Assembly: GCA_951802425.1 (NCBI GenBank)
Contig: OX637794.1
Span: forward strand, 3,906,001 to 3,970,000
From: Clavaria fumosa
Taxonomy: Eukaryota > Basidiomycota > Agaricomycetes > Agaricales > Clavariaceae
DNA: 64,000 bases
Direction: 5' to 3'
Shown here: positions 1 through 64,000 of the stretch, piece after piece
How the letters are laid out: every line of letters begins with the position of its first letter
Numbering within the stretch: the stretch's first letter is position 1
Position numbers and translations under genes: made by a program
Notes under the pieces: model-generated
Seen by the model: the letters and a program-made list of their open reading frames with translations, nothing else
Databases searched by the model: none
What the model was told of the DNA's origin: nothing

Positions 1-187
1 ATATCGAAGTCTGACGAAAGTCCGGACCGGAGTTTCGGACCCCAGAGCGGAGACAGAGCAGAATTGGAGCGGAGAAGGCGGAGTCGGAGCGGGGGTGCCG
101 GAGTTGGAGCGGAGATACATCGGAGATGTATTGGAGGTAATTGCAGGTGTTTCGGAGGTGGCTGGGTAACTGGATAGGGCCGTGACA
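1..187. repeat. End of an LTR, cut by the window edge
   Basis: The stretch is GA-rich, with repeated cggag words, and ends in a gactggatagg-type motif followed by ccgtgaca. The same ending closes the solo LTR at 43650-43654, and the block beginning atatcgaagt(c/t)(c/t)gacgaaag recurs at 43479. It is therefore the terminal part of a second copy of that LTR family. Whether a retrotransposon body or only a solo LTR lies to the left cannot be seen. Confidence 0.75.
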
Positions 188-568
188 GGTCTTATGAAAG
201 ATATTATCTTAATACCTGGACAGTCTCAGGACAGATGTTTTCTTAGGCATAGCACTTGAGCTCTTATACCATGACTTTTTGCTCTTAGTACTATTTTCAT
301 CTGGTGCTTATGATCTTGGCTACTTGATTATACTTATCATGTCTTAGATTCCATTATTTATAAAAAAATTAAGACATCCCCAAGACAACTTTGTCATCTG
401 AGACTGTCTTGATAGTCTTAATCACACATTTAAGATGGCTAAGTAAAGTTAAGTAATCATAAGTCACTTTGCACTTTTCCTGATGCACCTCGCATTAGAT
501 TATGAGACCCGCTTGATGCAGGCTACTCAGAAAGATTCCAACTAGTCTTCAGTCTCTTTTCAAAATTT
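188..568. other. AT-rich stretch without a gene
   Basis: This AT-rich sequence lies between an LTR end and the copia coding region. I see no open frame of note. I also found no copy of the copia LTR start (tgttggacagta), so the copia 5' LTR is missing here. The last few dozen bases are probably the copia leader. Confidence 0.5.
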
Positions 569-3500
569 ATGACCGGCTCAAACGCTCCCAATCCCCCTCC
601 TTTACATCCCACTGCTATGGAGGCCACCAGACCCGCCAACCGTGAAAAAATGTCAAATCGGCTTTTTGACATTGATCGGTTGAAGAATGATGGTTCCAAC
701 TATCAAGTCTGGAGCTCGCAGATGCGACTAATCCTCCGGAACCGTAATCTGTGGGCAATCGTAGACGGCACCGAAACTGAACCACCACATACGGATACCG
801 CCGCACATGCTGACTGGGAAGCACGCGAATGGGATGCTCAAGCCCAAATCCTTCTTACTCTCGAAACTGACCCATATTCTGGGGTAGTGGCTGCTCAGAC
901 ATCAAAAGAAGCCTGGGATGGCCTTAGGGATTGATATCAGGGCACTGGCCTACAAACCGCCGCTCTACACATCGCAGCTCTTTTCCAGACAAAGCTGTCT
1001 GATGAACAGCCCTTCGAATCGCAACTCAATGCCCTACTCGAGCATTGGCGAATCCTCAAATCCCATGGAATTTCCCTCGATGAGAGCGTGATCGCTATTG
1101 CAATTATCATCGCGTTACCAGACTCCTACTCTGTACTTAGGTCCATACTGCTTTCTCAATCAGCCCTGCCGAAAATACAAGCCATTAAGAACTCAATTCT
1201 CACTGAGGAACAGGTCTGCACTGCTGGCGCGAACGTTTCACCTACTGCGCTGAAAGTCCAAGTGAAGGGAAAGTGGCAGGGTGGGAACACAAAAGGGAAA
1301 GACCAAGATGGAGAAAAGGATCAAACGAAAGATGAGAAGGGGGAACAGCGAAAGAAGAAGAAATGCGACTTTTGCGGTCGCACAGGCCACATCAAGGATG
1401 AATGCCGCAAGAAAAAGACAGCAATCAGTGCTCTTGAAGCGAAGGTCAATGAGAACAAGGACAAGCCATCCGATGCAGTCGCCAACCTTGCGCGACTCAG
1501 CGATTATGACTCGAACTATTCACACATGCCAATTCGACTCTTCCTTGCCCACTCCAATGCAGCAGCGACCACATCCTCTCCCCCGCAGCTGAATGTTGTG
1601 AAATTACCAACTTCTGGCAACCACAGATGGATACTCGACTCTGGAGCCAGCGAGCCCATGACCTCTCGTCATAGCTGGTTTGCAGTCTACCAAGCCTTTG
1701 ATAAACCTCGCCGTGTCTACCTGGGTGACAAGAGTTACATCTTGGCACCTGGGAAAGGACAAGTCATCCTGCAGGTAAAACTAAGAGATGGCGAAGAAAG
1801 GTTAACGACGCTCTGCGATGTCTACTATGTCCCAAATCTCGATGGTAATCTACTCTCCGTCTCGCACCTGACTCATCGCAAATACCAAATCACCTTTGAC
1901 ACGGCTGGGTTTGAAATTACTGACCCACAAGGCCAACTCGTGGCCCAAGGTATTGAGTCCCAAGGTCTATTCATTGTCGAAGCACTAGCCTATGTCGAAC
2001 ACGCATACAACGTTGCCATTCACCATCCCTCCGAAATCCATAACCCAACTCCCCTTGCTCTCGCTACCAGAGTGCGTGAATCCTATGCTGATCTCACCAC
2101 CTGGCACCGGCGACTTGGACATGCGAACTACGAGGCCATTCGCCATCTCGCAAAGTCTGGGTTAGTCAAAGGGATGAAGCTTAAAGGCAATGACACAACG
2201 ACGGACACCATCTGCCATTCATGTCTTGCCAGGAAACAGACACGGGATGTTATTCCAAGACAATCTACAACTGAACACCCACATGTACTCTACCGAGTCT
2301 ACTCTGACCTATGTGGGAAAATGCCCATGCTAACACCTGCCCGGCACCAGTACTTTATGACATTCATCGATGGATACTCATCCTATGTCTCAGTCGCTCT
2401 TCTCAAGGCCAAAAGCGAAGCCTTTGAGAACATACAGGGTCTCATTGCCCGTGCAGAAGTCATCACCAATAAATGCGTCAACTTCTTCCGAAGTGATGGT
2501 GGTGGCAAGTACTACTCTGATGAATCACGGGCATACTTCAAATCTAAGGGGATTCACTACGAGACAACTAATGCAGATACCCCACAGGAGAATGGGATAG
2601 CTGAGCGGATGAACCGCACACTACTGAACGATGCACGGTCAATGCTACATGATGCAGGCCTGCCACTCAAGTACTGGGGCGACGCAGTTCTCTACGCTAC
2701 ACAGGTCCACAATGTCAAGCCAACTCGCTCACAGCACAATGGCCTTACCCCATACGAAGCCTTTACAGGCAATAAACCGAACCTTTCGCGCCTCAGAATC
2801 TTTGGGTGCAAAGCGTTTGCGCACGTACCAAAGGCCAAACGCCACAAACTTCAGCCCAGAACACTCGAGTGCACCTTCCTAGGCTTCGCGGACCATCGAC
2901 ACGCCTACCGCCTGCTCCACAAGCCCACTGGTCGCATCATTGAGTCCCGCGATGTGATATTTGATGAGGGCAACGGAGACTTGCCCTCACGTGTCTCTCT
3001 GAACACAGACCCTTATAATGCGCTTGATTCTGACCTGGATGAACCTCTGGAGGCCCTAGACAGTGAGTCAGATGCAGGCAGGGGCCCTGTGGATGAAGAC
3101 GCACCTCCACAAACTCCGTTACTGCCAGAGGCTGTCCCACTGCCTATGGAAGTGCCAGAACCACGTCGCTCAGGCCGGATTCGCAGAGCACCCATTCCAG
3201 ACGACGACACACGCTACAATGTCACGTCCTATGGGCAAAAGAAGCAAGTAGACTCACGAAGGGCCACAAAGCAAGTGGGCGCCGATGATGAGTCAGCGCT
3301 TGCGGCCGAGCCACAGGCGCATGCAGCAAAGACGCCCACTGATGAGGACCCATACACCTACAGTGAGGCAATGAGGAGTGCAGATGCGGAACAGTGGCTT
3401 GAGGCCTGTGCTGCTGAGTTAGCATCCCTCCAGAAAATGAACACTTACGAAGTTGTAGAGCGTCCCCCAGACAGAAAGATCATCCCAAGCAAGTGGGTTT

Positions 3501-4865
3501 TCAAGACAAAGTGCGGCCCCAGCGGCGAGATCGTCAGATACAAAGCACGAGTTGTTGCAAAGGGCTATGCGCAAGTCCCCGGCCTGGACTTTGATGAAAC
3601 TTTCGCTCCAGTTGTCAAGTTTGCGACGATTCGGGTCTTGTTAGTCCTTGCTGCACACTACGATCTTGAAATTCACCAACTGGATGTTAAAACGGCCTTC
3701 CTCCATGGCGAATTAAAGGAGGAAATATTTGTGCATTGCCCACCTGGATTCCAAGGCACAAAAGTCCATCTATGGACTCAGGCAAGCAAGCCGTGAGTGG
3801 TACGCTAAACTCCTCACCGAGTTCATTGACTTGGGTCTTGCCCACCTCGAATCCGACTATGCTGTCTTCTACCAGTGCTCAAATGGGACAACCATCATCG
3901 TTGCCGTGTATGTTGACGACATGCTCCTCCTCTCTAACTCTCTCAGATCTGTTGAGGAATTCAAGAGGAAGCTCACCACAAAATTCGAGATCACAGACCT
4001 AGGAGACGCACACTGGATACTCAATATGGAAGTAATCCGTGATAGAGAGCGACGCACCATCTCGCTATCTCAACGACAGTACATCGAAGACATCCTCAGG
4101 CGCTACGGGATGTCCGAGTGTCGCCCTGTCAGCACTCCAGTTACTGCCAACTTCAAGTTAGAGAAGCTAGAGGAACCGGAGTTTGACCCACAGCCTTACC
4201 AGAGCCAGCTGGGCGCTGTGATGTACGCTATGCTCGGCACCCGTCCTGATCTCGCATATGCTGTCCAAACACTCAGCCAGCATGCCGCTACGCCTGGCGA
4301 GCACCACATCAATGCGCTAAAACGTGTCTTCCGATACCTGCGCAAAACAACGGATGTCAAGCTCGTCTTCAGTGGATCGGAAAGGACCTTGGAGCTTGTT
4401 GGCTATGTAGATGCCGACTGGGCCAATGATCCCAACGATCGACGATCGATTAGCGGCTTCATCTTCATGCTCGGAGGCGGAGCCGTTACCTGGATCTCGC
4501 GAAAGCAAAAGCTTGTTGCCCAGTCCAGCACCGAAGCCGAGTACATTGCTGGGGTGCTTGCCACGAACGAAGCACTCTGGCTCCGTCAGATGCTCCAGGA
4601 CCTGGATGAAGAACCACAGATGGCAACGAGATTAATGGTCGACAACCAGGGAGCAATCGCACTAGCTAAAAATCCAGTCTTCCACAGAAAAACAAAGCAC
4701 ATCGCAGTCCGCTACCATCACATGCGACACCGCTATGAAATGGGAGACATCGCACCAGAGTACATCTCAACCAACGACCAAGTTGCTGACATCTTCACCA
4801 AGGGACTGTCATGGTCGAAGCATGAGGCATTCATGGACAAGATGGGGTTGATGTTGCCCGCATAA
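569..4865 (+). pseudogene. Copia gag-pol polyprotein, broken
   Basis: Order of domains: a UBN2-like gag (SNRLFDIDRLKNDGSNYQVW); a CCHC knuckle CDFCGRTGHIKDEC near 1363-1410; an aspartic protease (WILDSGAS, about 1627-1650); a GAG-pre-integrase zinc region (WHRRLGHANYE, CHSCLARK); an integrase core (TFIDGYSSY, FFRSDGGGKY, ENGIAERMNRTL); a copia-type RT (KWVFKTK, ETFAPVVK, YVDDMLL); and RNase H (DADWANDPNDRRS, SSTEAEYIA), ending at the stop at 4863-4865. Two lesions are visible. An in-frame TGA at 932-934 falls where the family has Arg (CGA to TGA). A small deletion near 3757-3770 changes frame just before KSIYGLRQAS and removes a few RT residues. Otherwise the frame is open, so inactivation is fairly recent. 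Confidence 0.92.
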
Positions 4866-4878
4866 GTGCGAGTGGGCG

Positions 4879-5058
4879 TGTTGGACAGTATGGGAGTCGC
4901 CCATATCAGGCAACATTAGGTAATCTATATATCAACGGACACTTGCGCCGTATAATCCTCAGTTCTCTTCTTCGAGACTGAGGTATGAACTCTCGCTACA
5001 CTCGTTACACTAGCTCTAACTAACTGCCTGTCATTAGACTAAGCTCACTGTCATTACA
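4879..5058 (+). repeat. Copia 3' LTR with a partial duplicate behind it
   Basis: The LTR starts TGTTGGACAGTATGGG directly after the polypurine tract and ends ...gtcattaca. Two of its words, gttctcttcttcgagactga and actaagctcactgtcattac, occur a second time at 5072-5118. A shortened copy of the LTR end therefore lies immediately downstream. The outer limit may be 5058 or about 5118. Confidence 0.7.
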
Positions 5059-5148
5059 GGCAAATATACCTAGTTCTCTTCTTCGAGACTGAGACTAAGC
5101 TCACTGTCATTACAGTTTCCCACTGCCGGATCAGACACCTCACATTAT

Positions 5149-5400
5149 TCATTTCTTGTCAGCAAACTTCTGAGTCCTTTCCTGGGCTGCAGCAATGTGG
5201 ACTTGGAGTTCCTGATGTAACTTATCCAAGTCTGATGCAAAGTCCTTGGCCTGGGTGGATGAGAAGGTGCCAGAAATGGAGACAGAAAGATTCAGGTGGA
5301 ATCCCTTGTTTGCAAAGAACAGGGTAATTCTGGTCATTGCACTTGCATCAGGAAAAGGGGAAATTACTGAATCTGCCTTAGGCAGACTTAAACTTTTCAT
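5149..5400 (-). pseudogene. Gypsy integrase C-terminal fragment
   Basis: The minus-strand frame reads FFANKGFHLNLSV and then a helical stretch ending LHQELQVHIAAAQERTQKFA. This is the region after the integrase core of chromodomain gypsy elements, where the family has PFFANKGYHP; the Ty3-B integrase in this window (about 38880) carries that motif. No other part of the element is present on either side, so it is an isolated relic. Confidence 0.7.
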
Positions 5401-5789
5401 TAAGACAGATTAAGACAATTAAGACAGATTCATAAATTGGATAGTCTTAATCTAAGACCAATTACTTAATCTTGACTTACAGTAATCTGCTGTTTAAGAC
5501 ATTTTAAGAGGGGTTTCAGTCAGATTCAGTAGTTTGACCATTTGCTGATGTACTTGACTCTGTAGCACTACTGCATCTACAGTAGGAGATGTAGATATCC
5601 ACTTACTACAGTTGTTCTCAATAACTACCATAGCTTTCTGGCTCTACAGTACTATAGGTATTCCTACATTGCCTACAGCTGCACCAATAGTACAATCATG
5701 CATCAGTCACACACATAGAATATATAGCTCACAATTCCCACCACTTGAAACAGATAAAAATGCCACTTCCTGCCTGCCACCACCACCCC
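5401..5789. other. No gene seen
   Basis: AT-rich sequence with repeated taagacag/tcttaat words and no supported coding frame. Confidence 0.4.
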
Positions 5790-6060
5790 TCCAAGGGCAG
5801 CAGCAGCAGCAGCTGCAACTGCAATGGCAGTGACAGCAGCCACAACAGTGACAGTGGTGACAGTGGTGATGGCAGTGATGGCAGCCAGCGACAGCGACAG
5901 CAGCAATGGCAGAGTGATGGCAGCCAGCAACAGTGGCAGTAGCAGCCAGTGACAGCAGTGATGGCAGCCAGCGACGGCAGTGATGGCAGCCAGCGACAGC
6001 AGTGACAGCAGCCAGTGATGGTGGCAGTGGCAGCAGCAGTTGCAGCAGCAGCAACAATGG
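5790..6060. repeat. Degenerate CAG/CAGTGATGG simple repeat
   Basis: The stretch opens with cagcagcagcagcagctgc and continues as imperfect cagtgatgg, cagcgaca and cagccag words. Open frames through it in several frames on both strands are a by-product of the triplet period, not evidence for a protein. Confidence 0.85.
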
Positions 6061-6088
6061 CCCAGGTCCCCCACTGCAGTCACAGACT

Positions 6089-6214
6089 GATGACAGGGAC
6101 ATGGGCCATTGATTTGTAGCAGCTGGTGTGCAGAGCAAATGAGCGACATCTGATGACAGGGACATGAGCCATTGATTTGTGGCAGCTGGTGTGCAGAGCA
6201 AATGAACAACATCA
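6089..6214. repeat. 63-bp tandem duplication
   Basis: Two copies, 63 bp apart, of a unit beginning gatgacagggacatg(g/a)gcc and containing gtgtgcagagcaaatga. They differ at only a few positions. A third copy begins (gatgaca) but is cut short after 6214. Confidence 0.85.
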
Positions 6215-6356
6215 GATGACAGATGGCGGTGGCACCCTCACCCTCACCCCTCACCCTCACCCTCTCCTTCAGTGGCAGTGGTGGCAGCAGTGGCACACTC
6301 ACCCTCCCCCCTCCCTCTTTTCCTTCCCTCTCCCCTCTCCTTCAGCAGCAGTGGTA

Positions 6357-6590
6357 CCCTCTCCCTCTCACCTCTCCCTCTTGCCTCCCTCTCACCTCTC
6401 CCTCTTGCCTCCCTCTCACCTTTCCCTCTTCCCTCCATCTCACCTCTCCCTCTTGCCTCCCTCTCACCTTTCCCTCTTGCCTCCCTCTCACCTCTCCCTC
6501 TTGCCTCCCTCTCACCTCTCCCTCTTGCCTCCCTCTCACCTCTCCCTCTTGCCTCCCTCTCACCTCTCCCTCTCCCTCTCACCTCTCTCT
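6357..6590. repeat. 24-bp pyrimidine minisatellite, about nine units
   Basis: The unit is approximately cacctctccctcttgcct plus ccctct. Successive cacct starts lie exactly 24 bp apart (6369, 6393, 6417 and on to 6561). One strand is almost pure pyrimidine. The period is a multiple of three, so long repetitive frames open on both strands; I do not call them genes. Confidence 0.9.
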
Positions 6591-7610
6591 CACCTCTCTC
6601 ACCTCCCACCCCCAGGGACGACAATGGCAGCAACAGGTGGGCCCCACGAGGTCCGCCCTCCCCCCTCCATCTTTTTTTCATTCTCATTTTCATTCCATTT
6701 TTTTTTCTTTTCAATTTACTATTTACAGGGCAACAGACAACAGTGGACAACAGACGGCAATGATGGTGGTGGCTCTCACTCTCCTTCCTTCTCCTCCCTC
6801 TCCCTCTCTCTCTCCTCCAACAATGCAATGACAGCAGTGGCACCCTCAGCAAGGGGCCACCAAGTGTGTCCTCTCCCATTTTTTTCATATTCTTTTCATC
6901 TCTTGCAATAGCTATTTATTGTAATTACAATACTCTATTGCAAGGAATTCATGTCATTGACTGCCCCATCTCCATGGAGTACCTCAAACTCCCTCTCCAT
7001 GTCCACTATCCATGCCCTCAACTCCACAATCTCTGTGTCCACAATTTTGGACATGGGTACTTTTGTTGACTTTCCCCATGTTCCCTCCACTTCCTTCCCT
7101 TTCCCTACAAATCTGTGAGTTCAGTAAAGCTGCAGAATGCTAAGAAAGTTTGAAGACTCACCTTTTGTGTCCTTCCACACCTCCTCCAACTCATGCTCCA
7201 CCACTGCTAGATCCATTTCTAGCCCTACCTCCCTCCTTGATTTCCCTACCCACATTGTCTTCCATGTGGGTCCTGCAACTTGCTGTCAGAGCATCACAAG
7301 CTCCCTTTCCAGATCACTTCTGGGGACCAACATCCCTGCAACCATCCTCACTTCCTCTGCCAACTCCTCCTCCAATGCTACTCTCACAACCCACCTTTTT
7401 GATGTCAACAGACCCAGCATTGACAATTGCAACCTTACCCATATTCATTTTCCATGTCCTGCTCATGTCAGGAGTAATCCCATAGTCAGAGTGCAGAGTA
7501 TCTAGTGCATAGCCTGCAATCATCCACCATTGTGGTTAGTTGTCAATAGAACCTCTTGGAACACAGTCCTATGTTCTAAGATAAGTGGTTTGGGAGAAGC
7601 ACTAGTGGTC
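6591..7610. other. Low-complexity then unassigned sequence
   Basis: Up to about 6910 this is pyrimidine-rich with T-runs. From 6940 to 7600 it is ordinary complexity with several frames of 70-120 codons, none with a motif I recognise. On the minus strand a frame starting MIAGYALDTLHSDYG directly adjoins the gag relic at 7611, so it may belong to an unrecognised, eroded element. Confidence 0.4.
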
Positions 7611-8075
7611 TCAGAGGTACAAGGTGGCAAATAGGACATGATCCCAATCAGTAGCAAATTTCCATGGCTTCCTCAGAAACCACATAATGCACTGTGAGAT
7701 GAACATTGTTAGCCATGCCAGGTCCTTACCCATGAAGACATTGGGCTCCTTGAGTTTGGGGCCATTGTCACTGGATGTCAGGTAGTAGATGTAGTGTGGT
7801 GGACTGGCAGGTGGATTTCCAATGGGCACTGCAGGGGGTGCCACTGGTGGAATTCCTTGTGGAATCCCCAGGATCTTGAAGGGTCATGGCAGCAACTGCA
7901 GCAGGAAGTTTGGGGTTGATGGCAGTGGACACCATGACCCATGTGATGAGGGTGGTGGTTTAACACTGGGTATCAGAAATGGGAGCACTGGAAGCCAGAG
8001 TAGTTAGTCATAAGCAGGGACAGTGGGGGTAATACTGGTGTAAGTGTACAGGATTGAGTTAGAATTATGGGAAGA
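7611..8075 (-). pseudogene. Gag fragment related to the Ty3-B gag
   Basis: The minus strand reads PPAVPIGNPPASPP, then IYYLTSSDNGPKLKEPNVF and MFISQCIMWFLRKPWKFATD. This matches line for line the Ty3-B gag at 43830-44060 (MFISQCITWFLGKPRKFATD). The DNA is also alignable to about 8075 (compare 44090-44270). Most differences are C to T or G to A at former CpG sites. The match stops abruptly after the DHVLFATLYL end at about 7613, so only the N-terminal half of gag survives. Confidence 0.8.
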
Positions 8076-8678
8076 TACATTGTTCTGATGGTTTCTGAAG
8101 GCCTCTAAAGTATGCAATTATCAAAAGAAAGAAAATGAAATGAAAAAGGAAATGTACAAAAGAACTCATTCATGCCACACTTGTGATGGCCCACTCCCCC
8201 CAAGTATTGGTGGTGCAATGAAGCCCAAAAACTTTGTTTTGCATCATGAGGCAGCCTCATGTCCAAAAAATGTGGCTGTGCTAACACTCAGATGGCTGCA
8301 CAAAACTTAAATGTCTATAGGCTCAGACAGATCACATTTTTAAGCTTAGCTTTGGTTGAACAAAATGCTTCAATAATAAATTTATTTGTTCAGGACAGAT
8401 TTATTTTATCTAGTCCCATTATGGAAATATAATGCTGTCTCTATTGCATCTCAGTAATGGTAGGAAAGGAAAGGATCTGTCCTGAACAAATATTTTAAAT
8501 TATTACAGCTGTTTCCAAATATTTGGAGACTGTGGCACAATGCACTTTTTTTCATCTAAAAGCATTATAGTCATTACTCTACCAATTATCAAGATATCAA
8601 TGAGTGAAAATACCCATTCTTCATGAAAAAAAGAGCTCTAGGGCCCTGCAAAAAGAATGGAGTGATTTGGTTGAATTG
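8076..8678. other. No gene seen
   Basis: AT-rich, with only short frames (up to about 60 codons) and no recognisable motif. Confidence 0.4.
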
Positions 8679-8977
8679 AAAATTTCAAACAGCAATTTCT
8701 CATCCAATTCTCCATGGATTTCCATGATATTATACTCATTCTGCAGGCAATGATGAGCTGGAGCTGGAGGGCATGGTAAAAGAGCTGAAAATATTTCATC
8801 AACTCCTACATTATTTCTGGCCATGTACAAATTCAGTTTGCTGATAACAATGTGAATATTGATAAAATATTTTTCAACTCTTTTACCATGCCCTCCGGCT
8901 CATCATTGCCTGCAGAATGAGTATATTATCATGGAAATCCATGGAGAATTGGATAAGAAATTGCCATTTGAAAATTT
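8679..8977. repeat. Large inverted repeat (about 120-bp arms, about 50-bp loop)
   Basis: The left arm (8679-8805), read on the minus strand, matches the right arm (8858-8977). Both contain the 19-mer catcattgcctgcagaatga and both contain atggaaatccatggagaat. By eye they agree at roughly nine positions in ten. Each arm encodes the same short peptide (CLQNEYxIMEIHGELD) in its own direction. The source element was not identified. Confidence 0.85.
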
Positions 8978-9009
8978 CCATCACCTTTCTCAAAATTATT
9001 GTACCAATT

Positions 9010-9197
9010 ACAACCAACATCATTTCTCTGTGGATTGTACCTACCCATGACTATGAACACCCCCTTATTCCCAGAACCTGCAACCCCAGTGTTGACCCCC
9101 CTACCAAGGCCGTGCCTCCACCACCAGCCCAAGAGCATGAGGAGAGCCTGGGAGCTCTGTAGGCCTGCTGAGATGTCAGTCCACAGAGAGGGGATTA
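9010..9197 (+). pseudogene. 3' end of an LTR-element body, superfamily unclear
   Basis: This stretch abuts the LTR at 9198 and ends in a polypurine tract (cagagaggggatta). It parallels 48190-48363, which abuts the other copy of the same LTR. Shared translated words are SLWI(V/I)PT(H/N)DY and then a proline-rich tail. No catalytic domain remains, so the element type cannot be named. Confidence 0.6.
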
Positions 9198-9537
9198 TGT
9201 AAGGATTTCACCACATGACCCCCCCTCCTACCTATCACACATTCCGCACCCTCTTTCACACTGCATGCACACCCCTTCTTTCTGTCTTATCACACCATGT
9301 GCTACACCCCTTTCTCTTATCACATATGACTCATGTCCATCCTTACCTTTCCTGCATGTACTACATGCCTCCTCCATGACTCATTGTGACTCATCCTCTT
9401 GTAGTATATAAGTAGTTTCTCTTGTAACAACCTCCCCTAGGTTGTTACTTCCAATCACATCCCCTTTTTGCTCCCATTTGGCTGACCCTCACCCAGATCC
9501 CTCAAATACACCAGAGTCAGATCAATACTTGTTGACA
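9198..9537 (+). repeat. 340-bp LTR (family also at 48364-48695)
   Basis: It runs from TGTAAGGATTTCACC to acttgttgaca and aligns along its whole length with 48364-48695. A purine-rich tract precedes it, as expected of a 3' LTR. Yet the sequence after it (9640-10134) codes for a retroelement N-terminal frame, as after a 5' LTR. It may be the shared LTR of two elements in tandem. Confidence 0.75.
9327..9412 (+). promoter_or_regulatory. LTR promoter: three TGACTCA sites and a TATA box
   Basis: Three exact TGACTCA words (9327, 9377, 9387) lie upstream of tatataag (9405-9412). TGACTCA is the core site of Gcn4/AP-1-type bZIP activators. The second LTR copy keeps two exact sites (48484, 48532) and a TATA-like run at 48560. 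The arrangement suggests an LTR promoter responsive to a bZIP factor; that is inference. Confidence 0.5.
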
Positions 9538-9639
9538 AGTAACAACCTCTCCCCCACCTACCTCCTCACAGACCTAGGTACCCCCACCCTCGCCTGAGTC
9601 GAAGCAAGACTTGCATGTTCTGAGAAGACAAACTGGCAC

Positions 9640-10134
9640 ATTTCTGGACTTCATACGAACGATCTGTCAGGAGGAGGGCCCTCCTTGGACTGGACACTGA
9701 AACTGATTTTGAACAACTGACACTGCCAAGCATGCCTTACCGAAACTATGAGAAGTTCCATTACCTGAGACATTCAGAAGCAGTGCAATTGGCGCCATGG
9801 TATCACTTTGCAACAAGGAGGATCTTTACACCACAAGATCCTACCTGAGACAACCCACTATCAATTGCACATGCCCCCAAGTGGCAAACCTTCTGAAACC
9901 AACTAGTCACCAAGCTATCTGAAGTGGCTGCTGAAGAGGCATATGAACAAGAAACCTTAGAATTTCTAGCTGGAGACAAAGATTTTTCTGGAGAAAGTGA
10001 TTATCAGAGTGCTCTTGAAGAACTAGAAGAGCTGACCCACTTGCCTGTCAGAACCCAAACTGAGGAGATGCCCCCAACGCATCACACTGTTGAAGTGCAA
10101 ACCAACCTCACATTTGTAGGACTCCAAAACTGAC
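9640..10134 (+). pseudogene. Retroelement N-terminal reading frame (pre-gag), decayed
   Basis: One frame stays coding-like from about 9640 to a stop at 10132. It contains MPYRNYEKFHYLRHSEAVQL, PWYHFATRRIFTPQDP, AHAPKW and an acidic tail (ESDYQSALEELEEL), with at least two internal stops. I associate this type of sequence, from memory, with the region upstream of gag in agaricomycete gypsy elements. The frame is cut off by the Ty3-A LTR at 10140. The gag that starts at 25553, beyond Ty3-A, may be its continuation. Confidence 0.5.
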
Positions 10135-10139
10135 TACGA

Positions 10140-10981
10140 TGTAGTAGGCTGTACAGGTGTTGGCTGCAAATAGATGTTCGCGGCCGGGTTCTTCAGGGGG
10201 TCTTGTTACAGGATGGAAACACTAAACAGAACCTTGGAGGATGTGGAGGTTGAGTGCAAAAAGTTCAGAGAATAAAAATATACATTGTCCAGAGTATCCG
10301 GTATCGGATCCGATAGAGTCCGATGTTCAGATTGAAAGTTTGAGGGGCCGGCGATGACGAAGGCCAGCGGATCAATGGGTACGATGAAGGGTGAGCTTGC
10401 TAAAGATCAGAGCATGATGTGGGCATTCCAAAAGCTGAATTACCATAGAACCTGGTACATACTTAAGTACATTTTCGTAAGTACAGCAAATCCAGTTCTA
10501 CAGAAGTTTCCGGAAGCTACAGAAGGTAATGCGGTATCGTGTGCAAGGTCATATAGAGGTCATGGATCATAGAAGAGTTATGCAGTTCGGAGGAATGAAG
10601 TGTCTGATGATTGGCATACATCCGGACCACTCGTAAAATGAAGGAGAGTGAGGCTGGTACAGCAAAGGGGTACTAGGAACAATGGACAAAGCAAGCATGT
10701 ATATGAAATAGAGGAATGAGAATGGAATAGTGAGTATGTCGAGCGCTGACCATGCTGGAGTGATGAAATAGAGGGGTGTAGGCAGTGTGTGTGACCTGCG
10801 GGCTGTGATCTTCATGGGGAATCGGAGACCGGAGAGTCCGATGTCGGATAAGTATCAGACATTATCAGACGGTGTCGGATTGTTATTGGATCGTATCGGA
10901 CACAATTGCCTTGGATCCTGAAATATCCGGATGGTCGGTATCTGTCATGTTTCTATGTTTAAACCGCATATTATCCTTACA
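10140..10981 (-). repeat. Ty3-A 3' LTR
   Basis: The 842-bp direct repeat partner of 24653-25494. The adjacent internal end reads ...cagcccccgggagaa on the minus strand, a short polypurine tract for plus-strand priming. Confidence 0.9.
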
Positions 10982-11141
10982 TTCTCCCGGGGGCTGAAAA
11001 TGCAACCACCCTCGGTTGCAACCAAACAAGGCCAAATAATCGTTTGTTGATCATGAAGTACACATTGTGTGGGTGCACATAGGTCCAAACATGCACTTGT
11101 ATCTTCTCCAATAACAGCAACACATCAACCATCCAAAAAAA

Positions 11142-12697
11142 ATGGAAAACTTCGACACTCTCGTTTTCCAGAATGCAGCCCAGGTGATGATGGAGGCACG
11201 GGTCATGGCGCCGGGTGAGGAATTGCCGGAGCGGGGGCAGGACAGTGAGTATGCGGAGTGGGTGCAGATGTATGGGGGTGATGCAGTATGTGGTGTTTCT
11301 TTCTTTCTTTTTCACTTTGCACTGACAAGTTTTCAGGATGATTTCCTTGCCGGCTATGTTGCCGCAATCAACGATGACGTGGAAGTGGACGAAGGACTTG
11401 TCCTCGTTGCACGAAGGCTCAAAAAGTGGCGAAGGCTCCATGGGGACGAATGGACCGCTGAGCGGAGGAGGAAACAGGAGGAGGCCGAAGCCGAACAGGA
11501 ACGTGTGGACGAGGAGAGGGCGGCCGCCGAGAGGGCCGCAGCGGAGGCGGAGGCGGAGGAGAGGCGGATGGAGGCGACGAGAGCTGCCGAGAAGAGGGCG
11601 CGCCTTATCGTGATCAGTGACAGCGACGACGATGGCGGGGCGGCGGCGGCGGCAACAACAACGACAGGAGCGGAGGAGCCTGCTGCAGCGGCGGCGGCAA
11701 CAATAACGATATCGCAGGATGTCACAGAGCTGCATGCGGACGAGGTGGCGACTGCAGAGGTAGAGACAGGAGAGGTGCATGTGGCAACGGCAGAAGATCG
11801 GGACGGTCATCGGACCGTGTGGGGAACCGATGGGGTGACGCCTGTCGGTGTTATCGAAGCGGCAGCAGTGAGTGCGGTGCCGCCCCCCATGTTGGAGCAT
11901 CGGGCGGGTGGGCGGATGACGGCGACACCGGTGTGGGTGGAGATCGCGAGGGGAGTAGCGGAGAAACGACGACGAGGGAGGACCGGAGCGGGAGCAGACG
12001 TCAGGTCCCGGGCTGTGCGACAGCCTGGAGATGAGGTAAGTGGTCGATTAAAATGTGTGAAGGTTTTTAGGTGTCTGATCTAATGAGTAGGAACACGATC
12101 TGGCTTGCAAGGAGTGCGCCCGGAAGTGGCGCACGTGCTACGGAGTGGAGGGGGTAGTGTGCCGGTGGTGCCGGACTTATAAGGTATTGTGCAGTGTATC
12201 GGCTGTATGAGGTAAGTAGTAGTGGATTCTTTCTGTAGTGGGGTGATGAGCCAACTGATCGGTGTGTTTCAGGAGTGAAAACTGAGAAGGCAGCGGTGTC
12301 CGGAATCAGAGGTAAGTCAAGAAAGTACTGGATCTGTGATAGCTAACATAGTGGAGCAGGTGCGAAGGCGGCAGAGGCGAGCGGCAGCAAGAGGCCAAGG
12401 CGAGGTGCGACGCGGGCACCGGTTCGCAAGGAGATGATGCTGGAGGAGGAGGAGGAGGAGGAGGATGAGATCGAAGACGACGACAGCGTGGAGCTGGTGG
12501 AGGAGCCGCCGGCAAAGAGGAAGAAGGCGGAGGCAGGTCCCAGCCGAAAGGGAAAGGAGCGGGAGATGGCGCCAGGCGTGTCCGGATGGAAGGCACTGGA
12601 GAGAGCGCTCAAGATGATGGAGAGGGGGGCGGATCAGGTGAAGGCTGGGGCGGAGCTTCTCTGGATGCTCCTTCTCAGCGAGTTGTTTACTGTATAA
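11142..12697 (+). CDS. zcA: antisense accessory gene of Ty3-A, coiled-coil protein with a six-cysteine cluster
   Basis: Proposed exons: 11142-11285, 11337-12035, 12091-12193 (or 12211), 12273-12311 and 12360-12697, giving about 440 residues. Introns of 48-79 bp have GT-AG ends, and the phases fit throughout. The first two introns are phase 0. Exon 2 holds a Glu/Ala/Arg-rich helix (about residues 90-150), an acidic ISDSDDDGG stretch and Ala/Thr tracts. Exon 3 holds Cys 287, 290, 297, 305, 308 and 315 spaced C-x2-C-x6-C-x7-C-x2-C-x6-C. Exon 5 has a polyacidic run, a basic PAKRKK (possible nuclear signal) and an amphipathic helix (ALERALKMMERG). The gene starts 160 bp inside the LTR and ends 232 bp from the pol stop, tail to tail with it. 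If the strong gtaagt donor at 12212 is used, an in-frame TGA (12208-12210) precedes it; the weaker donor gtgtat at 12194 avoids the stop in the same phase. Function unknown; the cluster suggests zinc and nucleic-acid binding. Confidence 0.75.
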
Positions 12698-12929
12698 ATG
12701 TTTTCTGTTTTCTTTTTTTTTTTTTTTTGAATGGAGTGGAATGTTGTGTGGGAAAAGTGAGTTAGAGGGCGAGGGTGTAAGGAAAAGGTTAAAAGAACAT
12801 TGGGTATGAGGTTTGGAATTGTCCGAAATTTCCTTTTTTTTTTTTTGTTTTTTTTTTTGTTGGACGTTTGGGCGTTGATCAAATCAATGAAAATTATGGG
12901 AAAATAAAGGATACAATAGAGAAAGATGC

Positions 12930-13924
12930 TTAACGGCGAGGCCGAAGTTTTCGGGTTGTTCTGGAGTGTTGCAGACGAGTTTCCGGAGCGTCGGTATCGG
13001 CAGCTTCATTGTCGGATTCATCAGATAGTTCGGCAGCTTGGCTTTCCCTATCTCTGGTATCGATGGAGTTATGTGAGGCCTCGTGTGTTTGATAGCATGA
13101 GATGTCCTCGTTTATCTCCGTCATTTGGTCGATGATAGATGTGACCGGAATCGATGTTTGTGACCATGGATAGTAGGGAATGATGCAGAAAGCTGCATAG
13201 TGGATCTTTGAGACGGCGCTGTCGAGTTCTGAGAGAATATATGCACCATATTGAGTTCGGCAAACAACGATCATCGGTCCGAAGAATTGTGGTTTGTCTT
13301 TCGGTTTAGTTCCATTTCTATGGCTGAGTTGTGGATCAATACTAGCGATCCGGGTTTGAAATTGTAGTCGATAATGGAGTTCCGGTGTGCGTCAATGAAC
13401 TGCTTGACAGATTGTTTTTGGGCAGCAAGTACTTTATCAGCGATCGTCGCTAGATCTTCTTCTCATTTTTGTAGTTGGCGGGCTCGAAGGGTTATCAGTT
13501 CCGCAGTAGTCATCGGGGCATCGGCGGTCGGAATTAGATATGTTGCTTTGGATATGTCAAAAGGGAAAAGCAGTTCAATGCTGTGTGCAATGTAAAATGG
13601 AGAGTGACCAGTGGATTGTTGGATTGTGGTTCGTTCTGCCCAAATGACTGAGGGTAACACATCCGGCCATTTCGATTCGTCTCCGTCTGCTGCTTTGATT
13701 AATGACTCGCAGACTGACCGGTGGGCACGTTCGATGACTCCGTTAGCACAGGAGTTATATCCGGAGATACAGATGTGACAGATTCCATACCTTTTCTTGA
13801 GGAAATCGAGGGCCTTGATAAATGGGGTACCATTATCCGTAATGATCTCTTCTACTGCTCCCCATCAGCATAATATATCTTCAAATATGAAGGTTCTGAG
13901 AAGTTGGGCGGTCTCGTTTCGTAG
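12930..13924 (-). pseudogene. Ty3-A integrase, C-terminal half and pol tail
   Basis: Continues the integrase split by Ty3-C1. It has the second catalytic Asp in EIITDNGTPF, the Glu in NGVIERAHRS, then VIWAERTTIQQSTGHSPFYI and the tail GPMIVVCRTQYGAYILSELD. It ends with an acidic then basic C-terminus at the stop at 12930. Lesions include a TGA at about 13863 after EDILC (CGA to TGA) and a stop before EEDLATIAD. No chromodomain is visible after the tail, unlike in Ty3-B, C and D. Confidence 0.85.
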
Positions 13925-13929
13925 CGGTC

Positions 13930-14218
13930 TGTTAGGATCGCTTATGTAAGCCATCCCAAAGTGCAGTTGTGGAGAAACTGGGGAGGGTTGTTGGAAGGTC
14001 ACATGACCTGTGGCTGTGGTCAGATTACATAATCGTAAGATCACATGACCTGGGCCTGGGCGCATCACGTGATCCGAGGGTCCGAGCATGGGAACGCCGG
14101 CAAGTGCCGAAGCGTTCGCTATATATACTGCATCCTTTCCATTTTTGTACTCTTTTCCCCTTATCTTAGTATTGTCGTCATGACCTTACGCTTAAGTTGT
14201 GTGAGACCCAGTCTGATA
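13930..14218 (+). repeat. Ty3-C1 5' LTR
   Basis: The partner of 19253-19541. It contains several tcacatgacc and cacgtgat (E-box-like) words and a TATATATA run at 14120-14127, which would serve as the promoter of the element. The internal region starts taatactaagatccgcc; I could not name the tRNA primer. Confidence 0.93.
14120..14127 (+). promoter_or_regulatory. TATA box of the C-family LTR
   Basis: TATATATA lies about 90 bp before the LTR end and is repeated at 19443-19450. In the minus-strand C3 left LTR, a tatatata run near 53220 corresponds to it. Confidence 0.5.
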
Positions 14219-14792
14219 TAATACTAAGATCCGCCTGTCCGCCCTAGCCCCGTGTCCTAACCTGGCTAGCCTGGACCCTTAATTTCAAACTGTGACACGT
14301 TGTCACAGCTCAGCCCCTATCATCCTCTTCTCCTTTACCCTGCCCGCGGTGTGTAACAGAACCGCGCGAAATTTTTACTGTGTGTAGATACACATGACCA
14401 GACCCAGAGGAAGTCAACTGTGACCCTCCCCAAGTGATACCGAGTGCCCAAGGCCCGGAACTTTGTTTTACAGCTACGTACCAGTGAATCGTGTAGTGTA
14501 CAGGGCAAGGAAAGGCCCCTACATAGTCTTTCTGTAGTTTCCTGGTCCAGTGGACAGGGCCCTTGCTCTGTGACCATTGTCAGAAGGGCGCACGGGCAAC
14601 TCATTAGGAGTTGTGGAGCAACCACCTGGGACACCATTTGGGCCCCACGTTAACAAAAGTTTCATAGAATAAGAGTTCTATAGGTACATAAGTACACAGA
14701 AGAGCAGCCTAAGAGGACAGGACTGTTAAGAGATCAAAGAAATCCTGAGTGCCCAAGGCCCAGAACTTTATTTACAGCATCCAGGGCCTGTG

Positions 14793-15581
14793 ATGGCAGA
14801 CCATGTCGCCCTGCCTGTAGCCCAACCTATGAGGCTTGACCTATCTGTTGCCCCCTTTGATGGGCAGAAAAGGAACTTCCGTACATTCCTCTGATCCCTT
14901 TGCCTCCTGTTTATGGCGAACCCGACTGTCTATGCTGTGGACCTGGTGAAGGTCCTTTTTGCTCTGAGCAAAATTACTGGAGAAGGATTCGCTGCAGAGT
15001 GGGCAAATATGAAGGCGGAAGAGATCCTGGGTAGTGGCGAGGCCAGAACCTGGGCAGAGTTTGTGGAGGAGATGAAGCGCACATTCGATGACCCGAATGA
15101 CCATGCGACTGCCCTTGCCGATATTGCAGGGCTGAAACAGGGTGCCATGACAGCACCAGAGTTCTTCGCGAAATTTGAGACGCTGTTCCGACGGGCAAAG
15201 TTGAGTGCAGAGAAGGACTCAGGAATCCTAGTCCATTGGCTGGAGTTGAACCTGAGTAGGAGGTTGGTGGAGAGAATCTATGGTGTCTCCCTGATGCCAG
15301 AGACATATGGAGAATGGAAGGTGCTGGCTGAGAGGCTTGATGCCCAGCAAAGGCGACTGGATGGGATACTCACGGAACGGACACCGCAACCCACTGTGAC
15401 CCCCGCGCGACCCACCGCGACCCTACTGCGACCTGCCGTGACCATTTCACAACCTCTTGTGACCCCTCTGCTGTGTACTCCAGATGTGGCCATGGCCCGA
15501 GGATGGGCCCCTGCTGATGAGAGATGTTGTTTCCGATGCCACCAGACTGGCCATGCTGTCCGTTTTCTGCCCCCTGCCTGA
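14793..15581 (+). pseudogene. Ty3-C1 gag
   Basis: Starts MADHVALPVAQPMRLDLSVA and continues through the capsid-like helices (AAEWANMKAEEILG, TWAEFVEEMKRTF, GAMTAPEFFAKFETLF) to a CCHC-type knuckle CFRCHQTGHAV. An in-frame TGA at 14892-14894 replaces the Arg codon (CGG) seen in the C3 copy. One extra T near 15570 shifts the frame inside the knuckle, so its last cysteine is lost and translation would stop at 15581. Confidence 0.9.
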
Positions 15582-16428
15582 TATGCATCTGCAGGCCCCA
15601 AGGGCCCAAACCCGGGCAGCACCATGTGCCCCCCAAATGGCGGAGGGATATGAGAAAGAGATTGCATGGCTCCGAGCCTGCATAGAGCTGTGTGAGAGAG
15701 AGAGGAGGACTCCCACTGGGGAGAAGAAGTGTGCCAGCCCCCTTTCCGTCCCTGTGCCTGCTGCAAGTATACCCTGATATACTATCTTGCAGCAGAGACA
15801 TACCTGAATTGGGGCTGAGGTGAAGGAGGAAGTGAGACTGGCAGAGCGCCTAACCAGAGTGCGGCCAGAAGTGTGGAAACATGTGCCATGAGAGCTAGCC
15901 ATCCAGGTGCACTTGGAGGCTTTCAGCACTGGCAAAGGGACCACAATGAAGGCCCTTGTTGACTCAGGGTGCACCAACTGCTTCATGGATTTGGAGTGGG
16001 CGAAAGGAGTGGGACTGGAGCCATCTCTCCTGCTGAACCCAATCACCATGTATAATGTGGATGGGACACAGAACAGGAATGGAAAGGTCCGGTATGGGAT
16101 AGAGGTGCTGGTGAGAGTTGGTGACCACCAGGAGCGGATCCACTTTCTGCTGGGAAAGACCCAGTCCCACAAGGTCATCCTTGGGCATGACTGGCTCAAG
16201 CAGCATAACCCGGATATCGACTGGCAGAAGGCGGAGCTGAGCCTTACCTGCTGCCCCCCACAGTGTTCCCCATCCCCTCGAGCCCCTGCACCCCTGAAAA
16301 CGAGTACCCTCGCATCCACGAGTATTCTGGACACCCGTTTTCCCAACTCTGGCCCTACCCCCGATTGGCCCAGCTGCTACCCTTTGGTGTTTAGTGAAGC
16401 GAAGTGGGATGAACTTCCCTGCTCCTGA
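15582..16428 (+). pseudogene. Ty3-C1 gag tail and aspartic protease
   Basis: In the shifted frame the gag tail continues (PLPDMHLQAPRAQTR). After two TGA codons and a third at CATGTGCCATGA it reaches the retropepsin: ALVDSGCTNCFMDLEWA (about 15950-16000) and VILGHDWLKQHNPDIDW. Comparison with C2 shows that the TGA before IGAEVKEEV and the one before ELAIQVHLEA both stand where C2 has CGA. A lost A in the run near 16455 shifts frame again before the RT. Confidence 0.88.
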
Positions 16429-16493
16429 CCAGACTTCGATATTAAGATCGAGTTCAAAAGGACCCTGAGCACCTCTCCTCCAAGCTGTATTCT

Positions 16494-19241
16494 TTGACAC
16501 AGCAGGAGATGGTGGAGATGAACCGTTGGGTGGATGAGCAGCTTGCTTCTGGACGAATCCGGCCCTCAAAATCCCTGTATGCCAGCCCCTTCTTCTTCAA
16601 ACATGAGAAGGACAAACTGTGGCCAATCATCGACTACTCGAGGCTGAATGCACACCTGATCAAGGACAAGTACCCCCTCCCCCGCATCCGAGACACAGTG
16701 GATGTGCTTAAAGGAGCGTCAATCTACTCTAAGATTGATGCAAAGGGAGGTTTCCCATCTATGCAGGTCTGGCCCGAGCACCAGCACCGCTGCGCCTTCC
16801 TGACACCCCGTGGACTCTTCGAACCAGCTGTCATGTGGTTTGGACTGCAGAATGCCCCTGCTACCTTCCAATGCTTCATGAATCATGTGTTGAGGGAGGA
16901 GATTGCAGGAGGACATGTGAGGGCCTATGTGGATGATGTCATTGTGTTTGCAGAGGACTTGGCTACACACCGGTACTGGATGGATCAGGTCTTGAGGAAG
17001 TTTGGAGAGAATGGGTTGTGTCTCAAACTCAGTAAATGTGAGTTTGAGAAGAGTGAGATCATCTTCCTGGGGATGAAGATCTCCCACAACAGACTAGAGC
17101 ATGATCCGGCCAAGGGTGCGGCAGTCCGAGATTGGCCACGTCCTAAGAATGTGAAGGATGTCCAGAGGTTCAATGGGATGCTGAACTACCCCCGCCAGCA
17201 CATCCCAAATCTTTCTGCCTGGGCAAAGCCACTCTTCCAGCTGACTGGGAATGTTCCGTGGAAATGGGAGGAGGAGGAGGAAGCAGCCTTTCGAGATCTC
17301 TGCCAGGCACTCGTATCGGCCCCAGTCTTGGCTCTGCCTCAGGACAAAGGGAGATGGAAGGTAGAGACAGATGCAAGCAACCTGGCAACTGGTGGAGTGC
17401 TCTCGCAGCTGCAGACGGATGGAACCTGGAGAGTTGTTGACTATATCTCCAAGGCCCTCACTGCAGCTGAGAAGAACTACAATGTGTACGACAAGGAGTT
17501 CTTGGCTGTGATTCGGGCACTTCGCGAGTGGCGAGCATACCTCATTGGAGCAGAGGAGACGATTGAGATCTGGACAGACCATGCAAACCTCCAGTACTTC
17601 CGGAAGCCCCAGAAGTTGAAGCCGAGGCAGGTTTGTTGGGTTGGAGAGCTCCAGTGCTTTGACTTTGAGATAAAGTACCGCACTGGCAAGTCAAATACAA
17701 AGGCAGATGCACTCTCCCGGAGACCGGACTATGGAGAGATGGTGGAGGAGGATGCACCGGTGCAGGTTTTCCCGGAAATGGAAGTCCATGTGTCATTCAC
17801 ATCGGAAATGGAGACGCTACTCCAGAAAAATAGCGCGGTACACACACAGAAGCCAGAGGAGCTTGATGATGAGTGGACACGAGATCATGCTGGACTCTGG
17901 CGAAAGGGGATAGTCACTTGGGTCCCCCTAGGAGCTTGTGAGGCCGTTCTCGAGTTTGAGCATGACCTCCCCACTGCTGGACACCCTGGGCCCCGGAAGT
18001 TGAGAGCAGCACTAGTGAAGGGTTATTGGTGGCCAGACATGGTAAAAGATGCAGATCGGTATGCTCAGGGGTGCGAGACTTGCCAGCGGATGAAGCCTGA
18101 CCGTACCAAGCATGCTGCCCCACTGCACCCCCATCTGGTGCCTGATGGTCCCTGGTCGGTGATCTCATGGGACATAGTCGGTCCCCTCCCCCTCTCCCGT
18201 GGACATAATGCCATCCTTGTTATTGTTGACAAATTCATGAAATGGACACTGCTTGAAGTGATCGGGCTCGACCTCACAGGACTTGGAGTGGCACGTCTCC
18301 TCCGGGATCAAGTGTTTTGTGACCATGGAGTCCCTCACAAGGTTGTGAGTGACTGGGGGTCCCAGTTCGTGTCCTGCTTCATGAAGGAGTTCTACTCCAT
18401 GATCTGGGTAAAGGCAAATCCAAGTACTGCCTTTCATCCACAGACTGATGGACAGATGGAATGGGCGAACCAGGAGATGGAGATCTATCTCCGGGCTTAC
18501 GTGGACCATCTCCAGGATGACTGGGCTGAATGGTTGTCCACTGCAGAGTTTGCTCTTAATAATCGTGAGCACTCAGCGACAGGACAGACACCTTTCTTCC
18601 TCGATTATGGATGACACCCATGGAATGGGGGGCTCCGGCCACCTTCTGAGGTGAACCCGGCGGCAGACGAGTGGATGGCTAAGCTCACGGAGTCCTGAAG
18701 AGCAGCCAAGGAGGCAATGGAGAAAGCGGTGGCAGCAATGAAGAAGAGCTACGATAAGGGGAAACGCCCAAGTTGGGAGTACTCTGAGGGAGATCTGGTC
18801 TGGCTGGATACTAGAAACTTGAAGATGGACCGGCCCTGTAAAAAGCTTGACAACAAGAGAGCAGGCCCCTTTGCAGTTGAGGAGAAGGTGGGACCTGCTG
18901 GGTATCACCTCAAGCTCCCTCGGGCCTGGCGCATCCATTGGGTCTTCAATGAGTTGCTGTTGACACCATACCATCCCCCTTCCTTCCCTTCTCAGAACCT
19001 GCCTCCCCCTCTGCCCCCTACGATTGATGATGACCACCTGGAGTATGATGTGGAGGTGATCCTTGATGTTAAGAAGGTGGGATGTGGGGTGAAGTACTTG
19101 GTGAAGTGGTTGGGATATCCAGTGGAGGAAAACACTTGGGAGCCCCATAGGAACCTCACTAACGTAATGTTGCTTCTCTGGGACTTCTTCCTCTCCCACC
19201 CTGACAAGGCCAAGCTAGCTGGTTGGGACGCCCAGCCTTAA
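16494..19241 (+). pseudogene. Ty3-C1 pol: RT, RNase H, integrase, chromodomain
   Basis: A long open stretch (16494-18614) has RT (PIIDYSRLNAHLIKDKYPLP, AYVDDVIVF), RNase H (VETDASNLATGG, KALTAAEKNYNVYDKEFLA), an integrase zinc finger (CETCQRMK) and a core with SWDIVGPLPL, VVSDWGSQF and a WANQEMEIYL helix. In the core the usual DG is DW and TERAN is MEWAN. A TGA at 18612-18614 falls where Trp is expected (YG-stop-HPW). A second TGA lies near 18697. The chromodomain (EYDVEVILDVKKVG, YLVKWLGYPVEENTWEP) closes the protein at 19239-19241. Confidence 0.92.
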
Positions 19242-19252
19242 GAGGGGGGTGA

Positions 19253-19541
19253 TGTTAGGATCGCTTATGTAAGCCATCCCAAAGTGCAGTTGTGGAGAAA
19301 CTGGGGAGGGTTGTTGGAAGGTCACATGACCTGTGGCTGTGGTCAGATTACATAATCGTAAGATCACATGACCTGGGCCTGGGCGCATCACGTGATCCGA
19401 GGGTCCGAGCGTGGGAACGCCGGCAAGGGCCGAAGCGTTCGCTATATATACTGCGTCCTTTCCATTTTTGTACTCTTTTCCCCTTATCTTAGTATTGTCA
19501 TCATGACCTTACGCTTAAGTTGTGTGAGACCCAGTCTGATA
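19253..19541 (+). repeat. Ty3-C1 3' LTR
   Basis: The 289-bp partner of 13930-14218, directly followed by the CGGTC target duplication, after which the Ty3-A integrase resumes. Confidence 0.93.
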
Positions 19542-19546
19542 CGGTC

Positions 19547-20735
19547 TTGCTTCTGGATATGTGAATAATGAACATCGGGCATGGACAAGGAGGCAAAAAC
19601 CGCAAGCCCTGGGTAGGAACATGGTGTCAATGTGCACTCAATGGAAAAGACCAGCCAGGGTGGCAACTGTCGGTGGAATAAAAATCTTCCGGATTTGTCG
19701 GGTCTGACACTGGTGACAAGTACGGACAAACCATTTTACGTCTTGATCCAACACCAGCCACCAGAACCGATTTAAGATATGCGTCCAGATAACGTAAACA
19801 CCTTTGTGGCCAAGTGAATCGTGTGACTCAGTGATAATTCCAAGCCGCTTGTGGTCCGGAGGTACTACCTGGTGGCATCCGTTAGGTCAGTGATGCCATA
19901 GCTTGTCATCAAGGATGAAGAAGTTGGATGCGGAGCGGACTAATCGTCGGAACTGGTTTGCGTTGATGCCAGATGGATGGATCGGGTTTCGAAGGAAAGA
20001 TTCAATTTTGCGGATCTGGTCTTCTCTTTTCTTGGCTGCATCTGACTGAGGGATAAGAATGGTGGAGGATTTATTGGGGGCTGGTGGATCATCGGATGGT
20101 ACCGTCGAGTTGAGTAGCATCAATCCTGTGGGAGGTTGGAAGCCAGTATGAGCAAGACCGGAGGGGGGTGCATCAGATGGGTAGTGAGATTTCGGTGTTC
20201 GATTCATGTATTCCATAGTGAACATGTAGCTCCGATCGATCCACTCTTCATGATCTTCGGACTCGGTGTCTTCCTCACCATCTCCGGCACATCAGCGTGA
20301 TAATCCGTCAGCTCCGGTATGTTTATCTGCAGGGATGTGAACAAGGTCGAAATCGAAAAGTAGTATACTGGCAATCCATTGATTCATGGCAGCATTTGGC
20401 TGAATGTCTGGGTTGTTTAGCATACCCTTAATAAATTTGGCGTCCATTTCGACAGTGAATTTTGGAAGGCCGACAAGGTAAATCCGGTACGATCGAAGGG
20501 TGCGAAACAGTCCATATAACTCGATTTTTGCTTGAGAGTATCGGGCCTCACGTTTGTTCCAGGTTATCGATCCGAACCTAGATGGGTACCGGATTCCATC
20601 TTCTCCTGTTTGAAATAGCGCAAAGCTGACGGCGATGTTGGACGAGTCAACGGCCATAATAACGGGCCATCCAGAGCGGTAATTGATTGGTCGAACAGTG
20701 GATGAGTTGACTATTGCATCTTTAAGTTGGTCCAT
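19547..20735 (-). pseudogene. Ty3-A RNase H and integrase N-terminal half
   Basis: RNase H (20292-20735) reads IMAVDSSNIAVSFALFQTG, YSQAKIELYGLFRTLR and HIPADKHTGADGLSR. It is followed by a spacer and the integrase zinc-binding region (SHDSLGHKGVYVIWTHIL ... CHQCQ) and the first catalytic Asp (GVHIDTMFLP). The frame is cut at 19542 by Ty3-C1 and resumes at 13924. TGA codons after GLSR and after LWHH are both consistent with CGA to TGA. Confidence 0.87.
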
Positions 20736-22283
20736 CGAATTTTGCTCTTCTTCTTCGAACTTGAATGGAACGTCTTTACGGGTTAGGCTGACAAGTGGTT
20801 GGGCAAGTACGGCATAGTTTTTAATGAATATCCGGAGCAGTCCACAAATGCCTAAAAATGATCTGACATCTGTGAGTGTTTCGCATGGAGGCCAGTTTCA
20901 GATGCGTTGAACATTGGAAGCATCCGGAACTCGCCCTTCGTATGTGCATGTGTGTCTGGTAACAATTGTTTCGGGGGTGCAAATTGTCGTTTTCTTGCCA
21001 TTAAAGGTTCCTCCAACTATCTTGACTCATTGGAGCACCTGGTTGACGTCATTCAAATGCTCCCAAACGAACTGCCATATTTGCGGATTCTCCAGAATTG
21101 TTTCATAAGTGCCGTCCAGAAGCTCATATCAGGTTTCCGGGCCTTTAATCGCTACATCATCCACAAATGGAATGGTTACGTGCGGAATTTCGTCTTGCAG
21201 GATATGCATGATGTCTCCGTGCATAATTTGCATCGCATTGGTGTATCCCATTGGGATGCAAGTGAGCCGTTTGGCTCCGAGAGGGGTTTGAAATGTGGTA
21301 AGGTCTCGGCTTTGCTCGTCGAGAGATCGTTGATCGAAGGAGATGAATAAATCGAGTGTTCCGTAGCATCCACGTCTGGCGAATGATTCCGCAAAAACCT
21401 CCATTATCGGGGGAACCACGGAGTTGCCGATTGTGACTTTGTTCAATGGCTGGAGGTTATGTACGAGTCGGAGAGACTTTCCGTCCTTCTTTAACATGCA
21501 AAACCACTGGGACCAATAGGAGGAGTTGGACTCTTCGTAGACTCCGGCTGCTATCTTGTCTCGGATAACCTTCAGGACTTCGTCATAGATGCCGGGAGGA
21601 ATCGGTATATTTTTGAAGACCCAAGGAACATGTTCAACTGTCGGGATGATAATCGGATCGAAGTATTTTGCATCGAATCGCCCCTTTTCGGTCTCCGTCC
21701 AAGCGAAGGCATCTTCCTGGGCTTTAATAAGATAGTGAACAAGTTTTTCTTTGTCCGGCCATAAAAATCCGGTGGGGTTTGTGTTATGCACATCTTTCCG
21801 GTCTTGAGTATATCGGAGACCAGGGGTGAAATCGGGGGGGTGTGTTGGAAGAATCGGTATATCGGCTAGGGGTTCCAGATGCCGGCGTCGAACAATCTGG
21901 AATTCTTTGGGTACTATTGCTTTGATCGGATTGACACGATTCGCCACTTTCTTATATTTCTTTCCTAGGTAAACTGGCAAGACGGTGTCTGTGGACGGGA
22001 AATTCATTTCGGAAGTTTTGTTGTACAAGGGGTATACCACATTCGGATGTGTCGGTTCACATCCGACAGCGACTGGGGAATCAACGGAATGGAGAGAAAT
22101 GTCTGAGACTCTGATATGAGGAAGGGGATCAAGAGGGGCTAAATTTGCAAAGGAAGACGATGAGGGATTCTGAATGGAAGTGGAAAAGATGGCTGGAGTC
22201 TCGTATTTGGGTATAGTTTCCGTGTCCGCACTGATCGGAGGTAAGTCCATAGATTTGTGGATGTTCGAGGCTCCAGCCATCAA
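20736..22283 (-). pseudogene. Ty3-A reverse transcriptase
   Basis: Starts from a linker (KKYKKVANRVNPIKA) and runs through ESNSSYWSQWFCMLKKDGKS, LRLVHNLQPLNKVTI, GTLDLFISFDQRSLD and the catalytic FVDDVAIKGP. A TGA directly after GPET (21127-21129) replaces an Arg codon. The RT thumb and the start of RNase H follow in 20736-21126, with further lesions. The YxDD box is of the FVDD type and keeps both Asp residues. Confidence 0.88.
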
Positions 22284-22384
22284 AAATCCGGATCTGGTTT
22301 CTTGTTATTTTTGTGGACTGGGATTCACTCTTTTGTTGGCACTATGATTTGTTCTCCTGTGTTTGGATTGTTTAGAATGAGGTC

Positions 22385-23335
22385 CTAGGCTCCATGGGGA
22401 TGATTGATTGTTTGCAAGCTGGTTAGCATAAAAAATGGTCGTCTGATGAGAACTTCGCAGGGCAGCATGTCTGCTACTTGCATCTGAACGTGAAACGTGC
22501 ATGGACCGATCTGCAATGGAAAGTTCTTAATGAGTCCGAGCATCAGAGCGATGGTGCCATGGGATGATTCCATGTGGATTACTCGTTCAGAGTGCAGCAG
22601 ATTGCCGAGCTTTTCCCAAACATCTCGCCTCATTGCGACAATAGAGCTACCCTGGTCGAGAAGACACTCCGCTGTGATCCGGCCATCTAGAATGCCCTCA
22701 ACGATGCGGAGTGGAGCAGCATCGACTGCGACAATGAGATCGGAGGTATCCGGGGCCGTAATGTTCGTGTATAGCGTATCCTGTACAATGGAAGCAGTGA
22801 CTGGAACACGGCGGGTGGTAACCATATCCTTCATCTTTTTATGGACATCTCCAGAAATGGCGAGTAATTCACGGGGTGTCACATGGACCGGAATGTCAAG
22901 TGCGTGATCGAAAACTTGTTGAACGGTTACTGGATTTTCTATTGAAGCTTGGTAATGATACTGGACGTCGGATCGTTTGATTCTTTCCGGCTTCGATGGG
23001 TGCATGACCGGAGGCGAGGTAATGACAACAGCGGGCGGAGGAGGTAGCCTAGATGGCTGTGGATCGTTATTCCGGGGTGCGGGCACTTTCCTTTTGCCCT
23101 TATCTATTTTCTTTGCCACATCGTTCGCAAAGGTGCAAGCCATATTTTCCCAGGCAATCCTCTCGCCATCTTCTTCGTACGAATCGTCTTCCATATCTGG
23201 GGGATTTACAAATGATCCGGTCGGCTGTGCTTCAAATACCGCAGTAGTTGCCGGTTGCGTGTTCTGGGATTGGTAAGTAGCGTAGTACTTGTCAAAGCGC
23301 TCGGATAGGTTGTTCCCTATGATAGTGCCGGGCAA
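22385..23335 (-). pseudogene. Ty3-A aspartic protease region
   Basis: A linker (YYATYQSQNTQPATTAVF) is followed by a Pro-rich spacer and the retropepsin (ITAECLLDQGSSIVAMRRDV) with a DQGS active site in place of DTG/DSG. It continues to LPCEVLIRRPFFML. The stop at 22385 and the frame change to the RT frame at 22283 separate the two blocks. Confidence 0.8.
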
Positions 23336-23338
23336 GTA

Positions 23339-24272
23339 TCATCCGGGGGGAAGGCAAATCCTGCCTTCGGTGTTCTGTATACATTTACCGGACTTGATGT
23401 ATTCGAGAGCTTTCGGACAAGTACTAACGAAATGACCTAGTTCCGAACAGAAGTTACACGTCCGATTTGTAGGGGAATTTGTGGTCCGAGCAGCGGAACG
23501 TTTTGCTGGTTCAGGGGACTGAGCTGATAAAATTGATTCCAGGTGAGCCATTGTAGAAGCAAATGTCGCCAAGGCCGCGGACATGTCGAGTTCTTCCTTT
23601 TTGACCACTGGTTTCGGTTCCCTTCCGGGGGCTGCAGATGCGAAGCAGATGGGTCCGGAGAATTGATCGGTTGTCACGGAGTGTGGGGATGTTGAGGAGA
23701 GTAGAAATTCGGCTGCGGCATGAACCTCATTCATTGGGTATGGGTCCTCTGGATGGTGATTAGGTAGTATAATTGTGAGCTGGCTCTCGATCCGGCGCCT
23801 AGTATGATCCCCAAATCCAAGGATGTAAAGCCGGTTCCTATCATTGGTGGACATACGTTGTGAACTGATCAGATGCGAGGTGATCCGAAGAAAGTCCCAG
23901 TGGTATTCTCCGTGTTCTGCGCGCATGTAAACCCCTTTTTGGGCCAAGTCTGAATATGAAACGGTCCAAATCGGCAACAGAAAACAAACAGCCGCCATTG
24001 GAACCTGGATAAAGGCGTCGGACAGCCGCTTTGAAGGTATCCCTAGTCCATTCCGGGTGTGGGTCGGGTGTGAGAGTCTCCCAAAGAAGACATGTGTCAG
24101 TATCAAGGTAATGCTTTGCGTACTGAATTAAATCGGTCTCCGGAACGTCTGGATTAATGCCGGTTAGTACGATGTCGATGTCCTCAAAGTCCTGGTTAAG
24201 GTGCATTGGTACTCCGTCAAAGGCAGGGGCCCTGTGAGCGCCACGGAGCGGATATCTTGGTTGATTAGCCAT
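23339..24272 (-). pseudogene. Ty3-A gag
   Basis: The first in-frame ATG (24272) gives MANQPRYPLRGAHRAPAF, then the capsid-like region (LDTDTCLLWETLTPDPHPEW) and a CCHC knuckle CNFCSELGHFVSTCP near 23440. The frame is open upstream to the LTR without an ATG, so 24272 is my chosen start. A one-base change near 23957 shifts frame between DLDRFI and SDLAQKGVYM. Confidence 0.85.
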
Positions 24273-24652
24273 TTGTATTGGTGCGTAGGGTGATAGGTGA
24301 ACTTCATCTGGTGAATTCTGAGGTGTTTCTGGTGGGAAGCGAAGGATGCTCGATTTGAGGGGGAGTGGTGTAAGTGGTTCTTCGAAGATCTGTGGTAATG
24401 TGGTAACCGGGGTGGCGAAGCTCGTGTGGGAGTAAACAATGGATGAAATACTGGGAATGTCCAATGGAAGAAAGTGGGAAGTTTCAATTACTTCTCCAGG
24501 AGGTTCGGAATGCGGTGGTTCTGTGATCGGATTCGGGTTTCGAGTTCTCAGGTGTTCGGAGCATCGAGGCTGGAAAGTGGAGGAGCCTCTGGGAATCCTC
24601 GAAGGCTGTAGTGAAGACGTTGTTATGACCCCCTCACGGTGGGCTCCAAAAT

Positions 24653-25494
24653 TGTAGTAGGCTGTACAGGTGTTGGCTGCAAATAGATGTTTGTGGCCGG
24701 GTTCTTCAGGGGGTCTTGTTACAGGACGGAAACACTAAACAGAACCTTGGAGGATGTGGAGGTTGAGTGCAAAAAGTTCAGAGAATATAAATATACATTG
24801 TCCGGAGTATCCGGTATCAGATCCGATAGAGTCCAATGTCCGGATTGAAAGTTCAAGGGGCCGGCGACGACGAAGGCCAGCGGATCAATAGGTACGATGA
24901 AGGGTGAGCTTGCTAAAGATCAGAGCACGATGTGGGTGTTCCAAAAGCTGGATTACCATAGAACCTGGTATGTACTTAAGTACATTTTCGTAAGTACAGC
25001 AAATCCGGTTCTACGGAAGTTTCCGGAAGCTACAGAAGGTAATGCGGTATCGTGTGCAAGGTCATATAGAGGTCATGGATCATAGAAGAGTTATGCGGTT
25101 CGGAGGAATGAAGTGTCCGATGATCGGCATACATCCGGACTGCTCGTAAAATGAAGGAGAGTGAGGCTGGTACAGCAAAGGGGTACTAGGAACAATGGAC
25201 AAAGCAAGCATGTATATGAAATAGAGGAATGAGAATGGAATAGTGAGTATGTCGAGCGCTGACCATGCTGGAGTGATGAAATAGAGGGGTGTAGGCAGTG
25301 TGTGTGACCTGTGGGCTGTGATCTTCATGGGGAATCGGAGACTGGAGAGTCCGATGTCGGATAAGTATCAGATGTTATCAGACGGTGTCAGATTGTTATC
25401 GGATCGTATCGGACGCAATTGCCTTGGATCCTGAAATATCCGGATGGTCGGTATCTGTCATGTTTCTATGTTTAAACCACATATTATCCTTACA
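24653..25494 (-). repeat. Ty3-A 5' LTR
   Basis: The 842-bp direct repeat of 10140-10981. Differences between the two are mainly C/T and G/A, often at CpG. Confidence 0.92.
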
Positions 25495-25552
25495 ATGAGT
25501 AGACATCTTTCAAACCCCCCCACATGTTTACCTTGAAGAACTCGATTAGAGA

Positions 25553-26320
25553 ATGGCCAATGTTACACCCACACCTGCTGCACCAGTGGCACTATCAATG
25601 AAGATTGCCTCTTATTCCAGGAAGAGGGAAGAGTTTCAAACCTTTCTAAGGAGCTTGCACCTTGAATTCCAAATAAATGAGGCCAAATGCTCAACTGACT
25701 TCCATAAGGTGGTTTTCACCCTGAGCCACATGGTCAAAGGATATGCCACAGAATGGGCTAACCAGGCCACCACCATACTGCTGGAAGAAAGAGGGGAAAA
25801 CATTATTTGGGCTACATTCGAAGCACAAATGAGGGAAGTGTTTTCCCCCATCAAAGACCAAGCATTGGCTGTACATGAGCTCAATGGGTTCAAACAAATA
25901 CAGATGGATGCCTTGCAATTTTTCCAGAGATTTGAAATGCTGATGAGCCAGGCTGGCTATGAAGAAGACACACACTGGAACATGATAGCGCTGTTGATGA
26001 GGGCTGTCCACCCAAAGCTGATGGAGAAAGTGCTCGCATGCACTGATCAACCTGTGGACTACCAAGCTTTTTGAGTGCTTGCCATACACTTAAACAGGCA
26101 GCACCAACTACACACTGCAGTTCAAAGAGAAACGTGAGTGCAGACAGGCCCTCGACCCACTTGGAACCCTCCGAGACAACCAGTGCCCCTGCAGAACTGC
26201 TTCTGGCGCTTGCCACAATGGCAACCACAAGTGGCGTACAAAGGACCAGGCCAATGGGGCCCAGCACCACAGCAACAACAACAACCACAATGTGTACAGT
26301 GGCAACAGCGACCACTGGCA
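25553..26320 (+). pseudogene. Ty3-D gag
   Basis: Starts MANVTPTPAAPVALSMKI and has the same helical plan as the C-family gag (FQTFLRSLHLEF, GYATEWANQATTILLEE, MDALQFFQRFEML). After a TGA following VDYQAF the frame can be followed with shifts through QALDPLGTLRDN to an Asn/His-rich end (NVYSGNSDHW). At about 26320 it is cut by C2. Confidence 0.85.
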
Positions 26321-27112
26321 GAGGTAGTTCAACATCCCATTGAACCTCTGGACATCCTTCACATTCCTAGGATGTGGCCAATCTCAGACTGCTGCACCCT
26401 TGGCTGGGTCATGCTCTAGCCAGTTGTGAGAGATCTTCATCCCCAGGAAGATGATCTCACTCTTCTCAAACTCACATTTACTGAGTTTGAGACACAACCC
26501 ATTCTCTCCAAACTTCCTCAAGACTCGATCCATCCAGTACCAGTGTGTAGCCAAGTCCTCTGCAAACACAATGACATCATCCACATAGGCCCTCACATGT
26601 CCTCCTGCAATCTCCTCCCTCAACACATGATTCATGAAGCGTTGGAAGGTAGCAAGGGCATTCTGTAGTCCAAACCACATAACTGCAGGTTCAAAGAGTC
26701 CACAAGGTGTCAAGAAGGCACAGTGGTGCTGGTGCTCTGGCCAGACCTGCATGGATGGGAAACCTCCCTTTGCATCAATCTTAGAGTAGATCAATGCTCC
26801 CTTAAGCACATCCACTACTTGTCCTTGACCAGGTGTGCATTCAGCCTTGAGTAGTCGATAATTGGCTGCAGCTTGTCCTTCTCATGTTTGAAGAAGAAGG
26901 GGCTGGCATACAGGAATTTTGAGGGCCAGATTCATCCAGAAGCGAGCTGCTCATCCACCCAATGGTTCATCTCCACCATCTCCTGCCATGTCAGTGAGTA
27001 TAGCTTGGAGGAGAGGTGCTCAGGGTCCTTTTTGAACTCGATTTTAATATTGAAGTCCAGTCAGGAGCGGGGAAGCTCATCTCACTTCACTTCACTAAAA
27101 ACCAAAGGGTAG
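26321..27112 (-). pseudogene. Ty3-C2 reverse transcriptase fragment
   Basis: Contains AYVDDVIVFAEDLATH, GLQNALATFQRFMNHVLREE and LKLSKCEFEKSEIIFLGM, nearly identical to C1. About 25 bases present in C3 (the TVDVLKG/leader junction at 55975-56000) are missing near 26815. The fragment ends at the junction with the Ty3-D gag. Confidence 0.85.
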
Positions 27113-27284
27113 CAGCTGGGCCAATCGGGGGTGGGGCCAGAGTTGGGAAAATGGGTGTCCAGAATACTCGCAGATGTGAGGTACTTGTTTTCAGGGGTGC
27201 AGGGGCTTGTGGGGATGGAGAGCACTGTGTGGGGCAATGGGTAAGGCTCAGCTCTGCCTTTTTCCAGTCAATGTCAGGGTTATG

Positions 27285-28064
27285 TCACTTGAGCCAGTCA
27301 TGCCCAAGGATGGCCTTGTGGGACTGGATCTTTCCCAGCAGGAAATGGACCTGTTCACAATGGTCGCCCACCTTCACCAGCAGCTCAATTCCAAACTGGA
27401 TTTTACCCTCTCTGTTCTGTGACCCATCCATGTTGTACATCATGATTGGGTTCAGCAAGGGAGATGGCTCCAGGCCCACTCTTTTTGCCCACTCCAAATC
27501 CATGAAACAGTTGGTGCATCCTGAGTCAACAAGGGCCTTTGTCATGGCCCACTTGCTAGTGCTGAGGGCCTCCAAGTGCACCTGGATGGCTAGCTCTCGT
27601 TGCACATGTTTCTCCACCTCTGGCTGCACCTTGGTTGGGTGCTCTGCCAGTCTCACTTCCTCTTTCACCTCAGCCCCAATTCGGGTATGTCTCCGCTGCA
27701 AGATAGTATACTTCAGTATACTTGCTGCAGGCACAGGGACGGAATGGGGGCTGGAATGACTCTTCTCTCCAGCCAGAGTCCTCCTTTCTCTCTCAAGTGG
27801 CTCCAGTTTTGCTTGGAGCAATGCAATCTCTCTCTGGTAATCCTCTGTTGTTTGGGGGGTACCTGGCACTCCACAGGTTCGGGCTCTTGGGACTTGTGGA
27901 CACATGTCGAGCAGGGGGCAGAAACAGACAGCATGCCCTGTCTGGTGGCATTGGAAACAACATCTCTCAGCAGGGGCCAACCTTGGCCCATGGTTACATC
28001 TGGAGTACACTGTGGAGGGGTCACAAGAGGTTGCGGGAAGGTCGTGGTGGGTCACAGGTCTCAT
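27285..28064 (-). pseudogene. Ty3-C2 zinc knuckle and protease
   Basis: Knuckle CFQCHQTGHAVCFCP, then a gag tail (EREIALLQAKLEPLERERR-like) and protease (ALVDSGCTNCFMDLEWA, GHDWLK). This copy keeps CGA at the two positions where C1 and C3 (IGAEVKEE) or C1 alone (ELAIQVH) have TGA, which makes it the reference for those lesions. Confidence 0.85.
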
Positions 28065-28605
28065 TCTGCAACTATTGCATCAAGTTGCCTTTGCTGGGCA
28101 TTGAGTCTTTCTGCCAGCACTTTCCATCCTCCATATGTCTCTGGCATCGGGGAGACACCATAGATTCTCTCCACCAACCTCCTACTCAGGTTCAGTTCCA
28201 GCCAATGGACCAGGACATCTGAATTGGCCACCTCAGTCATTCCCACCTGGCAGAACAGTGTTCGAACCTTGTAAAGAATTCTGGGGCTGTCATGGAGCCC
28301 TGTTTCAACCCTGCAATATCTGCGAGGGCTGTCACTCGGTCATTCGGGTTGCCAAACACCTGCTTTAACTCTTCCACAAACTCCACCCAGGTTCTGGTCA
28401 CACCATTACCCAGGATCTCTTCTGCCTTCATATTTGCCCATTCAGCAGCAAATCCATCTCCAAGTTTGCTCAGTGCAAAGAGGACCTTTGCCAGGTCCAT
28501 GGCATAGACAGTAGGGTTCACCATAAACAGGAGTCGAAGGGATCAGAGGAATGTACAGAAGTTCCTTTTCTGCCCATCAAAGGGGGCAACAGCTAGGTCC
28601 AGCAT
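28065..28605 (-). pseudogene. Ty3-C2 gag
   Basis: Begins MLDLAVAPFDGQKRNF and continues MVNPTVYAMDLAKVLFAL, AAEWANMKAEEILGN and GSMTAPEFFTRFEH. The start matches the C3 gag (57829). Stops near 28545 and a frameshift near 28240 break it. Confidence 0.82.
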
Positions 28606-29171
28606 TCTATAGCACTGTAAAATAAAATTCCGGGCCTTTGGCACTCAGGATTTCTTCGATCTCTTAACAGTCCTGTCCTCTCAGGCTGCTCTTATGTACC
28701 TATAGAACTCTTATTCTATGAAACTATTGGTAGTGGGGCCCAAATGGTGTCCCAGGTGGTTGCTCCACAACTCCTAGTGAGTTGTCCGTGCACCCTTCTG
28801 ACAATGGTCACAGAGCAAGGGCCCTGTCCACTGGACCAGGAAACTACAGAAAGACTATGTAGAGGGCCTTTCCTTGCCCTGTACACTACACGATTCACTG
28901 GGAGAAGTATGGTGGCCATAAAAATAAAGTTCTGGGCCTTGGGCACTCGGTATCACTTGGGGAGGGTCACAGTAGACTTCCTCTGGGTCTGGTCATGTGT
29001 ATCTACACACAGTAAAAATTTTGTGCAGTTCTGTTACACACTGTGGGCAGGGTAAAGAAGAAGAGGATGATAGGGGCTGAGCTGTGACAACATGTCACAG
29101 TTTGAGATTAAGGGTCCAGGCTAGCCAGGTTAGGACACGGGGCTAGGGCGGACAGGTGGATCTTAGTATTA

Positions 29172-29460
29172 TATCAGACTGGGTCTCACACAACTTAAGT
29201 GTAAGGTCATGACAACAATACTAAGATAAGGGGAAAAGAGTACAAAAAGGGAAACAACAAAGTACTTATAGCAAGAGCCCCGGCACTTGCCGATGTTCCC
29301 ATGCTCGGACCCTTGGGTCACGTGACACGCCCAGGCCCAGGTCATGTGATCTTACAATTATGTAATCTGACCACAGCCACAGGTCATGTGACCTTCCAAC
29401 AACCCTCCCCAGTTTCTCCATAACTCCTCTTTGGGATGGCTTATGTAAGCAATACTAACA
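29172..29460 (-). repeat. Ty3-C2 5' LTR
   Basis: 289 bp, tatcagactggg to cctaaca-type end (aatactaaca), the minus-strand form of the C1 LTR. It is followed directly by Ty3-D integrase sequence at 29461. Confidence 0.9.
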
Positions 29461-30147
29461 AAAAGTGCCAAAGATCAAAACCTGACTGGACAAAGCGACG
29501 CACACCCCTACACCCACATGCAATCCCACCTTGCCCATGGCACATGATCACCTGGGACCTGATTGGGCCATTGCCAAAATCAGCCACACACAATGCCATC
29601 CTCATGATATGTGACAAACTGACGAAAATGATGCTACTAGAAGTGACAGACACAAACCTCACTGCACTAGGGGCTGCAAAAGTCCTATGGGACAGAGTCT
29701 TAAGGAGCCATGGAGTACCTTGCAAGGTAATAAGTGACCATGGATCTCAATTTGTCTTGAACTTCATGGAGGAATTCTATAAAATAATCAGTATAAAGGC
29801 AAATCTGAGTATGGCTTACCACCCACAAATGGATGGACAAACCAAGAGGATGAACCAAGAAATCAAGATATACCTGTGATCATATGTGGACTTTATGCAA
29901 GACGACTGGTCCGACTGGTTACCCACCGTGGAATTTGCCCTGAATAACCAGCAACACTCCACAACCAAGTACAGTCCTTTCTATCTAAACTATGGATTCC
30001 ACCCTCACATGGGAGACATTACCTTGCCTAGCATACTGCACACTCCCAAAGCCTCCGATTTTGCTGTGAAGTTACAAAAAGCCAGAGAAAATGCAAAGAA
30101 GGCCATGGAAAAAGCTGCTCAATACATGAAAACTGCCTATGACAAAC
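29461..30147 (+). pseudogene. Ty3-D integrase
   Basis: Resumes inside the zinc-finger region (KCQRSKPDWTKRR). The core follows: TWDLIGPLPKSATHNAIL, KVISDHGSQFVLNF, MAYHPQMDGQTKRMNQEI, then DWLPTVEFALNNQQHS. One stop (about 29877) interrupts it. At 30147 it is split by the solo LTR with a CAAAC duplication. Confidence 0.85.
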
Positions 30148-30773
30148 TGTCGTGGTTGATCCTAAATCTGAGGCACAAAGGTTGTGGTGAAGTCATGACA
30201 AGGTCGTGGAAGTCACATGAATAGTGGACACGAGTGCTCAACTTCAAGGTAGAAAGAGGCAACTTCTAGAGAATATCGAAGTCTAAGGAATACAGGCTTC
30301 ATGTCTACTGGTATATATACTAAGTCCAATTCCATAGAGATGACATGAATACAAAGTATTGACAGGACAATGTTCAACAGAAGCAACAGTTGGGAGGAAA
30401 TGAAGGTATCCAGGAAATGGTCACAGGGTTGTGATAGTGCCAGGAAGAGAAGCACCAGTTGGCAATGAAACGGGATAATGGTACAAGGGCGCTAAGGGGA
30501 TGGGAAGCCAATGTGGGAGGGAGATAAGAATGCCAAGGGGATGGGACTTGGCAGGGGCAGGGCACAGGAGAGAACAAGGTTGCGTTAGGGATAGTCGTTA
30601 GATGGGCGATGTCAGGTGTCAGACCATTGACAGGGTGATGGCATCCTGCTTGATGTGCCATCACACATTTGGGCTGTACTGTTGGTGGTGGTCATGTGAG
30701 TCCCATGACTTACTGATCATGTGATGGGTCATGTGTCTGCAACCTTTGCGGGTCACGTGATGTTGCCACGACA
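30148..30773. repeat. 626-bp solo LTR with perfect CAAAC target duplication
   Basis: Ends TGTCGTGG ... CCACGACA form an 8-bp terminal inverted pair. CAAAC flanks both sides (30143-30147 and 30774-30778). No coding sequence lies inside and no partner LTR occurs in the window, so this is a solo LTR left by recombination or a very small non-autonomous element. A TATA-like gtatatatac lies at 30311. Confidence 0.85.
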
Positions 30774-30778
30774 CAAAC

Positions 30779-31260
30779 ATAAAAACAAAAAAACACTGGA
30801 CTACAAAAAGGGGAACCTGGTCTGGCTAGATGCAACAAACCTGAACATGGGATGACCATCAGAAAAGCTCACAGACAAGAGAGTCGGCCCCTTTGTAGTA
30901 GTGGAGAAAGTAGGACCTGTGGCCTATCGACTTAACTTGCCAGCCACATGGAAAATCCATCCAGTGTTTAATGAAGTGCTACTCACACCATATATAGAAG
31001 GAAAATTCCCCAATCAAACCCTGGACAAGCACCCACCTCCTGAACTGATAGATGACCACCTACAGTACAACATGGAAGAAGTCTTGAAAAGCTGGAGACA
31101 CAGGCGAAAATTGCAATACCTAGTGAAATGGGCAGGCTATCCCCATGAGGACAACACATGGGAACCCAAGATGAACCTGAAAGATGCAGCCGAGGCCATC
31201 GCAGACTTCCACTGCAAGCACCCACAAGCAGCATGCTCCCTTTCAGTGTCTTTTGCTTAA
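30779..31260 (+). pseudogene. Ty3-D integrase tail and chromodomain
   Basis: Reads LDYKKGNLVWLDATNLNMG, a TGA, then LTDKRVGPFVVVEKVGP, WKIHPVFNEVLLTPY and a chromodomain (LQYLVKWAGYPHEDNTWEP). It stops at 31258-31260. The chromodomain would tether integration to modified histones in the known family model. Confidence 0.87.
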
Positions 31261-31688
31261 GCAATCACACACTTGTCAACCCTGAAAGAAGAAAAAGCTT
31301 AAAAACCGCAAACCACACCACTCGCTCAACACCCCCTTCCCCCCCTCACAAGCTCTCTCACTTAAACCACACCACCATGCCAGCTGACTGCACCCCTCAG
31401 ACAGTCAGACCCCCCATTGTGGTGCCCCAGGACCACCCTACTTCGCCTGCCGCACTGTGGGCTGGCCACGAAACCTGCCATGCCTGCAGACAACAAGGTC
31501 TCCTGGAGGAAAGACCCCAACAAGTTTGCAGAAGCCCATCCAAGCAGAAGCTTTCCAACAGGTGTCGAGACCTATTCAGCTGGATGGTTTGCTCAAGGCC
31601 ATGGCATTTGGGTCAGGTTTACTGTTACACCTAGCCCTCATTATTAACCCATGGTCTTTAGACAGAAAAATGGCCCCTGAAGCCCTCT
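31261..31688. other. No clear gene; probable upstream part of the next feature
   Basis: Open frames of 75-160 codons exist in all three plus-strand frames, for example one reading SWRKDPNKFAEAHPS. None joins cleanly to the downstream dioxygenase frame. They may be upstream exons or decayed sequence. Confidence 0.35.
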
Positions 31689-32192
31689 GTGAGCTTAAGT
31701 AGCAAAGAAGTTGAGCTGTGGTTGCTCTCTTCTCAAGCAGTTATGGCTATTTTGAATGATGTCCTGGAGCTTACCCATCCAGAACTTTACCAGGCTGGAA
31801 AGGAGATATTGGCAAGACTCAGAGAAGATGAGCTCACAAATCACAAGGCATCCCTTTGGTCCTCTGTCTTTACTGGAATTTCCATCATGGCAAATTGGTT
31901 AACAAAGCCTCACATTGACAGAAACAGAAGCCACACTTGGTATGATGTGCTTACCACCATCGGCAGCTATTCAAATGCCACGCTGCATTTAAAGGAGCTT
32001 GGGCTAGACCTTCATTATCCAAGTGGCACAGTTGTGGCATTTTGTGCCAACTTGCTCACACATGAAGTTGACAGCTGGGGAGAAGGGGATCGCATATGTT
32101 ATGCCATGTTTATGAGGAAGGCAGTTCTCAGACATTTTGGAAAGGATGCCATTGGGTGGATGACACAGGGCATTTATAGCCAAAAAACATAG
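31689..32192 (+). pseudogene. 2OG-Fe(II) dioxygenase domain, Tet/JBP-like
   Basis: An open frame of about 167 residues with the double-stranded beta-helix signature: an HxD pair (KPHIDRN, residues 75-77 of this frame), a distal iron-ligand His in LLTHEVDSW (125), and an Arg ten residues later (GDRICYA, 135) in the place that binds 2-oxoglutarate. Spacing and flanking words (SIMANWLTKPH, WYDVLTTIGSYSN) resemble the Tet/JBP-related oxygenases expanded in basidiomycetes, some of which travel with KDZ transposons. Known relatives oxidise 5-methylcytosine or thymine. No ATG starts the frame and no complete N-terminal part is seen, so this is an exon or fragment. All four ligands are intact. The family call is from memory of motifs and could be another 2OG oxygenase. 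Confidence 0.55.
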
Positions 32193-32699
32193 TCAAATAC
32201 AGTCTACCAGCATCACTTTGCACACCACCACCACTTTACACACCAATAGCAAAGATCACCTATTTTTGCCCAGATCCCTTGTGAATTTTTTTCAGAGATT
32301 GCAACCTATTATATCTACCTTCTTGCCAAATTCAGCTGGATTGAATGAATCAATGAGAAGTGACATGCGTATTAGCCAGTTGGGTCACTTTTGTTTCAAG
32401 ATTTTTGCCACTTCATCACATTTTATGGCTTCAAGATTGGATTGAGTCAAAATAGAACTTATTCCTGTATAAACTCATCCCTCATCTGGAAGCAATCCAA
32501 GCAAAATGAGAGTCCTAAAGCAGGATCAACGTTTAACGTGACGGTGTGCATCAAACGCATGCTTCTTCACATGTCAACCCATTCCATCGGAACCCTCCGG
32601 CCTGAACTCACCTTCCTATTCCCTACCGAGCGCTGTCAGAACATGTCAAAGCTCAAATTAAGAGCCATGCCAAGGATACAATGCTGCAGGATGCAGTTG
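32193..32699. other. No gene recognised
   Basis: A plus-strand frame of about 120 codons (32391-32759) has no motif I can place. The region may be flank of the pogo-like remnant. Confidence 0.35.
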
Positions 32700-33705
32700 A
32701 TGCCTACCATCATGAGCAGACAAAGGAGTCTCACATGTGCAGGAGTGCATGGCAAATAGCAAAGGAATACGGATAGAGTCTCAGTGGAGAACAATAATTA
32801 ACAGGTGTAATGGGGGAAGGAGTATCCAAGAGGCACATGAAGAGCAGCAGAAGCTCACACCTGCTGAAGAAGCGAAGCTGTTATTGTAAGCTGCATCAAG
32901 GAATCAGCAGATCGAAGCTTCCCAATGACCCTGAACAACATTGAACAACACACAAACCTGGTCCAAAATAACTGCCTTGGGACTAGATCTGAACAAATGG
33001 GAGAGAGCTGGGCAGGGCAGTTCTTGGATCGACATTGGGACGTGCTCCAAACCCACTGGAGCAAGCTGCTTGACACACAACATGCACGAGCCCTGAATCC
33101 TGAAACCAAGAAATGTTGGTTTGAGCTGGTGGAGAAGTTTGTTGTGAACAGAAACCAGACCTGAAGACTTGTATGGAATGGATGAGAGTGGATTCCCCCC
33201 TTCAGACCAGGGAGTATTACGGTAGTGGGTGGACGAGGCACGAAAACACAGCATAAAGAGAACAAACCCAAGACTGACTGAGCTACACTCTTTCCTGGAG
33301 GCCTTGGAAGACATTTAACAGACCCCGAGTTTGGTGAACAACTAAGAGCACACAACTAGAAGAAAGAGGACGAAGCTGCTGCAAAGGCAAGGCGAGCTGC
33401 AGGGCGAAAGAGTAAAAAAGCTGCAAAGCAAGTGGTCGAGCTTGAGTGGAAGGCAATGATGGCCCTGTACAACCAGGATATCGAGGCATGGATGGCGGAA
33501 TGTGAGAGATTGCAGGTTGCAAAAGTCTGTGCAAAAGACTTACCACCTCGACCCAAGCGCCCACTGAAGCTGAAACTAGTGTTAGAAGATTCAATGTTGC
33601 ACCCAGACACTGTTGGAGAGCATGAGGATGAAGAGGTTGCAAGCTCAGATGATGACAAGCAAATGTTCCTGTGGCTGTGCAGAGTGACTGTTTGTACGGT
33701 GTAGT
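32700..33705 (+). pseudogene. Pogo-like (Tc1/mariner superfamily) transposase, internally deleted
   Basis: With three frame shifts the strand reads an N-terminal helix-turn-helix (AWQIAKEYG, then RCNGGRSIQEAHEEQQKLTP), a CENP-B-type DNA-binding half (ESWAGQFLDRHWDVLQTHWS, LNPETKKCWFELVEKFVV) and the start of the DDE domain (LYGMDESGFPPSDQG). It then jumps to a basic C-terminal part (AAAKARRAAGRKSKKAAKQV, DIEAWMAECERL). The middle of the catalytic domain, with the second and third acidic residues, is missing. I see no terminal inverted repeats. Confidence 0.75.
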
Positions 33706-34009
33706 CCTCTGTGGCTCCAATTCTCAATTTATTGCTACACTTGTCTGTGAGCATCCTAAAATTACAGAAAAATGCTCTTTGGTATCCCTACATATTCTAG
33801 AATGTTTCTGTAAGCTCTAAATTAAAGATTTCAGTGCTGTTTCCAGTACAGCATGAAGAAACAACAAATGGTGTGCAAAGTGATGCCAGCAGACTGTAGT
33901 GCTTTTCCCCAGGGCCATTTTAATCAGCAAAACAGCAGCTCATCCTCTAGTTGCTTGGCATATTTTTAAAAAAAATGGCATTGCAAACAAGACGATCAGA
34001 ATTGGTATT

Positions 34010-35494
34010 ACAAACAAATCAATGTTTGGCCTGACAGACAGTGGTGACACACACGCGAAATATTATGAGACATTGTATGTGTTGCAAGGAGCATTCCAAG
34101 CCTTGCTTGCAGCTGCAGGGCTGCCAAACCAAAGGTGCGAACCCCAGCCAATAACACTTCCATCAGCTGCCTGGGGCAGTGTAGCATTGGCAATCTTCAC
34201 ATCCTTCTCAACAGTAAATCCACAAGGGCAGAAAGCCTTGTATATGCCTGCCCTCTGGCCAATTGTAGTGAATGTCATTGAGCGAAGGACAGTGCATTTC
34301 GGGCACTGAAGCAGAATGAGCTTGCCGAGAGGGTGGAGGGTCTTGTGGCACCAGAAGAATTCGAGCCGAAAGCTGGGGCTGAGAGTTATAAGTGAGGTGT
34401 GCACCCCAAGGCCTTCTTCCTCCTTGAGTAAATCGGGGACGATCCTACTGATTGAGAAACATTTGATGTAAGTTTTGACTGTGAGCTTCATCAGAAACAG
34501 CATGGCCAGGTGTGGGTAGAAATTTGGTTGGCCAAAGCCAATGATCCAGTTGAAGGATTCACTGTGTGTTTTTTAATTGAATGTCTGAGTATATGGCAGT
34601 GGACTCACCTTTTGGCATATGTTTTGATTGCCTGATTTGCCTCAGGAATCTCCCAGACTTGGCCACAGACCAGCATAACCAGGATTGAGTGCGATTCCTT
34701 TGCAAACAATTTTACATCTGCACTGATAATTTCTTCCAAGAACTAAGAGCCATCAGATAAAAAAGCCATAAAATCCAACTAAGGCTGTACCTGACCAATC
34801 TCCAATCCAATGCCAGGAGCACAGTGCAAATCTCCATTATTGGGATTTGAATGGGTGTATAAAAAGATGATTAGGCATTGCACACCCAAACTGCAAAGGC
34901 TGTTACTAACAGCCTGTTAGTATTATGTATGTACAATAATGTAAAGAATTACCCTCAAAGTTTTCCTACAAAGCCCTGTAGGATTGCTTGGTGTGTTTCA
35001 AGTGATTTGCCATCCTTGGGATTGACATCAAGTGTTATGTCACATTTGAGGAGTTCTTGTCCATTGGAGGTGTCAGTGAACCAGCCCCCAATGTTGTTGG
35101 CAACAGAATAGAATGGATCGCCCCTGCGAGGGATGTTGGAAACGCAAATGTTCACCATCACAAGGGAGTTGGTGTTTTGGCACATGTAGTTACTGCGAAG
35201 AGTGGGGGCCTTGATCCAGCCAATCAAGTCCTTCATTGGCTTTCCCCAGAGATAGAGGGGCTTTAAAATGTTATTGTAAAAAAAGGCTGAGTAGGTGGAA
35301 TCTCAGATGCGCTCTACCTCGTAGGGGTTTTTGCAGTTTTCAGATGAGATGTGGCAGGCAGGACATTTGAACTTGACTTCTTGTCTTGCTATAGCAGCTT
35401 CCCCACAGGGAATCTGGAAGTATTCATTACAGATTGTTCTTTCACAGAAATCACAGTCGATTGAATCGCCGCTGTTACCACAGCCAGAACACCA
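34010..35494 (-). pseudogene. PHD-finger-like, Cys-rich gene of unknown function, spliced and decayed
   Basis: From right to left the minus strand shows a PHD-like cysteine pattern (WCSGCGNSGDSIDCDFCERT ... FKCPACH) after a plausible acceptor (ctactatag). A middle part follows (KDLIGWIKAPTLRSNYMC, IPRRGDPFYSVANNIGGWF). A third part (EEIISADVKLFAKESHSIL, VCGQVWEIPEA) joins in phase through a GTGAGT...CACACAG intron to FNWIIGFGQPNFYPHLAML. A zinc-ribbon-like end (LLQCPKCTVLRSM ... FCPCGFTVEK) closes it. Stops at about 35303 and 34960 and unmatched phases show decay. I recognise only the architecture, a Cys-rich N-terminus with a CPxC ribbon C-terminus, as recurring in agaricomycete genomes. Function unknown. 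Confidence 0.5.
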
Positions 35495-35786
35495 CTATAG
35501 TAGGATCACAACAAAGATCAGGATGAATTATTAAGCAATAATTTAAAATCTTTACAAACCCTATCATTCCTGGCGGTGTCTACCTTCTGTTGGCATAATC
35601 AGTGCTGGGCATAGGTGCACGATGGCTTAAGCTTACTGGCATGGGTTTGTCCATTGGAATTTGGGGGCTGAGCTTACTGTGGGTTGGGAGCCTTAGTTGC
35701 ACCCTGATTGAGTGACCGCCGGTTGTCTTCTTCGGATTCTGCTTAGTTCTTGCCATGTTCTCTCATGTGTGCACAATGTTGAGGTT

Positions 35787-36485
35787 TGTCAAGAGTAGGT
35801 CAATTCCACCAAAATACAAGTGTAAATGACAGTGAGGGGGGGTGTGGCGGTAACTCCGACGGTGAAAGGGAACTCCGCACGTGGGCCACGACAATGGGGA
35901 GAGGCGCAGGTACAACAGGAGAAGGTGGGAGGTAGCGGGACGACACAAGGAGGGGTTTTGACCTGGGGACCGCACGAGAAGGTGGCTGCTATGCGACGCC
36001 CAGTCAAGTACCTAAGGCGGCTCTTGACAGCGATCCTTGCACGTAAGTGGGTAATCGAGTTTATGTCATATGCTGTAGTATCTACTACAGCTCTGAGGTT
36101 TATATAGTAGGTAAATATCTAAAATGGGATAGTATCGAAGAAGATCTACAAAGAAGAGGTCCTAAAACAAATATCAAGAAATTGTCCGGAAACACGTTTC
36201 AGCCACCGTATCCAGACCCCAAAGCCTAATATCGTCGATGTGCCTTCGTTAGCTCGTCTAGAGGCCACTTTGCAGGTCCTAAACCGACTCCACTCATTCC
36301 CAAGGCTTCCCAACGTCGGCCGAACAACAGCGAAGCCCGCGGAGTCCGTCGGAATTACGGTCCGCATGCGGAATTGCCGATTGTAGGTTCGGGGCGATCG
36401 TCAAGTGGCGGAATTGAGTCGGAAGCGGTCATCGAGTGTGAAGACGTGTCGGGCGGCCCGTAACGGGGAGTGTTGGGTCGTGACA
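35787..36485 (-). repeat. Ty3-B 3' LTR
   Basis: The 699-bp partner of 44591-45289. On the coding (minus) strand it has a TATATAAA box (36106-36099), next to a perfect 9-bp-arm palindrome (gctgtagtatctactacagc, 36072-36091). Both features are kept in the other LTR. Confidence 0.93.
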
Positions 36486-36618
36486 GTACCTCCTCCCTAG
36501 GAGCCGAGCTCCTGCGAGGCAGACCCATACGTGACCAGTCACGTGATTCCGTTGATTCACGGTGGTGCTCGATTTTCTTTTTCTGTAGAGTTGCGCCTCT
36601 CTGTCCCATTGCAACACC

Positions 36619-37809
36619 ATGGCACCTACTCTCCACCCCCTCCTTCCTCTTCTGCGTGAAATCGTCGCCGAGTTCCAAACCCGGCATTCACAGATGGCAG
36701 AGAGGTCTCTCCCCCCCCAAACGGACCTGCAGGCGGAATTCGAGGCAGTGACGGAGGTGTGGGAGCTGCGAGTGTGGGCGGACGATGCGCAGCGATTGGT
36801 GGTAAGTCACCCAATCCCCCTGACTCTAATGCTGATACAATAGTACTGCCATAGGACCGCTGTAGGCAGTATACGGCTTTTGCTGCGGCGGAAGGGGATG
36901 TTGTTGAGTCCGAGGGGCAGCTGGAGGCGGCGGAGCGGGCGATCGTCAACGCCTGCGATTTTCTGAGGAAAGTCGACGATGCGTGCGCGGAGTGGGCAGC
37001 GGAGGTAGAGCGGGCGCACCAAGAGGAAGAAGCAGAGGAAGCACGGAGGGAAGAGGAGCGCGAGCGGAACATGCAGCGCGAGGAGGAGGAGGCAGCAGCG
37101 GTGGCGACTGAGGCGGCGGCGGCGGCGGAGACTGAGGCGGCGGTGGCCGCCTGCGTTCCCACGTCGGAGGAGCGCAGGCGAAGCGAGGACGTCCGGCGAC
37201 AACAGGACGCATCGGCACGCGACACGGGCGATGGGGAGATCGAGGAAGTCGACGCCGAGGGCTATCGGTACGCCTGCCTCGGGTTCCTCGAGACGTGCAC
37301 GCGGCGGGAAGGGCGGACATTGGTGGATGGGAAGGTAAGTAATTTTAATCAAGAGAAAAAGTTCTAACGTAATATTTTGTAGGATAAGGTGTTGGTCTTG
37401 CGGGACCCCCTCTGCGAACGCTGCGCGTTCGCGAGCGTACGGTGCATCGGGGTCGTGGAGACGTCGTGCGACTGGTGCGTGCGGCAAAAACGGTCGTGCA
37501 ATGTGCTGGGTGGCAAGTCGCTCAAGCGGGGTCGGAAGCGGGCACAAGGGCCCCGTCGCTGGGCCGAGTCGGGTGCGGCGGCCGGTGGTGGTCATACCCC
37601 CGGCCCCGCAGACCGTGCAGCAATGGGAGGCGCGGAGGCGACGGCAGCGGTTCCTGCCCGGTGAGGCGGACGACCTCCGCCTCACCGATAGCCTGCAGTC
37701 GATACAGTCGGCGTGCGTGACGCTCATGCGTGGGTTCGCCCAGCTGAATGACGCCTTCGGGGACATGAAGCAGGTGATCGAAGAGCGGGAGTACAACGTG
37801 TCAGACTGA
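36619..37809 (+). CDS. zcB: antisense accessory gene of Ty3-B, coiled-coil protein with a six-cysteine cluster
   Basis: ATG at 36619 lies 133 bp inside the LTR. Exons are 36619-36801, 36855-37334 and 37383 onward; both introns (53 and 48 bp, gtaagt donors, CTAAT/CTAAC branch sites) are phase 0. Exon 1 encodes 61 residues. Exon 2 (160 residues) is helical and charged (VERAHQEEEAEEARREEE). Exon 3 has Cys 232, 235, 242, 250, 253 and 260, spaced C-x2-C-x6-C-x7-C-x2-C-x6-C, followed by a basic SLKRGRKR. The frame then stops at 37662-37664. An overlapping +1 frame runs on with VQQWEARRRRQR and an amphipathic helix (LQSIQSACVTLMRGFAQ) to a stop at 37807-37809, so a one-base shift near 37540-37570 probably separates the real C-terminus. 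Zn2Cys6-type spacing suggests DNA binding, but the usual basic residue between Cys 2 and Cys 3 and the loop proline are absent. Confidence 0.75.
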
Positions 37810-38206
37810 GTTTTCCTTTTTTCTTTTGTTTTTCTCTCTCCTCCCCATCAGCCGCTGTATATAATTTGTATGTATATAAAATTTTTGTGGAAAAAACTTA
37901 TCTCGCACAACGAAAGGTGAAAACTGCAAGGAGTGAGATTAAAACAAAGTAAATGGAGAGATGAAGGGTGAAGTGGAAATGAATGATAGTGTGTATGAGA
38001 GGTGGAAAGTGGTGTTTCTTTTGAAATAGTAGTTGAGTTTCGAAGTTTTGTAACAAAGCAGAGCATGCAGAAATGGTGCGGATATTCTGTAGGATGTCTT
38101 TAACTTTTTTGTTTTTGTTTTTTTGTTTGTATAGTGTGTTATATCGGAATGAGGAAAAGGAGCGTAAGTAAGTGAGTAAAAGAAGTAAATTGCGTACGTA
38201 GGCCCA

Positions 38207-38557
38207 TTAAACGGGGCGGGGTTTGTGTGGATAATGTTGGTGGAAATCCCGAACGTATTCCATGGTGTGCTTGAGGTTCTCGGCGGGTTGCCAGGTGTGG
38301 TGTTCTGTTGTCCCTTCATAGCTGACCCATTCCACAAGATATTGAAGTTTCTTGCGGTGGAAACGACTGTCCAGGACGGCCGATATCTCGTGCTCGACTT
38401 CACCATCAACTTCGACTGGGGGCGGAGGAGGCTGCTGGCAGTGCGGAATTTCGTTCTCGACGTGCAGTTGGAGTAATTTGACTGGGAAGACATCGTGTAA
38501 CGCCTTCATGGCCGGGGGTAGTTCGAGTCGGTATGCATGGTCGGAGATTTTCTGTGA
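38207..38557 (-). pseudogene. Ty3-B chromodomain and pol end
   Basis: Reads ISDHAYRLELPPAMKALHDV, FPVKLLQLHV and a chromodomain (EISAVLDSRFHRKKLQYLVE, then TTEHHTWQPAENLKH), with the stop at 38207. It lies in a different frame from the integrase because of the 13-bp duplication at 38558-38583. Confidence 0.88.
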
Positions 38558-39617
38558 AATCGTGAGTGGTAATCGTGAGTGGTCCGACATACTTGGAGTC
38601 GAGCTTTTTGGATGGGCGCTTCGTTTTAATGTTACGCGCATCCAGCCAGACCTTGGAGCCGACGTGGAAATCCGGAGGCGGAATTCGGCGGTGCTCCGTA
38701 GCCCGGGCGTATTGATCAATTGCGACGCAGAGCTGCTCCTTCAGGTAGTCGTGAAGGGCAGTGAGGTCGTCTGCATGTTGTCGAGCCGCGTAAGAGCTAA
38801 CGTCGTCGATCCTGATCTCAAACCTGGGGTGGTACCCTTTATTCGCAAAGAAGGGCGTTACTTGGGTTGCGGAGTGCGGAGTGTTGTTGTACGCGAATTC
38901 TGCAAGTGGTAAAAGGGGTACCCAGTTGTCCTGTTGGTAGTTAACGTACAGGCGGATATATTGTTCGAGGATCTGGTTGACACGTTCGGTCTGTCCATCA
39001 GTCTCAGGGTGGTAGGCAGTCGAGAGGTTCGCTTTGATGTCAAGTAAATGACATAGCGAAGACCAAAATTTGGAGACGAATAATTTCCCTCGGTCGGAAA
39101 CTATGTCGTGGGGTGCACCGTGTTTGGCGAAGATATGCTTTAAGAACAGCGCGGCCAATTCCATGGCACCGTCTGTCTTGCGGCATTCTACAAAGATTGC
39201 ATATTTCGTTAGTCTGTCCACAACAACTAAAATTGAATCGAAATCGAGAGACTGCGGTAATCCTTCAATGAAGTCCATTGAAATGGAACTCCACGGGCGC
39301 TGCGGAATAGGTAAAAACTTCATTAGTCCATACGGCTTGTGTCGGACTGTCTTCGTCTGCGTGCATTCGGTGCACGATCGGACGTAGGTCGTAACGAATT
39401 GTCAGATTTTGGGCCAAAAGTAGTGCCGGTGGATTTGCTGAATCGTTTTGCGGATCCCTGGGTGTCCAATGAGCTTATGGTCGTGGTAGGTGTGTAAGAT
39501 TTCGAGTCGGAGGCTGTCATGGTCGGGAACGTAAATCCGCTTGTCGCGGAGTAGGAGTTTGTTGTCGGAGAGCGAGAAGGGCTCCTCGTTGGAATTAACT
39601 CCCGCGTTGTTTTCGAG
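38558..39617 (-). pseudogene. Ty3-B integrase
   Basis: Zinc region (LIGHPGIRKTIQQIHRHYFW ... CTECTQTK) and core (SMDFIEGLPQSLDFDSILVV, DIVSDRGKLFVSKF, YHPETDGQTERVNQILEQYI), then PFFANKGYHPRFEI and a KVWLDARNIKTKRPSKKLD tail. The catalytic D, D and E are visible. Lesions: TGA after YFWPKI (about 39401) and a 13-bp tandem duplication (aatcgtgagtggt, 38558-38570 and 38571-38583) that throws the tail out of frame. Confidence 0.9.
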
Positions 39618-40331
39618 TCATCGGAGGTGTTCTTGGGCGTAAGGGTCGTGGGTGAGTGCATTCCGGATTTGGTGGTGCATTGCCGCCAGGTCCATCATGA
39701 CTGCCGCGAGGACCTGTCTAGGGTTAAACAAAGGTTGGACATTTTGTGGGTTAGCTTGGGCGTAAGCCCTATCTTCCCCTTTAGGGTAAACGTCCGAGCG
39801 GCGGGTGAGCGTGTCGGGCTTAGTTCCAAGGTGACCTGGACGGTATTTAATCACGAAGTCGAAGCTGAAGAGAAATTCCGACCAGCGGGCTTGCCGTCGG
39901 GAAAGTTGTTTGGAGGTCGTAAAGTACTGCAGATTGTTATGGTCTGTTACCACCAGTACCGAATGTCGAGCTCCCTCCAAATAGGGCCTCCATTGGTGGA
40001 AGGCCTCGTAGATGGCAAGGAGTTCTTTGTCATAAATGTCGTAGTTTAATTCCACGGGGGACATGGATCGTGAGTGAAAGGCTATTGGGTGGAGAAGGTT
40101 AGTCGTCCAGTCAATTTGAGACAGGATTGCCGCTATGACGTATTCTGACCCGTCCGTCTCTACGACAGTGGGGTTTTCCGGGTCGTAATGCGCGAGGACC
40201 GGAGCGGACGTAAATGCCGACTTTAAGCGGTCGAATGCCGCTTGGCAATCTGTCGTCCAGTCGAAGTGGAGCCCTTTCCGCATGAGGTTATTGAGCGGTC
40301 GGGTTATTCTCGAGTAGCCGTGGATGAATCA
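39618..40331 (-). pseudogene. Ty3-B RNase H
   Basis: HFDWTTDCQAAFDRLKSAF, then VVETDGSEYVIAAILSQ, YDIYDKELLAIYEAFHQWRP and IKYRPGHLGTKPDTLTRR. Two adjacent TGA codons just upstream (after FANFY) stand where relatives have two Arg residues. That fits two neighbouring CGA codons both having decayed. A further stop follows DPYAQEHLR (39618-39620). Confidence 0.88.
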
Positions 40332-41096
40332 TCAGTAGAAATTCGCAAAACCTAAGAAGGATTGTGTTTCTTTGACATTAGTAGGCAATGGCCAGGTTAG
40401 GATGGCATCAATTTTCGTAGAGTCCATAGAAATTCCATTAGGAGAAACAATAAAACCCAAATATTCCATGGAATCAAGGTGGAAACTCGATTTCGTCGGG
40501 TTTGCATGAAGTTGATTGTCGCGAAGCCGCTGTAGAATGCGGTGGACATGACCCTCATGCTCCGTCATGTTGTCGGAATAAATTAAAATATCGTTGAGGT
40601 AGACGACCACAAAGGAGTCGACCATGTCGGCGAAGATGTCGTTCATGAACTGCTGGAACGTTGCCGGAGCATTGGTTAGCCCAAATGGCATCACCAAGTA
40701 CTCAAAGGCGCCGTATTGGGTGTGGAAGGCGGTTTTCCACTCGTCGCCATCCTTGATGCGGATGTTGTTGTATCCGGCGTGGAGGTCGATTTTCGAGTAG
40801 ATCTGCGCACCCCATAAGCGGTCGAGCATATTGTTGATTAGCGGGATTGGGTAGCGGTTTTTTATCGTCACCCTGTTTAAACCTCGGTAGTCAACACAAA
40901 GACGGAGTGAACCGTCCTTCTTTTTTGCAAATACAACAGGGGCTCCCGCAGGGGATTCGGAAGGATGGATAAATCCCTTCTGGAGCATGTTGTCAATATA
41001 GTTGTGCAAAACCTTTAATTCCAGCTCGGACATGTTGTACAGCGGACCCCAAGGGGCTTTGGTGTCCGGTTCGAGCTGTATCGCATGATCATAAGT
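40332..41096 (-). pseudogene. Ty3-B reverse transcriptase with mutated catalytic box
   Basis: [60 protein letters not shown] and [19 protein letters not shown] are all intact. The YxDD box reads [12 protein letters not shown]: the first Asp is Asn, from one G to A change (C to T at 40595 on the plus strand, in a former CpG). That residue is one of the three metal-binding Asp, so the enzyme would be dead even if translated. Confidence 0.92.
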
Positions 41097-42163
41097 TCAG
41101 TGGGGTGGAAGGGTGTGGGCCTCCTCCTCGGAGAAGACGTTGTTGAAGTCCGTGTATTGCGGCAGTAGGTTCGCCCTTGCTTCTGGGGGTTCAGAATTGG
41201 TTAGTGCGGCATTAGCTCGGAGCGAGTCTTCAGGTGCAGGGAAAAAGTGATAAACAGCACGGAGAATTATATCCTCGCCCACTAGATGGTTGGCGAAGTG
41301 GGCGGGGTCCAAAATTCGAATGTCGATAGGTGTTGGTTCGGGTAATGGGGCAGCGGAATTTTCCTGTGACCCCATTCTCTGTAAATTCATGTTGGGTAAA
41401 GTTTTATCAGTAGCAACAATGGTGGGAAAAGGTGGCAAAGGCTCCTTGGGTAGGTTTCCCCAGTCCGGTGTAGTGGAGTTCAAAGTTCCCGACATAGCGG
41501 AATTGCTATCGGGCGCGGTGGGGTTCGACTCCAATGGTGGATTTCCAGTGGTCCCCGTGGGTAGTCCTCGGCTCAGTGTCGACCAGTCCTTAGGAGCAAG
41601 CTCCTTCAGGACCCTGAGTTCATCGGTGGTTGGGTCGTGAGACCCCACAGGCCTTGCCGTGTCAGTGGCCACGGTGGGCAAGGGCTTCATCGTCAGTGGT
41701 CGGGTGTCGGAATTGCGGAATCGTATCGAGAGGGTTGGCCAATCGATGTCCGGGTTGTGTTTCCGAAGCCATGACAGTCCGAGTACGACTTTCGCATCCG
41801 AATGGAGTTGGGTAACGTAGAAATGTTTGGTATGCGTCATGCCGTCCTCGAAGCGGAATTGTTGGTCGGTCGCTTGGGTGATCAGTCCTGCGACGGACCC
41901 GTCAAATAGCCTAAGTTGTATAGGGTGGGTTAGTGTTGATCGGATTTTTAAAGGTGCAAAGTCAGGCAAAACGAAACATTCGGTAGCTCCGCAATCTACG
42001 AGCGCGGGTACAGGGGTATTGCTAATTTGCAGAATAACAACGGAAATCAAAAAGGCAGCAGAAGAAATAGACGACAAAACAGCATATAAGGGGAGTTCGT
42101 CCATGGTACAGGTATCAGTATTGGCATTGGTATCTACAGCAATATCGCGACTCAAGAATCTCC
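41097..42163 (-). pseudogene. Ty3-B aspartic protease and linker
   Basis: VPALVDCGATECFVLPDFAP has a DCGA active site (usually DSGA). It is followed by VVLGLSWLRKHNPDIDWP and a long Pro/Thr-rich linker to FNNVFSEEEAHTLPPH. A TGA (41097-41099) stands where the frame continues [20 protein letters not shown]. The frame begins about ten bases after the gag stop in another frame, so a frameshift would have joined gag and pol. Confidence 0.88.
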
Positions 42164-44567
42164 CTACATGCCTTGAGATGCTGGAGTGTTTCCCGACTTG
42201 TCACTGGCCAAGGGCTCGGCTGTGGTCGTGGTAAACGTGAGGGTGGCGTGGGCAGCGGATTTGCGGTTAGCGGGGATTGACGGGCACGTATTCGAGAAAT
42301 GCCCTTGACCAGCACAATATAAGCAAAGTCCGGCAGCCCGGCAGCGGTCTTTCTCCTCGATGGAGAGTGGTCCGCGAGGAGCGGATTTCTCCGTCTTACC
42401 CTCCTTCGGCTTCGTTACAGGGGTCGAGGCGGGTTTGGCCGGAGCGGATGTCGTGACGGGGGTGGTTACTGGAGTGGGTGCGGGGCGGTTCGAGGATTGG
42501 TTGTTGGCAGGTTTTGCGTTGCAGTCTTTCGTCTGGTTTGACGAATTTCCACATGTTGAGTCGCCGGGTCGCTTCCCGTATTGGACGGACGTCGGAAAGC
42601 AGCCTCGTTCTTCCTCGCATTGCCAGTACCGCTCGTCAAAGGCCAAAGCTTGTTGACAGAGTCCGGTGAACTCCTGCTCTCGACTTGTGTATTGGAACTG
42701 GTCCTTGATGCGGTTGGCGAGCCCCTGATAAAAGGCCTCGGCGAGCGCGGCGTCATTGTATCCAGTGTAGGGCGCGTGCAAATTGAAGGCGACAATGTAT
42801 TCCGTGACACGGTGTTAAGATCTGATTCTTTGCTTCAAAGCAGGAGTGGGAGGGGTAGTGTAGAGGAGACCAAAAAGGAGGGTGGCAAAGGCGAAGCCGG
42901 AGCGGAGCGGAGTCCGGTCGGAGTCCGGATCGGAGTTGTGTGAGGACTTCTCCTCTACACAAAAGAAAGAACTGGAAGGAGGTCAAAGAGGGTGGGACTA
43001 TGGCCTCAACTTATGGGTTGTGCCACCACGTGTATACGTGTCCCAATTTAACCTTGCTGGTACTTTGCTTTCCAGGACAAGGAAGGATGAAGTCCAAAGG
43101 GAAATCGCCCGGAGTCCGTCGGAGTCCGCCGGAGTTTTGCGGAACTCGTCGGGACTGTCGAGAACAGTGAGGACGAAGTCCCTTAACGCACAGACCAAGT
43201 GACAAGGACCAGAAATAACGTTAATATTCGAACTCAGGATCATGGAGATACATGGGGGCTTATATGCTACTAGGGTAGGGCATAGGGCAGACTGTGAAAC
43301 ATGAATATATCAAATATCTACAATAATTTCACCTGAGGAGTGAGAAAGGCATAGATGATACATGTAAGGCAAAGAATAAGTTCCCATGGGTAGTAGGCAT
43401 CGTCCCAATGGTTACTAACCATGGACTAGCACCAAGGAACATGCTAGAAACAAAGTCCATTCGGTCTGAAGGACCGATATCGAAGTCCGACGAAAGTCTG
43501 GACCGGAGCTTCGGAGTTGGAGCCGGAGCAGAGATGGAGCGGAGCGGAGTTCGGGCGGAACTGTGTCGGAGATGCCGGAGATGCTTCGGAGGTGCTTCGG
43601 AGGTGTTTCGGAGGTGTTTCGGAGGTAATTAGGTGACTGGATAGGACCGTGACACGCGGGAATTGTCAGGCATCTTCAAATTACGCAGCGTGCTCTTCGA
43701 AGTCGTGTGTAGGTGAGGGTTTCCGAATACCAGGAATAATTCCACGGTGAAATTGTCCCAGTTGTCCAGCATCGCGGGGGGCGGTTGCTGGACGAGGTAT
43801 GGCATCCACCAGGTATTTGCTTGGTCTCGGAGGTACGACGTGGTGAATAAGACGCGATCCCGATCAGTGGCGAATTTCCGCGGCTTCCCCAGAAACCACG
43901 TAATGCACTGCGAGATGAACATTGTTAGCCGTGCTGGGTCCTTACCTGTGAAGACGTCGGGCTCCTTGAGTTTGGGGCCGTCGTCTCCAGATGCCAGGTA
44001 GTAGATGTAGTATGGCAGACTGGCAGGCGGGTTTCCGATGGGTACCGCGGGGGGTACCGCTGGTGGAATTCCTCACGGAATCCCCGGAATCTCGAAAGGT
44101 CGTGGCGGCAACTGCGGCGGAAGGCTCGGGGTTGGCGGCAGCGGACGTCGTGACCCTCGTGCTGAGGATGGTGGGTTGACACCGGGTATCGGGAAAGGGA
44201 GCGCTGGTAGCACTCCAGAGTAGTTATTTGTGAGTGGGGATAGTGGGGGTAGTACTGGTGTAAGTGTATATCTCGACCCAAGAGCAGGGACTGAGGGTCA
44301 AGGTAGTGGAGTAGGGCTTGGAGGCATCGTGGGTGGAGTGGGAGGATACAGGGGTACTGGGGCCAAGGGGTTGGAGCTCCCCGAGGAAGCCAAACCTGGT
44401 CCGAGCATCCTCCCTAACGAAGCGGACGCAGAGGCTGGGGTCTGGGGACCCGAAGGGCCTTGCGAGGTTGTTGGTCAGGTGTGTATGGATGGCGAGGGGG
44501 CCTGGGGCGGCACTGTTTCGTCCCGATGGGACCTCAAGCGCATCCTCGGCGGGTTGGGTTGGGGCAT
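42164..44567 (-). pseudogene. Ty3-B gag, split by a solo LTR
   Basis: ATG at 44567 lies only 23 bp inside the 5' LTR. The frame runs through a long Pro-rich N-terminus (three TGA stops, at positions where CGA would fit) to FISQCITWFLGKPRKFATDR and ANTWWMPYLVQQPPPAML. At 43655 it is broken by the 842-bp solo LTR. On the other side (42812) it resumes in phase as TEYIVAFNLHAPYTGYND, which joins directly after MPDNSR once one copy of the 5-bp duplication is discounted. It continues to a CCHC knuckle (CLYCAGQGHFSNTCP) and a TAG at 42164. Confidence 0.88.
42813..43654. repeat. 842-bp solo LTR inside Ty3-B gag
   Basis: Runs from TGTTAAGATCTG to ggataggaccgtgaca. It is flanked by cacgg (42808-42812) and cgcgg (43655-43659), a 5-bp target duplication with one CpG to TpG difference. 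No body or second LTR is present. Its last about 175 bp match window positions 1-187. It is GA-rich with repeated ggagtccg words. Confidence 0.9.
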
Positions 44568-44590
44568 CTGCGGCACAGCATACGACATAC

Positions 44591-45289
44591 TGTCAAGAGT
44601 AGGTCAATTCCACCAAAATACAAGTGTAAACGACAGCGAGGGGGGGTGTGGTGGTAACTCCGACGGTGAAAGGGAACTCCGCACGCGGGCCACGTCGATG
44701 GGGAGAGGCGCAGGTACAACAGGAGAAGGTGGGAGGTAGCGGGACGACACAAGGAGGGGTTTTGACCCAGGGACCGCACAAGAAGGTGGCCGCTATGCGA
44801 TGCCCAGTCAAGTACCTAAGGCGGCTCTCGACAGCGATCCTTGCGCGTAAGCGGGTAATCGAGTTTATGTCGTATGCTGTAGTATCTACTACAGCTCTGA
44901 GGTTTATATAGTAGGTAAATATCTAAAACGGGATAGTATCGAAGAAGATCTACAAAGAAGAGGTCCTAAAACAAATATCAAGAAATTGTCCAGAAACACG
45001 TTTCAGCCACCATATCCAGACCCCAAAGCCTAATATCGTCGATGTGCCTTCGTTAGCTCGTCTAGAGGCCACTTTGCAGGTCCTAAACCGACTCCACTCA
45101 TTCCCAAGGCTTCCCAACGTCGGCCGAACAACAGCGAAGCCCGCGGAGTCCGTCGGAATTACGGTCCGCATGCGGAATTGCTGATTGTAGGTTCGGGGTG
45201 ATTGTCAAGCAGCGGAATTGAGTCGGAAGCGGTCGTCGAGTGTGAAGACACGTCAGGCGGCCCGTAATGGGGTGTGTTGGGTCGTGACA
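44591..45289 (-). repeat. Ty3-B 5' LTR
   Basis: The 699-bp partner of 35787-36485, followed by the AGGTT duplication at 45290-45294. Confidence 0.93.
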
Positions 45290-45294
45290 AGGTT

Positions 45295-46617
45295 GATCAG
45301 TGGTGATCAGTATGCCGCCTTGCCCGATCTGGCGAGTCATGTGACATCACACCTCTTTCAGGCAAGGGTTCCCCCTTATTTGGTAAAAAGTTTGACTTTT
45401 TTTTTGTCCAAGTCAATTTTTGTTCTTTTTATTTCGCTTTCCTTGACTGGCTGACTAACTAATGGAAAGCACAGCGGGGGAACCCCCAATGCGGGCCCTC
45501 ATTGGGGGCACCCCACTGCACAATCCCTACATAACACATTTGCTATTGCTACATAATACAAGATGGCAAGAAGAAAAAAAAGTTGCCAGGTGAAGTGGGG
45601 CTGGTTGCTGGCCTGAGGTGAGGTCTTTCAGTAGGGAAAGATCTGAAACAGTAATCCACTTACTGCTCAAGCCTCCAGTCTTGAGCCAAGTCTTGAGCCA
45701 GTCTTGAGCAGCTAGCAGGAACCATATTGGCTCCATATTGGCTGCAGTCTTGAACGGCAAGCAGGAAACACGTCAGCTGTGACCGATCGCCAAAGGTTGG
45801 GAGCCCGGATGCACCGCAGCGCCTGTGCTGTGAGCCCCCAGTATCAAACAACGGGCAGACACTGCATCAGTTGTGACTGACCGCCGCAGGTTGGGAGCCC
45901 CCAGTTGCGGTGGAACCGACAACATGCCACTGGCCACAAGGCAGCAACCGTATGCATCTGGTTGCTGCCTTGTCATTGGTGGCAAGGGGGCTGAGGCAGG
46001 GGGGGGGGGGGGGGCTAGCAAAAGGTCAGCAGCTGGGACAGTGAAAAATGAATGAAAAATGCATCGAGGCGGAGCAGAGCAGTTAAGTCGGCAGCTGGGA
46101 TGATGGCAGTTGAGTGAAAAATGGTGTCGAGGCGAAGCAGAGCGGCTAGCTGAAAGTCGGCAGCGGGCATGGTGGTGGTTGAGAGAGAGACAGGACGGGG
46201 AACAAAAATGAGCACGAGGTGTTTTTCAACCAATGCACATTCTCACACTCATGATCAAATGGCAATTTCCCACACTAACACTGAATTGGCCAACATTTAA
46301 ATGCTCATGATCACATGACATGTCAAATCCAGGCTCACAATCACATGATATTAAAGTCTAATCCTGGCAAGCGCTTGTCTGCCATCTGTGCCTCTCACGC
46401 TCCCTGCGTCCCATGTCCTCGACGTATCACGATCTGTTCGCCTCATGCTCCATGCGTCCAGATGCCCCACATCTCTCCTCTCGCCCTGTGTGACTCAGAG
46501 GCCCTGTCTTCGCCTCCCCTGCTTAACCTACCTCACTCCCTCTTTCCTTTTCCTTTTGCTTACTCATGTTTACTCCTCTACCTTGCTTGCTCCACTCCCC
46601 TTTACTTTTCATAGTTA
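45295..46617. other. Non-coding flank with short repeats
   Basis: No gene is supported. Contains a loose tandem pair around (c/a)aggttgggagccc (45800 and 45890), the palindrome and G-run listed separately, and imperfect units of about 60-70 bp around gtcggcagc(t/g)gg (46020-46190). The pyrimidine-rich end (46380-46617), together with 47592-47802, may be an LTR or leader interrupted by hAT-1. Confidence 0.4.
45926..45983. repeat. Palindrome, 24-bp arms and 10-bp loop, next to a G-run
   Basis: Arms gccactggccacaaggcagc(aacc) and (ggtt)gctgccttgtcattggtggc pair apart from a few mismatches around gtatgcatct. A run of 16 G (45999-46014) follows. Confidence 0.75.
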
Positions 46618-46625
46618 GCTCCTGC

Positions 46626-47591
46626 TAGGGATGCCGAAGTTCGGTCCCGAACCGCCGAACCGAACCTAAGGTTCTGGTTTGGTCCAGTTCTGGTTCTGGT
46701 TTCTGCATGTAGGTTCGGTTCATGGTTCTGTAGCTCAGGCATCTATCCGAACTTGGTTCGAACCTGTTCAAACCAAGAACCGATGGACATGGCGATGCTA
46801 GGGAGATTGCGCTCTCTGTAGCAGAAGTTTCTTATGCAGTTGCTATCTATCCATACATGATGATGCGGTTGTGTGCATTCTTCTTGTCGGGCTTCTTCCG
46901 CTGACGTTTTCTCACGTTGTTCTTGCAGCAGCAACACTTTTGTTATTATTTCCAAGACCAGAGCCCGAGGCTGGTGGATCATCCAACGAGATCCCGTAGG
47001 CACTGGCGAGGTCGACCTTGACATGAGCAAGCAAGGATGGGTTCCCGCTGGCTGTCTTCGGAAACAAATGTCCTGGTGGCAATTGCAATGGCAGAAGCCC
47101 TTGCTTCTGCTCCACGTACTTCTCCTCCTGTGTTTCCTGCCTACAAGACGCCTATTCTCCCGCTCAGCATCTTGTCAACGAGTTGTCCAGGGATTGCATT
47201 GATGGATTATACGAAGCACAGAGAAGATGAGTTGGATTTGAGCAAGGATGATGCACTGAGAGTATTCAAACATTACAATCATTGGTCCTATGTGTGTCGT
47301 CAATCTTTGTTTTCCTGTCGAGCCTCGTCATGACTGGGAAATATCCGTGCAGGAGAACCAGAACCAACAGAACCGGGTTCGGCAGGTTCGGTTCTGGTTC
47401 GGACTGGGTTCGAACCTTAGAACCACATAAGTATCATACAAGGGAGAAGGTAATGTACAGGAACCCAGCCGCGGTCACCACCTTCTTCTTTCACAGTGGT
47501 TCTATCTATCGTGTGCTCAACATTTGGTTCTGGTTTGCAGTTCAGGCAAATGTCTCAGAGAACCGAACTGAACCGAACTTCGGCATCCCTA
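46626..47591. mobile_element. hAT-1: non-autonomous hAT transposon with captured host sequence
   Basis: Terminal inverted repeats are perfect over 20 bp (TAGGGATGCCGAAGTTCGGT). A perfect 8-bp target duplication GCTCCTGC lies at 46618-46625 and 47592-47599. Both are diagnostic of the hAT superfamily. Subterminal regions carry many ggttcggttc/ggttctggtt words in both directions, typical of transposase-binding arrays. No transposase is encoded. The centre (about 46920-47310) is a piece of an SH3-domain gene. Confidence 0.92.
46920..47310 (+). pseudogene. Captured fragment of an SH3-domain protein gene inside hAT-1
   Basis: After a plausible intron acceptor (ttgttcttgcag, ending about 46927) the frame reads NTFVIISKTRARGWWIIQRD, then GEVDLDMSKQGWVPAGCL. 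It continues after a small frame shift with ETNVLVAIAMAEALASAPRT and PILPLSILSTSCPGIALMDY. A second SH3 start follows: REDELDLSKDDALRVFKHYN, then HWSYV. These are the RT-loop, n-Src and WVPAG parts of one SH3 domain and the first half of another. The parent is probably a fungal cell-polarity or actin-patch SH3 protein; I cannot name it. Retention of an intron end implies DNA-level capture. Confidence 0.7.
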
Positions 47592-48119
47592 GCTCCTGCT
47601 ATTCGTTTGAGACATCACTACCACTCTTAACACGAGGGACACTGAGCCTCCCTACCTCCTCTCTCGCTCTCGGTGTCCCTCGTGTATGTCATCTCTCTAT
47701 GACCTTCTCACTCGCTCTCACTGTAACCCTTGTCTCTAGTATTACACTTGTATCATCTTAGCACTATATCATCGTACCTCCAATTGAATTATATTCTCAA
47801 ATATGTCAAGGAGTGATGATACAGCACAGGCATCCACATCACAAGCGAAGCAGCAATCATCCAACCAAGGGGCATCAGTTAACATTGCTGGACCGTCTAT
47901 CGACACACAAGACCAAAATGTTCAGAATACAGACACCAAAGTTGGTCAAAAGCATCACGAAGTCGTCCAACGATATCGTGGGGGTCACCTCACCAAAGTT
48001 GCGGCCATCCTACAGTTCCATGTACACCTAACTCCACCCGCTTTTTTGTGCCTCAATAAGCTGCTCAGTCACCAGATTAGTTTTTGTTTTTGACCAGCCT
48101 ACCACCCAAGCCTATTTTA
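47592..48119 (+). other. Possible element leader and short gag-like frame
   Basis: An ATG at 47803 opens a frame of 96 codons (MSRSDDTAQASTSQAKQQSS, VVQRYRGGHLTKVAAILQ) ending at about 48091. Its Gln/Ser-rich start followed by a basic helix could be a retroelement N-terminus. I found no second part and no homologous copy in the window. Confidence 0.3.
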
Positions 48120-48363
48120 CAAGAGGAATGGGTGGTACACTACTGACAAGGAGGCCCTCCCCTCATTGTACCCATCACCACCAATGTTGCATCCCTGTGG
48201 ATCATACCCACCAATGACTACCAACACCCATTTGTCCCTGCAACCATGAAACAAGTGTCAACCCCCCTACTGAGGTCACCCCACCACCCACCCCTCAGGA
48301 GTGTGAGGAAAGTTTGAAAGCCTGATGGGCCTGCTGAGACATTGGTCCACAGGGAGGGGACTA
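48120..48363 (+). pseudogene. 3' end of the same LTR-element body as at 9010
   Basis: Parallels 9010-9197 (SLWIIPTNDYQHPFVPA against SLWIVPTHDYEHPLIP) and ends in a polypurine tract (cagggaggggacta) directly before the LTR. Confidence 0.6.
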
Positions 48364-48695
48364 TGTAAGAGTTTTATCACCCCTCCACCTATCACATACT
48401 CTGCACCCCTATCACACCCCACATGCACCCCTTTTCCCCTTATCACATTGCATATGCTGCACCCCTTCCACCCCCATCACATGTGACTCATACTCTCCAT
48501 GCCCCTTCCACATGTTGTGCAGCCCCCTCTATGACTCACTATGACTTGCCTTCCAGTAGTATATATATGTAGCTGCTCATGTAACTACCAACCTTAGGTT
48601 GTTACCTCTTATCACATTCCTATTCTGCTCCAGTTTGGCCAACTTCAACCCAAGTCCCTCAAACATGCTGGAGTCAGTCTCAGCTGTTGTTGACA
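48364..48695 (+). repeat. 332-bp LTR, second copy of the 9198 family
   Basis: Runs from TGTAAGAGTTTTATC to cagctgttgttgaca and aligns with 9198-9537 throughout. It carries TGACTCA at 48484 and 48532 and a TATA-like run at 48560-48567. The sequence after it does not match that after 9537, so it is a 3' LTR of a truncated copy. Confidence 0.8.
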
Positions 48696-49416
48696 GAAAG
48701 CCCTTCTAGCAGGGGTTAAGGTGATTGAGGGGAGAGTGGATGAGGGTGAGAGTGAGAGTGATTGAGAGTTATGAGGGTGACTGGGGGTGATTAAGGAGAG
48801 TAGGCAAGAGTGAATGTGACTGAGGGTGACAGGTGGAGTGGGTGAAGGTGCAGGTAAGAGTAGGGGTGAGGGTGCATGCATTGGTACATGTTCTAACATA
48901 TTCTAACAGCTTTCAACCACTCAACTGAGTTGGCCTCAACCCATCTGCTTGCTCCTTGCAGCATATGCAAGGGTTTTTGTTGTTCCTTACTTATTACAGA
49001 CATGATACCAGAGCCACAGGTGCTGCCTGCTTTATTTAGTGGCAACACCATGGGTAATTATCTAGTAAATTGTTCAGGGTCAACCAAACCATTTTCAAGC
49101 TACAGGATAATCTGGGAAGCAGATATATTAGTACATACAAAATGGTTGACTTTGTTCTAGTCATTTGGAAAATTGGCAAATTGACAACACAGTGATATAA
49201 TAAAAAAGAGGACAGACATAGAATCAGAGTATAACTGTCATCATCCTCCCTTTACTATTTTCTGCTTCCCTTCTTGGTTGTACATCTACCTTCCTTACAT
49301 TTCTGCCTGAGCAGATTGAGATCATGAAACCATCTTAACAATGAAAGGGTCATTCCATACATGCAGGTGCTTCTAAGTACTGGGAAGAGGCAGTGTCCCT
49401 GGTAATCACCGGAGAC
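48696..49416. other. No clear gene
   Basis: 48720-48880 is a GA-rich gagggtga/gtgagagtg simple-sequence tract. A frame of about 50 codons from the ATG at 49000 (MIPEPQVLPALFSGN) has no recognisable motif. Confidence 0.4.
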
Positions 49417-52400
49417 TTAAGTTTCTCTTTCTTTCCCTTTTTTATTATTAGCAGAACCGGCCTGAGCATCTGCTAATTCATCCAGCGGGGCTCCACTGAT
49501 CCAGTCCAGTGACGGACCCGGCTCAGTGGAGAAGAAGGCCGGTTTCAGGCGCAACATAGCATTCCGGTGAGCTTTCAAACCATTCCTCGGAAAGTCATCA
49601 ATGATTGTTGACGCACAGATGATTGACTTGTAGACATCATTCATTTCTTGAGGGACAACCGCATATGTCTCGTGTGTGCAGCCCTCAATGTGGATTTGGT
49701 AATGTCGTAGATGGATATTCCCTGTCCGAGTGTCACCACCCCTCAGCGTCTTCGCAGGGTACGAGGCATGAGGGTAGACTTTTGGTGTCTCGAGTCCGAT
49801 GTCGTGCACAAGTGACAGGATCGGATGTCGGTTGACTGGTGCGCCCCCAACATGAGGGTTGAGGAGAACATCCGAGAACGTTGCACGATTCTTAATCTGG
49901 CCAAAAAGTGGACCACTATTGGCTGGACATATAGGAGCATCAAGGCCCCCATAATGCATTGTTGCAAATAGGTCTGTTGACTTCTGATTGTCGGCACATT
50001 GATAGGCCACTCCTCGAACCAAAGGAATCCACTGAAGGTCTGGATGGATGATTCCATAGTCACCAGCTCTCACGAATTGAGAGAAATTGAGATAAACACC
50101 CCGGAATGCACACTCCAAGGTCGGGCCATCCGTGTCGGCGACAGGCTTAGCATTAAGGATAGTGTGGTGCCAGTGTGGATTGATCAGCGCCTTCAACCAA
50201 TCCAGAAGGAGTATCGGCCGATGGTACTTTAGATTGCTTTTATTGATCGTATCTGCTGTGCCATCATTCTGAATGACGAGATCATGACCAATCATCCAGA
50301 GAAGGCGGCCAACCATCTCTCCTCGCTCGCCTCGTGCCAGCAGGCCACTCTCAAACAATTTAGTCAACACGGTAGGGGCATCGATTTGGATGTTGTGGTG
50401 GGCATTGAGAATTTGGGCGGCTGCTTCGGCTACGAGGGGTTCAGACGGTGTACCACCACGCAGAAACTCCCGATGATCCGGAACGGCAAATGCGACTCGC
50501 AAGTGGCTTTCGACAAGTTTCTCTTCGAAAACTCTTGAAGTTTCGCGGGCAATGTCGAAGTCAAGCATGATTCGGACGCTGAGAGCAGCAATTCGCGCGT
50601 TCTCCGCCGCAACGTCACCGCAGGAAAGCTTCACCTTCGCGAGATCAATCATTTCTGATTTAACCTCACCAGCGCCGCAAGTATAGAGAGACGCCCAACT
50701 GACGCTAATCAGGGATGGAGACATGATGGACAAAGACGGAGCTCACAGAGGACGGCCAAATTTCACAATATATTCAAGCGTGCAGACGTTGTGAAGTTTT
50801 ACCCCAGATGGACATGCTTCAAGCAATGTGGCGAAGGAGTTGGATGCAAATGTGTCGAACGGTAGCTCCGTAAATGGGGCATGCAATGTATCTCTATCCC
50901 AATCACGGAGGGTTTGATGGTTGGATTTGGAAGGAGCGAATGCGCCAAGCCAGGAGTTCGTTGAAAGGAAGACAGTAAAGAATGGCAAATCGTTCATCTT
51001 TGCCAAGACACGTCCAAGCAAATGGTACCTACTCCGCGGTGGAGGTTGACCTGGTTTTGCTTCTGACTTTGTCAACACGTGTGCTTCATCAAAGTACATG
51101 AAAAGCAAAACAGCTTCCTTCAAACGTTCAGAATCGGAGGGATGCTTGGATGACGCCAAAGCTTCGCGCAAGGACATCATGAACGATCCAGCATTATCTG
51201 CCAGCACCGAGTCTGCATCGAGCGTTCAGTATACAGCAGAATGCGTGAAACAAAACATGCACACCGACGAACTCTGAAGCTGTGCCCCCCCGAAAATACT
51301 ATTGATGTATTAGATAAATGCAACATTCTAGCAACTGGCCCACACCTTCTCCGCAACATCTATGACCTTCTGATAGAATTTGCTTCGCGCTGCACCTACT
51401 CTCCATTCGGTGGCGCCCGAAGCTAGGTAGTTGTGCCAACGCTTAGCAATCGAGCCTTCCGAGTGTTGCGTTTGGTTGAGCGTGACCCGAAGCTCGCTGG
51501 CAGCACATAGGAAGAGCGCTGCAAAAAAGGCCTTATATCTTCTCTCAATCAGGCCGTCGTCATTTGGCTCTCGATATTTAGGTTCGTGGAAGAAGTCCCG
51601 GACGCAATCATCGGCAGGAGGGTACGCTAAGTGATCAAGGTTAGGTTAAGAAAAGCGTGTAACAATTGCAGGACGCTACCGATCAGACTTCGCGAGGCAG
51701 GCTCGCGTACGTTGAAGGGAAAACAGAACTTTTCTTCGGCGACGGCATCTACGAGGCGTGATTTGCCCATACCTGAAGATTGAATGATGCTAATAGAATG
51801 ATTGTATGGAGATTTCAGGGGGTCATCGGGAGGCTCGCGCAATCTATTCATCAAATCTGCGAGAAGGAGATGGCTATTGCCCAACCACTTATCCGAGAAC
51901 GCTTTGTGAGCAGCTATGGTGACCATTGGAACAAATCGTAGTGGATGACAATGAAAAGGACAGGACCTTTCACTACATGGGGGGTGAAGGTCAGGCTGCA
52001 GTGATAACACTTTATCAAGGTAAGGAATGATTCACATCTTTCTGCTTCCCTCTCCAGGGGGGGTGAACGGTGCAGCCGAGATCCCACGCTTGCAGACGTT
52101 GGTAGGCGCAAAATTTCTGCACAGACATGGGCAATGATGAGTATGCCTCAAAGGTGGTCCTTAAAATAGGATAGCGCACTCAAGTTTCGTATGTCCCTGA
52201 ACCTTCTAGCTTTCCATGCGTCTGTCAGCTTCTCCATCAATCCCGGATGCTCGAGCAGCGCCATCGCTTCGTCGTTTTCTCTGAACTTCGGGTCGAGTTT
52301 CCCTTCGGAGACCGATACAATCTTTCCGAGAAGAACCATAGCATATAATTTGTTGAAAGTCTCCCAACCCCCCCCGAAACGTTCGACAAAATCAAGCACT

Positions 52401-52546
52401 GACTTGTCTTGGCGGGTGTGGGCGTCATCATCGAGGTCATTAGGAACTTCTTCCAGAGTCGTCTCCAGACGCTTGGGGGAGGGCCCATCCATTAGAGGGT
52501 CGGTCTGAGAACTGGATCTCTTGAGACTGCCAGAAGGCTGGTTCAT
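49417..52546 (-). CDS. Spliced P-loop NTPase gene of unknown role, best host-gene candidate
   Basis: Exons with consistent phases: up to 51680 (start unresolved), 51626-51346, 51298-51265, 51212-50747 and 50698-49417; introns are 47-53 bp with GT-AG ends. The protein has a Walker-A-like loop (QSSGMGKSRLVDAV), a Walker B (LLFMYFDEAHVL), a sensor-like FLSTNSWLGAF, and an FGRPLWASLY motif created exactly across the 50699-50746 intron. A C-terminal domain of about 430 residues ends in a basic NKKGKERE tail. An N-terminal block (52546-52166: ERFGGGWETFNKLYAMVLLG, ALLEHPGLMEKL) is probably the first exon, but its junction across 52165-51990 is not resolved, and the frame there meets a TGA. Such NTPases are abundant in agaricomycetes and resemble the NTPase part of Crinkler-type proteins, a loose resemblance only. 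I infer an ATP-dependent switch; target unknown. Confidence 0.7.
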
Positions 52547-52796
52547 ATGAGAATCGAGATCAAGGTCAGCGGAGTTGCAATTGTGGCAACTACTATTACT
52601 AATGCCATGATTACTAATGGGGATGGGTTACGGCGCGGGAGCGTGACGTCACGGGCTGTGACACAAAGCGTGACAATGACTGACACAACTCATTTCCTGG
52701 CTTCCTCAGCTGCCACAACTGGGTTTTCTTCAGTTTGTTCAATGCCAATGCATTGTACAATGGCTGTAATATATATATATTACATTATTTACATAT

Positions 52797-53127
52797 TTAG
52801 TACACTGAATATAGGAAATTTTCCCTGAAATCCCTGGATCTCTTAAAGTCTACTGATTTCAGGGCTGTGATCTGCTGCTCCAGAAATGTTTTTCTGATTT
52901 GTCCTCTCTGTTGTGCATGTTGCTCAACTCTAAACCTCTTGTAAAGCTCCTTTGCATACTCTGCCTTGGCACTGAGGGCTTTAGCTAGCTCCTCAGATTT
53001 TGCCTGTTCAGCATACAATTTCTTCTCCAGCAGTGCAGAGTTCTGCTTCTCTACTTTCAGGACTGCCTCCAGTGAGGCAATGGATGCTCCCAAAGCCTCT
53101 CCATCATCTATAAACTTTGTATCATCA
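52797..53127 (-). CDS. Coiled-coil coding fragment cut by the C3 LTR
   Basis: An open frame runs from the LTR edge at 53127 to the stop at 52797: DTKFIDDGEALGASIASLEA, then heptad-rich QNSALLEKKLYAEQAKSEEL and KELYKRFRVEQHAQQR. There is no start codon at its N-terminal end because the LTR begins there. It looks like the tail of a gene or transposon ORF disrupted by the C3 insertion. The expected continuation was not recognised on the far side (58700 onward). Confidence 0.45.
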
Positions 53128-53416
53128 TATCAGACTGGGTCTCACACAACTTAAGCATAAGGTCATGACAACAATACTAAGATAAGGGGAAAAGAGTTCA
53201 AAAATGGAAAGGACGCAGTATATATAGCGAGAGCCTCAGGACTTGCCAACTTTCCCACGCTCGGACCCTCGGATCACATGATGCGCCCAGGCCCAGGTCA
53301 TGTGATCTTATGATTATGTAATCTGACCACAGCCACAGGTCATGTGACCTTCCAACAACCCTCCCCAGTTTCTCCACAACTGCACTTTGGGATGGCTTAC
53401 ATAAGTGATCCTAACA
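53128..53416 (-). repeat. Ty3-C3 3' LTR
   Basis: tatcagactggg to gatcctaaca, the reverse complement of the C1 LTR. Confidence 0.92.
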
Positions 53417-53426
53417 TCACCCCCTC

Positions 53427-54053
53427 TTAAGGCTGGGCATCCTGACCAGCTAGCTTGGCCTTGTCAGGGTGGGAGAGGAAGAAGTCCCGGAGAAGCAATG
53501 TTAAGTTAGTGAGGTTCCTACGGGGCTCCCAAGTGTTTTCCTCCACTGGATATCCCAACCACTTCACCAAGTACTTCACCCCATGTCCCACCTTCTTAAC
53601 ATCAAGGATCACCTCCACATCATACTCCAGGTGGTCATCATCAATTGTAGGGGGTGGAGGGGGAGGCAGGTTCTGAGAAGGGAAGGAAGGGGGGTGGTAT
53701 GGTGTCAACAGCAACTCATTGAAGACCTGATGGATGCGCCAGGCCCGAGGGAGCTTGAGGTGATACCCAGCAGGTCCCACCTTCTCCTCAACTGCAAAGG
53801 GGCCTGCTCTCTTGTTGTCAAGCTTTATACAGGGCCGGTCCATCTTCAAGTTTCTAGTATCCAGCCAGACCAGATCTCCCTCAGAGTACTCCCAACTTGG
53901 GTGTTTCCCCTTATTGTAGCTCTTCTTCATCGCTGCCACCGCTTTCTCCATTGCCTCCTTGGCTGCTCTTTGGGACTCTGTGAGCTTAGCCATCCACTTG
54001 TCCACTGCCGGGTTCACCTCAGAAGGTGGCCAGAGCCCCCCATTCCATGGGTG
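53427..54053 (-). pseudogene. Ty3-C3 integrase tail and chromodomain
   Basis: NPAVDKWMAKLTESQRAAKE, DLVWLDTRNLKMDRPCIKLD, HQVFNELLLTPYHPPSFP and a chromodomain (EYDVEVILDVKKVGHGVKYL). It is separated from the integrase core by the TGA that replaces Trp (YG-stop-HPW, about 54053), the same lesion as in C1 at 18612. Confidence 0.9.
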
Positions 54054-55133
54054 TCATCCATAATCGAGGAAGAAAGGTGTCTGTCCTGTCACTGAGTGCT
54101 CACGATTATTAAGAGCAAACTCCGCAGTGGACAACCATTCAGCCCAGTCATCCTGGAGATGGTCCACGTAAGCCTGGAGATAGATCTCCATCTCCTGGTT
54201 CGCCCATTCCATCTGTCCATCAGTCTGTGGATGAAAGGCAGTACTTGGATTTGCCTTTACCCGGATCATGGAGTAGAACTCCTTCATGAAGCAGGACACG
54301 AACTGGGACCCCCAGTCACTCACAACCTTGTGAGGGACTCCATGGTCACAAAACACTCGATCCCGGAGGAGACGTGCCACTCCAAGTCCTGTGAGGTCGA
54401 GCCCGATCGCTTCAAGCAGTGTCCATTTCATGAATTTGTCAACAATAACAAGGATGGCATTATGTCCATGGGAGAGGGGGAGGGGACCAACTATGTCCCA
54501 TGAGATCACCGACCAGGGACCATTGGGCACCAGATGGGGGTGCAGTGGGGCAGCATGCTTGGTACGGTTGGGCTTTGTCCGCTGGCATGTCTCACACCCC
54601 TGGGCATACCGATCCGCATCTTTTACCATGTCCAGCCACCAATAACCCTTCACTAGTGCTGCTCTCAACTTCTGGGGCCCAGGGTGTCCAGCAGTGGGGA
54701 GGTCATGCTCAAACTCGAGAATGGCCTCACGAGCTCCTAGGGGGACCCAAGTGACTATCCCCTTTCGCCAGAGTCCAGCACGATCTCGTGTCCACTCATC
54801 ATCAAGCTCCTCCGGCTTCTGTATGTGTACCGCGCTATTTTTCTGGAGTAGCGTCTCTATTTCCAATGTGAATGACACACGGACTTCCGTTTCTGGGAAA
54901 ACCTGCACCAGTGCATCCTCCTCCACCATCTCTCCATAGTCCGGTCTCTGGGAGAGTGCATCTGCCTTTGTATTCAACTTGCCAGTGCGATACTTTATCT
55001 CAAAGTCAAAGCACTGGAGCTCTCCAACCCAACGAACCTGCCTTGGCTTCAACTTCTGGGGCTTCCGGAAGTACTGGAGGTTTGCATGGTCTGTCCAGAT
55101 CTCGATCGTCTCCTCTGCTCCAATGAGGTATGC
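54054..55133 (-). pseudogene. Ty3-C3 RNase H end and integrase core
   Basis: RNase H end (FEIKYRTGKLNTKADALSQR), zinc finger (GYWWLDMVKDADRYAQGCET), then a core with SWDIVGPLPLSHGHN, VVSDWGSQFVSCFMKEF and MEWANQEMEIYL. Like C1 it has DW for DG and MEWAN for TERAN, so these changes belong to the family and not to one copy. Confidence 0.9.
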
Positions 55134-56382
55134 TCACCACTCGCGAAGTGCCCGAATCACAGCCAAGAACTCCTTGTCGTACACATTGTAGTTCTTCTCA
55201 GCTGCAGTGAGGGCCTTGGAGATATAGTCAACAACTCTCCAGGTTCCATCCATCTGCTGCTGCAAGAGCACTCCACCAGTTGCCAGGTTGCTTGCATCTG
55301 TCTCTACCTTCCATCTCCCTTTGTCCTGAGGCAGAGCCAAGACTGGGGCCAATACGAGTGCCTGGCGGAGATCTTGGAAGGCTGCTTCCTCCTCCTCCTC
55401 CCATTTCCATGGAACATTCCCAGTCAGCCGGAAGAGTGGCTTTGCCCAGGCAGAAAGATTCGGGATGTGCCAGCGGAGGTAGTTCAACATCCCATTGAAC
55501 CTCTGGACATCCTTCACATTCCTAGGACATGGCCAATCTTGGACTGCTGCACCCTTGGCTGGGTCATGCTCTAGCTGGTTGTGAGAGATCTTCATCCCCA
55601 GGAAGATGATCTCACTCTTCTCAAACTTGCATTTACTGAGTTTGAGACACAACCCATTCTCTCCAAACTTCCTCAAGACCTGATCCATCCAATACCAGTG
55701 TGTTGCCAAATCCTCTGCAAACATAATCACATCATCCACATAAGCCCGGACATGTCCTCCCACAATCTCCTCCCTCAACACATGATTCATGAAGCGCTGG
55801 AAGGTGGCAGGTGCATTCTGCAGTCCAAACCACATGACAGCTGGTTCGAAGAGTCCACAGGGTGTCAGGAAGGCACAGCGGTGCTGGTGCTTGGGCCAGA
55901 CCTGCATAGACAGGAAACCTCCCTTTGCATCAATCTTAGAGCATATCAACACTCCTTTAAGCACATCCACTGTGTCTTGGATGTGGGGGAGGGGGTACTT
56001 GTCCTTGATCAGGTGTGCATTCAGCCTTGAGTAGTTGATAATTGGCTGCAGCTTGCCCTTCTCATGTTTGAAGAAGAAGGGGCTGGCATATGGGGATTTT
56101 GAGGGCCGGATTCATTCAGAAGCAAGCTGCTTGTCCACCCAATGGTTCATCTCCACCATCTCCTCCCTCGTCAGTGAGTATAGCTTGGAAGAGAGGTGCT
56201 CAGGGTCCTTTTTGAACTCGATCTTAATATCAAAGTCTGGCCAGGAGTGGGGAAGTTCATCCCACTTCGCTTCACTAAAAACTGAAGGGTAGTGGCTGGG
56301 CCAATCAGGGGTAGGGCCAGAGAAAATGGGTGTCTGGAATACTTGTGGATGTGAGGGTACTTGTTTTTGGGGGTGTAGGGGC
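55134..56382 (-). pseudogene. Ty3-C3 reverse transcriptase
   Basis: AYVDDVIMFAEDLATH, LKLSKCKFEKSEIIFLGM, VQRFNGMLNYLRWHIPNLSA and VETDASNLATGGVLL. Stops at about 55132 (within the trp/arg-rich LREW motif) and 55971 and frame changes at 55970-56300 break it. Confidence 0.88.
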
Positions 56383-57305
56383 TCAAGGGGATGGGGAACA
56401 CTGTGGGGGGCAGTGGGTAAGGCTCAGCTCTGCCTTCTTCCAGTCAATGTCAGGGTTGTGTTGCTTGAGCCAGTCATGCCCAAGGATGATCTTGTGGGTT
56501 TGGATCTTCCCTAGCAGGAAGTGGATCCATTCACGATGGTCACCCATCATCACCAGCAGCTCAATTCCATACCAGATTTTACCCTCTCTATTTTGTGACC
56601 CATCCACATTGTACATCATGATTGGGTTCAGCAGGGGAGATAGTTCCAGTCCTGCTCTTCTTGCCCACTCCAAGTCCATGAAGCAGTTGGTGCATCCTGA
56701 GTTGACAAGGGCCTTTGTCATAGCCCCCTTGCCAGTGCTGAAAGCCTCCAAGTGCACCTGGATGGCTAGCTCTTGTGGCACATGTTTCCGCACTTCTGGC
56801 TGCACCCTGGTTAGGTGCTCTGCCAGTCCCACTTCCTCCTTCACCTCAGCCCCAATTCAGGCATGTCTCCGCTGCAAGATAGTATATCGGGGTATACTTG
56901 CAGCAGGCACAGGGATGGAAAGGGGGCTGGCACAGTTCTTCTCCCCAGTGGGAGTCCTCCTCTCTCTCTCTCATACAGCTCTATGCAGGCTCAGAGCTGT
57001 GCAATCTCTTTCTCATATCCCTCTGCCATTTGGGGGGCACATGGTACTGCACGGGTTTGGGCCCTTGGGACCTGCAGATGCGTATCAGGCAGGGGGCAGA
57101 ATCGGACAGCCTGGCCAGTCTGGTGGCATCGGAAACAGCATCTCTCATCAGCAGGGGCCCATCCTCAGTCCATGGCCACATCCGGAGGGTGCAAGAGAGT
57201 CATGGCAGGTCGCACAAAGGTTGCAGCGGGTTGCGCAGAGGTCATGAAAGGTCACACAGGGGTCATGATGGGTCACAGTGTCCGTTCCGTGAGTATCCCA
57301 TCCAG
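56383..57305 (-). pseudogene. Ty3-C3 knuckle and protease
   Basis: Protease ALVNSGCTNCFMDLEWARR: the active-site DSG has become NSG (Asp to Asn), another G to A change. GHDWLKQHNPDIDWKK follows. Upstream, the TGA before IGAEVKEEV is shared with C1. The knuckle reads CHQTGQAVRFCP, with His replaced by Gln in GHA. Confidence 0.85.
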
Positions 57306-57829
57306 TCACCTTTGCTGGGCATCAAGTCTTTCTGCCAGCACTTTCCATCCTCCATAAGTCTCTGGCATCGGGGAGACACCACAGATTCTCTCCACCAACC
57401 TCCTACTCAGGTTCAACTCCAGCCAATGGACTAGGACTCCTGAGTCCTTCTCTGCACTCAACTCCACTCGACAGACCAGTGTCTTGAACCTCACAAAGAA
57501 CTCCAGTGCTGTCATGGCACCCTGTTTCAACCCAGCAATATCTGCAAGGGCTGTTGCACAGTCGTTCAGGTCATCGAATGCTCACTTCATCTCCTCCACA
57601 AACTCTGCCCAGTTCTGGCCTCACCACTACCCAGGATCTCTTCCGCCTTCAGATTCGCCCATTCTGCAGCGAATCCATCTCCAACAATTTTGCTCAGAGC
57701 AAAGAGGACCTTCACCAGGTCCACAGCATAGGTAGTTGGGTTCACCATAAACAGGAGGTGAAGGGATCGGAGGAACATACAGAAGTTCCTTTTCTGCCCA
57801 TCAAAGGGGGCAACAGCTAGGTCCAGCAT
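57306..57829 (-). pseudogene. Ty3-C3 gag
   Basis: Starts MLDLAVAPFDGQKRNFCMFL and keeps the Arg codon (FLRSLHLLFMVN) that is TGA in C1. AAEWANLKAEEILGSGEART follows, then a frame shift near 57610 and FFVRFKTLVCRVELSAEKD. Confidence 0.88.
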
Positions 57830-58407
57830 TCTATAACACTGTAAAATAAAATTCCAGGCCTTCAGCACTCAGGATTTCTTTGATCTCTTAACAGTCCTGT
57901 CCTCTCAGGCTGCTCTTCTAGGTACTTATGTACCTATAGAACTCTTATTCTATGAAACTATTGCTAGCATGGGGCCCAAATGGTGTCCCAGGTGGTCGCT
58001 CCACAACTCTTAATGAGTTGCCCATGCACCCTTCTGACAATGGTCACAGAGCAAGGGCCCTGTCCACTGGACCAGGAAACTACAGAAAGACTATGTAGAG
58101 GGCCTTTCCTTGCCCTGTACACTACACGATTCACTGGGAGAGGTATGGTGGCTGTAAAATAAAGTTCCGGGCCTTGGGCACTCAGTATCACTTGGGGAGG
58201 GTCACAGTAGACTTCCTCCAGGTCTGGTCATGTGTATCTACACACAGTGAAAAATTTCGTGCAGTTCTGTTACACATCGCAGGCAGGGTAAAGAAGAAGA
58301 GGATGATAGGGGCTGAGCTGTGACAACATGTCACAGTTTGAGATTAAGGGTCCAGGCTAGCTGGGTTAGGACACAGGGCTAGGGTGGACAGGTGGATCTT
58401 AGTATTA

Positions 58408-58699
58408 TATCAGACTGGGTCTCACACAACTTAAGGGTAAGGTCATGACAACAATACTAAGATAAGGGGAAAGAGTACAAAAATGGAAACAACGTAGTAT
58501 ACATGTATATAGTGAGAGCTTCGGCATTTGCCGGTGTTCCCATGCTCAGACCTCTCGGATCACGTGATGTGCCCAAGCCCAAGTCATGTGATCTCGATTA
58601 TGTAATCCTCCACCACAGGTCATGTGACCTTCCAACTATCTTCTCTAGTTTCTCCATGACTCCTGTTTTTTGGGATGGCTTAGGTAAGCAATCCTAACA
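58408..58699 (-). repeat. Ty3-C3 5' LTR
   Basis: 292 bp from tatcagactggg to aatcctaaca, aligning with the C1 LTR with several small insertions and deletions. The leader (57830-58407) contains the same gtgcccaaggcc(c/t)(g/a)gaac words as C1 and C2. Confidence 0.9.
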
Positions 58700-59299
58700 C
58701 ACTTGCAGCTGAGCTACAGGGTTGTGAACTTGCTGGTGTGAGTCTAGCACCACTCTGATGTTGTGGGGCAGCCCCAATCATGATCAGGCCTCGATCAGGT
58801 GATTGAGGACCAACAGGTCAGCTCAATTCCCACATAGGAAGGGGCAGCAATCAGCACTGATGGCTGATGCTGCTGCATTGCCAGATTAGGAGTGCTCATC
58901 CTTACAAGCAGACTGTGCACCTGCAACCTTTGCGTGCAGTCCCTTGGCTCTCCCCTCATCCCCCTTTGTACTAGGTGTTACTATGTATCTGGCATAGAGT
59001 ACAGTTGAAACACATGCCAAATAGGGCTAGTACACTTAAATATGACTAGTCTGGGGGAGATAAGAGGAAGCAGAGGAAGTATAGATGAGATAACAACATG
59101 ATCAAGGCCAGGAACATTGCAGAAAGTCATGGAACATCATAGAAGTGATCAGGGGTGGTTGTGGGGTCCTTCCCCATAATCCCCAAGAAATGAGTCATCA
59201 TGACTCATTTTGATTATTTTTAGAATATGTAGAACCCTCAAGAAGGAATATCTCAGTGAAGACGTGAGACAAAATTATGATCTTATCTGATATGTAAAG
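58700..59299. other. No gene recognised
   Basis: AT-rich; only short frames. Ends in a short segment that passes into the C-family fragment at 59300. Confidence 0.4.
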
Positions 59300-59478
59300 C
59301 CACTGAATTCTCCTTAATGGCAAAGGGTCCTGCTTGCTTATGCTCAAGCTTCTTGGAGGGCCAGTCCATTTTCAGGTTCCAGGTATCCAGCCAAGCCAGG
59401 TCTCCTTTAGAGTACTCATGGCTTGGGCACTGTAGCTTTTCTTCATTGCTGCTGCCACTTTCTCCATCACCTCCTTGG
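59300..59478 (-). pseudogene. C-family integrase-tail fragment
   Basis: Minus strand: KEVMEKVAAAMKKSY, then a frame-shifted WLDTWNLKMDWPSKKL-like segment matching C1 at 18710-18860. It abuts the next LTR directly, so that LTR element seems to have inserted into an older C-family copy. Confidence 0.7.
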
Positions 59479-59776
59479 TATCAGACTCAGTCTCACACAC
59501 TTAATTGTAAGGTTGATGATGATGATACTAACATAAGGGGAAAAGGGTACAAGACAGAAAGAGATGTAGTATATATAGCAGATGGTTCAGGTGCTGCCAG
59601 CATTCCCATGCTTGGACCCCATGCATCACATGACGCGCCAAGGCCTGGGTCATGTGACCTGTCATTACATAATCTCTCAGCCACTCAGATCATGTGACTT
59701 GCCCACAATCTTCCCACAACTCAGTTGTGACCCTCTTTTGGCCTTTCTTGCAATGCTTATGTAAGTGATCCTGACA
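59479..59776 (-). repeat. Ty3-C4 3' LTR, diverged
   Basis: tatcagactcag to gatcctgaca, recognisable along its whole length against the C1 LTR but with many changes, including a lost tacgctt-region and altered E-box words. It is the most decayed C-family LTR here. Confidence 0.8.
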
Positions 59777-60359
59777 TCACCCCCCTCTCAAGGCTGGGCA
59801 TCTCAACCTCAACTTCACTTTGTTGGGGTTAGGGTGTGACATGGGTAAACCCATGGGTATCTCGATGCTGACCCGTACCCACACCCAGGATGTACCTGTA
59901 CCCATACCCAGCAGGTTTACCCATCAAAATGAGCCCTAGAACATTGAAAACAGACGAGAATTGAGTGACATATGCTTGAAACTGATTTCAGATTGTTATA
60001 AGCATATCTCAACCAATTCCTGTCCATTTTGGATGTTCTAGGGCTTATTTTAAGGCGCATGGGTAGCAGAATGCTTACCCGTACCTTACCCATACCCATA
60101 CCCGCCAGGAAACCCGTACCTGTGTCACACCCTAGTTGGGGTGTTGCTGGAAGAAGTCCTGGAGCAATAGCATTATGTTAGTAAGGTTCTGGTGAGGTTT
60201 CCATGTGTTCTCTTCTACTGGATACCCCAGCCACTTCACCAAGTACTTCACCCCATGTCCCACCTTTTTGACATCAAGGATTGTCTCAACATCATACTCC
60301 AAGTGGTCATCCTCAATTGTGGCTGGGGGAGGTGGTGGCACCCCCTTCAGTGTACCCAC
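59777..60359 (-). pseudogene. Ty3-C4 chromodomain, split by a hAT MITE
   Basis: EYDVETILDVKKVGHGVKYL and VKWLGYPVEENTWKP end at 60143. hAT-2 follows, and the C-terminal codons plus polypurine tract (gagaggggggtga) reappear at 59829-59777. Upstream of 60340 the element is lost. Confidence 0.85.
59830..60134. mobile_element. hAT-2: 305-bp MITE with perfect 8-bp target duplication
   Basis: Ends are inverted TAGGGTGTGACA (12 bp perfect). The flanks are GTTGGGGT at 59822-59829 and 60135-60142. Subterminal (a/t)cccgtaccc/gggta words occur many times in both directions. An inner inverted pair (gccctagaacatt ... gatgttctagggc) lets much of the element fold. No coding capacity. TIR and length differ from hAT-1. 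Confidence 0.92.
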
Positions 60360-61352
60360 CCCCTATCCAAAAGGCCTAGCCAATTTTGACTGATGCCCTT
60401 TTTATAGGCCCAGCCAATCATCAGCTGAGATAGAGTTGTATAGGCTCAGCCAATCAACTTGATATACCAAAGTCATGTTATGCATACACAGATCTCATGA
60501 TACTAATGATGCCCTTTCAAAAGAGCTAGCCAATGAACATTTTAGTAACCAGTGAAGAGGGCCTGAAGCACCCTATGCAAAACACTTCTCTCCTTACATG
60601 ACAAATAATATCAAAGAGGCTGGGGATGAAGCATATATAGAGTTTATGAAGCAAGAGGTCAGATATGCTATTTGATAGAAACATAAATTACAAGGTCATC
60701 ATCATCTGAGACACTGCATTAGTGTTAAATAAGACCTCACAACTTAATACAGCAGGGTGAAATAAAAAACCAATATGCCTTATAATAGGCTTCCAATAGG
60801 TTGGAGCAACTCAACCTCCAAACATGCAATAGAGCCACTATGAACTTAGGATGAAATGTGGTCTGTCAACTGATTCAGGAACATTATTCTTTAGCAAAGG
60901 ATGGACCTTTTGAACACCATGCAGCAAGCACTGTCTAGGACCTGATATGCCTTTGAATAGACTACAATATGGCAAGGCAGATGGCAAATTTGAGCCATTA
61001 TGATCTGTAATTAAATGTGGCAAGTGATGCAGGCAGTACCATTATCTGATATTCCCCAATTCATCATAAAAAGCCCCAAATATGCCATCCATCAGGGCAT
61101 ACTCCTTGTGATTATCTGGTATTTCTTAAAAAGGGCTAAACTATATGCACTACATGAGCACAGATTACAAAGAATTATTAGAATCTGGAGAGACTGACAT
61201 CCTGCACAATATGCACATATAGATATTCCATACTATGAATATGATCCTTACTGAATAAAGATATGCTTCACTATCTTATTGGGAGATGATTGTCAAACAG
61301 CTGTAAAATGGAACCTGTTCACATTTTATTGTACTACAACTGAAATCTATTT
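60360..61352. other. No gene recognised
   Basis: AT-rich sequence with repeated g(a/c)(c/t)cagccaatca-type words between 60380 and 60540 (ccaatca box-like). Only short frames. Confidence 0.4.
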
Positions 61353-62097
61353 TCAACCATTCCTCCTTGGTTGCAGTACCCATTTCTTCACATCCATGGA
61401 GGCCCTCTGTCTGGCCCTGGTTCTATATAGTGACTTGAACCTTTCCTCTTCCTTTTCACCACCTACCTGTCTCCTTTTCTGTAGGCTGGGTTCTGCCTTG
61501 TTATGGATGTCAACTACCACATGAGTGGCAGGATGATCACTGCTTTCTAGCCCAACCCCCTCAGCACCATCACACTGTTCAATATCCACCTGCTTCCACA
61601 GACTGGATTCTTCTGCATCAGTGGTTGGGGGAACAGAAGCATTGACCCCATCATCACTCTGCCCATCATTATCTGACTCCTGTGAGCCAGATTCCTCACT
61701 TTGTACAATTAAAATGTGCATTGATGATAATGATGACATAACACTCACTCAGTACTGATATAGACACACCCTTCTTGTGCCTGCCCCTTCTTGAGAGACA
61801 GCCTCTTCACCCTGTTGTCAGATGACAATGAAGGTTCTTGTTCAGATCCTTGGTGATGGCTGACCAGTTGCCTTGATGCCTTCCCTCTTAGATGCTGTGG
61901 AAGGACATGCTGAAACTGGAATATCTTTTGGCCAAGTGTCTGATGATGACAGAGAAAATCACAGAGGTGCCTGACATCCACATAGTTCATTTTTGAAGGC
62001 TCCTGGATTTGCAAGCCATCTGGAAGATATTCCTTTGAGATGAATTTGTGTGGCTGATCAGCTATCAAAAGCCAAGGAACAGCAACTTTCTTGTTTT
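61353..62097 (-). CDS. Unrecognised coding region cut by the C5 LTR
   Basis: Two minus-strand frames adjoin. The right one runs open from the LTR edge (62097) to 61745: KKVAVPWLLIADQPHKFISK, then EYLPDGLQIQEPSKMNYVDV and a His/Gln-rich part. The left one (61748-61353) is acidic and polar (EESGSQESDNDGQSDDGVN). A GT-AG intron could join them, but I could not fix it. The EPSKM segment has coding character. I do not recognise the family. Confidence 0.4.
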
Positions 62098-62387
62098 TAT
62101 CAGACTGGGTCTCACACAACTTAAATGTAAGGTCATGACAACAATACTAACATAAGGGGAAAAGAGTACAAAAAAGGAAAAGCAAAAGTACTTATAGCAA
62201 ACACTTTGGCACTTGCTGGCATTCCCATGCTCGGACCCTTGGATCATGTGATGTGCCCAGGCCACAGGTCATGTGATCTTATGATTATGTAATCTGACAC
62301 CAGCCACAGGTCATGTGACCTTCCAACAACCCTCCCCAGTTTCTCCACAACTCCTCTTTAGGATGGCTTATGTAAGCAATCCTAACA
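62098..62387 (-). repeat. Ty3-C5 3' LTR
   Basis: 290 bp, tatcagactggg to aatcctaaca; C-family. Confidence 0.9.
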
Positions 62388-62398
62388 TCACCCCCCTC

Positions 62399-63537
62399 TT
62401 AAGGCTGGGTGTCTTGACCTGCCAACTCTGCTTTGTCAGGGCATTGCCAGAAGAAGTCCTTGAGTGCCTGTGTGACATTAGTGAGGTTCCAGCAAGGCTC
62501 CCAAGTGTTCTCCTCAGCAGGGTACCCCAGCCACTTCACTAAGTACCTCACCCCATGCCCAACCTTCTTGACATCAAGGATCACCTCAATATCATACTCC
62601 AAGTGGTCATCCTCAATCGTAGCAGGAGGAGGTGGTGGAGGATTCTGAGAGGGGAAAGAGGGTGGATGGTACAGTGTCAACAACAGTTCATTGAACACTC
62701 GATGGATGCACCAGGCCCAAGGGAGCTTGAGGTGATACCTGGCAGGTCCCACCTTTTCCTCAACTGTGAAGGGGCCTGCATGTTTGTTGTCAAGCTTCTT
62801 AGATGGCTGGTCCATCTTTAAGTTCCTAGTGTCCAGCCAGACCAGATCTCCCTTGGAGTACCCCCCTGACTTGGGTGCTTCCCCTTATCATAGCTCTTCT
62901 TCATTGCCACTGCCACTTTCTCCATTGCCTCTTTGGCTGCTCTTTGGGATTCCATGAGCTTAGCCAGCCACTCATCTGCTGCTGGGTTCACCTCTGTGGG
63001 TGGGCAGAGTCTGCCATTCCATGGGTGCCAGCCATACTTGAGGAAGAAGGGTGTCTGCCCTGTTGCTGAGTTGCAGTTGTTAAGGGCGAATTCCACTGTC
63101 AACAACCACTCAGCCCAGTCATCCTGGAGGTAATCCACATAGGCCCAGAGGTAGATCTCCATCTCCTGGTTTGCCCACTCTGTCTGCCCATCATTCTGCA
63201 GGTGGAAGGCTGTGCTTGGGTTTGCTTTCACATGTATCATGGAGTAGAACTCCTTCATGAATCAAGACACAAACTGGGATCCCTGGTCACTCACAACCTT
63301 GTGTGGCACTCCATGGTCATGGAATACCTGGTCCTGGAGGAGGCATGCTGCTCCAAGTCCTGTGAGGTCAAGTCCAATCCCTTCCAGCAGTGTCCACTTT
63401 GTGAACTTGTTGACAATAACAAGGATGGCATTGTGTCTGCATGAGAGGGGGAGAGGCCCAATGATATCCCAAGTGATTACTGACCAGGGGCCATTGGGGA
63501 CAGGGTGTGGGTGGAGTGGGGCAGCACACTTTGTCAG
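62399..63537 (-). pseudogene. Ty3-C5 integrase and chromodomain
   Basis: Integrase ITWDIIGPLPLSCRHNAILV, VVSDQGSQFVS, FHLQNDGQTEWANQEMEIYL; tail MDQPSKKLDNKHAGPFTVEE; chromodomain EYDIEVILDVKKVGHGVRYL ending at 62399. This copy has QTEWAN where C1 and C3 have QMEWAN. A stop at about 63260 and a small insertion or deletion near 62865 disrupt it. Confidence 0.88.
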
Positions 63538-64000
63538 CAACTGGCCACCAGCTCTACTGGAGTTGCAGTGCAACTCAGTCATCAGGCATCGGAGTTGAGG
63601 TCAGGGGTATCAAACTCTATTGGCAACTACAAGGAGTCTACCTAAGGGACAGGAGCTGGTTGGGTATAGACCAGGTCAAAGACAGGGGAACTAGATGACT
63701 AAAGGACTGACTACTTATACTACTCAGATCTTATCTCCTTATCATGGTCCATGCAGTCAACTCTGCTTCTTTATCACCAGGCATGGGAACATGTGCCTAA
63801 GAAGCATGGTTGCTGACTGTCTGCAGTGCACACAGACCATGATGCCTTCCTAGTGTGGTCTTTCATCAGTCACAGAAGTCCTCTGTGGGAACTCCCTTAT
63901 TATCATCACTGCCTGTGATCTGGACCTCATGGAAGTTGGTCTGGTCATGTGTAGGCTTAAGTGCTAGTCTGGCGCTTATGGTAGTTGCCTCTTTTGGTGT
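63538..64000. other. No gene recognised
   Basis: Unrelated to the C-family sequence that ends at 63537. No long frame and no LTR signature inside the window. Confidence 0.4.

What the first reader, a model, noticed from the sequence alone, without database searches (positions are those of the whole stretch)
11142..37809. Two different gypsy elements carry the same kind of antisense gene: coiled coil plus a Zn2Cys6-spaced cysteine cluster
Ty3-A and Ty3-B differ in LTR length and sequence, gag, protease motif and pol frame. Yet each has a plus-strand gene (11142-12697; 36619-37809) between the pol end and the 3' LTR, opposite to gag-pol. Shared traits seen in sequence: start 160 and 133 bp inside the LTR; tail-to-tail with pol; two phase-0 short introns in the same order; a charged helical exon 2; and an exon 3 with exactly C-x2-C-x6-C-x7-C-x2-C-x6-C followed by basic residues and a C-terminal amphipathic helix. 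The spacing satisfies the fungal Zn2Cys6 pattern, though typical basic and proline positions are missing. An element-borne DNA- or chromatin-binding factor could control LTR transcription, target choice or host silencing. I do not know of a description in fungal gypsy elements; plants have unrelated antisense ORFs in some gypsy lineages.
Basis: partly seen in the sequence, partly recalled or inferred. Interest (0 to 1): 0.92.

Follow-up and report, generated by a model that had tools for sequence, protein, structure and literature searches.

The report
Antisense zinc-cluster gene in fungal retrotransposons
Hundreds of copies of three kinds of retrotransposon in this fungal genome carry, back to front, the same sort of extra gene for a protein with what looks like a rearranged fungal zinc-cluster (DNA-binding type) domain, kept working by natural selection, which suggests that these parasites bring their own gene regulator.

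Summary
[quoted passage not shown] Both window copies are broken (in-frame stop in A, frame break in B); intact copies exist elsewhere. The gene lies antisense 3' of pol at 130 of 139 A-type and 16 of 16 B-type pol ends. A third, intron-less type, D, lies so at 87 of 134 listed related chromovirus pol ends. In-frame dN/dS is 0.26 (A), 0.37 (B), 0.44 (D); the other same-strand frames give 0.64-1.22. The Cys domain scores better against Pfam Zn_clus with its halves swapped (7 of 7 strings); genuine domains score worse (3 of 3): it looks like a half-exchanged Zn2Cys6. LTRs of A1 and D, not B, hold CGG arrays of about 10-bp period. Best reading: an element-encoded, HBZ-like regulator of its own LTR; inferred, without RNA or binding data. 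Antisense genes in this place are known in plants and in Boty (brtn), so this is a new variant of a known kind.

The parts
10140..10981 (-). 3' LTR of element A (gypsy; its relative L069 shows no Chromo match); its inner end adjoins the antisense gene
10799..10900 (.). U3 stretch of the A LTR with CGG/TCGGA-type sites; in A1 copies a 10-bp iterated TATCGG-type array (decayed here)
11142..11285 (+). gene A exon 1
   Evidence: GT/AG borders of introns 1 and 2 kept in 32 of 32 copies
11337..12035 (+). gene A exon 2, highly charged
12091..12211 (+). gene A exon 3 with the Cys cluster (12106-12192); this copy has an in-frame stop at 12208-12210
12273..12311 (+). gene A exon 4
12360..12697 (+). gene A exon 5: acidic stretch, basic stretch, C-terminal amphipathic helix
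12900..13929 (-). element A, 3' part of pol (integrase end); approximate start
   Evidence: (L039)
13930..19541 (+). nested gypsy element C (LTRs 98.6% identical); lacks the antisense gene: last pol-frame stop 19241, LTR from 19253
19542..24464 (-). element A, rest of pol and gag
24653..25494 (-). 5' LTR of element A
35787..36485 (-). 3' LTR of element B (chromovirus)
36619..36801 (+). gene B exon 1
36855..37334 (+). gene B exon 2, charged amphipathic helix
37383..37664 (+). gene B exon 3, frame of the Cys cluster (37413-37499) up to its stop in this copy
37665..37809 (+). gene B, C-terminal helix, in another frame in this copy; one frame with the cluster in L013, L016, L017, L018, L020
38207..42781 (-). 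element B pol (RT, RNase H, integrase, chromodomain) and gag zinc-knuckle part
44591..45289 (-). 5' LTR of element B

Best explanation
The gene is an accessory gene of these retrotransposons that encodes a nuclear, zinc-cluster DNA-binding regulator. It is transcribed in antisense from or near the 3' LTR. Its introns survive retrotransposition because the sense genomic RNA, which is copied, carries them only in reverse complement. The protein probably dimerises through its C-terminal helix, binds CGG-type sites in the LTR with a Zn2Cys6-like cluster whose two halves are exchanged, and so controls transcription of the LTR and perhaps of itself, much as the antisense bZIP factor HBZ of HTLV-1 acts on its provirus. 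Shown here: the gene, its exons, its antisense place in three element types, purifying selection, the half-exchange signal. Inferred: expression, zinc and DNA binding, nuclear place, target, and the sign of the effect.
Against: No RNA, protein or binding data. Both structure models are poor (pLDDT 57 and 52); the A model gave no match; rmsd of the B matches is 1.9-10.1. In natural order no whole protein reaches the Zn_clus cut-off, and for A pieces zinc_ribbon_6 scores a little higher than Zn_clus (13.3-13.9 bits, cut-off 27). The period-10 array is not significant in LTR B (146 of 1000), the decayed LTR A (142 of 1000) or D subfamily L085 (none); in L079 it lies mid-LTR, so U3 is not established for D. 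CGGA and TCGGA are also in excess in A and B pol. The mirrored antisense frame is constrained too (A exons 0.32-0.40, B 0.49, D 0.55), and for the B cluster piece it is slightly lower (0.43) than the sense frame (0.45). Only 16 of 25 B exon 3 places and 87 of 150 D places have a listed pol end beside them.
Confidence: 0.55

Rival explanations
1. Anti-silencing factor: the protein binds the element's own DNA and removes or blocks host silencing (as VANC does for VANDAL elements), rather than acting as an ordinary activator or repressor.
For: B copies show, by eye and not counted, amino-acid changes typical of CpG decay (R to W/Q/H), so silencing by methylation is plausible; VANC precedents PMC10398659 and PMC5735166 (search listing with start of abstract only).
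Against: Nothing here separates it from a plain transcription factor.
Confidence: 0.2
2. Accessory protein of the replication cycle: the Cys cluster binds RNA, the pre-integration complex or target chromatin, and serves nuclear import, chaperoning or site choice.
For: PMC7264820 discusses such roles for plant antisense ORFs (nuclear GENE23, SMC domain in ORF2 of PvRetro13). Deletion copies L051 and L062 keep an intact gene though the pol part next to it is missing.
Against: The half-exchanged Zn2Cys6 signal and the CGG arrays point to double-stranded DNA.
Confidence: 0.17
3. The antisense transcript itself, not the protein, is what matters (dsRNA with the sense RNA, or interference).
For: The gene is convergent with pol; antisense transcripts of elements may give dsRNA and siRNA (PMC7264820, part 2).
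Against: In-frame dN/dS 0.26-0.44, kept splice borders and open frames in three element types need a protein.
Confidence: 0.05
4. Artefact: chance ORFs opposite to G+C-rich repeats.
For: Low-complexity Ala/Glu/Arg stretches; some antisense frames are open too, and the mirrored antisense frame is also constrained.
Against: The sense frame is the most constrained over the whole gene in A (15 copies), B (15) and D (20); six Cys and a Lys are invariant among the 8 strings; 233 antisense placements (130 + 16 + 87) against 6 on the same strand (1 for A, 5 for D).
Confidence: 0.03

Closest known systems
brtn of Boty-like gypsy elements (Botrytis, Sclerotinia; Zhao et al. 2011)
   Same: Antisense gene in a fungal gypsy element; Boty is listed under ORFs between pol and 3' LTR (PMC7264820); its gag-pol has a CHROMO domain (PMC4227169, passage).
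   Different: I could not read the primary paper; no zinc cluster is mentioned in the passages seen. Here the gene has introns (A, B), a Cys6 cluster, and sits in at least three element types.
Antisense aORF-3R of plant gypsy elements (Grande gene23, RIRE2, Retand ORF4, PvRetro13 ORF2)
   Same: Place and orientation; present in most copies of a family; some products nuclear (PMC7264820).
   Different: PMC7264820 reports no clear similarity to other proteins, apart from an SMC and a transposase-28 domain; no Zn2Cys6 cluster is mentioned.
HBZ of HTLV-1
   Same: Antisense, with a spliced form, from the 3' LTR; nuclear bZIP factor that counteracts effects of Tax (PMC10186651, passages).
   Different: bZIP, not zinc cluster; a retrovirus; no homology claimed.
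Zn2Cys6 (Zn_clus, PF00172) transcription factors
   Same: Six Cys within the family spacing; Lys at C-x2-C-x3-K-x2-C; fold matches to Gal4, Hap1, Ppr1 and others for the B model.
   Different: The Lys-bearing half is second, not first; score rises when halves are exchanged; encoded by a retrotransposon.
VANC anti-silencing proteins of VANDAL DNA transposons
   Same: Element-encoded, sequence-specific regulators (search listing).
   Different: Different class of element and protein.

Membership tests
Zn2Cys6 (PF00172) | Cys spacing C-x2-C-x6-C-x5-12-C-x2-C-x6-8-C (spacing recalled) | tested here: met
   A and B x7 linker, D x10 linker
Zn2Cys6 (PF00172) | Score above Pfam's cut-off of 21 bits in natural order | tested here: not met
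   A 10.4-11.7 and B 16.2-18.7 bits as pieces; D 20.5 (39 aa), 22.3 (48 aa, over the cut-off) as pieces but 14.8 as ORF; whole A no Zn_clus, whole B 12.4
Zn2Cys6 (PF00172) | Basic C-x2-C-R-x2-K-x2-C triad first (recalled) | tested here: not met
   The Lys is invariant in the second triad of 8 strings; with halves swapped 16.2-30.9 bits
Zn2Cys6 (PF00172) | Fold | tested here: inconclusive
Zn2Cys6 (PF00172) | Binds two zinc ions and CGG DNA | not testable with these tools
   needs protein
Antisense ORF between pol and 3' LTR (aORF-3R) | Antisense to gag-pol, between pol and 3' LTR | tested here: met
   for D the LTR border was read in L079 only
Antisense ORF between pol and 3' LTR (aORF-3R) | In most copies and conserved as a coding sequence | tested here: met
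   D at 87 of 134 listed pol ends, some of which may be gene-free C-type
HBZ-like regulator (works like) | Spliced antisense transcript from the 3' LTR | not testable with these tools
   no RNA reads; only kept splice borders
brtn | Sequence homology to brtn | not tested
   brtn sequence not at hand

The most novel reading that the evidence does not exclude
Fungal gypsy retrotransposons of at least three pol lineages share a transposon-borne class of transcription or anti-silencing factor built on a half-exchanged (circularly permuted) Zn2Cys6 cluster. Factor and CGG arrays in the LTR co-evolve, and the gene has passed between, or outlived, element lineages as a module.
Probability: 0.33. Interest if true: 0.9.

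Novelty: new variant of a known kind. Interest (0 to 1): 0.77.

Why it matters
[quoted passage not shown] Here such a gene has a domain of recognisable kind, hundreds of copies, a very young intact subfamily, and candidate binding sites in LTRs of the same element in two of three types, so the question can be tested directly. If right, it gives retrotransposons their own DNA-binding regulator and adds a rearranged form of the zinc cluster best known from fungal transcription factors.

Tried and rejected
Pol/gene discordance: I first counted chromovirus pol ends at about 48% identity to B as gene-free (0 of the top 42 with A or B exon 3); following one distant A-like pol showed that many carry the D type, so that claim was dropped. 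The window's nested C element does lack the gene. CGGA/TCGGA excess alone was dropped as evidence because A and B pol show it too. A CGG-rich 'B leader' signal was dropped: part of that stretch resembles a D-type LTR (67.5% over 354 columns).

Searches that gave little: two scans of viral contigs, no relative. Protein searches gave only exon-sized, unnamed pieces (4 hits, 1 hit, and 2 besides the query itself). PDB sequence search with the A/B domain: nothing relevant at E up to 10. A exon 3 model: no match in pdb_via; the absence is no evidence. Amphipathicity of the D helices is not significant (249, 389 and 326 of 2000 shuffles as good). Literature: ten searches used; no title or abstract start listed names a zinc-cluster antisense gene in a fungal gypsy element; subscription papers, including Zhao 2011, are not held.

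Rows dropped: one search used 139 of 144 A-pol rows (5 second fragments left out), 25 of 85 B exon 3 rows (3 fragments and 57 A-type rows left out), 16 B-type and the top 42 of 134 C/D-like rows; one search used 134 C/D-like and 150 D rows. These lists are capped (1436 candidates, 150 scored; 163 candidates, 150 scored), so D counts are lower bounds. 5 of 8 fetched Zn_clus loci were not used in the permutation control because the pattern was not in one frame. hhalign used 8 A, 4 B and 6 D proteins. Natural and swapped strings differ a little in length (33-53 against 32-36 residues).
Full report
WHAT WAS CHECKED. The window lies in an unnamed 48.76-Mb genome of 17 contigs (G000:C1:3906001-3970000); the taxon was not established here. 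Element A (10140-25494, minus strand, LTRs 842 bp) is split by a nested element C (13930-19541). Element B (35787-45289, minus strand, LTRs 699 bp, with a chromodomain) has a matching 5-bp target-site duplication. Each has a plus-strand gene between pol and the 3' LTR.

CORRECTIONS. Gene A has five exons. In intact copy L054 it encodes 445 residues. The window's A copy carries an in-frame stop just after the sixth Cys. The window's B copy changes frame between the Cys cluster and the C-terminal helix, which L013, L016, L017, L018 and L020 read in one frame. So neither window copy is intact, but the families have intact members.

COPIES AND CONTEXT. The A cluster exon has 140 matches in the genome, 40 of them with one and the same score (76% identity to the window's); the 18 of these that were fetched are identical in exon 3 at protein level. 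I call this young group A1. The B exon has 85 matches, 25 of them B-type places. Of 32 A loci read in detail, 32 have the A-type LTR upstream and 31 have pol on the opposite strand downstream (L041 is the exception). Genome-wide, 130 of 139 A pol ends have the exon on the opposite strand 3' of pol (median 1183 bp; same-strand control 1, wrong side 0), and 130 of 140 exons have a pol end; 16 of 16 B pol ends have the B exon, but only 16 of 25 B exons have a B pol end. One young copy (L069 with L054) has a 1303-residue pol ORF and an 807-residue ORF with a gag-type zinc knuckle on the other strand, and LTRs identical over the 382 bp compared. In L051 and L062 the pol part next to the gene is missing, yet the gene is intact.

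A THIRD TYPE. Following a distant A-like pol led to L070 and a third gene, D: one exon, 335 residues in L079, charged N-terminal part, C-x2-C-x6-C-x10-C-x2-C-x3-K-x2-C, basic stretch, helical-looking C-terminal part. At least 150 matches (capped); 87 of 134 listed C/D-like pol ends have it antisense 3' of pol (median 1200 bp; same-strand 5), and 63 of the 150 D places have no listed pol end beside them. Its LTR, read in L079 (720 bp), ends 228 bp before the start codon. 10 of 20 D loci are intact.

SELECTION. Nei-Gojobori dN/dS, medians over pairs: A 0.26 (exon 1 0.16, exon 2 0.31, exon 3 0.14, exon 5 0.21) against 1.22 and 1.04 in the other sense frames; B 0.37 against 0.88 and 1.09, with the cluster piece 0.45; D 0.44 against 1.12 and 0.64, cluster 0.32. 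Antisense strand: in A exons 0.32-0.40 in the mirrored frame and above 1.1 in the other two; B 0.83, 0.49 and 1.20 over the gene, and for the B cluster piece the mirrored frame (0.43) is slightly below the sense frame; D 1.30, 0.55 and 0.72. Pol of window A against L069: dS 0.58, dN 0.09. Pairs are not independent, and copies that decayed after insertion raise the ratio. Splice borders: GT in 32 of 32 A copies for all four introns, AG in 32, 32, 31 and 31. Intact A genes: 17 of 32 loci, 16 of them among the 18 A1 loci.

CIS SITES. LTR A1 holds a run of TATCGG-type units every 10 bp: 6 CGG pairs at period 10 against 0.41 (0 of 1000 shuffles). LTR D (L079): 4 against 0.37 (2 of 1000), mid-LTR; a CGG-rich stretch at 42830-43800, partly D-LTR-like, 6 against 0.53 (0 of 1000). 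LTR B 2 against 0.61 (146 of 1000), LTR A, decayed, 1 against 0.15 (142 of 1000), D subfamily L085 none. Four C-type LTRs: 1, 0, 0 and 1 (64, 1000, 1000 and 13 of 1000); only the 13930-19541 element was checked to lack the gene. Among 14 A copies the stretch keeps 5 to 13 CGG/CCG sites; six copies share one 10-nt gap, possibly a single event, and others have gaps of 1, 9 and 15 nt. TCGGA is in excess in LTRs A, A1 and D (0 of 1000) but not B (291 of 1000); A and B pol show an excess too (10 and 6 of 1000). This is suggestive, not decisive.

EVOLUTION. Pol identities: A to B 21-25%, A to C 19-26%, A to D 21-28%; B to D 44-55%, B to C 32-44%, C to D 31-36%. The gene is in A, B and D and absent from the window's C element, so there was at least one loss, or one transfer or second gain; no tree was built.

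HOW IT MAY WORK. Antisense introns can persist in a retrotransposon because the copied sense RNA holds them in reverse complement; that fits an intron-bearing gene in elements of very recent insertion. The A array sits in U3, beside the antisense gene in the 3' LTR and upstream of the sense transcript in the 5' LTR, so one factor could act on both. Whether it activates, represses or lifts silencing is open.

KNOWN RELATIVES. [quoted passage not shown] PMC8365987, PMC4227169 and PMC5987419 (passages) mention brtn. PMC10186651 (passages) gives HBZ and bidirectional LTRs. PMC3411680 (term counts and passages, Laccaria) has no 'antisense' or 'zinc' in its main text. VANC papers were seen only in the listing. 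Hence new variant of a known kind. That similar proteins occur among annotated agaricomycete hypothetical proteins is my recollection and was not tested; the database pieces P0001-P0007 suggest only that the gene exists outside this genome.

Noticed in passing
G000 contig ends (C1, C4 both ends, C5, C7, C10, C11, C12, C13; C14, length not seen): One A copy and two D copies recur at near-constant spacing (7.8-8.0 kb, 11.0 kb on C14, and 9.9-10.0 kb) within about 29-302 kb of contig ends: it looks like a duplicated subtelomeric block.
   Followed up: partly
window 42830-43800: Stretch in the gag/leader part of element B of which 42993-43333 matches a D-type LTR at 67.5%; rich in CGGAGTCCG.
   Followed up: partly
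L051, L062: Copies of the young A1 group in which the pol part next to the antisense gene is missing while the gene is intact.
   Followed up: no
L009-L033 (B copies): By eye, B copies show changes such as R to W/Q/H, typical of CpG decay; the A1 copies read do not in exon 3.
   Followed up: no
G000:C1:1213188 and G000:C4:3682386: A distant relative of the A pol (43% identity; the C4 one with a 1145-codon open frame). Behind the C4 pol end no Cys6 pattern was found on the opposite strand in the 4.5 kb read; the C1 place was not read.
   Followed up: partly
window 6300-6624: Dense tandem repeat with 24-bp period (13 + 11) of CTCCCTCTCACCTCTCCCTCTTGC type.
   Followed up: no
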